From Phaeotremella fagi (Eukaryota; Basidiomycota; Tremellomycetes; Tremellales; Phaeotremellaceae): a stretch of DNA of 64,000 nt. Below, piece by piece: positions 1 to 64,000 of the stretch (the first letter of the stretch is position 1; every line of letters starts with the position of its first letter). The DNA lies in the NCBI GenBank assembly GCA_001599715.1, contig BCHU01000009.1:1240001-1304000 (forward strand), in the 5' to 3' direction. The position numbers and the translations under genes were made by a program. The notes under the pieces are model-generated. The model was not told where the DNA came from, did not search any database, and worked only from the letters and a program-made list of their open reading frames with translations.

Positions 1-306
1 GAAAACCCGCATAAATTGTTGCGAAGATAGCTGTCAGAGTTATTCCCGCTTAGGTATAGAGTGTGGCAGTAATGAACTGGTCGAATTCAAGCTTTACTAC
101 ATCAAATCGAGCTACTCAATTTAACTGAATGTAGAAAAGCTAAAGGTGCGTCGAGGATGCAAGAATAGAGGGGAAACGATTCATGGAAGCCACCATCAAA
201 AGTGGAGAAAATAAGGGCCGTCTAAGGAAATCTCTGCAGAGTAGCAATTTCTACACGCTGCCATCAAACCGACTGTCGAATAACTCTCCATGGACCACAA
301 CTCCCT
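1..306. other. Intergenic, no gene seen
   Basis: This is the 3' flank of the short-chain dehydrogenase on the minus strand. I see no convincing open frame, RNA gene or repeat in it. An exon of a gene starting left of the window cannot be excluded. Confidence 0.5.
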
Positions 307-1167
307 CTACCAATCCATCAAACCGTCGATACTAACCAGTTTACCATGATATTGATCGAATTTACCCTCAACCAACTCTCTAGTCCAATCACCACCAACA
401 CTAGGTTTCGGTGCGCCATTTCTCAATTTCGCCTCGGGATCACCACCCCCGAACCCAGTAGCATATCTCCCCATCGCCGCGATAAGAACCACGACCCGAT
501 CATTCTTGAGAACCCTACACCATTCTTTCGCCATCATGTTCAGAGCCGTCTTACTAGTTCTATAAGCGGTGATGTTGAATCCTGGCGGTTTAGGCCATCC
601 AGAAATTGGTGATTGATTTTGGGGACTGTTTTCGATATCTGAACCTTGTTTGGTAATGGATGAGACGTCTGATGAAATGAATATAATCTTTGGTTTTGGG
701 GATTTCAATAACAGCGGGACGAACTTTGAGGTGAAGAAATGAGTTGAAATCACGTTTAGATTGTATGATTTCGTCCATGCATCTTTTAGTGTCATTCCAC
801 CTTTAGCTGCTATGATGTCGTAGGCAGCTCCTGTTGGTCATAATCAGTACTAGATATTGAAGTGAAGCTTCTGGAAGAAAGACATACCAGCATTATTAAT
901 TAGAATGTCGATCTGACCAAAGGTCTTTTCTACATCTTGATAAAGTTTCTCGACACTTTCATCATCTTCAATATCGACTTCCTTAGCGATAACCTTATTG
1001 TCACCAAATTCAACGATCGACTTGAGATTTTCGACAGCTTCTTCAGATCTGGACAGCGAGCGAGAAGTGAGAATGATATCATAAGTAGTTGAAGATTTTA
1101 GCAGACTGAGAACAGTCTCATAACCTAAACCTTTGTTGGCACCTGTGATAAGAACTGTGGTTGACAT
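307..1167 (-). CDS. Short-chain dehydrogenase/reductase (SDR)
   Basis: This is a classical SDR oxidoreductase that uses NAD(P)(H); its substrate is unknown. The start is the ATG at 1167 and there is one 57-nt GT-AG intron (831-887). The two exons (888-1167 and 307-830) join in frame to about 267 residues, normal for the family. Near the N-terminus is the Rossmann motif TGANKGLG (about residues 8-15). The structural motif NNAG lies at the end of exon 1, split from the rest by the intron. The catalytic tyrosine and lysine are in YRTSK, in the second exon. The C-terminus SIDGLMDW resembles that of cytosolic SDRs of the carbonyl-reductase or sniffer type. No signal peptide or membrane segment is visible. 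The next gene, on the plus strand, starts about 750 nt away. Confidence 0.88.
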
Positions 1168-1920
1168 TTTATGGTGATGTGGGATGATTTAAGTGTTATC
1201 TGATTTTGATTGAAAAGTTAAGAAATTTCAGTTTTGGATGTATATTGTCTCGTATCTCTTCCAATCCGACCAATATTTATACATATAGCCCCGAGACGTT
1301 AACATGCTAATCATTCACAGTTGCCGAGACGGTGGAGTGGAGGCAGGTTGGAGTTGTGAGGGGGGTCCGACGATTAAAGAGAAATCCACCGAGGAATGAC
1401 CGATGTCAAACAAAACTGTACTATCTTCATCGATAAAATTCACTGCGACCATGTCATTGGAAGATTTTTACTTCAGAGGTTCAAGGCAAGATGGAAGCAA
1501 CAGACATGTAGTAAAACTTTTAGTTCCTTGCAGTCAAACATACAGTGCTCGAAGCTATGTGTGTTAAACTGCCTTGCTCATTGTTTGTCCAGACTACGCT
1601 CTAGAAATCGTAAAGGTATCAAAATTTCTTGCCAATCAGACAAGAATCGACGTACGTCTGGGATGGAAACAAACGATAAAAATACCAACGGCCCAGCTTC
1701 GATCGATGAGTATGCATATGCGTTTCCACTTTTCATAGATTCCTTTAAGTACCTGTTTACTGGATCCGCCAGTGCCCTTGTTCCTGCACCCTCGTTCCTG
1801 ATATAACAAAGATCCCCTCTTGGTTTCCACGCACGAAAACGAGCTCGAGCTGTTCTCTTGCCTCCTCTTCACCAATAGCATATGCTATCGCAAGAGTTCC
1901 CTTCTTCAACAAATTCAATC
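1168..1920. other. Intergenic region between divergent genes
   Basis: This region holds the divergent 5' flanks of the SDR and the Cys-rich secreted protein gene. An open frame at 1396-1806 (+) has no recognisable domain, a Ser/Arg/Lys-rich mixed composition and no supporting splice pattern, so I do not call it. An in-frame ATG at 1882 could extend the downstream protein by 13 residues. Confidence 0.5.
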
Positions 1921-2678
1921 ATGTTCGCAGGACATCTCACTCGATTTTTCCAATTGATGTTCATCTTAGCAGCCCTCGCCACACCTCTATTATCAGAGCG
2001 AGACTCAGATCCAGACAGCCAACTATCACCTAAATCTCTTCAACAAAAAACAGATTCTGACTCAAGTGTCCGTCGACTGAAACAGGCAACTAGAGTTAGC
2101 ATCCTCCAAAGAAAGACTCAACTTGGCTCTCGACCTGTCATTCCTCGAGCTAGAGTTTCGGATGGCGGTTATCAAGTTTGTCAAGATGCTGGATCTAAAA
2201 CGAACGGATTGTTTGCTGAGTATAACGGTTATTACATAGGCTCTTTGGGTACAAATGTAAGTGAATTTCCCTCGTGTATCGTAATATACTGTAGTAACTG
2301 AAAACGGATCTTTTTTAACAGGCGGGAACATCTAATGCTGTCTCCCCAGCGGATTGTTTTTTACAATGCCAAAACAATCCAGGCGAGTCGCATGAGATTG
2401 CAATGCGTTTTGACGATCCTTATTGACTTGGTGGTAGCATGTGTAATTGCAAACACCTTTAAGATGAGTAACAACTACTTGTGCTACCAATATGGATCGT
2501 ACAACTCCAATCCTCTTGTGGCCTCCGATGGTACTGCCACTGGTATCAAAGGTGTTGACTGTTCGGATGCAAATCAGGCCAGTGAGTTGTCCCTCTGGCC
2601 AAGTGGATGGCGGGAATGGATAAAGCTGATTTTGTTGCTATAGTTTCAACATGCTGCGATACCTACGTTCTAGCATGA
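1921..2678 (+). CDS. Small secreted cysteine-rich protein, with a GC-AG intron
   Basis: I propose four exons: 1921-2256, 2322-2382, 2438-2581 and 2644-2678. Together they give an uninterrupted 191-residue protein. The first residues (MFAGHLTR then a run of Leu/Ile/Ala) form a signal peptide likely cut near residue 25. A basic, Ser-rich stretch follows, then a C-terminal domain with regularly spaced cysteines (ADCFLQCQNNPAC, a LCYQYGSYNS segment and a terminal CC pair). This looks like a fungal extracellular Cys-rich module of the WSC or related type, but I cannot name the family. The second intron (2383-2437) starts with GCGAGT rather than GT. Without it the frame breaks; with it the frame and the cysteine spacing are restored. 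Translation could instead begin at the in-frame ATG at 1882. Confidence 0.62.
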
Positions 2679-3098
2679 GGTATGTTTGAAATTACAACGT
2701 TTTTGGGGAAATCGGTTTAGGTGTTGGGACTAGTGAGGCATTTATTGCAGGGGTCATGTTTCCGTAGATTTCTAGAATGTAGACTCTCGTCGATGGTACA
2801 GTCCTCTTCTTCACCTGCAATGCTGTCGAAGTCTCGGTAAAACGTGTTACGCACAGAATCATAAAGAGACGAGCGTGGATCACAGCGCTTTCAGATTAAT
2901 GGAGATCATGGAATGGAGGATGTTTGGATGGTAGCGCGCATTTTTGAGCCTCAGCTGACGAAAACAAGCTTGCAACTACGCATATGCGCCCTCTGTTTTC
3001 ACACGAATCACATGTGATAGATACATCCTGACATTTCATATTCTACAACGTTCCCAATCACAGATCCTAGATCTTAAAGATACAATTCCACGGATCCA
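2679..3098. other. Intergenic region between convergent genes
   Basis: These are the convergent 3' flanks of the Cys-rich gene (+) and the SCP2 gene (-). Short open frames here are unsupported, and I see no repeat or RNA gene. Confidence 0.5.
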
Positions 3099-4053
3099 TT
3101 AGAGTTTAGCTTTGGCACCCTACATTTTCTGAGATCAGTGCCGTTCGAGTGAAAAAAATTGAAAGAAAAACCAACCTTCAAGACGCCGTCAAGTTTAGTC
3201 TATTAGCGTGTCAGTAGATCATCCTTGAAATCGGTTCGACTCTATTACTTACCGCAAGCATAACCTGCACGCATATTAGTGAACATTCACTGAGATATGA
3301 AATACACCTACATTTCCTTTGACCTTGAGACTACCTGTCATGAAGGCTTTTTGGGCGTTGACTTTCCCATCAGCCAAGCCTATGAAGGTATCTAAAGTAG
3401 ACGTCAGATATATATTAGATTTCATACAACATCTGAACTGACCATCGCTTAATGAAATGGAGCAATCTATAAACCATCAGCTTAACCTCAAATTTCGCGA
3501 TATGTACACTGCGACATACCGGGTTTCTTGGCAGCACCTTTAGTAACTTCTCCTTTATTTTTGAGATCGATCCTAGTCAACAAAATGGTTAATCTTGACA
3601 TCTCATGAAGGCGTCAGAGAAACATACACCCAAACAGCTTCTTTGCCCTCTCCATTCTTCACGTTAAGTTGGAAGATACCGTTGGTCTTTGATTGGCCGT
3701 CAGCAAAAGTAGTGGTCTCAGACAACGATCTCACTTTTTTGATTTGACTCTTCTTCTCTTCTTCAGGCATTTTTTCAAAAATTTTGGCTAGTGTCTGGGA
3801 AGGTAGAGTTCATAAAGTTAATGGAGTTTTCATAGAGAACAACCTTTTCAACTCACGCTCAAGACTTCGCTAGTCTGTTTTGATGCATGTCAGTCTATGT
3901 TGTGTATGTTATGAGAACGATGATTGGAAGGAAGGTTTCTGAACAAGAGATGGAAGCGAGATGGCTGACATGGTAGCGCGTATGATTTCGTGTGAAGGGG
4001 AGGTTGGAATCAACTTGACATACCTTGAATCCGGGTTCTTTGACGTCTGACAT
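3099..4053 (-). CDS. SCP2: Sterol carrier protein 2 domain protein, peroxisomal
   Basis: This is a stand-alone SCP2 lipid-binding protein. Nine exons can be placed: 4024-4053, 3857-3874, 3628-3794, 3520-3572, 3443-3466, 3312-3391, 3253-3264, 3176-3199 and 3099-3119. They total 429 nt, or 142 residues, in frame, the usual size for a free SCP2 domain. Diagnostic strings are GKEAVWVIDLKNKGEV, LADGKVNAQKAF and GSLKVKGNVMLATKL. The protein ends in AKL, a type 1 peroxisomal targeting signal, so the product should act in the peroxisome matrix, binding acyl-CoAs or sterols. Several exons are micro-exons (12, 18, 21, 24 and 24 nt). The first intron is longer (149 nt) than the rest (47-62 nt). Confidence 0.93.
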
Positions 4054-4383
4054 GGTGATAGATATATTGGTTAAGATAGCTTTGGTGAATGGATATGTTG
4101 TCTTGAATTGTATTGTTGTTGTTAGAATTTCCTCAATTCTCAATATTGAAAATGAAGATGAAGATGAAGATGAAAACGAGAATGAAAAATGGGTCAATCG
4201 CTCATTCAATTCACATAGGTACCTATGTGCCTATGGCTACCGGTAAAGTGGTAACCGAGATAGAAAGCAAAAGACGTAAGCATTTGTCACACGGAGAATT
4301 GCGGCGTTAGACTTTTTATCGTTTCTTTCTTTCTCACGACTTTTCCTTTTATTCACCTTCTATCTCTTCTCTTCTCAAATGTA
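4054..4383. repeat. Divergent promoter region with an ATGAAG repeat
   Basis: This 330-nt region lies between the SCP2 start (-) and the JmjC gene (+). A short tandem repeat of ATGAAG-type hexamers (about 4152-4175) lies in the SCP2 5' leader, where it reads CTTCAT on the sense strand, a pyrimidine-rich leader. Pyrimidine-rich tracts (TTTCTTTCTTTCTC at about 4324) precede the JmjC gene. Confidence 0.5.
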
Positions 4384-5596
4384 ATGTCAAATTCAAATCA
4401 TCCATTTCCTATATACGATGAGCTAGACTACAATAGTTATCTAGTGAGTGATCTTCACTGAAACTTGGATTAACGCAGACCCAAAGAACGATCATCTTTT
4501 ACCCAACACCCCTTTCCTTTTATCCTCCAAAGCAACAGACAACTGGCCAGCACGATCATGGTCACTCCAATCTCTTCGACGGTATTCAAACCAGATAGTT
4601 CCAATTGCAGATACCTCCCACCGTGAATTTTCAGAATTCTCACGCGTCGAAAGACCACTCTCTGAAGTGTTAGATTTATGGGTGAAAGATCGAGGTCAAA
4701 CACTTTATGTTAAAGATTGGCATTTAGCAGATGGTTACGATGTTCCGGATATCTTCAAAGGTATTTATACAACCTAAAACTTCATGCTAAAATCTAGATG
4801 ACTGGTTAGCGACACCACCGAATTTCGGTTTCACATATGTAGGACCTGCTGGAACTTTCAGTCCAGTCCATCGAGATGTCTACGCATCTTATTCTTGGTC
4901 AGCTAATGTTTTGGGGAGAAAGATTTGGTGGTTATTTCCACCTGGTCAATCATGTGATGGTATATTTGACGTTCGTAAAGATGGCGAGAAGGGTGCGATA
5001 AAGGTTTTACAAGAGGTGAGTTGCTCTTTTGAACTTGGCTTACGGTTAGGAAGGTCAAATCATTTTCATTCCAACTGGGTGGTTTCATCAAGTTGTCAAT
5101 CTCGACTTTGTAAGGTACTTTCCAACGTTCAGTACTGATCAAAGTGTATTTCAATCAACCATAACTTTTTCGCTTCCCCAACCCTTTTATCAGTCTACAG
5201 AGCATTAGATCAAGCACAACAGAAAGTAGAAGAAAGTATATTAGACGTCAAAGAGATGATTATCTCTAGAGTAGGCCTAGATGGAGAATGGGAATTAGAA
5301 TGGGTTGAGGAGGTTCAGAAACTTCTTGAAATGGATGCTGGATGGTGTTGGAAAGGGTTTTGGGAGACTGTGCGATCGAATCTGAATGTAAGCAATCAAT
5401 TAAGAGTATCAGACGCTGAGTTTTATCCCTATAGAAACCTCCAGCTCATGAATCGCTTTCACCGCCTGAAATCATGAGAGATGGATTTATTCGACAGGTT
5501 GTGGAATTATATCGGCAAAGGAAGGAGTGGCATTTCCTACCGGGGGTCAAGACGATCGTGATGGACATCGATGCGATAATAATGTGGCCCTGGTAG
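4384..5596 (+). CDS. JmjC-domain oxygenase, JMJD4-like
   Basis: This is a predicted Fe(II)/2-oxoglutarate oxygenase. The domain order matches JMJD4, which in animals hydroxylates a lysine of translation termination factor eRF1. Landmarks in order are YVKDWHLADGYDVPDIF, VGPAGTFSPVHRDVY (first two metal ligands, H and D), ANVLGRKIWWLFPPG and IIFIPTGWFHQVVNLDF (third ligand, H), then SINHNF. Five introns follow or interrupt these blocks, for example GTATTTATAC..TAG near 4763 and GTGAGTTGC..TAG near 5015. The stop is at 5594-5596. The 5' end is uncertain. From the ATG at 4384 (MSNSNHPFPIYDELDYNSYL) the obvious GTGAGT donor gives the wrong phase for the next exon. Either the donor is unusual (GTTATC at about 4437) or the start lies elsewhere. 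Confidence 0.82.
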
Positions 5597-5759
5597 CGGG
5601 GAAACACTTGAATGACTTCTGGACAAGATGATTGAGAATCGCTTCATCGTTCACTGTAATATCTCATCGAACTCTACGGATGTATCAAATTTCTAGGCAA
5701 TTCTCCACTGTACGCAACATCACCCCAACCTCCAACACCCCACTATTCCTGACCTCTAC

Positions 5760-7759
5760 CTAGTCCCTGATATCATCCTCAAGAACGATATTACTCTTAC
5801 CAGCCTTTCTACGAAGTCTCGCAACACGTCTGGTTTCCACCTCAAGATCCCTCTGCTTGTACCACACGAATGCGGTGCAAATCATAACCCCGACAGTAAA
5901 GACGATACAGACAGTAAATGGGATCTACACTCAGTCAGCGAAACTAGAGGCCAAAGGATTTACCTGATATCTAGGGGCATATTGAGTGAGGAAGAATTGA
6001 GCTGTATAGCTGTTGGTGACTATCAGTAGGGAATGATAATATAAGACAACACGGTGACATACAGACGAGGTACTTGACCCATTGCATTTTGGAATGCGAA
6101 ACTGAACGCAGCCGCTGAAGAACCTTTAAGACTTTGTGTACGAAGGGGCATGACGGCAGAAAACCCGAATGCTTCAAAGATATAAGCGATCTACATTGGT
6201 AGGTCAGACTTCTTCAGTATCAATCACATACAAGGATGAGAGCGTATCTTCCACCGTTAGATTCACAGAATATCATTCCAATGAAAGAACCTTAGAATAC
6301 ATCAATCAAAAAAATCAATGAATGAACCTACCAATTAATCCGATACAACCTGCAAAAACCCAAATTGGAGTAGGGAATCTTGAAGTCTTATCGAGATAGA
6401 CACCACCTGCTATTGAAGCTAGGATATAAAATACCGCTGGTGGAATTGCGAGTAGTTGACTGTTTGTCGTTGAAGTCAAACCGAAACTTTGGACGATGGT
6501 CGGTAACCAGAACGCTAAACCTGTCGCTGAGCTGTTATAACAAAGACCGAGGAAGGAGTAGCCGTCTACATATATCCTACAGTTAGCACTGCCTGTACCG
6601 TACGAATACTCATTGTACATGAAAAAAAATCACTCACAAAGCAGAGGGGATCTCAATTCTTCTTTGATAGCCTTCCAGTCGAAATTCAAATCTGTAGATC
6701 TAGCAGAATTGGGTGGAAGTCTAGCAGCCATAAATGCGCCCTCTTCAATCGTGTAAAACGAAGTTCGTGATTGTGGGGAATCGGGATAATCAGGTAGATA
6801 GAACCACAACCAGGCTCCTATGACGAAACCAATCAAACCGGGAACCAAGAACGCCCATTGCCAACCTGCTAGGCCTCTCCCATCTATGTAGGCCAGTCCG
6901 TAGGTCAGAAGGGCGTCTAAGATGTTACTGAATTGACCGAGCTGTAGGTTTTGAGTTATGACTGTTTGGAAAGGTGGCGAAACTCACCAATCCGAGTAAT
7001 GCCATTCTTGTTGCTATTTCATCGGCTCGATACCAACATGTAAGACTTTACTATTAGTCTACTGACACTATTCAGACTTACTGATAGATCACACCAGGAT
7101 ATAAACCTGCTTCGAAAATTCCTAAAAGAGCTTTTTACAAAGTTGTCAGTGAGAAAAATAAACTTGATTGATTTAGTCACAAACTCACTTCTGCAGGCAA
7201 GGAAGGATGCCATATTGGTACAAGCAGCTGTACAAAGTGTAACGATCGACCATGAGATTAAGATTCTAAAGAAGTGTACCTAATCGAATTCCAATCTATC
7301 ACTTATAATATCTTGATAGGTATGACAACCACACTTACTCTTGGTGATGACCATTTGATCAATAGATTACTCGGTACCTCGAAAAGAATGAATGTAACCG
7401 AAAAAGCTGTTGATGCGAACGCATATTGATCTGAAGTCATATTTAGTGAACTTAGGATATTGGTTTTTGAACCCGTATTCATAGTTTTGACATACTAACA
7501 AAGAATGAGCGTTGTTGTCAAATCAAAGTGGAATTTTAGGACGACTTACAGGAATGATATTTTGATCCATGTTCTTGATGAGATACGTAGCTATCAACAA
7601 CGGGATCAACCTCCAATCGGCTTTTCGTTTCAATCTTTGAGCATCTTGATAAGTAAACTGCTGTCTGATGTTGGTGGAATCTCTTTCTTTCGGTGTGGCA
7701 AGTTCAAGATCTTTATCATCGATCGAATCTTGATGAGGAAAATTTGGTATTGACGACAT
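5760..7759 (-). CDS. MFS transporter, Dal5/allantoate permease (ACS) type
   Basis: This is a plasma-membrane major facilitator of the anion:cation symporter family (yeast Dal5/Tna1/Vht1 group), which carries small organic anions such as allantoate, nicotinate or biotin; the substrate here is unknown. The start at 7759 gives a cytosolic N-terminus, then DWRLIPLLIATYLIKNMDQN, the family's hallmark around the first membrane helix. Next come NILSSLNMTSDQYAF, EVPSNLLIKWSSPR (motif A loop region), VPGLIGFVIGAWLWFYLPDYP (helix 6) and ATGLAFWLPTIVQSFGL, then the last helices. The tail ends EDDIRD with the stop at 5760-5762. At least eight short introns interrupt it. No other transporter or catabolic partner lies beside it, so context does not define the substrate. 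Confidence 0.85.
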
Positions 7760-8997
7760 TTCGCTGATTCTTTTGGTTGGCTTTGATTAAAATCGTTCAC
7801 ATCAGGTCGTGTACTTGCCTTCATTTATATATGTGAACTTTTACTTTTTGCTTGATTTTTTCATGTTTCTTTTGGGTTGATCAGGGTTTAAAATGATTGT
7901 ACTCCCTTGGCCAAGCCCATTGCGTGACAACTTAAAGCAATGACAATTTGGAATATGATAACCAAATAGAGTCCGCAGTCAATCAACAAGATACTATCAC
8001 CTCTTCGGTGATCATCAGATAAATGCTACTAATTCAAACCACAGAAAAACAGATTCCATTGATCCTGAAGGTCGTTCTTCTAACTAAAAAGCACGCTAAA
8101 AAATTCAGAACCTATGGATAAGATAACCAATATCGGCGAAACTAGAAGATATAATTCTCCGATTAAATAAAAGACGTGATAAAACGGTTTAAAAACATGT
8201 TTTGAAATGGCATTTCAGGACTGAGACCTAAATTCATCGGACTAGGTAGGAGAGATTCACATTTTGTGGCGGTATGGTGTGATTTGCCGTTACATATCTC
8301 GTACAGTGTTCCTTATACTACTGGTAGTGGATGTATTCAAAGCACCGCTCTGAACGCTAAGCCACGAGTCAATATCTTGAACATGTAAAAGAAATCCATG
8401 AACTCGTCAAGATTCTGTAGGAACACGCTCGGATCAGGATGAGTTACTTTACCTTTGACTCGACGAGAATTGCTCAAATCGCCCGACGTTGTCATAGATC
8501 GTCGACTACTGGAACTTTGTTCAGGGACGACCGTCCTCGAATGTCACAAAACGATCTACAACGATAAAGTGCACAACATTATACACCAATACTTCAGTGA
8601 CTTTGATCAACTGATGAGATTTTGAGGCGGGGTTTCAATGTTCTGCACCACAAACCAGAAATAGAACCGACCTCGCCGACTATCGATGTCTCCTTCAGAG
8701 GCTGCTGCCCAACATCTATGGATTGATACCGCGGCAGTCTTGGACCACAAATACCAATCAAAAGTGGACGTCACTGTCCCACCCATCATCATCAATCAAA
8801 ACACCACCTACGTGTCCAGTCAACTGTAAAACGCCCCCGGGCCGAGGATAAGAAAAGGTAGCTGACTCATCTGCTTATCAATCCGTGTGAACCATCTTCT
8901 TGTTCAAGACGTTCAAAGACGTATAAAGACACTGTCGGAATAGAGTAGAGAGTGAACAAGAGCAACTACTTCCTTTACAACCTACTCAATCGTAACC
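7760..8997. other. Intergenic region, 1.2 kb
   Basis: This is the divergent flank between the MFS gene (-) and the VOC gene (+). It is AT-rich. Several short open frames occur on both strands (for example 8607-8795 minus), but none has a domain, plausible splice context or family-like sequence. I see no tRNA, repeat array or transposon ends. Confidence 0.5.
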
Positions 8998-9458
8998 ATG
9001 TCTATCGATCATCTTGTCCTCAAAGTCCCTTCATCAAAAGTCGACGGTCTAGTCGACTTCCTCACCTCAAGTCTTTCACATATAGGTTTCAAAGAGCTTG
9101 CAAGACCTGGTCCAACTTTCGTTGGTCTTGGTACCAATAAACCGTTTTTATGGATCAACGGTTCAGGTCAAGATATCGATGGTAACCTCAAAGGATCGAA
9201 CATAGCTCTAAGCGCTAAGAGTGGGTTTTTGTCGTACCACGTTTCTCTCTTACGATCGAGTTCTTTCAACTGACCAAAATTCTGTTTTTATTAGATACCG
9301 AAGAAGTTGACGCATTTCATAAACTCGCTTTACAAGCTGGTGGGAAAGATAATGGAGCACCGGGAAGAAGACCTCATTTCGGTCCTGATTTCTATGGAGC
9401 TTTCGTCATTGATCCTCACTGTGGTATCATTTTTGAATTGGTTTATTATGGTCAATGA
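8998..9458 (+). CDS. Glyoxalase/dioxygenase-superfamily (VOC) protein
   Basis: This is a small cytosolic VOC-fold protein of about 128 residues from two exons, 8998-9220 and 9295-9458, split by a 74-nt intron (GTGGGT..TTAG). It starts MSIDHLVLKVPSSK, supplying the first beta-strand histidine typical of the fold. Its C-terminal half contains EEVDAFHKLALQAGGKDNGAPG and FYGAFVIDPHCGIIFEL, closely matching the glyoxalase/bleomycin-resistance single-domain group common in fungi. The usual Asp-Pro-(Asp/Glu)-Gly-(His/Asn) turn is DPHCG here. The reaction is unknown; members range from glyoxalase I-like to extradiol dioxygenase-like. Confidence 0.85.
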
Positions 9459-9762
9459 TGGAATTTTTTCCATAGATATCGTTGACTTTATACGTCGGTA
9501 TCGACTCAAAGATGAATGAATGAGATCAAAACTAAATTAGACTGCACTTACGTAGATAGATCGTCGCCAAGCCAGGAGTACCATTGTCGTAAGCCAAAAA
9601 GTGATAAGACGCGTGCAATGGGCACGTAAAAAGTTGAAAGTTGAACTAATTTCATTATCTACCTTACTGCATCTACTTCGTTCCATTTTTTCACAACTCA
9701 CCAGCACGCCGACATAGAGATATAGTTCTGCTCCAGTAGTGAAACGGAACCATCACTTCATA
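9459..9762. other. Intergenic region upstream of the glycan island
   Basis: This is the 5' flank of the first O-FucT-like gene. An open frame at 9307-9519 (+) is an out-of-frame shadow of the VOC exon. No other feature is seen. Confidence 0.5.
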
Positions 9763-11950
9763 ATGATCAGACCGCGTCTACGACACTTTGTCGTTGCAAT
9801 ATTCTTATCAGCGTTGATCGCTGTCTACTTGCTTAACGATAGGACGAATTACGATTATTTAAATTGGGATGGTCTATCTTTGAAATCGAACATCGAAGAC
9901 TTTGAACAATTCGAAGGTTCTTATGAAAAGATCGAGTTGGATTTAGAAGCTGAACGATTAAAGTCGAATTTGGAACTGGTTGAAGAGAAAATCGAACAAG
10001 AGATACACTTAGGTATACCTGAAATCGTCGTTCCTCATGAAGCTGTCGAGCACGGTGGAATCACTCTGGTTGAGGATATAGAGATTGACCATATCTACCA
10101 TTCATATCCTAAATCTACTAAAGATAGTATTTGGTTAGATATCAATCGCGTTTCTAGGGAAAGAGGTGGTCATTGGGAAAGACCTAGTAGGGGTGCTTTG
10201 AGATCTCAAGGTGCTAAAAAATCCTCGAGGACGAATTTAAGAGATGATAAGAGATATGTGTTTTCTCAATTATTCGCTGGGTGAGTAGGATCAAGCTTGA
10301 TGTTAGATTCTTCCCACTGACGCGATCGATTCTTTAGTTGGACAAATCAAATCATTTCAACTATAAACCGTGCGTTTCCATTCCATCTTTTCATCTAGAC
10401 AGAAAATCTTACAGCTCATATAGTGATCGATATCGCCCTTCATGCAGATCGAATACCGATCTTAGCGTCTTTCTACACTGATCGAAGTCATCTTTCAGAT
10501 GACGATGCCGATATCGCAGTTTCAGAAATTTTCGATCTTCATCATCTATCTAAAACATTAGGCATCCCAATTGTTGAAGATTGGGAATTGAAACGTTCTG
10601 ATAGAACACCTCAACATTTGTATTCAGTTGTTTATGATGGTGAACATCCACAGGTTGGGCCTTCTGGCGAGAATCTGAAGGTTGGCGATATCATACACTC
10701 GGAGAGGGATACTGTGGTGGATCACTACTTCTGTTGGAGTTTCAGACAAACAAGAGCTCAGAATGGTCATTTCGCTGGTCATGTTGGTCAAATGAGTACG
10801 TTTTTCGTTATTGGATAGAGGATACCAGTTCTCGAAATCTGATTCTATTCTATTTAGCAATGCAATACACACCATTGACACTGGATTACTACGCCAAACG
10901 AGATTTCAACGAACCCTCAATACCTCTAACAGCAAATCTATTGAAAGAATATACCTACCCAAACGTTCCACCCGACGCCTTGGAAATTCTCGCCAACAAT
11001 TCCTTCCCAATTCCAAGTGATTCACCAGAAGAACATTTAGCTTGTATCGATTTTGTCTATTATTTCGTCGAGATTGGTGGACATGGAGAAGCTATTGGGG
11101 AATTCAGAGATGGAGTTGGGGCTTGGCAAAGAGTTGGACGTCATTTGAAATGGTCAAAGGGAATGGAACTTTTAGCTGAAGATTATTTACGTTACGCTTT
11201 GATGGTTCCTCAAGGTGAAACCATACCTCCAGTGAGTGGATCTTTGTTTGATCTGAATCCAATTCGAAAATGATATTTACCCGTTTTGAGTATTTGGCAG
11301 TTCACATTCGTCGAACAGGTGGGTCAAATTTACTTTCAAATTGAAAAAAAAAAGGGGAAACGTTAACATCGACTAGATATTGGTTGGGCAGACGTTGATC
11401 AAAGAACTTGGGGTGTTGCAATATTGAAAGCACTGCACAAAACCAAAGAAGAAAAAGGGATAGAAATTAAGCACGTCATTTTGGCAACTGATGAAACCAG
11501 TGAAGAATGGTTGTAAGTTTTATAAGCAATAGGTAAATCCGTTTAACTGAACCTTTCCGTTAGGGCTCCATTCCATGAATGGGGATTTCACGTTGTCAAT
11601 CATGACAAAGTGAATACCTCTGCACGATTGGGTGTCTGGTGAGTGAAGATTTGATGAACGGCGTGATCGAGACAACGCTGACGATACAGTTTAGGTTCCC
11701 AACGTTAATAGATTCTGTTATTTTTTCAAAAGGTAAAGCTTTCGTGGGATTAGGAGCTAGTACCAGTACGTTTGAATTGTCTTCATCTCTGGCCTGTAGA
11801 AGCATTTTCTGACCTGTTTCTTCAGTGTCGATTTTCGGAATGAGAAGGGCTGTAGCTTGGAACGATGGTGTGGGAGATTTAGTCAGAGGAGTCAACCCCA
11901 CCCCGGCGGATTGGCGATTCGACTGGCCACTGAATAGAGTTCAACGATGA
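9763..11950 (+). CDS. O-fucosyltransferase-like type II membrane protein (paralogue 1)
   Basis: Nine exons were placed: 9763-10280, 10338-10369, 10424-10795, 10858-11231, 11291-11318, 11377-11512, 11564-11638, 11695-11765 and 11826-11950. They total 1731 nt, or 576 residues, in frame. A short basic N-terminus and one membrane helix (about residues 9-24) give Golgi type II topology. The lumenal part carries AGWTNQII (compare the GGxxNQ loop of O-FucT proteins), AVHIRRTDIGW (compare the O-FucT HxRR(G/T)D motif), VILATDET and VGLGASTMSIFGMRR near the end. These suggest a GT-B GDP-fucose transferase of the PF10250 kind. That assignment rests on motif resemblance and on the adjacent GDP-fucose synthesis genes, so an uncharacterised GT-B family is possible. 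Three paralogues lie at 17132-19221, 32106-34246 and 58334-60172. Confidence 0.68.
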
Positions 11951-12594
11951 GGTGTTGAAGAAAGAATGAAGAGGTGTCCCCTGGTTGAGGACCTGCTCAA
12001 GTCATCTATGGATATAGAGATAGAATTGTAAACCGAGTTCATTGGCACATTCGCAGATACCATTTAGATGGGATTTTGTAGAAATGATCGTAATGCTGGC
12101 ACATCATATTAGACATTCAACTCATATACAATCTGACGTTTCGTGCATGGACCATCAGTTCATTTGACCAAGGTCCAACATCGCTATTTAAATTGATTTA
12201 TCCCATTGCCAACGGGACTGGCTGACTTTTGGTTTCGCACTTTCAACGAAATCCTCTTCCCAGTCGAGTGAAGTGGATCGACACCTTTCAGTTATGTGTA
12301 AAGAATGGGCAGAATGCATGCCTTGATGCGTGGATGTAGCTTGTAACTTGATTGCATTCGAGTAACCTCCACTTGATTGTTTGTTTAGTGCCATTTCCGG
12401 AACAGAATGTGGGGATCTACGACCAAGCCAGGCACGGATCCGGGTGATGGGCGCAAGCAAACGCAAGGGCGGGAAACTGGAACAAGTAAATGTCTGTGTT
12501 TTTTTGGCAGTTGTCGTTTGTTTGTCTTTTCTTATTTTCCCTCCTTTCATCTTCGTTTTATCATTCGACTCTCACACTCTAAACTATCTGCACA
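11951..12594. other. Intergenic region between two co-oriented glycosyltransferase genes
   Basis: This is the 3' flank of the O-FucT-like gene and the promoter of the GT61 gene. A pyrimidine-rich stretch (TTTCCCTCCTTTC, about 12536-12548) lies just upstream of the GT61 ATG. No gene is called. Confidence 0.5.
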
Positions 12595-14459
12595 ATGAGA
12601 CCCATAGTTAGATTGTCTCTCTATATCTCTTCAGCAATCTCAATCTTGTATCTAATCGGAAATCGAGGAACATCCCTCAATCTCAAAAGAATTGAAAGGT
12701 CTCTACTTAAACCTCTACCATCTCCTACACCTGATCATAATGGGTTGTACACTACCAAAATATTAGCCCATGCACCTGGATACACAGTGATAGAGAATTT
12801 GTAGGTGACTGAAGCAGAACAATGACGTCTGACACTCTGTAGATACTTTCAATCTGGAGCATATCTATATTTAACGTTCGAACCTTGGCATCTACCACAA
12901 CTTGATCTTATGATCAGTCGATCTGAACATTTTCATAAGAACGATTTTGAAGTTAATCAAATTTGGGCCATTAGAAATGCACCCGTTAGTCCAATTCCGA
13001 GGGAGGAGGATCAACTTGGTCATAGTATCAATTTAGAGAGGGCTAAACAGAGGTTTGGCGATCACGAAGTAATCGAGGGTCCTGTTGTGAGTCGTGACGG
13101 TATAGCTGTTGATGAGAATCGTTAATTTGACATCTTTTCTTGTAGTTGCTGACTGGAGACGCTCGATGTAAGTCCTTGCAAACACGCTCCGAGTTTTTGT
13201 ACTGACATTTCCGCTCCACAGTCGTTGATCATTGTACGTGAACAGACTTTCATGATACGATCCTACTGTCAATCAATATAAAAATTGACACTTCTCGTAG
13301 ACTATCATTGGATTGGAGAAGTATTCCTGGGTGGCTGGCGTATTTGGAATCACTTCTCTTGGGTTACCGGTTTCGCCCTCCCAGATTTCAAGACGATAGC
13401 TTTCACTCAATTAGTATCGAATGATGAATTCCGAGGAGATGACGTTGATTTATGGCAAGATAGAGCAGGTGCCAATGCTTGGTTCATGAAGCATTTCTTG
13501 TGAGTCTTCTGATGACACCAATTTTTTCATGCTCAAGCTACGTTGTTTACTCATCCATCTCTCATCTAGCCCCGACGCAGTGATCGAATCCAAAAACGAT
13601 TGGGATGCTCGTGATAAATCCAATAAGCTCTATCGTCTACCTTTGGTAGTCATAGTAGACAGATCATCAGGTCATCGAGGGCCATCCTCAGGTTGGAAAC
13701 CATGGGGTGACGTTATTAGGGTTCCGGTAAATGAAGAATATTTGATGGATTTGAGAGATAGAGTTATCGGACCAATTTCTCAGAAACCACCAAGAAAATT
13801 GAGAGTTACTTATCTATCACGACAAGATTCAGGTAGAAGTTTAAGACCTCTGGATCATGACAATCTAGTTGAGGCTCTTGAAGCTGAAGATAAAGCTGGT
13901 GGTATCGATTATAAGATGGAGATATTTAATGCTGGAATCCCATTTGAGGAACAGGTCAGAAAAATCGCGAACACTGATGTAAGCTCTGACAACCTCACAC
14001 TCTTCAGTAAAGCTGATAGACTTCAAACAGATACTTATTGGAGTTCACGGGAATGGTCTCACTCATGTCTTATGGATGTCACCAGGTCCTTACAAAGCTG
14101 TCTTTGAGATGCAGCCAGCTTGGTGTAACATTGTATGTCTCTTTTCTCTGTATCCATCAAATGATTTTGAATCATCGAACTGAATCGTACGATAGAACGA
14201 TTACGCTCCTTTAGCAATTGCAGCGGGAGTTCAACATTACATGGTCAGAGACACCTCGTAAGTACACCATTGGTTAAAAAGAACGAACGATACTGACCAA
14301 TACCTCAAACTCAGTTTCTGTCTACCTCTAGAATGTCCTTTCAGAGGTTGCGACGGTGACCAAGAAGATCCAGCTAGAAGTATAAATGTCGACACGATCA
14401 AAGTCCAACCTTCAGTTATCATCAATGAAATTCGTAGAATCGCTCAACAACATTTATAA
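12595..14459 (+). CDS. GT61-family glycosyltransferase (DUF563), copy 1
   Basis: Nine exons give a continuous 466-residue protein: 12595-12800, 12843-13086, 13146-13167, 13222-13233, 13301-13499, 13570-13978, 14031-14132, 14196-14257 and 14315-14459. The N-terminus (MRPIVRLSLYISSAISILYL) is a single membrane anchor, so a Golgi type II protein is expected. Family hallmarks are YHWIGEVFLGGW, DRSSGHRGPSSGW, VTYLSRQDSGR and above all ILIGVHGNGLTHVLWM, the conserved GT61 nucleotide-sugar region. A C-terminal cysteine pair follows (CPFRGC). GT61 enzymes transfer xylose, arabinose or GlcNAc in plants and animals; the fungal donor is not predictable. It shares its whole lumenal domain with the copy at 29696-31765. 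Confidence 0.85.
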
Positions 14460-14776
14460 TTCATGATCTAGGTCGGGTTATCATTGTTTCGACATTTTGC
14501 TATTTATTTTGGGTTTGTTTCAGTTTTTTGGTTTCTCCTTTATACCCCATCATATTGATCTATAAATGTGATGCGATTCTGTATAATTTCCTTAGCATCG
14601 TTAAAACTTCAAAACCAGTTCTGAAAACTTGTGTCGTTTTCGATTCATGATGATCACTTGAAATACGGCAATTCTTCACCATTTCGTCAAGTTGTCAACA
14701 CTTGAATCATTTCATAATCAATTTTGCATAGAATAATTACAAAAAACAAACCACACGAATGACCCCTTTTTTTATT
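14460..14776. terminator. Shared 3' region of convergent GT61 and ATIC genes
   Basis: This 317-nt AT-rich spacer lies between a plus-strand and a minus-strand stop codon. T-rich runs are present on both sides, as expected for convergent polyadenylation regions. No gene is seen. Confidence 0.5.
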
Positions 14777-16934
14777 TTAATGGTGGAACTAAATCGGGAC
14801 GATCAGTCAGTAGAAGAACAAGTATCAGGCAACTGTGGAATCCAACTCACCAATCTAAGTGGAGTATGAACGTAAACTTGTTCGTACTCATCGGCAGCTT
14901 TGATGCATTCAGCATCCATGACACTACCACCTGGTGCCGCAATGTATTTAGTACCACTTCTTTTTGTTCGATGAACGTTATCAGGGAAGGGGAAGAAAGC
15001 GTCTGAAGAACAACAGACGTTCTTTAATTCTGCCATATGAGCTGTTCTTTCCTCTTTAGTTAAAGGTGTTGGAACTTCATCGAACATGCTTTCCCATTGT
15101 TGACGTTCCCCACCGTCTGACTCGAAGACTTGACCGGTAACGAAGAGATCGATGGCGTTGGCTTTATCAGCCCTTTTGGTTCCCTTCTTGAAAGGGAGAG
15201 AGAGGACTCTAGGATGATGTCTTAACCACCAATTGTCGGCTTTGTCACCTGCAAGACGGGTACAATGAATTCTGGATTGTTGACCGGCACCTAAACCAAT
15301 GACTGTTCCGTTTAATGTGTAGCAGACTGAGTTGGATTGAGTGTATTTGAGAACGAGAGTAGCGACAACAAGATCGGTAACAGCGGATTTTGGTAACTAT
15401 CGAGGTGGGTCAGTTGGGTTTTCGATTTCGTCAGTGTGGAAAACCGAAACACACCTCCTTGTTCTTGGTGACGATGTTGGTGAAAAGACTTTCATCAATT
15501 TTGGCATCATTACGTTTCTGTTGAAGCGTGATGCCGTAGACTTGACGACTTTCGATATCCGCAGGAACGTAGTTGGGATCCATCTAAAGTTGGGTTCAGT
15601 ATCCAGTCTAATCCGTATACCAGTTTAAATCTACCTGTAAGACACAGTATTTACCACCTTTCTTCTTTTGTAAAATTTCGAGAGCTTCAGCTTCGTAACC
15701 AGGAGCGATGACACCGTCTGAGACCTCACGGGAGATAATCTTGGCGGTTGGCGTATCGACGATATGTGAAAGAGCAATGAAATCTCCGAACGACGACATA
15801 CGATCGGCACCTGACAAGTGAATAAGCTACAATCCCTGATCGATATAACTGACTTACCTCTGGCACGAGCGTAAGCGCAAGCCAATGGAGAAAGGTTCTT
15901 CAAATCATCAACACCAAAGACCTTTGCCTCACGTTCATCGAGTGGTAATCCTACTGCAGCACCAGCTGGTGATACATGTTTGAAAGACGCAGCGGCTGGA
16001 AGGGATGGAGTGAAAGCGGCGGAGAGTTCTTTGACAAGTGCCCAGGAGTTGAGAGCATCAAGTAAGTTGATGTAACCAGGGGATCCGGAAAGAACTAAAA
16101 CATTTGTTAGTGAAACGCGAGGATCGTGATCGTTACTCACCTTTAATTGGCATTTCTCCTTGTTCAACAAAAGCCTGAGCTGGTTTTTGATGAGGGTTTG
16201 CACCGTATCTCAAACCCAATCTTTGATAACCGACACCAGCATCTGCTTTTAGTTCTGACTCTGGACTAGCGTACATCTTTCTGAAATAATCGGCGATAGC
16301 TTCATCGTAAGCTTTAGTAGATTCGAAAGCTTTCAAAGCCAAACCACGTCTTGTCTCCTCTGTGACCTCCTTCTTCTCCTTCCACTCGGCGAGAATAACA
16401 TCGTAATCTGAAGGTGAAGAAATGATTGAAACTCTACCGTGATTTTTGGCAGCAGCACGAAGAAGAGTGACTCCACCGATATCAATATCCTCAATAGCAG
16501 CTGCTAAAGTACAATCTGGTTTTGAGGTTTGAAGAACGAATGGGTAAAGGTTACAGACGACCAAAGTGATAGGTGAGATAGAGTTGGTTGCGAGATCAGC
16601 TAGATCCGAGGGGATATCACGAGAAAGAATTCCACCGTGAACGGCTGGATGAAGGGTTTTGACTCTTCCACCGAGCATTTCTGGAGCGTTGGTGATAGAG
16701 GAGACATCTTCAATCTCTAATCCAGCTTCACGGATTTGTTTAGCTGTTCCACCACTTCCAAGGAGCCGAAATCCTAATCCCTTGAGTCCCTTGGCGAAAG
16801 GAAGAAGTCCAGTTTTATCGTAGACGGAAAGAAGAGCTAACAAGACAATGACGACGATGTGAGCTGACGTTGGTATTGCTTCTTGAAAACGAGAACAGAT
16901 GGTTTCACCTACCGATTGGAGCTTGAGATGTCAT
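14777..16934 (-). CDS. ADE16: Bifunctional AICAR transformylase / IMP cyclohydrolase (ATIC)
   Basis: This cytosolic enzyme carries out the last two steps of de novo purine synthesis: formylation of AICAR with 10-formyl-tetrahydrofolate, then closure to IMP. The short first exon encodes MTSQAPI and ends at a GTAGGT donor. The second begins [10 protein letters not shown], the start of the MGS-like cyclohydrolase domain ([26 protein letters not shown]). The transformylase half shows [27 protein letters not shown] (the catalytic Lys-His pair) and [17 protein letters not shown]. The C-terminus is completed by a last exon giving RLFHH, the usual ATIC ending, with the stop at 14777-14779. It is the only housekeeping gene inside the glycan island and shows no sign of damage. 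Confidence 0.95.
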
Positions 16935-17131
16935 GCTGGAATATTAAGAATGAAAGTTGATGATCAAATGTTAATTTTGGATGGACTTGAAATGGCCCAA
17001 AACTGAAAAAAAAAGGTGAATCAAGCTTGGGAAGAATAAATACACGTCATTATGGCTCTGTAATATTCGGTATGCAGTAGAATGATATTAACGAATGCAT
17101 CTACTGTTGACTACTTATAACCCAATACTTA

Positions 17132-19221
17132 CTACCTACTATCTAACTTCCAATTCCATGTCCAATCCCTCGGTGGTGTAACATGATCCTGTACCAATTC
17201 AGCCAAACCTCCATTCCAATCGATCACTCGTCGAGATGCGATCGCTGCCACTAATGGAAACATCAAGTCAGCCATGCACCGAGTTCTGAAGTGCCCAGAG
17301 TAAAGAGAAAGGGGTAAGTACTGTCATTTCACTCACTAGTACTAGCACCTAGTCCTACGAATCCTAGACCTTCGGCAAGAATCATGGAATCGATCAAAAT
17401 AGGTATCCTGGTAAAATTGCAACAAATCAACAGACGCATTGGAATTGATCGCCAAGCTTACCATTCACCAAATCGTTCTATCGTGCCTACTTTCTCGTGA
17501 TCTATAACCACCCAACCCCAATCATGGAAAGGTTTTCTTCAAGGACACCATCAGTAATCGTAAATCATCCAGAGATTGCCAAAGAACTCACAACCACTCG
17601 TGATCAGTTTCGTCAGTTGCCAAAACGACATTCCGTAAAGTGATGCCTTGCTCATCGCGAACTCTCTTCAGAACACGAAGTACTGCCATTCCCCAATCCT
17701 CTTGGGTTATCTGACGCCAACCGATATCTTGAGCACAAAAGTGTCAGGGTCATAAATGTAAGGGGAATAAACGAAATGACCTACCTGTTCGTCGTATGTG
17801 TATTGACAAAAACTACGAGAAGTCAGACTTGATCAGTTTTCAGTGCATAATAGAATACCTTTGGTATCGCACTCTCGGGTGACAAATCAAACGCGAAACG
17901 TAGATAATCGTACGCCAATTTTTGTAATGAAGGGTTAAACCTCATATACTTCCCTACCCTACCCCACGAACCAGTTCCGGAGGCATACTCATCTGTAACT
18001 CCTCCGTGTTTACTATCTCCAAGAAAATAGAACAAGAAATCCACGCAGGATAGGTTATCCTCTGGATAATCCGTCGGTGCATTGAAATTCTGTTGCTGTA
18101 GAATTTCTAAAGAATTCTTCGGTACGTTAGGGTAACGATACTCTTTAAGCATATTCGCCAAAAATTCGATAGCTGGATTATAAATTTCATCACGATAAAG
18201 AATGTTTCGGGGTAATGGAGTGAACTCCATTTCTTCAACTTATAAGTAGAGATTGAAATTGTAGAGATGACTTTACTCACCATGATTGGCAATATGATAA
18301 GCCAAATGACCTGGTTCGCCCTTGGTTTGTCTCCAACTCCAGCAATTGTACGTATCAGTCTCAACATCTGCCGTTGCGTGAACTACATCTCCAACTTTCA
18401 ATTGTTTCCTTCTTCCACCATCTGATAGCTGCGGTTCGTCTCCATCGTAAATAGCATAAGAAAGCTGTGGTGGAGTACCGGTCGAAACCTTCAATTCCCA
18501 ATCCTCAACAATGGGTATACCCAAAGATTTGGATAATCGAGGTAGATCGAATATTTCTGACACCGCCATTTCGTATTCAAATCCGTAAAAATGAGTCGAG
18601 TGTGGATAAAATGAAGCTAAAATCGGTATACGTCCTGACCGAACGGCTAGGTCGATGACTGTATCGCGGATCAGCTACAATACGATAGATTTCTACCACA
18701 GAAATGTTGACAACGTATGATAAGGAAGGTAGACTAACGATTGATCTCGGACATGATTTGATTATGGATTCTATAGAGTCTGTCAATATTACAAAGTCAC
18801 GTAGTGAGATATAAAGCAGAAATTCAAAGACTCACCCCCCATACACTTGTGAGAAGATGTATTTCTTATCAGACCAAAGATTATGTCGAAAAGAAGACTT
18901 GGGACCTTGTTGTCTCAAAGCTCCTTTACTCGCACGAGCTGTCGTATCGAAAGCCCGATTTACAGCAACATCTAACCAAATCGTTTCCTTATCCGAAGTA
19001 GGATACGATTGCCATATCCCTTCAGAAGGATCTCGACGTCTGGCATGAACTGATTCAGCTAACTTAATATACGTTTCTATAATCGCAGCATCGGTTTCTG
19101 TGACGTTCCATTGTTGAGCATTTGATACTTGGCTAGACGAGGGGGATGATATGTGATAGTATAAGGTGAAGACGCAGATTATCGTCAAAAGAAGAGGAAG
19201 ACGTCGAGAAGATCTTGGCAT
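17132..19221 (-). CDS. O-fucosyltransferase-like type II membrane protein (paralogue 2)
   Basis: This is the same family as the gene at 9763-11950. Exons resolved include 18836-19221, 18739-18779, 18281-18658 and 17859-18238; a 28-nt exon then encodes SIHIRRT and further short exons run to the stop at 17132-17134. The N-terminus (MPRSSRRLPLLLTIICVFTLYY) is a single membrane anchor. The catalytic region has QVYGG..NQIM, NLIDLAVRSGRIPILASFY, SEIFDLPRLSKSLGIPIVEDWEL, HIRRT and a RRVIDWNGG ending. Its intron positions match those of paralogue 1 at the GG/NQ loop, at N|LID, before the HIRRT segment and after RRT, showing common descent by duplication. It is followed downstream by ATIC on the same strand, about 200 nt away. 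Confidence 0.68.
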
Positions 19222-19649
19222 TCTTCACTTCTTCATACCAACGAATAATCCGTAAACTCCCAGTATCACTATTTCCTCCAGCCTTGAAAACTGTGCGCTG
19301 AGTTTGAGAAAAGGAAGTAGTCAGTGTGTATCGCCAAAGTCAAATGAGCAAGGGAGAAGGTTGAAATATACATCGGCTGGAATTAGGTTTTATTTTTCAA
19401 TGCGGGGCACGCGTTAATTATGGCTGCTATGGAGGTGAAAACATGCTGCAATTTTCTTACAGTGATTGACATTCCAGAACGTTTGCAATCATTGAAAAAG
19501 AATCTGATCTTCTTTTACGGACGCAAGGAAAACAGAATGGGCGAATCTACGAAAATACAAGCCTAACATTCAGTGCACATTTCACAAAGCTCTTGCGTTA
19601 AAATTCAAGGTCATTCATACATGCATCGTATGAGAGTGTAGCCATCTAT
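19222..19649. other. Intergenic region, upstream of O-FucT-like paralogue 2
   Basis: This lies between the ATG of the O-FucT-like gene and the stop of GDP-L-fucose synthase, both on the minus strand. No gene or repeat is seen. Confidence 0.5.
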
Positions 19650-21614
<1,965 letters not shown>

Positions 21615-22955
21615 ATGGTAAGCTGAGACTTTCGTTGTGCTGATTGAAACCTTTCTGACACTATAAACTTTTCTAGTCTCTTGGCGATAACTTAGCTGCC
21701 ACCATGCGTGCTTCCTACCCTGCTCCAGAGGAGTATTTCAAAAGAAAAGTCGCCTTAATCTCTGGTATTACAGGTCAAGATGGTTCTTATCTTACTGAGC
21801 TTTTGCTCTCAAAGGGATACGAAGTTCATGGGTGAGTTTTGTTTCCATTTCGTGTTAGCATTTCCAGGTCGCATGCTCATTCCCTTCAAGTATCATCCGT
21901 CGATCTTCCTCGTTCAACACGGGTAGATTGTCTCACTTGTACAAAGATCCACACGACAGTCCAAGATTGAAGCTTCATTACGGAGATCGTAAGTCGTTAC
22001 ATTACTGCAAACGATCATCATAGTAATCCATCATCAGTTACCGATACAACCAATCTTGTCTACATCATCTCTCAAATCTTGCCATCTGAGATCTACAACT
22101 TGGGTGCTCAATCACATGTCAAAGTCTCTTTCGAGATGGCCGAGTACACTGGTGATGTCGATGGTCTCGGTACTTTGAGACTTCTTGATGCCATCAGAAC
22201 ATGCGGTCTTGAGAAGCACGTTCGATTCTACCAAGCTTCAACCTCTGAACTTTACGGTAAAGTTGTTGAAACTCCTCAATCAGAAACCACTCCATTCTAC
22301 CCAAGATCTCCCTACGGTTGTGCTAAACTTTACGCCTACTGGATCGTTGTCAACTACAGAGAATCATACGGTATGTTCACCTGTAACGGTATTCTTTTCA
22401 ACCACGAATCTCCAAGACGTGGACGAACATTCGTCACTAGAAAAATCTCAAGAGCAGTCGCGGAGATCTCTGCCGGTAAGAGTGAAACTCTCTACTTGGG
22501 TAACATCAACTCTCAACGTGATTGGGGACATGCAAAAGACTATGTTGAGGGTATGTGGAGAATGCTTCAACACGACAAACCAGAAGATTTCGTTTTGGCC
22601 ACAAACGAAACGCATGAAATCAAAGAATATATTGAAAAAGCTTTCGCTGTCGTTGGTATCACACTCAAATGGGAGGGTGAAGGTATAAATGAAACCGCTA
22701 CCAACGTCGCTACTGGCAAAGTCGTTGTCAGAATCGATGAGAAATATTTCCGTCCTGCTGAAGTTGATCTTTTGTGGGGTGACTCAAGAAAAGCAGAGAG
22801 ATTACTTGGTTGGAAGAGACAGTGCAGCTTTGATCAATTGGTCAAGGAAATGGTTGAAGCCGATGTCAAGGGTGAGTTGTTTTTTACCAGGTTGGAACGA
22901 GCATTGACGTCTTCACTTTCTAGCTGTCGCATCCCTCGTTGAAGATCAAAATTAA
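21615..22955 (+). CDS. GMD: GDP-mannose 4,6-dehydratase
   Basis: This is the first committed step of GDP-L-fucose synthesis: GDP-mannose to GDP-4-keto-6-deoxy-D-mannose, with NADP as bound cofactor. The sequence is very clear: [19 protein letters not shown] (TGxxGxxG), [48 protein letters not shown] (catalytic Tyr and Lys), [28 protein letters not shown] and [21 protein letters not shown]. The first exon appears to be the ATG alone, or nearly so (21615-21617), followed by GTAAGCTGAG; an internal ATG (MRASYP) about 30 nt into exon 2 is the alternative start. A final intron after DVK joins to [10 protein letters not shown] and the stop at 22953-22955. Length is about 370 residues, as usual. Confidence 0.97.
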
Positions 22956-23712
22956 GCTTTCGACAAATTTTAGATACAGTACATACAAGTGCCATTTGAT
23001 ATGAAGCCTATTTTTCTTTTGACTCGTCACAAATTCAAACTGAATTGTTTGCGTCCGGTTCTCAAACTCCCCTCTACCGGGTCATCTCTACGTGAACTTC
23101 ATACAGATAAATCTATTCAAACAATCATCTGCACATACATGGCAGAGTCTGTGCGTTGGATTGTGGCAAACGTAAAATTGCGTTCGTCGTAAAGTCAAGT
23201 GAGAATATCAGGAAACCCAGTTAAAATGGCGTAGTAAAGTTTTGGGTTCGGAAAAGGCACCTAAGTTGAAAATTCAGGAGACAATCTCAGCCACCAGGTC
23301 GCAGGCATTTCTCGTCAACTGTGAATGGAGAGATCTAGCCGAGATACGGTTCCTATTCTTTGGTTCGCCCTTGTCTCGTCACGTCGGGTTATGCCAGTCA
23401 TTACTATTTTACTTATTCCCTACGTTTTGTTGCCCAGTTATTCTTATTAAATCTTTCCTTGTTCAAGTGATCAACAGCATTATTTAAAACTTTTTGTATT
23501 GAGTTAGTATTAGGCTTCTTAGTGAAGCTAGTCGATATCATTCGACACACTTTTGTCACCGTTTCTACCCCAAACAGAAGCGATAAAATCTTCAATATCC
23601 TTATCCTTGCATACTTTAGACTTTTATTGTTGGAAAACAATCGATAATCTCCTCTTATAACAATTTTCTTTCGCGAACTCATCTTTGACGTTGGTAACAG
23701 AATAATCGAAAA
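22956..23712. other. Intergenic region between GMD and the GT90 gene
   Basis: This spacer of 0.76 kb holds the 3' end of GMD and the promoter and 5' leader of the GT90 gene. Open frames on both strands (for example 23242-23487) have no recognisable content. No repeat or RNA gene is seen. Confidence 0.5.
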
Positions 23713-26651
23713 ATGTCTTCACCAAAAACTGAGCGAACACACGCTCGAAATCGATCTGGTGGTTCTGGTCAAGCGTTTCTTTCACCGAATCCAGGGAGTT
23801 CCGTTCGATCATCTCCCAATTCGAAGGGTTTTGCTTCAAATGAAGATTCACCTATTCAACCTACGACACCTCCTGCTGTTTTCCCTTCCATCAGTATCAC
23901 TAGTCCAGTTTCTCCAATGAGGAGTGAGATTGATAGAGATAAATCGTTATCGGCCACGGCACATGGCGGCAACAGCGTTATTGGTTTCAGTTCACCCGGG
24001 ATGGATGACACACCTTCAGCTTCTTCTTCTTCATTCTCCCCTCGTGTAGATGAATCTGATCGTCGTCGTGGTCAATTTCAAACCCAGTCATTCTCACATA
24101 CCATTGAGGGTGGAAATCCAATAACTCCTAGAAATACACATCGGTCCCAAGTCCCATCGAATCTAGGTGCTTACAACGTAGAAACTGGTTACACTCAGAG
24201 CACCAGTCCTGTCCCTTCATTTTCAAGGTTAGGTCATGGTTTGATTTACGATGGAACCGAGGACGACGACGACGATAAAAGAAAATCCAGAGGTTATTGG
24301 AGATTTTCAACAATCTTGAAAAGATATAGAAGATTCATCTTGGCCAATCCGAAGAGAAGACGTAGAATTCAAACCGCAATTTTAACTTTTATCGTCTATC
24401 TACTTTTGATCAGGCCCTTCTTCAATCTCGCTCCTCCAGGTTGGAAGTCCAATCCTTTGAATGATACAGAAAAGGAGAGAGATCTTGTCGAAGAATCCTT
24501 CCCACTTTATGATCCAAGGAAACATTCAGAGTGGACACCGCCATCTGCGAAACGGTCTAGAACTGGCCAATCCAAAAGAGACGCGGCTGGTGGGAAAGGA
24601 GAACTAAGTACTTCCTCGGCGGCTAACGTCGAGAAATCAGAAAATGGCCATCCGATTACCAACGGTCTGTTATCAACCGATACCTCATTAACAACTCATC
24701 CTATTTATGATTTAATTAATCAATCAAAGGATCAATGGGATTCTCTATTAAAAAGACAGAGCAGAACTCTAGCTCTCGCTGCTTCCAACTATCAAGGTAG
24801 ATATGGTAGACCACCACCAAAAGGTTTCGACAAATGGTGGCAATACGTTTGGTGAGTAGAGCCGTGGTGACGAAAATATAAAAGTATATCTTGACTGACT
24901 TTCCGAATGCAGTGATCATAATATCACCTTGCCTGATGAATACGATCAAATCAACAAAGACGTGTACTACTATCGTGCTCTCTCTCCTCCAGATTTGAAC
25001 AATCGTATCAAGAGAGCTTCGAAAGAGGATTTTACTTTTACGTTCATCGTTGAAGACGGTAAAGTTTCCAACAAAACTTCCTACGACCCAAAAGTACATC
25101 TTGGAGGTAATGATAGATTGAACGATCAGTATCAATTGTTGAAACCAATTGCAAAATACTTGGGCGATTTAGAAATGGTCTTTTCAGTCCATGATACACC
25201 TCAGGTGTTTACTCCTTTTTCGCACAAAAATGAAATGGTTGATTTGATTGAGGAAGGTGGTTGTAAGTCAACACTGGGCTTACTGTTTGTTTCCTATATC
25301 CGAAATCTAACCTTGTTCTTAGATCTGTCCGATGAAACCATTGAAGATGTATCAGATTGGGGAGGTGCTTGCACCTTCTCCTCGCCCGGCAAAAGATACA
25401 ATTACAATTCGAACCCCGATACAACAACGACTCATAAAGCCAAAACTTTTGTTCGATCATTGCTTTCAATGTTGAATCTCTGCGATCATCCATACCAAGT
25501 ACCGCTTCATGGAGTCTTGGCATATAAAAAACCGAAGCCAACGGGGTTTAGACCAATAGTCTCTTTGTCCAAAACAATCTTTCACTCTGATCTTTTATCT
25601 GTTGCAGCTGTTTCGTGGATACCTGCATCTGAAGCTCCAAAAATTCCTTGGTCAGATAAGATTTATGATAAACTGTTATGGCGAGGCGGTAACACTGGAA
25701 TGCATTATGGCACCAAAGGTATCCCATGGAGAGATTCACATCGTGTTAGGTTGGTTAGAGATTTCGCTGTTGGTTTACCAGGTAAACCTAATACGGAAAT
25801 CAAAAAGAGATCTTTGGAAACTGTCACCATATTACCACCTGGTGATTCGATTCCTGGTCCCATTGGCAAGAAATCTGAAACGTTATCCAGACTCAAAGCA
25901 AATGAATACTATATGGATGTTGGATTCACTGGTAAACCTATCCGTATGTTTTTTCATGATACATCTTTGACATTTCAAACTGAGTCTGCTCTCAGAATGC
26001 ACCAATCCACCACCTGATACGACGTGTGACGATTTAGACAGAGAGTTGCAATTCAACACTCCAATGATGAATAGAACTATGCAAGCCAAACATAAATATA
26101 TTCTCGATGTGTGAGTCATTCGGATCATTCTTGGCATTGTCCATCCTCGCTGATTCAAGTAGTGACGGTAACGCTTGGTCCAGTCGTTTTGAACAACTCC
26201 TTCTATCTGGTTCTCTGATTTTCAAGAGTACAGCAATGCGTGAGTGACCAGTTGACTTTTCTCTTTGTGTTGTATTGTTAAACATTATCACAGCTGAATG
26301 GTGGTCTGAGCGGATTCAACCATGGGTACATTATGTTCCTATTCAAACCGATTATTCCGATGTATACGATACCATAGCTTTCGTAAGTTTTTTTTTCAGT
26401 TGGGATTTGGCGTGACGATCAGGTTAACGAGTGTTCAGTTCCGAGGCGACACCCATGGTCGTGGTGGGGAAGAAGAACTCGCGAGAGAAATAGCGGAAGC
26501 TGGTAGACAATGGGCAGAAACGCAATGGAGAAAAGAAGATATGATCGCATACATGTTCAGGTTATACCTTGAATGGGCTAGACTGGTCAGTCCAAAGCGT
26601 AAAGAAATGAACTTCCATTATCTCCCTGAAATGGAAAGGAGAAGAGTGTAG
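23713..26651 (+). CDS. GT90 glycosyltransferase, CAP10-like
   Basis: Seven exons (23713-24851, 24913-25262, 25323-25943, 25996-26110, 26163-26239, 26294-26382, 26439-26651) give 867 residues in frame. About 200 Ser/Pro-rich cytosolic residues precede a membrane helix (TAILTFIVYLLLIRPFF, about residues 220-236), then a lumenal domain. CAP10-domain landmarks are NYQGRYGRPPPKGFDKWW, DHNITLPDEYDQI, DKLLWRGGNTGMHY, WRDSHRVRLVRDF and, split by an intron, KYILDVDGNAWSSRF, then FKSTAMPEWW. The family includes the cryptococcal capsule protein Cap10 and the xylosyltransferase Cxt1, which work on surface mannans and glycolipids in the Golgi. The unusually long N-terminal tail may serve in sorting. Donor sugar is probably xylose by family precedent, but this is inference. 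Confidence 0.9.
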
Positions 26652-27130
26652 AGGGAAATGTACGGAAATTGGCAAGAACAAACGATTTGTAGTGTACACA
26701 TTTTTATGAAACAGATGACATCAAAACGGATAGCCAATAGTTATGAAGCTGATGGTTAGAAGTATTGAGAAGATTTCAAGTTGGATTTTCCATCTGTTGT
26801 TTGTTTTCATTTCCTCACCGATTGTGTCCATGACTTGGGAAGTTGGCAGACACGTGAAATAGAACAGTCGAAGAAATTCTGGTATTATTTGAGGATGACG
26901 AACGATGCCGTAAAAATCACCTAAGGTTTACAAAAGGTTATGTAACCTTAAATTTGTTCCCTTATGTAACCTTAGATTTTTCGGAAACCAACTTTCTACG
27001 CAGCTGTCAGACTATAATGGTGTTAAAAATAGACTACTTCTGTTTCCACTCAACTGAATACCACTCACTCACTTGTCAAATAGCTTGACCATTGACTGGT
27101 AGATCAGATTAAATCACACAGCCGTTTACC
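26652..27130. other. Intergenic region, contains a repeat cluster
   Basis: This 479-nt spacer lies between two plus-strand genes. It has no open frame of interest. It carries the compact repeat described at 26921-26975. Confidence 0.5.
26921..26975. repeat. Paired direct and inverted repeats of TTATGTAACCTTA
   Basis: Two near-identical direct copies of TTATGTAACCTTA (about 26938-26950 and 26962-26974) follow an inverted half-copy CTAAGGTTTA at 26921. AAAGGTTATGTAACCTT in the first copy is itself nearly palindromic. The set could fold as a hairpin or act as a tandem binding site. Confidence 0.7.
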
Positions 27131-28997
27131 ATGCTCTCAAGGTCTATATTTTCCTCCAACTTACGAAGTGGCAGACGACCTTCAAACAAGATTTTGGCTC
27201 TTGGGATCACGTCAATCGTCTTTGCGTTGTTCTTTTTACAGTCCCGAAAGGATTCAAATTCAAAACTGTAAAATGGAACAGGAGAATGGAAGAAAGTCAC
27301 TGACGCATTCGGTTTAGGTACACTGCTGATACCTCTGGAATTTTATCAACTTTTTTTCAATTATCTCTTCCCCATCAGTCCATTTCCTGTCACCAGACGT
27401 GCTTTCCTGATTACTACAATAGTCCTGGAATGATTAGATGGGGTTCAGCAATAAACGATACCCGCTGGACTGTATTTTCGACTGCGTCAGATGAGTGTCT
27501 GGTTGATTCAAGTCCTGTTCGTTCAAGTCAGTTGGCTTCTGATCCAGACAGCTGGATGACTTCCATTCCGCAAGATCATTTTGCTCCAGATTTCATGAAC
27601 TATATAGCATCTGGTGTGGATGCTAGAGGACCTTTCGAAGATTCTGATTTGATTAAATCGGTTGTAGACAGACAGATACTACTTATCGGTGAGATTATCC
27701 CTCAGTTTGAATTTGGAATCGTATGGACTTACTTTGAACCTCATCATCGCAGGATCCAGTCGTGTGTTTGAATCTCCACCTTGATGTATCAGAATTACCT
27801 AGCTGACTAATACAGATGATCGAAACAATGTTCGTCCTTCGCCTTTTCACTTTTTAGAATTTTTTGCAATTGACCACCCTTCATGCAGGCTCAATACTTT
27901 TGTGATCACGCTGAAGGAGGGAAAGTGAGTGAAATTCTCTCAACTCTGGAGGAATGAGATTGCTAAACCAGCGCCTTCTTAAAAGTATGAGTCATGGGGT
28001 ATGTCCTTGCTCAATATGGCTGAGATTGTTCACTAGCTGAGGCTCCCAATTAGGTGGACATCAGGGTGGATCTTGCTTTGTCCCATCGCTCAATCTGACT
28101 ATTATACATTGGTTTCTGTGGGTGTCAACATTCTCACAAGGGTCTCCAAGTCTCAATAAACTTACGCTACTTTTTGTAGATATGGAGTTGTCGATGAAGA
28201 ATATGAATGGTATAGAGAAGGCGAAGAACGACCTGTGAAATTCGAAGGTAGAATTCCAGTTTTACTTGGGGAAGCTACGAAACGAGGTATCATCACGAAA
28301 CCTGATTTAATATCGATGACGAGTTTATTTTGGGATGAAGCTTTTTTAAATGAGGTAAGGAAGTTTGCTCCTAAACCGCAAAACAAGATTGTCTTTAACG
28401 CTACTTAGATATACGCCCATTCAAATTTGGTGGTCGAATATAATGACCCGTACAGATACGGCGATATCAAATGGCATAGTTATAGATTGATGGAATTGAT
28501 TCTTTTCATACGCCAAACTTTCGGTGAAAATGTTCCTCTGATGTATAGAGTCAGACAACATCGTCTAGGTAATTCTGGTAGTGGCAAATTTAAAATCTTT
28601 CAGCTTGATCAAGGTAATAAGGATACCTGCAAGAGGTTAGGAGTCAAGTGGGTTCTTATTTACATCGTCATGCAAGGCGGATTACTATCCGTTGTTTCTC
28701 CTGACATTGGACTTAGGCTTTTTTCTTGGGCGGAACTATTAGAAGGGTTCACAGCGTTAGTAATCGTTTCTCCAACTCTTGATCATTTTCATTGATACTC
28801 ATATTGACAATACGACTACTCAGATATTCCGATCAAGATCAACATTTCCCCTTCGGACCAACGACGTGGCTGTTTGGAGAGTAAGTTCTGATTCAACGAG
28901 TCCAAAAGTTGACTGTCGCAGTATGATTTTGTTCTATTTACATCAAGCAGTTTCTGGTTGTTGGGACTGTATGGATAGTACCACTGCGCGTTGTTAG
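27131..28997 (+). CDS. SGNH/PC-esterase-like type II membrane protein
   Basis: This is a secretory type II protein: a basic N-terminus, then a membrane helix (ILALGITSIVFALFFL, about residues 21-36). The lumenal region reads CFPDYYNSPGMIRWGSA and DRQILLIGSNDRNN, where intron splicing joins the last segment, then AQYFCDHAEGG. After that come KPDLISMTSLFWDEAFLNE, YRVRQHRLGN, RLFSWAELLEG and DQDQHFPFGPTTW. This order (G-x-S block, central PDL..SLFWD, late D..H) matches the PC-esterase/SGNH class that includes Cas1-type polysaccharide O-acetyltransferases and plant TBL proteins. The first block is GSND rather than the usual GDS. At least nine introns are needed, and the junction after exon 1 is not resolved. 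The C-terminus is Cys-rich. Function is inferred: O-acyl transfer to, or removal from, a glycan. Confidence 0.6.
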
Positions 28998-29695
28998 CCT
29001 GAAGGGGATTCATCAGGACGAATAGAATAGTCGTAGGATTCGATGATCAGCATGCAGATCTGGTGCCACCCATTAACCACATGCTTTTCATGCACTATGA
29101 TTATAGACCGGGAGTCGATAAGAATATTCGATAGGTCAGACAACTTCTTTGTACAAGTAACAACCAACAAGTCTTCATGGACCTCCTCCTACCGTCAGTT
29201 GCAGTTTTGTGTATGTTTTCCAATATCATTCCCAGGCCAGAGCGTTGTCAAAGATGACAATCCCTGCTTTTACCACTGCGATCGATGTTCGACGCCTCAA
29301 AGTCTTTCAACGAGGTTGATCACTCAAATATCTCTGTGCCATCAGATACTTCTGCCACAAATTCAGGTTGATTGACTGAGTGTGAGCCTTTCAATTGAAG
29401 TGTGCGCAGTAGATAGAGGTCACAAGACATTTAATAGTACTCAGGTCCTCAATCACAACACGCCACGTTAACTTAAAGTATACTTGCAGTGGCATTCGAA
29501 CGCGTCCAGCTCAGGGACTTGGATATGCTCTCAATTCCATGGCTTGTGGATTAAGAATTTACAACTTAGACTTCGTGGTACATTATCTTTTGAGTCACTG
29601 TCTGATCTAACCTTCGAAATCTTACTTACGCATCATCTACTCGAGTCGACAACAACCATATTTGGTGTAGGTTTCTGGTGATTCAATAAATCACT
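28998..29695. other. Intergenic region upstream of the second GT61 gene
   Basis: This is a 0.7 kb spacer. Short frames such as 29043-29375 and 29484-29681 (+) have no family resemblance, and I see no repeats. Confidence 0.45.
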
Positions 29696-31765
29696 ATGCC
29701 TTCCTCACCAACAGTAAATAAACCAGCACCATGGAACCAATTATCCAAACCGTTATCATCCCATTCATCAATAGGTAATCGTTTGCAAAGAATTCAGATC
29801 TCTTTCAGACGCTCGCTTTACTTGGCTAGACGGAATCCATTGAGGGCTGCTCTGATTATATTCTTTTTCCTTTTCTCATCTTCGTTCGTTTGGATAATCA
29901 TTCGACCTTTGACGAATATCCCAATATTCCCTACTGGTTTCGATGGTCCTTCTGGTGGCTCAGGTCATGGCAACACCTACAATTATGGCATTAGATCCAC
30001 ATCTAAAGAAACTCCGGTCATCTCAAACATGAATTTGACTACATTTTTGGCCCATCAACCTGGGTTTTCAGTTATTGAGAATTTGTGAGTCAAGGATCTA
30101 CTTCAGAGACAGTGTTGTAAAGGCTGATCATTCAATCAATAGATATTGGCGAAATTACACCTACATCATAGTCACAGATCAACCTTGGGCCGTACCACGT
30201 CTTGATCACGTTGCCAGTTTCTCAACTAACAATGGTAAACCAACTGGCGGTCATATCTCTGCCGCTTTATACTCAATCAGAAACTCTCCAGTCAGTCCTG
30301 AAGTCAAAGAGAAGAACCAAGTTGGATCAACCGTCTCTTTAGATGAGGCTTTGGAGATGATCAATTCTGCCGAAGAATTGCCAAGTCCAATGGTATGTGT
30401 TTCATGTTATTCTATATGTGATTGATGGTAACTAATGTTGTAATGCAGATGATCAACAATGATGACAACTGTAAGTGTTTCACGTAGGAAAGTTACGTTT
30501 TCGCCATTTACTGACGATCACCTGTAAATCAAAAGTCGTTAATCATTGTAAGTCTACGATTCATTCAACATTCTTATCTACGATTTCTGACCCCATTTAT
30601 AGTCTACCATTGGGTTGGTGAAACTTTCCTTGGTGGTTGGAGAGTATGGTCAAATTACGCTTGGAGAACTGGAACTGTACTTCCAAAAGTCAAGACTGTA
30701 GCTTTTTTGAAACAATGGAGAAAAGAAGATGCTCCACCTGGACATGCTGGTGGTGATGTCTGGGAAGATAAACCTGGTGCCAATGAATGGTACACTAAGA
30801 AATTCTTGTAAGTGTTAATTTGTCACATACTTTTAGAATGTTGCAATACTCACTCTCAACCCAATTCGTAGCCCCGGTGTAACCATCGAAGATCGAAAGG
30901 AATGGCATGCCCGTGCTGCAACTAATAAAATCTATCATATCCCGTTGGCAGTTATTTCAGACAGAGCTGGAGGTCATCGAGGTCCTTCCGCAGCCTGGAA
31001 ACCATGGGGTGACGTTTTACGTCTGCCGGTCTCGCCAGACTGGTTTGTCAATTTACGAGACAGAGTTCTTGATGGTTACAACGGACCTGTTTCTTTGAAA
31101 CGTGGTAAATTACCAAAAGTAATGTACCTATCGAGACAAGATAGTACTAGACGTTTAGTTCATTCTCATCACGATAAATTACTTGAAGCTTTGGAAAATT
31201 TGGCTGCCGAGGGTGTCGTTGATTTTGTTCTCGAGCAATTCGATTCAAAAACTCCTTTCGAGGATCAAGTTGCCAAAGTCTCAACTGTTGATGTAGGTTT
31301 TTTTCGTTGTGTTTTTTACTCAAGGTGGAGGATTTACTGATTTATATTCTCATAGATCTTGATCTCAGTTCATGGCAATGGTCTTACCCACACTCTTTGG
31401 ATGGATTCGTCACCGATCAGTGCGGTTTTCGAAATGCAACCCGAAGATTGTACAATTGTGAGTGTGATTGTTTGACTGCAAGACTCAAATTGTTGATCAT
31501 AAATTCAGACCGACTACAGTCCACTCGCAATCGCAGTTGGAATTCAACACTACATGGTACAAAATAAAGGGTAAGTCAAAAGTGACACTGTGACAACTAT
31601 AGTCGACTGACTCTTTATCTCCTTGGAAATAGATTCTGCAAACCAGAAGATTGTGGTCAAAGAGGTTGTACATCAGGCCATCCAAAATCAATCAACAGAG
31701 ATGATATAGAAGTGGACCCTCAAATGATTGTTTATGAAATTAAAAAACTCATTGCTCAACGATAA
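29696..31765 (+). CDS. GT61-family glycosyltransferase (DUF563), copy 2
   Basis: This is a paralogue of the gene at 12595-14459. A longer cytosolic tail (about 50 residues, MPSSPTVNKPAPWNQ...) precedes the membrane helix (about residues 51-69, LIIFFFLFSSSFVWIII). The lumenal domain aligns throughout: LAHQPGFSVIENLYW, YHWVGETFLGGWRVW, SDRAGGHRGPSAAWKPWGD, VMYLSRQDSTRR, ILISVHGNGLTHTLWM and a Cys-rich tail (CKPEDCGQRGC). Short exons around VNHY and the intron after the VD/TD before ILI occur at the same places in both copies, so they arose by duplication. The stop is at 31763-31765. It likely sits in the Golgi; the donor sugar is unknown. It converges on the O-FucT-like gene at 32106-34246. Confidence 0.85.
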
Positions 31766-32105
31766 TATGAAACAGGGGTTTCTTATAGATTGAAGATTGA
31801 TTCGTTGGGTTAAAATGACCGGTTTCTTATTTTTTCGTGTGGTTAGATACAATATTATTCTTGATTTAGGTTATGCAAGAATTGAGTTATTTGATTGATT
31901 GTATCTTTTGTGCAGATGAACAGGGAGCGAGCCTCCTGTACTGCGAAACCGACTCGTATAAATTCGGCCACCTTTGACAAGCACGAAGAGTAGACCTCAA
32001 ACAAAAGTCTGAGGATAGAACATGACGAGTACGGCGGGACAGAAGGGCAACTCAAGGTCGATTTTACTCAATCACGATTCATTCTCTAAGGGATACCAAT
32101 GATGT
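31766..32105. terminator. Shared 3' region of convergent GT61 and O-FucT-like genes
   Basis: This 340-nt AT-rich spacer lies between two facing stop codons, with T-runs near both ends. The frame at 31855-32055 (-) has no support. Confidence 0.5.
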
Positions 32106-34246
32106 TTAATATTCATCTAAATCCCATGTCCAAGTCCATCCAGTTAAATCTGGTTTATCCCTCTCATAAACCAAACGCATGAGACCCCCGTTCCAATCTA
32201 TGACTCTTCTTCCACCCATGAATGACACTAATAGTAAAAGTAAATCGTCAGTCCTCGCGAGGCTGTTCGCTACGGTTTCAACTCACTTGTACTATCCCCA
32301 AGCCCAACAAAGGCACTTGATTTAGAGAATATTATGGAATCAATCAATGCTGGGAACCTGTTGGTCGATGTTTCAGTGACGAGTCACCATGATTATCTTC
32401 TTCTCTCACCATGGGCCATATTTTTCAACAGTCTTCACTTTATCGTGATCAACGACATGCCAACCCCACTTCTTGAACGGTTGCCTAAAGGCCAGTTCAG
32501 TTTCAGCTTTCCCATTGAACGATTCCCATCGAAAAACCACTCACAGCCATTGCTGGTTTGTCTCATCTGTGGCCATGATGACGTGACGAATATTTTTTCC
32601 TTGGGTATCGGATACATCATTCAAAAGTTCTGATGCAGCGAGACCCCATTCGTCTTGTGTTATTCCAAGACGACCAATGTCTTGGAAGAAAAGAATCAGA
32701 AATGGGATTCATAAAATTCCATAGAAGAAAGCACCACTCACCGGTTCGTCTGATATGGACGGCCATGAACTAAAGAATATAAGTCAGTCTATCGTCATGC
32801 TGTAAGATACTTGACTCACTGGAGGTATATCCATCTCTGGGGATAAACCAAAAGCGAATCTTAAATAATCTTCAGCTAAAAGAATTAAACCGGGATTGAA
32901 CTTGAGATGCTTGCCAACCCTCTGCCAAGTTGGTCCACCTTCCATCCATTCATCCATATTCAGATTACCATCACCGACATCGACATAATTGAACAAAAGG
33001 TCGACGCAAGCAACATCGTCATCTGGACTACGACTGGCTCTTTCAAGTGAAAATTTCTTGATAATCTCTTCTGACCCTTCTGGGATATCAGGATGATGAT
33101 AACTTTTTAGGAATTTTGAAGTCGCTTGGAGTGATGGTCTTGTGATATCACCTTTGTAAAATGTGCTATATGGGATCGGAGTGTATTCTTGACCTTTTGG
33201 GGTTCACATCAATTTCTTCATCTTTCAATCAAACGGATCTGAAAGACTTACTTAGGAAATTCATGTGCATACCAAAGTGACCATTACGATTTTCAGGTTG
33301 ACGCATACTCCAGCAACTCATTACATCCTCTTTCATCTCGTGATAAGGTGTTGAAATGATTGGATCACCAAGATGTAATTGGCTGCCATCGGGAGTAGAT
33401 TGTGGGTTTTCACCGTCGTATGGACTGATTCTTAAACGTTGAGGTGTTCGACCATTTGCCTTGAGTTCCCATGTTTCAACGATTGGCGTACCAAGTCTTT
33501 CAGACAGATATGGTAAATCAAAAACATCTGACATTGCTATTTCATCACTTTCAGCTCCAAAATGAGTCGAATCAGTGTAGAAGGATGGAACGATAGGGAT
33601 TCGACCACTGAGCTGAGCGAGATCGATGACTGAGAGTAGTAGAATTTCGAGCAATTAGCGTGCAATCTAGTTTGGATCCATCTAACTCACGATTAGCCGC
33701 ACAAATGATTTGGTTGTGCCAACTATTGTTGTGATCAGTATGATAATTATAATGAACTCATCTCCCTGAGAGGACCTTTACTCACCCAGCAAACAACGAA
33801 GAATATAGATATTTCTTATCATCCCTCAAATTTTCTCTGAAAGAAGGTTTTCCTCCTTGTGACCTCAAAGCCCCCCAACTCGCTCTTTTAGTGTCCCTAA
33901 TATGTTTATTTGTTTTTGCGATGTTGGCCCAGATAGTTTCTGGATTCACGTCTTTATAAACTTTCCATACCTGACCGTCGTGTTTCTTACGTCCATGATT
34001 GACGGAAACAGGTGCGTTACCATGACTGACTCTATTCTTTACGATTGGAGTTTCATCCTTTCGCAAATCTTCTATCGAAGTCGTAGCATTTGAACTAATC
34101 AAGTCACCTGTCTCGATAAAGTAGATCGTGATAACTGCTACACCTAGTAAAGCTAACCAAGTAAGTGATCGTGAAAAAGTTCGACGCATTTGAGGCGGTA
34201 AGAATAGCCTTCTACGACGCGTCTTGTCCTTTTCGCGGAGATTCAT
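32106..34246 (-). CDS. O-fucosyltransferase-like type II membrane protein (paralogue 3)
   Basis: This is the third intact member of the family. The start at 34246 gives a strongly basic tail (KDKTRRRRLF), then a membrane helix at about residues 28-44 (SLTWLALLGVAVITIYF). The lumenal domain has SSLFAGWHNQII, NLIDLAQLSGRIPIVPSFY, SDVFDLPYLSERLGTPIVETWEL, DIPPFMAVHIRRTDIGRLG, HVIMATDETNQQWL and a FMGGRRVIDWNGG ending; the stop is at 32106-32108. The introns at AN|LID, at PP|F (before HIRRT) and after RRT coincide with those of paralogues 1 and 2. Lumenal topology next to the GDP-fucose genes suggests a role in Golgi fucosylation, which is inference. Confidence 0.68.
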
Positions 34247-35162
34247 ATTGCTGTTGTCGAATGGGATCGAGATGTAGGACTAAGAAGAGAGCTCTGATCG
34301 GGATTGGACACTGAGTATGGAAACTTTGTAAGTATGATTCAAGCAGAAAGAAGAACTGGGCGGAAGTTTAGAGTTGTTCAATTGCCTATCGCTGAGAATC
34401 AAGATTACGGTAGTGACAACGTTTGACTGAATTGGTGGCAGGTGGTCCGTGCCTAATTAGAGTTTAATGCCATGAAGTAACTTTTAGCTTGGGCATTTGT
34501 GCAAAGTGCGAATAGTAGAATAGTATGGACGCTATGTGATGCATCTCATATTTGTGTGCTTCTAAGAATACTGCAATCCACGAAGCTTTCAGACATGACA
34601 AGACAATTTGTTGGCCAAGTGCAGCTAGACCGCTATGTGAAAAGTCATCGTAAACCGCCCAGCTAACCGCTCCCTCGATTCTCATCGTGCGGTCTTGATT
34701 TCAAGTCATATTCGGATGTTGACCTTCGATATGTGTCAGTAAGCGAAGACTGGTTCATTCTTGCTTCATAACCTCTGTTGAGTAGCGAAAAATATCAACC
34801 ACGGGAAGTTGACTAATAAGAACGGATGGTGGTATTGCCCATACGGCTTGCCTGCAAATTCTTCAAGCTGTTCACTTCCTATTACGTCTCTGTGAAAACT
34901 TTTCCATCAACTTCTGATACTTCTCAGCATCCTGTCAAGCAGTTGTTTATGTTTGATATAGACAAAGTAGATGCATGCATGCACACGCATGGCTTTAATT
35001 GCTCTATCACTTATATCACCTATTAAATGAGTGGATCCAATAATGAGATCTTCGACTCAATCGGAAAATGCAAGTAAAGTAAAAAGTTAAAGTTGGAATT
35101 TGAGATTTGACCATTTCCTCATCTCTTTCTTTTCACTTTAAGTCCCTTTTCTGCTATTCAGG
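34247..35162. other. Intergenic region between the glycan island and HIS7
   Basis: This 0.9 kb divergent spacer holds the promoters of O-FucT-like paralogue 3 (-) and HIS7 (+). It includes a short self-complementary ATGCATGCATGC stretch (about 34971-34982). Open frames at 34464-34685 and 34826-35026 have no support. Confidence 0.5.
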
Positions 35163-37131
35163 ATGTCACAACCATCTTCTGAGAATGTGATACCTATCCC
35201 TCAAGTCACTCAGCCAGAGGGTGAAGCTTCAACGTCTTCTTCCAAATCTACATGCAACCTTTATATCTTAGACTACGGAGCTGGTAATGTTAGAAGGTAA
35301 GTTGATGTTGAATACTGTAGAAATAGAAACATCGATCCGATCACTGAATCTCTTCTTCAGTCTTGCCAACTCTATCAAATCTTTAGGCTACGAATTCTCC
35401 TGGATCAGAGAGGAAGCAGATTTCGATAAAGCCGATGTAAGTTGATCCAATATATAGATACCTTATCGTTACTGAATCTCACTCTTTCTCCCTCAGAAAT
35501 TATTTTTTCCAGGTGTAGGAGCTTTTGGTCAAGCTATCGATTCATTACGAACTTCGGGATTTTTTGAACCACTTTTAAGATACATCAACAGTGGTAAACC
35601 ATATTTTGGGATCTGTATAGGAATGCAAGTTCTGTTCGCATCTTCAACCGAATCACCAACTTCAATTGGACTCAACGTCATCCCATTCCCAATAACCAAG
35701 TTTACATCGAACGATACAACTGGTAGAAAAAGTGTTCCTCAGATTGGTTGGAACGCAGCTTGGAAAGCTAGTTCGACTTCGACATCTGAGGACAAAGGTT
35801 TCTCAGAAAATGAAGATTATTATTTCGTTCATTCTTTTGGTGCAATTCTACCGAAAGATTTTGTCGAAACTTCGTCAGAATCAAGTTCATTCACACCCTT
35901 TGTTTACACACTCTCACAGTATGGTTCAGAAAAGTACGTTTCTGCAGTTAGGAAAGATAACGTTTTCGCTTGTCAATTCCATCCTGAAAAATCTGGTCCT
36001 GCCGGTTTAGAAGTTTTGCGTGGGTGGTTGGACGCGAGTGTTGAATCCGTTTCTTCTTTACCAAAAGGGTCTTCGCCTTGGTTATCTAATCCATTGAAAA
36101 GAACAGGAAACGGTTTAACGAATAGAATAGTCGCTTGCTTGGATGTGAGATCTAACGATAACGGTGATTTAGTGGTCACAAAGGGAGATCAATATGATGT
36201 CAGAGAAAAAACTGAAGGTGGTAACGTGAGAAATCTAGGTAAACCAGTTGAACTGGCTCAAAAATATTACAAGAACGGAGCGGACGAGGTGTGTTTCCTG
36301 AACATCACTTCTTTTAGATCATCGGCTTTGTTGGATCAACCTATGTTGGAAGTTGTTCGGGCAGCTGCTGAAACTGTTTTCGTCCCTTTAACTGTTGGTG
36401 GTGGGATCAAAGATACCGTTGATCCAGATGGAACGAAAAGGTCAGCTCTCGAAGTTGCTGGAGCGTATTTCAGAAGTGGTGCGGATAAAGTTTCAATTGG
36501 TTCTGAAGCTGTTATCGCAGTTGAGGAATTGCTAGCAAGAGAAGCAAGAGGTGAACCTTCACTCACTGGAACAACTGGTATTGAAACTATATCAAAAGGT
36601 TACGGTTCTCAAGCAGTTGTCGTATCAATAGATCCAAAACGTGTATATGTCGATACAACCGATCCAAATTGGTTGGAAACATTCCCGAAAGCTCATCTAC
36701 CATCGTTGATAATAGGATCGAAAGCAACCTCAAGAACGGCACCCCAAGAAAAAGATAAAGCATGGTGGTATCAATGTACGATCTCAGGTGGACGTTCGGT
36801 GCGAGACATCGATGTTGTTCAATTATCCAAAGGAGTTGAAAAATTAGGAGCTGGAGAGATATTATTGAATTCTGTCGATAGAGATGGATCTGGTTTGGGA
36901 TTCGATTTAGATCTGATCAAATTGGTTAAATCTGCTGTTGGGATTCCGGTGGTTTCGTCAAGTGGTGCGGGGGCTGCTGAAGATTTTGTAGAGGTTTTTA
37001 GAGAGACTGGGACTGAAGCTGCGTTGGCGGCTGGGATCTTCCATAGAGGGGAGGTTGGGATTGATGAAGTTAAGGACTGTTTGGATAAAAAGGGTATGAA
37101 TGTTAGAAGGAGTCTTTCAAAGGTGTTGTAG
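35163..37131 (+). CDS. HIS7: Imidazole glycerol-phosphate synthase (HisH-HisF fusion)
   Basis: This fused histidine-synthesis enzyme has a glutaminase domain that feeds ammonia to a cyclase barrel, making IGP and AICAR from PRFAR. The N-terminal amidotransferase shows YILDYGAGNVRS, FFPGVGAFGQA, PYFGICIGMQ (nucleophile Cys) and FACQFHPEKSG (catalytic His). The cyclase has IVACLDVRSNDNG (catalytic Asp), FLNITSFRSS, TVGGGIKDTVD, DKVSIGSEAV and ILLNSVDRDGSGLGFD (second catalytic Asp), then VVSSSGAGAAEDF. Two short introns lie within the first 350 nt (after NVR and after KAD) and the rest is one long exon to 37131. The AICAR it releases is the substrate of the ATIC enzyme encoded at 14777-16934, a metabolic link that may be coincidental. 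Confidence 0.97.
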
Positions 37132-37472
37132 ATGGTGATGCATAGGAAGAGAGTGTGATATGTTTCAATACGAGAGACAGATGCATAGACCGATGCATAG
37201 ACAGATATCTGAGGTGTGGATTTCCATTCCAAGGATGAATGAATGAATTGTAGCCACCTGCGATACAGAGACAGACCTGCCACCAAATCAGTGGCCAGTG
37301 GATTAACCTGTCAACAACATCTATCAACCAACAATATACATGTACATTATTACATTATCTGATATCAGTTCTCCCATCAGTATCCTCAACTACACCATCC
37401 AAATCCTCAGTGATACCAAGCCAGAGTCAGAGTCCAAATCTACCAATATTCAGACGATACAACGTACTCTAA
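37132..37472. other. Intergenic region between HIS7 and SEC5
   Basis: This 341-nt spacer contains a small imperfect repeat of ATGCATAGACVGAT-like units (about 37180-37205). No gene is seen. Confidence 0.5.
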
Positions 37473-40400
37473 ATGAGTCGGCGAGATATAGACGAAGCAG
37501 CAGGTAAGTTCAATTTCAAGTTTTCCGACGGTGCGATTCCTTTAACACAACGCAGTTCTCAAACTCTACGGCATATCTTCATTGGAACCTCAACAATGGG
37601 AGGAAGTTGATCATGAGAAAGAAGGTCCGTTAGCTGGGACGATGGTTGGTGAAGAGGGTGGAATGTCTGAAGAGATGGATCCGTTGGGTTTGAGGGGGAG
37701 GTTATCTGGGTAAGCTTACGGTATCAACCACGATGTGATCTCTAATATTGGTATAGGTTTCATGATCTGGATATAAAGACTAGTATGTCTTTTGAAGGTT
37801 TATTGACTTTGACCTTGAATCTGACAATCCTACAGGAACAGCAACAGCACTATCGTCCAAAGCATTTGACCCAAAAGTATTTCTATCTGCCCAGCACCCC
37901 GATGCATCCTATCAGGATCTAAGAAGAGGTATCAATCATTTAGAAAAGGCGATAGAATCACGTTCAGAAGCTGTCAGGATTCTGGTTGAGGAGAACTTCG
38001 ATAGATTCGTTGCTGTGAAAGCTTCTTCTGATGGTAGGTCAAGCTACAAAGGCCGTTTAGATGGTGATTCTGGTTCCTGACGTTTTACCCAATTTTCAGT
38101 CGTGTTTAGAGACATGAGAGAAGGTTTCTTAGGTGATGACACAGATCATGGAACGAGGGAATTAAGAGAAATCTTTAAAGGTATGTGCTTCGCTCCAGCA
38201 TCTTGAACGATATGGCTAATGACCCACAACAAGTCGCTGGACATAGAGCTGATCAAGTTTTTTTACCCGTCTTGGAGAACGCAGTTAAAGCTCAAAAGTT
38301 GAGAACAACTTTAGGTGTTTTTGAAAAGTCAAAATTTCTTTTCAATCTCCCTGGACAATTAGTGGAATCCATCAACGCTGTGAGTCACCTAAATTTTCAG
38401 AACAAAAGCCAGAACGAAATGCTGAAGCGGTCTTAGGGAAAATATGACCAAGCTTTGAGAGATTATCGTAGAGGTTCTTTTTTACATTCTTCAAGAACTG
38501 GTAATTTAATTCCAGGAACTTCTGCCAATACTCCACAACAAATCGCCCAGCAGAAAAGAGTCTTTGAAAAAGTTTGGAGTTCAGTTGAGAGTATCATGAG
38601 TGAGATGAGGTCAAAATTGGATTCTGGTTTGAAAGATTCTTCGAGGTCTGTTGAAGATCAGGAGAGGACTATTGAGTGAGTTTCAGTTTGGGGTGTAACC
38701 GTTGCTAAACTTGCAACGTAGGATTCTTATCGAACTCGATCAATCCGATGAACCTGCTTGGTCATATCTTGAATATCAACATGCACATATCTTGGAAACT
38801 ATGCGAGCGATATATAAGAAAGCACAAGAACGGGTTAAAAGTAAGCAACCGATTGGAATATCAGCTTACAATTCTAGTTGCTTGTCAAGCATGTCCTGCT
38901 GGTCATGTATCATCTTCAGCAGAACTGTTACGTCGTCAAATAGCTTCACCGCAGTATATCATCAATCTTGCTCAGCGTAAGTGTAGCCTTGACCCTTGGG
39001 AGGATATGGATGTATGATTGACGATCATTCCCCATTCAGCTATGCCCATCGACGCAGCTTGGATGGCTATCCAGTCACTGGTTAAACATCTTTCTGAATA
39101 CGTCTCTAGATCTTTACCGGGGTTCTGGAAGATTGCGAAAGCATGTTTAGATGGGAAATATCGAAAGGTTAGTATATCCTCTGAGTTCGAACTGAAATTT
39201 GTAGCGAGACTCAACAGGAAACTTTAAAATAACCAACAAACCAAATAATCAATGTCGAAACATGGCATTTGAGATCATAAAACTATATTCATCAATCTTA
39301 TCCCAATTCTTTACTCTTTCAGATATCAACGTTGTCAATTCGACGACGAAAAAGGAAAACGAAGAACCAGCCATACCACCGTTCGTCCCTATGACGACTA
39401 GTTCTGTTACGGCTTGTTATTTCTCTGAGAAGTTGGTCGATGAGATTGCGGAATGCGTTTCTGAATTGTTGGGGGTTGATGTCGGCTCTGAAGCTGTTCA
39501 GACACTCAAGTCAATGTTGGATTCCGTTCGTTGGAGATTTGGTGAAGTAATCTCAACTACTTGGTCAAGGGGTAAGTCAGAGAGTAATGACCAGAAGAAA
39601 AACGTTAGTCTAACAACCTCTTGTAGACGCCAAAAATCTATATCTACTAGAGGATTGGCAACCAAGTACAACCTCCCAAGGAGCCACCAGGTTCCTCGCA
39701 GTCATGGACGAATTTCAAATGAGATTGGTTACAGCTTTCAAAAAAGTCGCTATGAGGAATGGAGAAAAAGAGGTTTTAACCAATGGCTTCAAGAAAAAAA
39801 TTAAAGAAACTTTTGTCGATACGCTATGTTTCCTTTTCGATGGGATCTTGAATGTCGCTATTACTGCCCGTGAGGATTCGGCGAGACGACCTTCGAGAGT
39901 TGTTTTCGCCAGATCGAACAATGGAAAGGATGTGGTGAGTCGCACAATGTTTAAATATATCATCTGACTAATGACTATCTCAGGAAAATCGACTCTTGAT
40001 AACATTAGCCAAATTCCATCATCTCAAATTGACGACCCTGCCATCAATGATTTCCCGTTTAACAACCTTGCTGGATAGTGATCTGACACAAGATCAAGCT
40101 ACTCTCATGGACGTCGCTGAACATATGGATGAGATGGTGTTCCAAGATTACATAAAACGCCGATCAACTAATCTAATCCAAATAATCCAAGATGGGATAT
40201 TGAGAAGTGGGATAGATTGGTTAAACACAAGTAAACCAAGTGGTGAGTATTCCTCGTATCAACAATGGATATTGAACTGAGACCGAAACCCCCTCCCCAC
40301 TTCAGAGGTTAGACCTTATATGCATAAAGCGATTCTTTTACTTGTTGAAGTTCATTCCAAGATATCACAAGTTTCAATCATCCTTATACCAAGAATATTA

Positions 40401-40819
40401 GAAAAGTTGATAGAAGGAATCGCAGAAGTCGCTCTGGACAGTTTCCAAAGAATTCAGAATTTCGGTACCGGAGGGATGTTGACTGTAAGTCAATTACTCT
40501 GATCAAAGATAAATTAAAAAAAAACTAAACAAAACCACAGGCAACGTTAGAGATTGAATTCCTCCATCAATCGATCAATCAATACGTAACGCCCAAAGCC
40601 AACGAGACCCTCTCAAAGATCTATGAAACGATCTCATCGGGATATCGACGACAGAAATCATCAGAAGATTTCCATAGGGAATTGGATTCACTAAAGAAAT
40701 TGTTGGGGGATAGTAGGAAATCTACTGGTGTTGAGACGTTGTGTTTTAAAAAGGAGAAAGATAAGGAGGGCAGGAGGGATAGAAGTGGGACTGGTGTTAG
40801 TAGTGGTTCTGTTGGGTAG
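37473..40819 (+). CDS. SEC5: Exocyst complex component Sec5 (EXOC2)
   Basis: This is a subunit of the exocyst, which tethers secretory vesicles to the plasma membrane at sites of growth. It starts [10 protein letters not shown] at 37473, then an intron. The conserved N-terminal signature is [34 protein letters not shown] split over two neighbouring blocks, followed by [14 protein letters not shown]. The region [25 protein letters not shown] is typical of exocyst helical bundles. Further exons continue ([64 protein letters not shown]) to a Ser/Gly-rich tail and stop at 40817-40819. More than ten short introns interrupt it. It may serve export of surface glycans, but the gene is housekeeping. 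Confidence 0.88.
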
Positions 40820-41015
40820 TTGAGATTGTACGATATTATGTGTATTGATTTGTGATCATTGATGATGGCAATTGTAGAATGTAATCCTTTTACCACACTT
40901 TCAATGGCCCCATTCTCATACCCATAACGTATACAGAACTTGCATAAAGTATTTATTTATTTCATCTCATCTCGTCTCGTCTCAACTCATCCAACATGGG
41001 TCTACTGTTGACACC

Positions 41016-43099
41016 TTACTTTGCCATCTCAACAGCTTTAGCGGCAGCTTCATCAAGACCATCTAGAAGTCAGGTGTCAGTACCAATGGTATATCAATTG
41101 ATGTAAGGAACAACTGACCGAATGGATAGATTTTTAAACCGGATTCCTTGATCATACTAAGAAATATATCAGCCGACACTCAACGTTCGTTATTGCACCA
41201 GGACTTACGCCTTGGCTTCAGCTTCTTTTGTACCTTGTAAACGGACGATCAATGGGATAGTCAATTGAAGTTCTTTAGTTGCTTTGATGATTCCTTCAGC
41301 GATAACGTCGCATCTCATGATACCACCGACTGATTTCATTTGAGTCAACATAATAACCTCCCATGCAGAAAGAATAAATCAAATCAACTTACAAATGTTA
41401 ACAAAGATGGATTTAACTTTCTTCTCTGATAATAACAGTTCGAAGGCTTTCTTGACAGCTTCAGCTGTTGCACCACCACCGACATCCAACTAAGACAAAA
41501 TTCGCTTATATCAGTATAATTCCAAGTCATTGTTCAAAAGGTCTACTCACGAAGTTTGCTGGTGATCCACCGTGAAGATTCAAGACGTCCATCGTAGCCA
41601 TAGCTAAACCTGCACCATTGACCAAACAACCGATATCACCATCGAGTTTGATAAAGTTAAGACCGTACTGTGATGCAGAAGTTGAATGAGCATAGATAGC
41701 AGCCTAAAAAGAATCTCTTTACCCACCTCGGCAGCTTCAACTTCTTGAGGATCTTCTTGAGTCGTATCTCTCAATTGGAAAACCTCTTTTTGACGGAAAT
41801 CCGCATTATCATCGAAACCGAATTTAGCGTCCATACTAAGGTGGTTACATGTATATCAGCTCGATCCAGACATTATCATTTATATGAGAATCCTGGACTC
41901 ACCATAAGACTTGACCATCGGCCATTTCAGCCAAAGGATTAATTTCAATCTGAGTAGCATCCTTCTCTTTGAAGATAGTATAAAGTTTATTGAAAACATC
42001 AGCAGCGTTCTTCTGTGCTCCCTCCTTGAAACCCAATTGTTTAGCTAAAGCTTCTGCGTCAGAAGCTGAAATTCCATTATCGAAATCTAAGGGGGTGGTG
42101 ATAATAGCTTCTGGGGTGTTGTGCGCGACATCTTCAATGTTCATACCACCTTGAGAAGAAGTTACTAGGACTGGTGAGCCGGAAGCCCTGTCGTTGAGGA
42201 CAGCTGCGTAGTATTCCTTTTGTGGTGGCATTCTCTCCGCTAACATGACGGCGTTACAGATTCTACCTCCAGCTCCAGTTTGCTTGGTTATCAATTTATG
42301 GCCCAACATTTTTTCAGCGAATTCTTTAGCTTGAGCTGGCCTGTGGGTGGGGTTGATCGGTGGACAGTGTGTCGAGGTTGAGTTAATGATAGATGAGATC
42401 GATGCGTGGTATTGATGGATGAAATATAGAAAATCGGAAGTATAGTCAAGAGAAGGTTGAAGAAAGAGAAAGGAGCATGATCAGTGACCTAATTTTTTAA
42501 GAGAGGGAGTACCCACGAATCAACCATTTGGACACCACCTTGGAATCCAGAATCGAAATGACCTTTACCACGTCCACCAGCGAGGACTTGAGCTTTGATA
42601 ACGAGTTCGTTGGGGTTGGCTGGAAAATTGAATCAGTATAAACTATCATTGCTTTAGATTTGGAAATATAAGATCTACCGAATGAATTGGCGACACTCTC
42701 AGCTTCTGAAGCTGTGAATGCTGGTAAAGCTTTAGGGGTTGGGATACCGTACTAATCGTGAGAATTTTGTTAGAACGATGTATTATACTTGTGACATGGT
42801 TGACATACGGAATTCAACAATTGGACAGATTGATATTCATGGATAGAAAGATTTCTACGTTGGTTTGAAAGAGTTTTTTGGACCTGCGAGTGGGTTAGTG
42901 TGGATATCTAATTTGGCATCTGGTAGCTAGTCTATTGAAGTTGTGTCTGGCATGTAGTCTGACAGTGAAAGGTTGAAAATCATTTAATGAGAAGAGATAT
43001 AATCTCTGTTTCTGGTTTTGACAACGGAGTGAAAACAATGACTGGGAGTGAACGACTTACTCTTGATACAGTCCTGGTGGGGATGATAGATCTCAACAT
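41016..43099 (-). CDS. LSC2: Succinate-CoA ligase beta subunit, mitochondrial
   Basis: This is the beta subunit of the TCA-cycle enzyme that makes ATP from succinyl-CoA. A short first exon ([13 protein letters not shown], basic, a presequence start) is followed by [25 protein letters not shown], the ATP-grasp N-terminus, and by [21 protein letters not shown]. Later come [61 protein letters not shown], and a ligase domain ([21 protein letters not shown] followed by PANFLDVGG). The protein ends [12 protein letters not shown] with the stop at 41016-41018. Ten or so introns are present. A small exon encoding part of the presequence is hard to place, so the first 30 residues are less certain. Confidence 0.95.
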
Positions 43100-43623
43100 T
43101 GTATAGATGTAGATGATGAATGCAGAGTAGATGTAGATGTAAAAGTATAATGATAATGTTATCACAGACAACGTTTTCACCATTCAAATAGTCGTCACCA
43201 TCACCACCACCACCACCATTATCCGCGTTCGGAGTATTACCGATTAATCCCGTCGTGTTGTTCCATATAATGTATTCTATTCGATATTCTGATATCTCAT
43301 TTGCATGCATGTATTCATTCCTTCATACATATATCAAGTATGCTCTTAGATACTATTCTATCCCAAAGATCAGAACGAAAAGAAAAAAGCAAGGAAAGGA
43401 AAGGAAACGAAACGAAACGAAACGAAACGAAACGAAAGAGGAAAATGGTTAATCTAATTTGGAAGGAGACAATGGTATTGAAGAGATTTGAATATGATAT
43501 AGATGTAGTGAACGATGGATGAATAGCTCGTTAGACAGGATAGCTGGGCACCAACCAAAGCTCTATGTTGTGAATCTGAATATATGTTAGTTATAGACAT
43601 TTGATATCATCTACACGTTTCAC
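43100..43623. repeat. Promoter region with a GAAAC pentamer run
   Basis: This is the 5' region of LSC2 and 3' flank of the downstream SGNH gene. It contains three GGAAA-type units, then six perfect tandem copies of GAAAC at 43404-43433, flanked by further purine-rich sequence (about 43380-43445). On the LSC2 sense strand this reads as a pyrimidine-rich GTTTC array. Confidence 0.8.
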
Positions 43624-45913
43624 TTACATTCCCAACATTTTGAAAGGTGGTGAAACAGTTCCAGCTTCACCTTGTAATTGACATTCGACCTAAAGACCGA
43701 TATATAAGTGATCAAAATCAACCAACACAGGATGCAGAGAGGACGTACGAAATGAGAACCAGCCGAAACACCTCTATCGATCATGACCAAGCTAAACCAC
43801 GGCGTCAATAACAAGAAATTAAGAGCTTGAAAAGGGATACTGGATACTCACGTAGCAATCGGTTCATCGACGTTGGCGGTACCATGTAAATCAACTCCAC
43901 CACCAACATTATCGTCTACCCAACAACGAACTATACCCAGTGGTTTATCAGGTGGAGATTGGAGGAAATAAATTCCGACATCGCCAGAACTAAGTTTTAT
44001 CGGAACTCTTAATCTTGAAGTTGGGGCGTCGGCGTACCTAAGAGTAAAAACGTCAACATAACGATGATGACAATATCACTATTGGACTCACCAATTATCC
44101 CTGTCCTCAACTTTGTTCCCCTTTGGTGGATGATATGTCAACCAACCACTTCCATAGAACAAACTTGGCGGTAAAGGATTGATCAAATCACTAGCAGCTA
44201 CACAGAACGGATTGACTTCTCTGAATTTAGCAGCGTCGGCTGGTCGATCACTCAATCTCATGAGAGGGACTCTCATATCATGGAAGATATTACTGAGTGA
44301 GGACGAATCACCTGAATCTCCATCACCAGGACTTTGACCTGGCATACCTTTTCTTAATCCTACACCACCGAGTAAAGATGGTCCCTGGTTGGGAGTATCT
44401 ATTTCTGCACCTCCAAAGTTTTTCACGGAATATGAATGTCCAAGGAGTGTTGACCAACCTGCACAAATCTGTGACATGAGATAAGAAATCAATACGTCTG
44501 CGATAACATCGTGACCAGCTGGATTGGCCAATGTTGGATCATGGTAATAATTCGCTCTGGCTTCTTTTGGATCTCTGAGGTAAGCATCGTAAAGTACTCC
44601 TTTGGCACTGTAAGTGGATGGTAAATATTAGTAAGACTTCACGTTGGAAGTTAGATCCAAGACCCACCTGATATGAGGAACATCGTAGAAATGAGCGACA
44701 ACGTCGTGAAGTAATTCAGGACCAGCGAAACCGTTCTGAGCTTGAACCTGAGGACTGAAATGACCGAGAATAATAACAGCCGGCATTTCAGGTCGAAGTA
44801 AGATGGATCTGACGAGAAGTTCGAAATGAGATAACCATTCTGGGTCACTGTAAGTAAGTGATTAGTACACAGAATTCTATTCGGGGGACACTGGTTATGC
44901 GAGATTGTGTACCCACTTTGGATCTGTCGCATCGAATTCTAAAATAACTAGATCAGTCTTATCAGGTAAATGATGAGCGCTGCAATAAGCGAAATAAGCT
45001 GAATCCGTTTTCTTCATTGCACCGTTTGTCAACTCGTTAGCAGGATGAGGGAAGACTGTATTCCACCAATCGAAAATTTTGGATGGGTAACAAGAGGTTG
45101 AAACCAAGTCGTCGCCTGCGCCAAGACATGCTGAAACTGTTGTAGAGGAGTAAGAATCAGGCCAAAAGACTAAAAAGAAAGGCTTTTCTGTTACTCACCA
45201 CTCCCACCCAAAACACTGATCGTGACTGGCGCCCCACTCATACTTTTCTGAAGTACCCTCTGAACCCTAGCACCAGTACCCATATGTAATCTAGATCTGA
45301 GTAACTCGAATTGACCACGTCTAGCAGCGACTGCATCACCCGGACCGAAGACTGGACAAAATTCAAAAGGTGCTGGATCACTTCGTGACGAGTTCAAGTA
45401 ATCTCTTGGAACTAGCGAATGGGTATCAGGGGAATGATTGTGATTTACAGGTGGAGCGTTGGAGGCTATAGGTCTGGGTAAGGATCAATCTGTAAAAACG
45501 ACCAAGTCGAACACTTACGAAAGAGAGTTTTTGATATTAAAAACAAAAATGCTAAAACTGCCAAAACTGCCCAAGCTTTTGTTGAAAGGCCTAAGGTATT
45601 CCAAGTCAACCCAAGATATCATTTGTGTTAAAAGGAGAAACACACCTAAACGACGTATCTTTCCCGATCGAGGATTAAGCGCTAAAGTAGGTAAACCTCC
45701 AGCGACCGTCCCAGCCCTTCTTGACTGGATCCCACCTCCCATCAGCCCAGTTGAAGTAGAAGACGATTTTTCATCCATGTCGTCACTTCTTGATCTCGTG
45801 AACGTGTAATGTGAATTCGGTGTATCTGGTTCAACAGATTGATTGGGAGGTTGAAGTGATAGGTTTGGTGATGGGTTTGGTGATGATGATGAAGTGTTTC
45901 TTGGTCTTAACAT
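43624..45913 (-). CDS. SGNH-fold type II membrane protein
   Basis: A Ser/Pro-rich cytosolic N-terminus (MLRPRNTSSSSPNPSP...) of about 80-90 residues leads to a membrane helix that appears only when a short intron (about 45580-45649) is removed: AWAVLAVLAFLFLISKTLF. The lumenal domain carries VTISVLGGSVSACLGAGDD (Gly-x-Ser nucleophile block), DWWNTVFPHPANELTNGA, TDLVILEFDATDP and FAGPELLHDVVAHFYDVPHIS. It continues with NPAGHDVIADVLISYL, which contains the late Asp/His of SGNH hydrolases (GHDVIADVL). This matches a widespread eukaryotic SGNH group (GGSVSAG type) whose function is unsettled. The C-terminal half (HSYSVKNFGGAEID and after) is a beta-rich domain ending near SPPFKMLGM. The stop is placed at 43624-43626, though a further intron could extend the tail by about 15 residues. 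Confidence 0.7.
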
Positions 45914-46638
45914 TGGGTTGGTGTTGGTGTTTGGATGAAAGATGTTTTCTTTGTTTAGTGGTAAGTGATTGAAAGAAAGCGGTTCACCTGTCCGCTGACT
46001 TTGGGTTATGGGGCTAGATAAGATGAGATGTCGTCGTGGGTGTTGTTATGGCGAACGGATAGATGTAATATGCAATGAATAAATGGTATAAATAAATGTA
46101 TAAATGATCAGTATTAACCTCCTCCCTCTGTAGACGCGATTCTGCTGCTCTTAGCTCTCTCTTCCGCTCAAAGTGGCTGTGGCGCGTAGACAAGATGCTG
46201 CATGGTTGATTGCTGAGGTCCTTCTAATCATTCATTCATCCTTATGCATCCCATACCATCCTATCCCCAGTCCACACGCTTACACCTACACCAGCATTCA
46301 CTACAAGATGGATAGCCTATACAAAGAAAATAAAATTTAGAGTAAAGTGGAAGGCGAAGGTAAAGTCTGAAAGGAGGATCGGAAAGTGAAAATTAAACTA
46401 TCAAAGTGGAAATGGGAATAGAAATGAAATTGAAACGGATTGACACGAAAAAGAAACCAAATGTCAACCCCTACACATAGTCGAGATTGACGACAGAAAG
46501 GTAAAATATAAATCAATTAGTTGATCAAGATTGAACATAAAATATAGACGATTTCCAAAGAAAAAAAAGTTAGAAAAAGGATATAAGTAGGAAATCAACT
46601 CAATCCAACACGATTTTCATCCCCCAGTTACCCTCCAA
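45914..46638. other. Intergenic region, 0.7 kb
   Basis: This holds the 5' flank of the SGNH gene and the 3' flank of the kinase gene, both on the minus strand. It is A-rich near the kinase stop. No gene is called. Confidence 0.5.
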
Positions 46639-49600
46639 TTAATGGAACAATTTCTTCTTTGGTTTCTCTTCCTGAACGACTTTGATATGAGTATGAGTGA
46701 TCTTACTACCGGCATGTGAACAGCATTCAATAGCTTTAACCCATTCGTCGCCGTCATCCTCAATCCCTTCGTTGGCATCCTTGATTCCCAACAATTCAGG
46801 TGGTAAATTACCCACACCACCACTACATTCATCACTTCCACATGAACACATCATGTCGTCCTTCCCTTTCCCCACAAGTAGATCTGATAAAGTACATCTA
46901 ATACTTGGTTCAACCGCTAACATCCTCATGATAGCCGATCTAGATTCTCTCGGTAACAATCTGAAAATTGATTCTGCACCTCCAGTTTGGAAAGTTCTAG
47001 TTGATGAGATACTGGCAGCTCTTTCTCTTCTTTGTTGCATCTCAGTTCGAGAGATTGATTGACTAGGTGCTTCAGATGGTGTCATGGGTGAAGTAACTGA
47101 TCGATTCCTTGTACGAGGTGATGAATCAGGTAAAGGAGCCAATCTATCAGTCGTCGTTGAAGTCGAGGTCAAACCTGGTGATCCAGGTGGGGCAGTTTGT
47201 TTCCTATCCGAGAAACCGTTACCGTTGATACCCAATCCACCGGGGAATCTTGACGCAGGTAGAGAAGCTGTTGAATCACCTCGACGTGGGAAATGAAGAT
47301 CAGATTGATCTTTGATATCTTTAGGTGATTCTCTCAGTGTTAATTTTTCAATTCCACCACCACCACCAGTTTGAGTTTCTTCAGATGAACTACTGATATT
47401 TGAAGGTTCCGATACCAAAGGATTATCACTACCGTTGTTATGAGTTTGAGTTGGTGTTGGTAAAGTCCCACCGACAACTTCGACGGCGGTACTAGTAGTT
47501 GAAAGCATTGAATTAGATCTGAACGGAATCGTACTTGATCCATCAGCGAGTAAACCATGAGGACCACCGGTTTTATTATGTAAACCTTCAACACCATTCA
47601 TGACAGAAGGTGCTGGTGTAGGGATCGAAGGTTTCTTACACAACTCTGGATGGGTGTTGCAGTAAAGTTTGAAACTCATGTCGGTTTTATAATCTGGAAT
47701 CTTCCATGGGAATCTTCTCAAGATCATACACATGAAAATAATAGCGACTGACCAAACATCAGTTAAACGTGGATCATAATGGTCTTTATGTAAAACCTCT
47801 GGTGCCAAATATGGATCAGATCCGACAACACCTGTAGCTGGAATCTGATGTTTACCAGGATAATGGAAAACAGTTGCCGTACCGAAATCGATGAGTTTGA
47901 CAATGTTCCCAGTTGTCATGACGCAGTTATCCAATTTGAGATCACGATGAGCGAGACCCATACCATGGAGATAATTAACGCCATCGACGATTTGTCTGAA
48001 AACGCAGTAAATCTCAGGTCTAGCCATTTTACCAGACATGACGACTGAGAATAAATCGTAAGGAGCGTATTCCATAATCTATAACAATGTTAGTACTGAA
48101 ACCCATTTAGGCTAAACTTGACGCACCTCATAAAAATGACCATGATCATTAACAATATCAACCGTCTCAATGACATTAACATGACGGAGAGTAACACCAA
48201 CACAGAATTCAGCGGTGACCTTCCTTTGATATTCCTTCTCACTTTCACCTTGACGTCTAGGTCTAAACTCCTTGACTGCATAAGTGGTACCACCTTGTTT
48301 CTGATTTGCCTTGATCAATCTAACGGTACCACCTGCACCTGAACCAAGTACTCTACCCCATTTACCGTATTTTTTGGATAGATGCGCATGAGTAGCTTCG
48401 TGTAATGAAGGATGGGTTAAGGCGACTACTGGACCTGGAACTCCTGGATATTCAGCGGCGTTTTTAGGAGTCGCATAACCAGGTGTACCACCTGGTGAGC
48501 CATTCTGTGAAGACGGTGCAGTGGAATGAGCGTGAGAAACTGATTCCACCTCTGTCATATGAAGTGTCGATGTTCTAGATGGTGCAGCTGAAGGAGCAGC
48601 TGATGAAACTCTTGAATCACCCCCGATATGGAAGGACGAAGATTTTTCTTTTTTATGTTTCTCTTTTTCATGTTTGTCATGCGAATGATGACCGAAGAAA
48701 GAGGCCAACGACGAATGTGATTTTTCTCCGTCTTTATCACGATGATGATGTTTCATGAATCCAACGAGATGAGTTGGATGAGCACCGTGATGTTCTTTAT
48801 CTCTGTCTTTACCGATACCGTCTAAACCGTGTACGGGGGTAGCGGTACCACTTTGATGAGGTGCGGCAGTGTTGAAGAAACCACTACCTCGTCGTTGCAT
48901 TCCTGGTGTAGCTACTCCAGCAGTTGGTGAACCTGGAGTTGAAGCTGTTGGAGTTTCGTTGAGATGAGTATGAAGAGCTGCAGCAGCGACTGAACCATGA
49001 TGAGGTGGATGTTTCTCTTTATGATCGTTATGACCGATATGATGATTCAAGAAACGACGTAGATCATGTAAAGGACCTGTATGATTTTTAGGATGTCTAG
49101 TTGAAGTCGGTGAAGCGTGTGGACTTGATGGTGCAGTTTTGGCACCTAGAATCTGTTTATCCACATGAAGCATGGTATCAGTTTTCGTAGGTGGAAGTGA
49201 AGGTGCAGGTGAATGTGAAGACACGGGTGGAGTTGCTGGCGTGAAAGATAAACCTGATGGTACGACTGGTTTTCGATGATGGAAGACGTGACCGTCGACC
49301 TCTTGAGGTCCACTGGAAGGTGTTGCCTAATGTTGAGGTCAGTTTAGGACATTCATTGGAATGGATTCACCACCAAACGAAATGATAGGCTTCTGTCAAG
49401 ACTAGGTCTAGATAACGAAAAGACACGTTTATGTAGAGGGGGTTGACGAGATGCTTTGTGATCCCCTATTCTGCGAACAGAACGACGACGAGTGATCTCT
49501 TTTGTCATGAGGGTGAGGGCAGTGAAGGAGAGAAGAGATAGAATGACTGGAATACACGAAATCAAAGAACACCTTCTACTGCCGACAGATGAAGGGGATT

Positions 49601-50112
49601 TATGACGATTCCGACAAAATGAAAGGATTATCAATCAGAAGCAGAAGAAGAAAAAGGTTAAGAAACAGTGACACTCCACTGATATCCACCTCGTCTACCC
49701 TTCCTACATCAAGATGGCCGTGTGTAATGCCGAAATGATCTTGAAACAGAAACAGAACACAGAAACACCAAAGACTTACCTCATCGTGCCAAAGTCCACC
49801 ACGACTTGGAACTTTTTTCAAAGAACCACCCAAAGAGTTATCGCCGAAACTATCGTTGAAGACGATATTACCATGATCATCGATAGCCTGATCACTAGGT
49901 CGACGACTAATGTTGGCACTTCCTGGTTGACTGTTTTCTGGTGAACCATCTGCAGGTGTACCACCGATTGGAGTCAAGTGTTCAGGTGAAGGTAAAGCGT
50001 CATGAGCTGTTACTAATTCTTGTCCATGAGCTGTGACCAATGATAGCCGTCTTCTATCACCTCCTGTGAAGTTTATTGAGGAGAGGGGGATAGCCGGTGA
50101 GGAGGATAGCAT
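46639..50112 (-). CDS. Ser/Thr protein kinase, NPR/HAL5 (SAT4/HAL4) family
   Basis: This is a fungal-specific kinase family that tunes plasma-membrane transporters and ion homeostasis in yeast. The first exon starts [15 protein letters not shown] at 50112 and ends GGLWHDE. After an intron of about 450 nt, [17 protein letters not shown] resumes. A long Ser/Thr- and His-rich, presumably disordered N-terminus (over 400 residues, with [10 protein letters not shown] and [11 protein letters not shown]) precedes the catalytic domain. Kinase landmarks are [13 protein letters not shown] (P-loop), AVKEFRPRR (ATP Lys), [30 protein letters not shown] (catalytic loop), [11 protein letters not shown] (DFG) and [11 protein letters not shown] 200-residue insert rich in Ser/Pro interrupts the C-lobe before [22 protein letters not shown]. 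The stop is at 46639-46641. All catalytic residues are present. Confidence 0.9.
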
Positions 50113-51855
50113 TTTGAAGTGGAGTGGAGTGGGATGTGTTGGTGGTTATTTAACGTGATTACGGGGTGGGTTGGGGTGAAAAGATGAACGTTCGCTTGAA
50201 GAACTTGATTGATTTTCGAAAGATTATGAGGAGCGTGTTGAGATGGTATTTGGGACTGGAGTGGAGTTAGGAGCTGTACATGAAACTGAATCAATCGATC
50301 TATTAGAATGAACCCGATATTCGTGAGGTATCCAAGTGGTGTGTACTGTGTATTGAAACTGAACTAAGTCTACGATCGTTATCTCCGCATGTACTCAATT
50401 ATGACCTTTGATTGTTCTTTGCTGGATATGTTTTTTGACTATATACAGGTAGATTTTGAAGAGACTATATACAAGATATGATGGGGTTGTGAGATGGAGA
50501 TTGAGAATGAAGATGTGGAGAGATGTATGAAAAGAAAATGGTTAATGTGCGGAATGGATGTGAGTGAAAGAGATGGGGAACACCGGTTAAGTGCGATTGG
50601 GTGGTACAGTAAGTTGCAGGTTGGCTTGGATCCACTTGAGAGTGTCCTCAAGCCCTTCTCTTGTGGAGTCAAGTGGGATGAGTTGCGAAGATATGTCAAT
50701 GGATGTATGGATAGCTATATACTTATACTAGAACAACACACGGTATAACCATAACCATAACCATACCCAGCGCCCATCTACTTATAGCCCTCATAGCCAT
50801 CCCACTCCCACTCCCTCCCACCCATTACGTCGATCACTCCCCCTCTCCTCTCACTCACCGAAGATCGCGCCGGTTGTGGCACTTGTTCTACGGCCGTAAA
50901 GGTGTACCAGTGCCAGTGCTACTGTACAATTACAAGTATCTCCAATTCACCATCTATACACGACCTACTCCTCATCCACTTCATAGACTCATGATCATCC
51001 TCTAACGCATACCTTCTTCAAGCTTCACTCTTCACTCTTCACTCTTCACTCTTCACTCTTCACTCTTCACTCCGTTGAATGTCATTTGTACAGCAACACT
51101 TTCTATTGGTCGGGTGGTTATCATCGGCATCAATCGGTTAAGCGAGGTTTACAGTATATTGTGGCGTGGCATCCATCCATTCTTTGGCCTTTTGGTTTGG
51201 TTGCGCTCGTAAAAGAGTACGAGTACTTGTTGGAGTAAAGACAATGTTCATATTTCCCTGGTATCCTTGATATCCAGTTGATATCCCGATGAACCCATGG
51301 ATCCCGGAAAATCTTGAAAATCAATAACAAAGGGGAAAGGGTCTTTGGTGGTTTTTCCAAAACTCCAGGTGTACAAGTATACTAAAACCCTCTCATAAAC
51401 AGTGTATGATACACAGCATCTTCATCCGCACCTCAAAGGATCATTGTATTACTAGTTTTCGCTCGATCCGAATTGTAAAGAGGATTCGGTTGGAGAATGG
51501 TATTTTTCCATCGTTTAGGGAAGAGTTCTGTTGTTCTAAGAATGTTTTCTCTTGGTTCAATGTTATCTTTGTTCACGTATCGAACTGTGTTCAGATAGGA
51601 TAGATCAATCATATCCCAGACGCAACAGAATGTCGCCCTCTCCCTTCCTTGCAATCTGCTCAACAGGACTGAAGGTTCACTAAATCATTCAGTAAGTAAA
51701 CTCGACTCAAAGCCTATATAAGACCAAAGAAATGAAATGATATATCATGACGATTCCATAGTAAGAATACAATAGAATGTCAGTAGAGTTAAAAAAAACT
51801 CTACCCCTAGCTCCTAACCCCTTGAACCCCTGATCTGGTTCCTCCAATCCTACAT
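50113..51855. other. Long intergenic region between kinase and RPL31
   Basis: These 1.7 kb contain the kinase promoter and the RPL31 3' flank. They hold CATAAC/CCATAA repeats (about 50745-50765), pyrimidine-rich stretches (about 50793-50860) and the heptamer array at 51023-51071. Open frames at 50494-50748 (+) and 51433-51663 (-) have no recognisable content. No RNA gene is seen. Confidence 0.5.
51023..51071. repeat. Seven tandem copies of CTTCACT
   Basis: Seven perfect tandem copies of the heptamer CTTCACT (49 nt) lie about 0.9 kb upstream of the kinase start. They form a simple minisatellite, likely variable in copy number. No coding frame crosses it. Confidence 0.9.
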
Positions 51856-52803
51856 CTACTCTTCGTCAGCTTCAACGTTGACGGTTTGAAGACCCTACAA
51901 GAATGAATATTAGTCATGGAAACTCTCTTCAGTTTGATGAAAAACCAAAACCCACCTTGAAACTGGTAACACCCTCAACGACACTGGCAACAACGTAAAG
52001 TTTCTCTTTAGCACCTTCATCATCGTTTCTCTTTCTCTCGAATCTAACTCTAACACGTTTAGGTGGTGATCTAACACCTTGAGCCCAGATAGCTTGGTTG
52101 AGTCCAGGTGAAATTCTAACGTCTTTGACTTGCATGTGTTTTTGAGCGAATGAGATGACGGCTTTGATGGCTTTGGGTGACTCTAAAAGAGTTGGTGTTC
52201 ACATTAGTATTTTCTTCTGTACGTTAAGAAATTCCAACCCACTCTTCTTGAATGAACAGTCATGAACCATTTTGTGGAGATGAACGGTGTATTCTCTGGT
52301 GACAACGTCCTTTAAAGCGGAACGTGTCTTTGGGGTCTAAATGGGTCGTCAGTTAGGAATTCCAAATTGTTTCTTCCTTTCCAATGAATCGAGTATGAAG
52401 AGAAAAAGTGGGGATGGATGATCGTGTTGATATCCAATGATTCGATATGATTTCCCCTCCAAGTCCTAACTCTACTGTATCCATGTTCCTCCAATCCATT
52501 TCCATTTCAAGATAATCCCCGTGAAATCCTTATCCTCGCCGAGACTCGATGTCGAATAAGTTATCATACGCCATCACCAATCCATCCAATCTAATGGCGA
52601 TACCCCGCCAACGCTCCCTTGACCTTCCTTCTGACACAACAATCCATCCGACCAATTGAATGTCCAACGGGAAACGATCCAACCAACTCATAAACAAATC
52701 GAAAGAACAACCAACTAACCTTCTTATCCTTAGGAGCCTAGTAGGTAGCAAATAGTTAGTATAGGTGTATTGCAACGCAGGATATCAAGTGCCTACTCAC
52801 CAT
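51856..52803 (-). CDS. RPL31: 60S ribosomal protein L31 (eL31)
   Basis: This is a component of the large ribosomal subunit near the exit tunnel. Splicing joins MAPKDKK (exons 1 and 2), [22 protein letters not shown] and MVHDCSFKK, then [56 protein letters not shown] and, from the last exon, [12 protein letters not shown], with the stop at 51856-51858. This is the complete eL31 of about 120 residues. Exon 1 is only the ATG (52801-52803), exon 2 is 18 nt (52721-52738) and intron 2 is 384 nt, much longer than most introns in the window. Long early introns are common in fungal ribosomal protein genes and may aid expression. Confidence 0.97.
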
Positions 52804-53299
52804 TTTAAGTGATTTATTTAATGGATGGATGGAGATATACTACAAGTTGATGATAATATAACATAGAGAAATTCAGTCCATCGGTGAATTCATATCTCCG
52901 AGTGGGAACTCTAACGTGGCACATGCAGGTGGATTCTCATACTTCAAGTGTCCCTAGACGTCGGTGTTAACAAGTGCCACATGCTTAAATCCGATTGATA
53001 CGATTGTCACATCTTGGGTAGTACAGTGTTACTTCTATTTATTTAGCGGTTATGTTATTCAAGTTATGGTTATATATCTACCCTCTACATCTGGACAAGA
53101 TAGTTGTCTGACTAAGACATAATACAAGAATGACGAAAAACATTACAAAACAAAACATGTAATCCCAGTGATGACAACGTCGTTCCGTTCACTAAAAGAG
53201 CAAACAATCACAGCTTCACCTAACTCGTTGACCTGAAGGTCCTGTCGAAAACCGAAGACGATCTCAATTCAATCAACCTCCCAAGACTCCATTCCACTA
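52804..53299. other. Intergenic region upstream of RPL31
   Basis: This is the promoter of RPL31 and 3' flank of the coiled-coil gene, both on the minus strand. It contains short direct repeats around CGTGGCACATGC and AGTGCCACATGC (52914-52982), possible paired regulatory sites. No gene is seen. Confidence 0.5.
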
Positions 53300-56110
53300 C
53301 TATTGCTGAGGCTGTTGATTCTGAGTGATAAGTCGTTGAGCACCAGGATTTTGTCCAGGTGGAGGTTGAAGAGTTGGACTATTGATGTTGACTGGATTCA
53401 ACCATAACGTTTGTTGTTGTTGCTGTTGCTGTTGCTGTTGGGTTGGGTTCTGGGTTTGTATCTGAACCTGTAATTGAGGTTGATGAAGCTGATGATGTGG
53501 CTGTGGCTGTGGCTGTGGCTGCTGAGCCTGAGCGACCCTCTGTTGAAAAGTAAGAATAGCGTTCTTGTGCGCTAACGGTAAATTAGCAAACACGTGAGGG
53601 GGCAACGTATCAATCGTGAAATTCGTTTTGGTTTGTTGTTGAAGCCATTGATTCATCATGTTCTGCTCGTGTAGAAGAGTATTTTGACCTTGGGCTGGAG
53701 TAGGTAGAGGATTCTGGTTTTGATTGTAATTACGATTCGTCATCAACGACGGTGACATCAACAGATTTTGACCGTTAAGGTGGGTATGCATTGGATTGGC
53801 ATTTGGATTGAGGATTTGGATCTGTTGGTCTGGTTGAATCTGTCCTCCTTGAACCAATTGACCACCTGGAACTAAAGACTTGTTAAGAGGTACTGATGAA
53901 TTCGGAGGTAAAGGCGAGAGAGAATCCGGGTTACCGTTATAAAACGACAGAGGGGCCACTGTGGATATCCCCTTGATATTCATGTTGTTAGGTAACGAAG
54001 ATGGATGAGTCGGGTTTGAGATCGCCACTGTCCCCAACACCGGTTGAGATGAGTTGGAGGGTGGTGTCGGGCCCTTCGTCTGTGGGTTTGCGGTTGCTGT
54101 GGATGGTGAAAGGACGGAGGTGGCTCCTCCATTGGTGTTGATGTTGGAGTTGCTATTATCATCTGTCACTGCGGCAAGGGTGGGGAGGATATCCTTGATA
54201 GCCTGGATCTGAGTAGCGGAAACAGTTGCAGACGGTAAACAATTTGCCGCTCTTTTCATCAAAACCTGAACCTCCTTGGAGATATATATCATCAGCTGGT
54301 GTCTTTTTTCAAAATACAAAGAAAACCCTACATCATGCAACGCTTTGTTCAAGTCATCCCGCATATTCTTGATAGCAGCTTCGGCAGCTTGTTTGACCCA
54401 GTCATCCTTTTCTTTACGAAGTTCAGCGACTTCCGTCCTCAGAGATTTGATTTCTTCCAGTAGACTTTGATTCGGTAGGGTTTGTGTTACGTTGTTAGAT
54501 TCGTCAAGGTTGTTGGTTTGATCGTTTGCAGGAACACTCTCTTCCAATTCAACGATCTTGGCTTCCTCATCTTCACCTCGAAGTCTCCTCTTTGGATCTC
54601 TTTGATTCTCCAATTCATCCCACGAACTAATGACGATTTGTTCCCTTTCCTTCTTCGATGTAGATACGGACGGATCGGTTATGATACTTTCAATTTCTTC
54701 AAATCGAAACTCGACATCGTTTTTGAATTCCTCTATCACACCCAATCTTTCAAGTATACCGTCAAGAAGTTTACCTGCACGTTTTCGTTTAAATTGATTA
54801 TCATTTGTTGATTGATTCGTGGTTGGTGTAATGGCCGTCGTTTCATTCGATTGGATTTTTATTCCACCCTGCGTACTGGGTCCAGGATCGTCAGGAAGTG
54901 GAGGTGGTGGTGCTGAAGGAGATCTAACAATTCTCGGTGTGTTAATCTGCCCTTGTTCCAGTTTCAACATTCTATCCTGGATATCGTCGTATTGAAATTT
55001 TGTCATCCCATCACCACCGGTCAATGTAAATCCGCCGATAGTGCCTTTAACCAGCTGAGCGAAAGAATCATTTAAACGGATTAGTTGATCTTTGAGATTT
55101 TTTTCCAGATTTTCTATCTTGTCCTCAGCTTCTCTAAGTAGAAATTGATCTTCGACCTTGAAAGATATCAATCTCTTTTGATTATTTTCAGCGAGTTCTT
55201 TGGCTGATATTTGGAGTAGGACTGAGTGTAGGTTTCTATGGTTGAGAGTGTCAGTTATTTTTGGGAAAACAGTTGAATCTGACTTGTATGACATACCTCG
55301 AGAATTCATCCAATTTTTTTGGGTTGGGGGATTCACTTCGTCCTCGAGATGGACCTGCATGTGAAGACCCAGGTCGAGATGGTGCGCCCCGGTTATCGAT
55401 CCAAGTATCTCTTCTACTGAAATCTCTTTCCCTCCTCTCTTTATCTCTAGGTCTGTCTCCTTCCCTGTCTTTATCCCTCTCTCTTTCTCTATCAGTTGCA
55501 CGATCCCTGTCCTCTATTGATCGACGATCATCAGCATAACCATCATCTCTGGACCCTCTATACCTAAAACGAGTACAGTCAGTGTCAATGTCACTCAATA
55601 CCCCAAAAAGCCAAAAAGTCCATGAACATACCTGGAAGGACTGTTACCTCTTTCACGATATCGGTTAGAAGTAGAAGGAGGATTAGGATTGAATCTACTA
55701 CTCGAGGTCGAAGAGTTGTTATCATATGTTTCACCAGGTTCAACACTCCTTCGTCTTGGACTTAATGATCTCTGTTGATTTTGGTCCCTATCTCGTCTAT
55801 ATCCATTTGGATACGGCTTGGACGGAAGCGGGAGAGCGTTTGCACCTTTCCCATACGATCTATCACTCATGATTTTACCTTCTTCTCGGGTAGTGTTAGA
55901 GTTATCGTTGTTGTTCTTGGTGACACGATCTTCCGATGTAGATGCTGATTCTACAGGATGTCTGTTGATTGTTGTCAGAAGATTCGGTTTGGGGAACAGA
56001 TTGAAATCATTGACGAAATTGGATGTAGAAGTTGATTTCAGTGAAGACGAAGATGAAGATGGAAATGAAGGTGTCAACAACGATGGATTGAAAGTTGATT
56101 TTAAGGGCAT
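53300..56110 (-). CDS. Large low-complexity protein with coiled coils and polyQ tail
   Basis: I do not recognise this protein. The start at 56110 (MPLKSTFNPSLLTPSF) is followed by Ser/Asn-rich sequence, then a charged Arg/Asp/Glu stretch (RDRATDRERERDKDREG) of the kind found in RNA-processing and chromatin proteins. Introns near 55565-55632 and 55236-55298 join it to NLHSVLLQISAKELAENNQKRLISF. Two predicted coiled coils follow (EDKIENLEKNLKDQLIRLND and SLLEEIKSLRTEVAELRKEKDDW). A KRKRAGKLL string suggests a nuclear signal. The last 250 residues are Pro/Asn/Gln-rich, with a run of ten glutamines, and end NQQPQQ. A 57-nt stretch (54275-54331) has GT..AG ends but no stop, so it may be an intron or coding. 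Likely a nuclear scaffold or regulator; this is inference. Confidence 0.72.
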
Positions 56111-58333
56111 CTTTTAGACCAGATTTCAGTGGCGAGTGGCGATCAACAATTAATCTCCTTGGAGTTTATTGGTCGTGGCTTGATCTTTAATGCTGGTCTT
56201 GGTACTGATACAGATATACAAGTCCGCTGGTATATAAACTCAAGTGCTGCTGAAGGAGCAGTAGAAAAAGGAAATGAAAGGATAAAAAGAGTGTATGGAC
56301 AACGGAGCACGACACATTTAGCATGTGTATCCTTTGTTATGATGACGCTACTTGGTAGACTATAGAGAGTACGATATTATCTTTAACGTGATATAGTCAT
56401 ATGTGATTCAGATCCAGACTGTGGGGTGTGAAAACAATCATAAACTGAGTTGAACAAGACTCAAAGGAGACACGAAAAAGGAGGGATGTTTTGTGAATTG
56501 AGTGTTTCAGCCGGTCTAGTAAAATGACCAAGTACAGAAGGACGACAATGATGAAGATATCTAATTTATTGTAGTCATGATAACCTATATTGTCTGCTAC
56601 TTCTTCTTACTTTGGTTGTTCCTTTTCATGTCTCACGTCAAAGCACAAGTTCATTCCATCTCTCACATCTTTCAGACCATGAAAACTGTTACAATGAAGT
56701 TTTCGTAAATGAGGAGGGATACTGGAAGTTCCAAGGAGTCGATCTCTGAGAATGATTCTGCCAAAGACCCCATTGAGGTGCTTAAGCCGTAGCATCAAAA
56801 CTGCACCTCCAAAGCTGTTAGAATGGCCCCTTTGGTAACTACTCAAACTATATAAAAGACTTTGGATAAACTTACTCGACCGGTGAGTTGTATATCTGTG
56901 TGAGTTCTGTACCATAGTGGTCGGCAGAGAAGTTTGTATTACAACTTCATGTGAGGATCAGACACTGCACAGTATCAGCGTTTACATATAACCTACAAGA
57001 CTGACTTTTCAATCAACATATGCTACACAGTGAATCTGTATGAAAATTCCAACAGGCAACGACATCATCAACGAACTATGGCTATTTGAGAAATGTAGGA
57101 AGGTTCTTGTACGATTTGGAAGTCTCCGATGTTCAGATAAATCATCAAGAACCCAATGCAACGAGCTCACATCTTCAAATTATGATCTTTAAACTTTGAC
57201 GACTTTGGTTAACAGGTCATCCCAATATTCTTGGCATGTGCTTTTCAAGTTGAAATTGAACAAACACTGTGTGAACAAAGCTACAGTTTTATTTGGCACT
57301 GCGTTGACTTTTGCTGAGTACAAGATTACTAACCGCATGGCTATTTCTTGTCTCTATTGACTGAACAATAACTGCGTCATGAGGTCTCCTGAAAACTTTT
57401 CTGGACAGCGTGGCTTTGGTCAACTAAGCTATATAACCTTTTCAAACTAACACCTTCTCCAAACGGGTTATGATGCCTTGCTCATTGATCTTATGCTTCG
57501 ACTCCATCTACAATCTGTTTCTCGGCACTGAAAAGTTCTCACCTTGGAGTTATTTATTCACTTTACAATCTCTCATTTTAGCAGGTTCCATCAAGGTTAG
57601 TTCCAATTCTCTCCTTATTCAACGAGTCGCGCTGGAACGATACATCGTTAGGAAGAAACAAGATATCAGCAGCAATCTTTACATAAAGGTTCATTAACAT
57701 GTATCGTATGACTCTCTGAAAAGCCAAACTGGTATAATCAAAGCAAACTGCCACGGAGAATCAACACCATGACTGCAGATCGCAATGAGTAGTCGGCAAA
57801 GGCAAATGCTATGGTGAGCTTGATATCTGGAAACAATGAAGACTAACGACACTCTGGGTTTGTTGCTCTTTCAATCAATCACAAGATCACATCAATGCAG
57901 GGTTCAACCAAATAAAATGGTGACGAGTAAAAGAGTGGACAAGTAAAATAGTCTGTTGAAGTTGAATTGATTAATCTTGATTTTAACTTAGGGTAAATCG
58001 GACGCGTCGAGAAAAGCTTAGTTTCACGCTCTTCATGGATCCAAAGTGTTCTCCCGCTTGCGATTGAGACTGTCTTGCATGAAGGATAACAGTTGGGTGT
58101 GGTCTGTGACCAGGCTCATATTTCACATTGTCTACTCCCGACCAACATGCATATCACCTAATAGTGAATGCAGTCACGGTGAAAAATCCAAAATTCAAAA
58201 TTCGAAGCTGGACCCTGAGCTAGAACCTGGATCTGAAATGTCAGCCTTGCTATTACGACCAACTTGACTAATTGTACTTCGTTAACAACATCGCAAAAAC
58301 ACAAATCATCATCTGCTCTACCTTCAATCAGTC
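56111..58333. other. Intergenic region, 2.2 kb, no gene called
   Basis: This is the largest gene-free stretch of the window, between divergent genes. Frames at 56129-56365 (+), 56607-56915 (-) and 57470-57697 (+) show no signal peptide, family motif or convincing splice sites. The 56607-56915 frame is the longest and ends HEKEQPK, but it resembles nothing I know. No transposon or RNA gene is seen. Confidence 0.5.
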
Positions 58334-60172
58334 ATGGTTCAACCAGCATGGTACAAGCTCATGTATGTTGGAAGGAATGCTGGGCGAATATTCCGATCGC
58401 GAGTGATACTGCTTATCCTACTACCTGTATTTGCATTCTTGCTGTACAACGATTTCTTTTCAGGTTTCTTGGACCGAGTGCATGGCATGGCATTGTTTTC
58501 ATCCCAGCCTCGACCGCTATACGCTGGTGCTTTGAAATCTCTGGGTAGGAAAGCGCATCTCAGAGGTAAGTAGATTGTCCCCATCTCATTGTGTTGAAGA
58601 TGGATTATTGATCGGTGTATGAACAGATAATCTGGATCCCAAAAAGAAATATCTCATGGCCTTCTACGGTGGTGGTTTCACAAACCAAAACATCATGCTA
58701 GATAATCGTAAGCCCAACGTCTACAAACTGAAGGGCGACTAATGGATTATAGACTTGCACGCAGCTTTACGAAGCTCTCGAATTCCCATCGTACCGATTT
58801 TCCTTCCAAATTCTCATATGAGAGGCGGAGGACAACTAGACCATGGCCTTCATCCTTTCGACGTTTTCGATTTCGAACTGTTCCGTGAATTAACAGGTAT
58901 CCCCATTGTCCAATACGATGATTTGAAATATAACGTCAACTCTGGAGAAGATCTTTTGCCAACCGATGAAGCTCCTGTCAAAGAAGATATCCCATGTTGG
59001 GGTGCCATTCAGGCCAAAAACTCGCAAGGTGATCAGTATTTCTTCCACCAACTGTGCAAGAACTACATGTTTGGTGAGTATGATCTCCAATGTTTGACAA
59101 ACTGTACTTACATTCAATCCTTGCAGAACTTATTCGATGGCCAGTACCGCTAAGCACGATGCACAACGGTCTCAACTCTGAAGCTAGTTACGGCGAACTG
59201 GTTGAGCTACTCGATCCCAAGTCAGAAAAATCGGCTGCTTGGATGACTGGAGACTTTATTTCTCAGGAAATGCAAGACCTGTTCACTTCTTGGGGTTCTA
59301 AACTTCCCGTTGGACCTCAACCTGATATGAAGAACGATCCCTTAGGTTGTGTCGACGAATTCTACTACTTTTCGGAACGAAAGGGAACAATCGTCGGTGA
59401 TGCTCTTATCAGTGAATACCTCGAAGCTCCACCAGATGGTGCATGGGCCAGCGTTGGTGTCAAGCTGAGGTGGCACCCAAGACTTCACGAAGAAGCACGA
59501 GTTTTCCTTAGAACTTTGTTGGGCCTTGCACCAGGCGCAGAGGTACCTCCTTACTTTGCGATCCATATTCGCCGAACAGGTATGTTGCTTTAGACTGCAG
59601 TGTGTTTCTGACATTCTTGCAGATCAGCAACCTAAAAAATGCTTGGATTTCTTGGCAACGATAGACGACATCGAGTGTCAACCTCCTTCAAAATATATCA
59701 ATGCCATGAATGAAGTCAGAGAAGAAGCATTGGCTAAAGGGGTAATCACTGAAGATCAAGAAATCAAAACTTTGATCATGACCGATGAGACGAACAAGGA
59801 GTTCATGTGAGCACCCATCAAGTGTATAAATACTGAACCCCTTACAGACAGTATTTCCGTAACAAGGGATACATTGTCATCGATCACACTGAGCTCAACA
59901 CTGATGAGGTGACGGACAACGGATGGTAAGTGGAGATTGATCTTTCTGTAATCTGATACTCATACTTCTTCAAAGGAAACAACTTCTATGGGATACCATT
60001 CTGATGGGTGATGCAATCGGTTTCGTTGGATTCGCTGGATCTACAAGTATGTTTCCCTTACTCCTAACGTCTGTTTCTTGCTAACACTCTCACAGTGAGC
60101 GTGTTCGCAGCCCGTCGAGTAGCCGATTGGCATGGGGGGGTATATAAACTGATTTGGCGAGAATGGGCCTGA
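58334..60172 (+). CDS. O-fucosyltransferase-like type II membrane protein (diverged paralogue 4)
   Basis: This is a fourth, more diverged member of the family at 9763-11950. The start at 58334 is followed by a basic segment and a membrane helix (about residues 24-38, VILLILLPVFAFLLY). Family landmarks are YLMAFYGGGFTNQNIML (a better GGxxNQ loop than in the other copies), ALRSSRIPIVPIF, DVFDFELFRELTGIPIVQYDDL, VPPYFAIHIRRTDQQPKKC, LIMTDETNKEF and VGFAGSTMSVFAARRVADWHGGVY. The intron after RRT is conserved. The acceptor-side region differs: an insert around YFSERKGTIVGD and a Cys in the segment after HIRRT. The stop is at 60170-60172. It is followed 0.3 kb downstream by an SGNH/PC-esterase gene on the same strand. 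Confidence 0.66.
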
Positions 60173-60490
60173 TTGTATACGTTGGAATTTCGTTTTCGTT
60201 TCAGGGGTCGACAGGAGAAGCATTGTGTCGAGATGATTTTTTTATCAGAAAGATTGAATATCTAGTCACCAGTATAACATCTCTTTTCATTGGTTGTGGT
60301 CATATGAATCGATACTAGTGTCAGTTGCAGAGTGATGCATTCAGTCTATGAAGTCAAAGTCATAAAGATCCAGGGAAGAAATGCGTACTCGTAGCGCGCC
60401 ACAAGAATTCAATAGGTTCGCGCTTCAACGCGATAGGATTTCGCTATCCCAACTTTTCTCTTCTACATCTTAACACGAAGCACAAGGAAA
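60173..60490. other. Intergenic region between D-type O-FucT-like and PC-esterase-like genes
   Basis: This 318-nt spacer lies between co-oriented genes, with a pyrimidine-rich stretch just before the next ATG (about 60446-60460). No gene is seen. Confidence 0.5.
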
Positions 60491-62168
60491 ATGGGTAATC
60501 TTCATCGTCGAACTTTGCTGCTTGTAGGAGGGACGGTGATACTAGCATGTTTCTGGTTGAAGGATGCTACTCATAAGTCGTCCTTACCTCTCGCAGAAGA
60601 TGTCTTCAAAACTCCAATTGTGAGTAATTCGGTGATACACAGACGTACTAATCTCAAATACAGCCACCACGCCCAGATGCCTGCTCCCCAGCCGAATTTG
60701 CTGCTCTTGATTGGGAGATGCCCGCCAAACCAGCGACCACTATTCCCGAGTTGCTTGAAGAATGGAATCTGGGTGTGAGTGTTGTGTTGTGTTTCATCGG
60801 AAGCCCTGTATTCATACGAGTTCCTAGCAACACGGGATTTGGAACGACTGTCCCTCTTTCCCACCCACCCCACCACAATACACTCCTGAATATGACGCTT
60901 GGTTTTCAGGAAGGTTGGTAGAGGTCGGGCAATACAGAAGAGTGCGCCCGTCGTGTAGAATCTATGAGCCTTTTGCTCGTGTCATGATCAAAAGACTTTT
61001 GAGGTCCAAGGCTGGTCTAGTGTGAGTTTAAGCTGTTGAACCCGTAGCAAAATGCTGACCCTGCCGTTAGCACCATTGGAGGTTGGTGACATCATTCACA
61101 AAGTGCTGACCATTCAGATTCGTTAAACACCCACTACTATAACGTCCTTCGGAATGTTCTTCTCGCTGCTAACGGGCTCGTCCAGGAGAGATGGACAGAG
61201 TCCCAATGGCGAGGAGTTTTCTTAGACATGAACCATCCTGACGCCCGTGTGTTGTTAAAGGAAGCTGGTGTTCCAGAATCTAGGGCGAAACAACCACTTG
61301 TGACCGACTTTCGTGTGTTCTACTTGTTGGAACCTCAAGAGGTCAGATCAATCTTTGGTTCCAAATATCGTCATCGATCGCAGCAAACGCAATCCTTGTG
61401 GCCGTTCTACTCTGAGCTAATGCTCGGAGCGGACGCAGAGATTGAAGAATCGCTGGATGCTAAATGGGAGAAGAATGTTGTCGTGGCCAACGGCGGGGCT
61501 CATTGGAATTATGTAGAGCTAGGGTTTGGGCTCACCGACGAAGACTTGCTCTCATCGTATCAATCAATGGTACGTTGGCTTCTGTTGATGACGCTGTGTT
61601 TCTGACTTGGCCTTGTAGTCGGAGATCATGATCCACAAATTCCGCTCGCTAGAAACCACGACTCCTATCCAGTATTATTGGCGAGCTACTTCGGCCGCTC
61701 ACACCAACTGTGAACTCTTCAATAAACGTGAGTTCACGCGAGTCACCGGGAACTGACTGGCGAAGCGAACAACACTCGAACGTCTGGTAGTGATCCAGCG
61801 AATCCCGACGATAAGCCGTATCAATGGTGAGCAGTCTTGTAAAGGCATTTGGACCGTATCTGATTTCTCTAGGCATCTTTTCACTGACTTCAACGACATC
61901 ATGCAATCTGTCATTCGCAAAAGCGCTCGATCATGGACGTCTTATCGACATCCACCAGTCAAGTATCTCGACGTTTGGCATGTAGGAGTCACGCGACCTG
62001 ACGCTCACATGCAACCGTTGAACGACTGTCTCCACTACTGCTCGGTGGGTGTCATGAATGAATGGATCAGAGTGAGTTCCCCAATCTTTTATTCAGGGCT
62101 ACCAACTGAGTCTTCAGCAATTATGGCATATGATCATCTTGGATTCTCACTTTGACGATTATTACTAG
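60491..62168 (+). CDS. SGNH/PC-esterase protein, polysaccharide O-acetyltransferase-like (Cas1/TBL type)
   Basis: This is a type II protein whose membrane helix is at about residues 8-23 (TLLLVGGTVILACFWL). Exons placed are 60491-60619, 60664-60774, 60828-61021, 61071-61081 and 61118-61569, then 61619-61727 and later ones to the stop at 62166-62168. Spliced motifs are EEWNLGQHGIWNDCPSF and AWFSGRLVEVGQYRRVRPSC (the GxW..C..R box of TBL/PC-esterases), VTIGDSLNTHYYNVLR (GDS nucleophile block) and VANGGAHWN. The late block is VWHVGVTRPDAHMQPLNDCLHYC, containing the catalytic Asp..His of DCLHYC. In this superfamily such proteins move acetyl groups onto polysaccharides in the Golgi, or remove them. 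The GDS codon is split by a phase-1 intron, as in the neighbour at 62543. One very short intron (38 nt, about 61728-61765) is inferred. Confidence 0.78.
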
Positions 62169-62542
62169 CGGTTCTGGGTTTCAAGTTAGATCATTACATC
62201 GGATCAAGGAGTTGTGTGTCTAGGGCAAAACATGCTCCGGTGTTTCAGCTTATTGATGAGATGTACCAGGAATGCTACTTGTCGATAGACATACTATCAA
62301 CATTCTTCATTTAGCAGTTGTCTTGGGTCAGCAGCGTTACTTTTCGTTCAAAGTCCCTTCTGTGAAACGTTTAGACGTTTAGTCAGAGTGTTCACTCATT
62401 TGAACTCGGTTTCAAGAGGGAGCAACATGGCCAAGGGTGAATGAAGGGTCACCTTTAATTACAAGCAAATTGTAAAAAATTACATCTCAGGAAATCTATA
62501 GCTGGGAATTTATACCACCAAGTCTCTCAGTAGTCGTGATTT
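62169..62542. terminator. Shared 3' region of two convergent PC-esterase-like genes
   Basis: This 374-nt spacer lies between facing stop codons. It is AT-rich on the right side, with no open frame of note. Confidence 0.5.
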
Positions 62543-64000
62543 CTACTCTCTTGGATGATTTGATGCCAAAGCAGCTGTAACCATGTCAGCGCTTGCGAAA
62601 ATTCGTTTCCCGTTATTCAGACAACCTACCGTTTGCCATGCGTTTTGTACACCAGGTTGACACCAATGGAGACAATCTCCAGCAGGTGTGAGATGAGCTT
62701 CAGGTCGTTTCACTGACATTGCCCAAACATCAGTAATCCTGTAAGGGGGGTTAGGTCCGGTACCGGCGAATATTTCGTCGAATGCGGCAGGGGAGCGTTC
62801 AGCCGAGTGATCTTTCATAGCGAAGCCATTCATCCAAGGGAAATGTCGACTGTGTGGGGTCAGATCAATTTTCATAAATAACAGTCCTCCGCCCTACTGG
62901 TTGTATGGTCCTCGATCGTATTGGACTGGTGACAAGTAGTCGGTTCTGTCATTGTCGACTACAAAATGAGTTACGTCCAACTTTGCACACTTACATTCTT
63001 CGTGAACTTCGCAATCAAAATGACCAGGAGCTGTAGTTCTCCAAAACGCCGCCATGGGGTAAGGCATTTTTAAAATCTTCCTGTGGAAAAATTGCATCTA
63101 CTCTCTTCAGTATATGTTGTATCACTAAGAGGCACTCACGATTTTTCGATAAGATATGTAGACATCTGCAGCGATGACGGAACCTTGCTCCTTGTAATGC
63201 GCTCCCATGTTCGCAACAAAAACGGTTGGTTCCTCCAATCCGTTACTGACTCTATGATTGGGAACCATGGCCATCAGTTCATCGACGATAGGATCCCATG
63301 GTGGGAAATCGGCGGGTAGATCACTCTTGTAACGACCGTTGGTGAAATTGAAGACTTCGTCAAGTTCCGGAACGTCAAGCAGCATATGATGACGGTAATA
63401 TGTGAAAATCGGAGCTGCAGCTCGAACCATATCTACACCTGCTTCCTCGATTATACCAGGAACGTCTGGATGATCCAAGTTGAGAGAAATAGTGACAGCA
63501 CCACCCCATCCTCCGTCATGAAGGAGACCATCACCCATAAGGGTGGAAATCACAACGTAAGAATGGTGCTGAGTGAGCGAGTCTGATTGTTGTTAATAAA
63601 CGACAACGTCAACTGGGAATTTCAACTGACCTCCGACGAATCTAACCAAAGTGTCAGTTCATGAAGATCGCACATCATCCATTCACTCACATGATACCTC
63701 CCCTAGCACGTAAAGACCGCTTGATAAAGGCACGACGAGACTCTCTGTGAACTTTACAGCCAGGCCGTGAAGGTACGAAACGATGGGACGCCGTGTAACG
63801 CATTCGTTCTTTCCCCAAAGTTATCCATTCTGGATGTTCAGCCCAATGAGCGTTGTAGATGACACGATCTTGATCAAGATTGCAGAAGAGATCATGGGGA
63901 TTCTTCAGAGGTGTCAGCTGGTGATTGACAACGAAACCTACCAGGTAGTTGTACATTTCCATGACTTCCTCATCGGTTTCTGGGACCGGTCCACGAACCC
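62543..64000 (-). CDS. SGNH/PC-esterase protein, polysaccharide O-acetyltransferase-like (5' end beyond the window)
   Basis: This is a partial gene; its N-terminus lies beyond position 64000. The visible part begins VPETDEEVMEMYNYLVGF and includes AHWAEHPEWITLGKERMRYTASHRFVPSRPGCKVH (the W..C..R box). FVGDSLTQHHSYV follows, with GDS split by a phase-1 intron at the same codon as in the gene at 60491. Then come VANMGAHYKEQG, AAFWRTTAPGHFDCEVHEE and ITDVWAMSVKRPEAHLTPAGDCLHWCQPGVQNAW (catalytic Asp and His in DCLHWC). The stop is at 62543-62545. It is clearly paralogous to its convergent neighbour and closer to the TBL/Cas1 consensus. It probably acts on a Golgi polysaccharide. Confidence 0.8.

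Follow-up and report, generated by a model that had tools for sequence, protein, structure and literature searches.

Physical clustering of nucleotide-sugar and glycan genes is familiar in bacteria and unusual in fungi. Bacterial capsule and O-antigen loci place gmd and fcl beside glycosyltransferases and acyltransferases. The GXM genes of Cryptococcus and Tremella include CAP10 of family GT90 and CAS1 of the PC-esterase kind, and to our knowledge the CAP genes are not grouped with genes of GDP-fucose synthesis. An earlier note on the DNA analysed here held that fungal polysaccharide genes are usually not clustered, a statement that needs an exception for the galactosaminogalactan (GAG) cluster of Aspergillus and other ascomycetes, described in the available excerpts as five co-regulated genes. 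A 2023 survey (PMC10481521) proposes, in the portion available, that fucose is a nutrient for Dikarya and a building material for early-diverging fungi.

A glycan gene island in Phaeotremella fagi

Intron-aware gene models and Pfam searches identify ten genes within positions 9763-34246 of the window (the whole 64,000-nucleotide stretch of Phaeotremella fagi DNA analysed). Nine of these consecutive genes are glycan or nucleotide-sugar genes, which bears out the composition first read from the sequence:

9763..11950, plus strand: OFT_A, O-FucT-like type II protein, 576 aa, 9 exons (PF10250, 29.4 bits)
12595..14459, plus strand: GT61_a, glycosyltransferase family 61, 466 aa (PF04577, 48.9 bits)
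14777..16934, minus strand: AICARFT/IMPCHase, ADE16/17-like (PF01808 and PF02142), the sole non-glycan gene inside the span
17132..19221, minus strand: OFT_B, O-FucT-like type II protein, 534 aa (PF10250, 26.6 bits)
19650..21202, minus strand: GFS, GDP-L-fucose synthase (Epimerase domain; PDB 4e5y)
21203..21614, no strand: divergent intergenic region common to GFS and GMD, 412 bases
21615..22955, plus strand: GMD, GDP-mannose 4,6-dehydratase, 373 aa (PF16363; PDB 5in4)
23713..26651, plus strand: GT90 (CAP10/POGLUT superfamily), 867 aa (PF05686, 85 bits)
27131..28970 (end approximate), plus strand: SGNH_27, SGNH-hydrolase-like, exon structure partly uncertain (GSSHDR and DQDQH blocks)
29696..31765, plus strand: GT61_b, glycosyltransferase family 61, 531 aa (PF04577, 41.8 bits)
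32106..34246, minus strand: OFT_C, O-FucT-like type II protein, 558 aa (PF10250, 31.8 bits)

The ends of OFT_A (near 11950), OFT_B (near 17132) and OFT_C (near 32106) are corrected ones, as is the identification of the purine gene as AICARFT/IMPCHase. The fungal origin proposed earlier agrees with the introns and with the mostly basidiomycete relatives of a nearby transporter.

Clustering of fungal polysaccharide genes is already known from galactosaminogalactan. Like the GAG cluster, as far as the excerpts describe it, the island groups a nucleotide-sugar enzyme with glycan-building and glycan-modifying enzymes in a fungal genome. Where those excerpts list a UDP-sugar epimerase, synthase, deacetylase and hydrolases, however, the island has the enzymes of GDP-fucose synthesis together with SGNH-like proteins and numerous anchored transferases, and no processive synthase was recognised in it by reading. 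Unlike the genes of bacterial capsule and O-antigen loci, the island genes are spliced, encode Golgi-type anchors and are interrupted by a housekeeping gene, and no flippase, polymerase or export system was recognised among them. The island shares GT90 and PC-esterase-like families with the GXM genes of Cryptococcus and Tremella, but no CAP59/CAP60-like gene was recognised in it by reading. O-FucT neighbourhoods in the available portion of PMC10481521 are housekeeping, dolichol-related or linked to secondary metabolism, unlike the GDP-fucose setting seen here. No fungal cluster of the same composition was among the matches listed in our literature searches.

The GDP-fucose pair

The two enzymes of GDP-fucose synthesis are adjacent, and their identification in the earlier note is upheld by Pfam and PDB matches alike. 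GMD matches PF16363 over its full length (516.9 bits, profile positions 1-332 of 332), its best PDB match is a GDP-mannose 4,6-dehydratase (5in4, 538 bits), and the STSE and YxxxK motifs expected of the family can be read from the alignment to that structure. GFS scores 140.3 bits against the Pfam Epimerase profile, retains YxxxK, and finds its best PDB match in a GDP-L-fucose synthase (4e5y, 388 bits over residues 17-322). Ten residues are absent from the aligned GFS model because of an intron of about 35 bases, placed by eye at about 20405-20445. Each gene was found once in the genome: the next best genome match to the GMD family reaches 152 bits, and all nine genome matches to GFS fall inside GFS itself.

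The intergenic region between them contains a near-palindrome, CGTGTCCTGCTGAGGACGCG, at 21385-21404, which is unique in the window at up to three mismatches with both strands matching (0.22 expected). A k-mer search of 19 island promoters against 64 control promoters yielded no significantly enriched motif. ACGCGT, found in 7/19 island promoters and 3/64 controls, was rejected as an island promoter motif, half of 300 label permutations giving an equally good best k-mer (permutation fraction 0.5).

Divergent O-FucT-like proteins

Family assignments from the earlier note held after Pfam searches for GMD, GFS, both GT61s and the GT90, and were marginal for the O-FucT proteins (one of three above the cut-off); the SGNH gene has no Pfam match. 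The curated PF10250 cut-off is 31.5 bits; OFT_C passes it, and OFT_A, OFT_B and a fourth window member, OFT_D, fall below. The best solved relative of an OFT profile is POFUT2 (E 0.0046, 4ap5 alignment), and a single OFT searched against the PDB returned unrelated matches only, at E 0.22 or worse. With POFUT2 numbering taken from the 4ap5 alignment and positions worked out from residue spacing, the equivalents of R294, D371, S387 and T388, whose roles are given in the available portion of PMC10481521, are invariant in all six aligned OFT-family sequences, as expected of POFUT-type enzymes. The divergent proteins of the fungal PF10250 subfamilies there likewise keep R294, D371 and S387 well, and E54 is retained only in subfamilies C and G. 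The equivalent of this catalytic glutamate is missing from the OFTs, where the alignment reads by eye A/G-G-x-x-N; with Ala or Gly in its place, we therefore call these proteins O-FucT-like and not POFUTs.

Anchor-like hydrophobic stretches in OFT_A (residues 6-24), OFT_B, OFT_C, both GT61s and the GT90 (residues 222-240) agree with the type II membrane character noted earlier, and none of the island transferases with such stretches ends in an HDEL/KDEL ER-retention signal. Seven OFT-family loci were found in the genome, six of them in the final 85 kb of contig C9. The seventh lies on contig C1, and a related transporter, encoded on the same strand, follows it within about 0.9 kb downstream. 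A further PF10250 gene on contig C6 scores above the cut-off (38.4 bits), so GDP-fucose may also be spent outside the island. Among other organisms, one relative, from Rhizoctonia, came up when OFT_C (7773 candidates scored) and the OFT profile (best 7995 candidates scored) served as queries; its structure prediction without an alignment has a mean pLDDT of 34. The same protein database does contain Kwoniella, Saitozyma and Naematelia proteins; the word-based search has limited sensitivity, and a patchy OFT distribution is therefore a lead only.

Other transferases, SGNH-like genes and extent

Both GT61s exceed the PF04577 cut-off of 27 and the GT90 that of PF05686 (24). Among solved structures, GT61_b is nearest to EOGT (E 2.1e-6) and the GT90 to POGLUT1 (E 4.5e-14). 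SGNH_27 is assigned by reading of its GSSHDR and DQDQH blocks, and its paralogues on contigs C2 and C5 support a real gene. The span originally reported stands in composition and is incomplete, as same-family genes continue toward the contig end:

43563..45913, minus strand: SGNH_43, SGNH-like membrane protein by reading, hydrophobic at 89-107, a weak member of the wider island
58487..60172, plus strand: OFT_D, O-FucT-like, diverged clade, model without an N-terminal TM (PF10250, 27.2 bits)
60491..62501, plus strand: SGNH_60, PC-esterase-like (TBL/Cas1 type), model partly uncertain (PF13839, 24.0 bits)
62543..64000, minus strand: SGNH_62, PC-esterase-like, running to about 64237 in the flank (PF13839, 26.6 bits)

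None of the four SGNH-like proteins reaches the PF13839 cut-off of 27, and SGNH_27 and SGNH_43 have no Pfam match at all. SGNH_62 (E 7e-6) falls just under it; SGNH_60 (E 4.4e-5), the sole other genome match to SGNH_62 at E 1e-3, also has a weak PF01697 (GT92) match of 20.6 bits, under its cut-off of 23. PC-esterase-like and GT18-like genes accompany the six OFT loci in the final 85 kb of C9, HIS7, Sec5 and a succinyl-CoA-ligase-like gene separate the core from the telomere-side genes, and the contig ends in telomere-like repeats (two repeat units).

To the left, at 35-40 kb from the core, are a second GT90 gene and a candidate GDP-fucose transporter, both perhaps part of the island. The transporter is about 35 kb away, with 14 gene models between it and OFT_A. 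It clusters with Phaffia and Mrakia proteins (support 0.96), the Phaffia protein being named a GDP-fucose transporter by its source; such names are automatic annotations, and another clade also contains a protein so named. Among solved structures it is closest to a GDP-mannose transporter.

Clustering against chance

Fourteen 10-kb stretches at hand-picked places elsewhere supplied 48 control gene models, and at E 1e-3 none of these models is similar to one of the 13 island proteins compared. Their largest exons matched 40 Pfam families; among the 25 listed, aldose 1-epimerase is the one sugar-related family and glycosyltransferases are absent. A rough independence estimate puts the chance of five unrelated families within nine genes of GMD at 6e-12, or at 3e-6 with paralogues collapsed and an assumed 3% glycan-gene rate, the locus counts being lower bounds. 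Relatives of the GT61, GT90, GT18-like and SGNH_27 genes are also present on other contigs. Genome searches with PF10250, PF05686 and PF13839 ran exon by exon and miss the island's own members, and so are no proof of absence; a PF00852 search matched nowhere, controls included, and says nothing on absence.

A candidate Golgi fucosylation pathway

The best explanation, to which we give about even credence from sequence evidence, is a lineage-specific island whose genes would carry out fucosylation in the Golgi, yielding a surface or secreted glycan that bears fucose and is perhaps acylated. In line with the established pathway, GMD and GFS would convert cytosolic GDP-mannose to GDP-L-fucose, which the candidate transporter to the left may import into the Golgi. 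In the Golgi lumen, the OFT paralogues would transfer fucose onto acceptors built by the GT61, GT90 and GT18-like enzymes. The SGNH/PC-esterase-like proteins may O-acylate the product in the manner of Cas1-type proteins. Old local duplications would have given rise to the OFTs, with several linkage specificities as a result. Most likely the fucose would end up on side chains of a Tremella-type heteropolysaccharide, secreted or capsule-like; the available part of PMC8355462 records fucose in a Tremella GXM-like polysaccharide and a putative GDP-L-fucose synthase encoded in a Tremella genome.

We counted for the fucosylation pathway the full-length GMD and GFS, each found once, the kept OFT residues, the clustering of six of seven OFT loci, the transporter grouping, the OFT and transporter pair on C1, the anchors without HDEL/KDEL, and the fucose of Tremella. 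Counted against it were the marginal PF10250 scores, the weak POFUT2 link, Ala/Gly at the E54 place, the C6 gene, family relatives elsewhere, the GDP-mannose transporter match, the 14 intervening models, the interspersed housekeeping genes and the lack of a promoter motif.

The same pathway could instead serve to glycosylate proteins, which we consider unlikely though the best placed of the alternatives. POFUT2 (O-fucose), POGLUT1 (O-glucose/xylose) and EOGT (O-GlcNAc), the solved structures nearest to the three glycosyltransferase families, O-glycosylate cysteine-rich repeats in animals. Yet most of these enzymes in animals are soluble within the ER, whereas those of the island have anchor-like stretches and lack ER-retention ends; capsule and wall enzymes belong to the broad families GT90 and GT61 too, and nearest-match identity is biased by PDB content. 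EGF motifs, moreover, are absent in fungal hyphae according to the portion of PMC10481521 available.

Marginally less probable still is that the locus is no functional unit: a chromosome-end hotspot of duplicating glycosyltransferase paralogues, where GMD and GFS became neighbours through chance or inherited linkage and no product is shared. The six OFTs are mutual paralogues, as are the two GT61s, and the telomere-like repeats, the housekeeping genes, the negative promoter search and the relatives elsewhere all suit such a hotspot. Duplication, however, does not bring together unrelated families such as GMD, GFS, OFT, GT61, GT90 and SGNH, and OFT_A, B, C and E (another family member) are only 42-50% identical to one another, and so have probably been neighbours for a long time; an OFT and a transporter are, besides, co-located at a second place. 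A cluster for a secondary metabolite, a small molecule carrying fucose or other sugars, is very improbable: O-FucT subfamilies E, F and G have secondary-metabolite links in the portion of PMC10481521 available, but neither Pfam on selected gene models nor reading of the rest revealed a polyketide, peptide or terpene synthase in the window and its 30-kb flanks, and anchored transferases are ill-suited to cytosolic tailoring.

Implications for fungal fucose

A broader extension of the Golgi fucosylation pathway, which we put forward tentatively from the gene content, is a subtelomeric, capsule-locus-like island of about 20 glycan genes, uniting the sole recognised de novo source of GDP-fucose with Golgi import, an expanded local fucosyltransferase clade and acyl-modifying enzymes. 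The island offers an example of physically clustered glycan genes in a basidiomycete, and supplies candidate transferases (OFT, GT61, GT18-like), for some of which a donor is predicted. Fungal fucose is little studied, and a locus that makes and apparently spends GDP-fucose provides a clean genetic handle on it. If the broader reading is true, the product of an island of about 20 genes would be a surface glycan both variable and fucosylated, contradicting the view that fucose is mainly a nutrient in Dikarya.

Gene content and extent of the island

The window occupies C9:1240001-1304000 of a 22.6-Mb assembly in 24 contigs. C9 is 1,334,013 bases long and ends in what look like two units of the TTAGGGGG type; on this thin evidence, a telomere is probably 60-84 kb away from the core (C9:1249763-1274246). 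Gene models are predictions from a gene finder that allows for introns, for which the window and 20 further stretches of this genome served as training data; their introns have a median length of 55 bases. Several genes were completed by hand, and the least certain models are the SGNH-hydrolase-like SGNH_27, the PC-esterase-like SGNH_60 and the O-FucT-like OFT_F. The core comprises ten genes, in the following order.

Genes of the core (window 9763-34246)
OFT_A, O-FucT-like
GT61_a, glycosyltransferase, 48.9 bits to its Pfam family
AICARFT/IMPCHase, 14777-16934
OFT_B, O-FucT-like
GFS, GDP-L-fucose synthase
GMD, GDP-mannose 4,6-dehydratase
GT90, glycosyltransferase, 85 bits to its Pfam family
SGNH_27, SGNH-hydrolase-like
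GT61_b, glycosyltransferase, 41.8 bits to its Pfam family
OFT_C, O-FucT-like

The earlier note's count of nine glycan or nucleotide-sugar genes among these ten is borne out by the gene models and their Pfam and PDB matches. The island also extends beyond the reported 9763-34246, with further candidates on both flanks.

Further genes of the wider island (window scale, counted from the window start)
-29.7 to -25.0 kb (within), nucleotide-sugar transporter, 60.2 bits to PF03151 (cut-off 30)
-29.7 to -25.0 kb (within), second GT90, 69.1 bits
60.5-64.2 kb, two PC-esterase-like genes, 24.0 and 26.6 bits (cut-off 27)
65.9 kb, GT18-like, assigned by its match to the gene at 70.2 kb
70.2 kb, GT18-like, 29.9 bits, above the cut-off of 28
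80.8 kb, GT18-like, 19.1 bits, under the cut-off of 28
82.7 kb (C9:1322706), OFT_E, from the OFT_C genome search
85 kb (near C9:1324980), OFT_F, from the same search, rough model
86-87 kb, SGNH-like by reading, no meaningful Pfam match

Two further proteins were noted by reading: in the telomere-side flank, a long, serine-rich, secreted-looking protein with a PIG-L-type deacetylase-like N-terminus (window scale 76611-80336), and, at -19460 to -15882, one in which WSC-like domains recur and the C-terminus resembles a glucanase.

As a control, 14 further 10-kb stretches were taken at round coordinates picked by the analyst; their 48 gene models include no relative of 13 island proteins. Pfam searches of the controls' largest exons gave 40 families, with no glycosyltransferase among the 25 of them listed. 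Relatives of the GT61, GT90, GT18-like and SGNH_27 genes are also present elsewhere, either on other contigs or at distant positions on C9. Against a single unit, AICARFT/IMPCHase sits within the core, and the core is separated from the telomere-side genes by HIS7, Sec5 and a succinyl-CoA-ligase-like gene; Sec5 (exocyst) lies just past the core at 37473-40819, the first part of its model scoring 270.4 bits to PF15469. The promoters yielded no significant shared motif. AICARFT/IMPCHase, which uses AICAR, and the HIS7-like gene (35163-37131), whose reaction releases it, are about 20 kb from each other, separated by glycan genes.

A divergent O-FucT-like family

By single-sequence Pfam search the O-FucT assignment is marginal, at 26.6-31.8 bits against a cut-off of 31.5, and OFT_C alone retrieved no related chain from the PDB. 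When six relatives (A, B, C, D, a copy on contig C1 and a Rhizoctonia relative) are combined in a profile, POFUT2 ranks first among PDB chains (E 0.0046). POFUT2 R294, D371, S387 and T388, numbered from residue spacing, align with residues invariant in all six; their roles are as given in PMC10481521. The position matching E54 is, by eye, Ala or Gly.

Searching the genome with OFT_C recovered at least seven family loci: A-D in the window, E and F in the flank and one on C1. Six of these seven, itself a lower bound, lie within 85 kb of the end of C9. Pairwise identity is 42-50% among OFT_A, B, C and E and 32-34% between these and the C1 copy; D and the roughly modeled F form a separate clade. 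OFT_A, B, C and E share micro-exons of 32 and 28 bases with the C1 copy, and these five therefore descend from a single spliced ancestor gene. Beyond this genome, protein searches with OFT_C and the profile found relatives only in Rhizoctonia among the candidates scored. A separate PF10250 (O-FucT) gene at C6:87871-88380 (38.4 bits, above cut-off) falls outside the family.

GDP-fucose supply and a candidate transporter

The earlier note had placed a GDP-L-fucose enzyme pair in the core, and both identities hold: GMD scores 516.9 bits against PF16363 and 538 bits against a GMD of known structure, and GFS matches a structurally solved GDP-L-fucose synthase at 388 bits. The genes stand head to head, 412 bases apart; mid-way in this divergent region lies a near-palindrome, CGTGTCCTGCTGAGGACGCG (21385-21404), which with up to three mismatches occurs nowhere else in the window. 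Genome-wide, the single strong PF16363 match is the window GMD (420 bits; runner-up 152 bits), and all nine GFS matches fall within the window's own GFS gene. De novo GDP-fucose synthesis thus seems to depend on this locus, barring a diverged copy missed by the exon-by-exon search.

A search with the left-flank transporter scored 8000 candidates, of which at least 133 are relatives at E 1e-3, and several of the best 120 of 133 are named GDP-fucose transporter. Counter to a GDP-fucose reading, the transporter is closest, among solved structures, to a GDP-mannose transporter (E 2.1e-6). The four best relatives among the matches listed come from Mrakia, Saitozyma (two) and Phaffia, all of which we take to be Tremellomycetes. 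A FastTree phylogeny of 35 hand-chosen sequences (33 listed relatives, the other two from this genome) places the transporter with Phaffia and Mrakia (support 0.96). These relationships are also the sole indication of the taxon in the analysis. Six Kwoniella sequences and Naematelia group apart from Mrakia, Phaffia and Saitozyma, which may hint at lineage loss of a GDP-fucose-transporter-like gene there.

Fourteen gene models separate this transporter from OFT_A. On C1, another nucleotide-sugar transporter, which belongs to a different clade, lies within about 0.9 kb downstream of the OFT copy on the same strand (C1:1748447-1752400). An OFT and a transporter have thus been brought near each other at two separate places. 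The chance of the direct adjacency on C1 is about 5e-4, given an estimated 7,758 genes; our probability estimates are orders of magnitude only, assuming independence and base rates and using lower-bound locus counts.

Proposed pathway and product

In the pathway we propose, cytosolic GMD and GFS would produce GDP-fucose, which a Golgi transporter would import. OFT_A-C, both GT61s and the core GT90 have hydrophobic stretches resembling membrane anchors and lack ER-retention ends; they may act as Golgi type II transferases, which share these features. The SGNH/PC-esterase-like proteins would add acyl groups to the product, for which Cas1 of Cryptococcus is a model. A fucosylated polysaccharide like that of Tremella would be the most likely product; the Tremella GXM-like polymer contains fucose, according to PMC8355462. 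The strongest rival is the same pathway acting on proteins, as the nearest solved relatives of the island transferases are POFUT2, POGLUT1 and EOGT. The gene island itself is real and unusual; its polysaccharide product we only infer.

Fucose in cryptococcal biofilm matrix is mentioned in PMC6162697, and the main text of PMC11185503 (Cryptococcus, Kwoniella) has no word starting 'fucos'. One of the two closest published comparisons, the fungal O-FucT survey PMC10481521, attributes a probable capacity for GDP-fucose synthesis to some Dikarya, yet views fucose there as a nutrient. The other is the galactosaminogalactan (GAG) cluster, a known clustered fungal glycan pathway. Among the papers listed by full-text searches, judged by title and abstract opening, we recognized no account of a fungal cluster of GDP-fucose synthesis and glycosyltransferases. 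Clustered fungal glycan pathways are already known, and this gene island is a variant of that kind.
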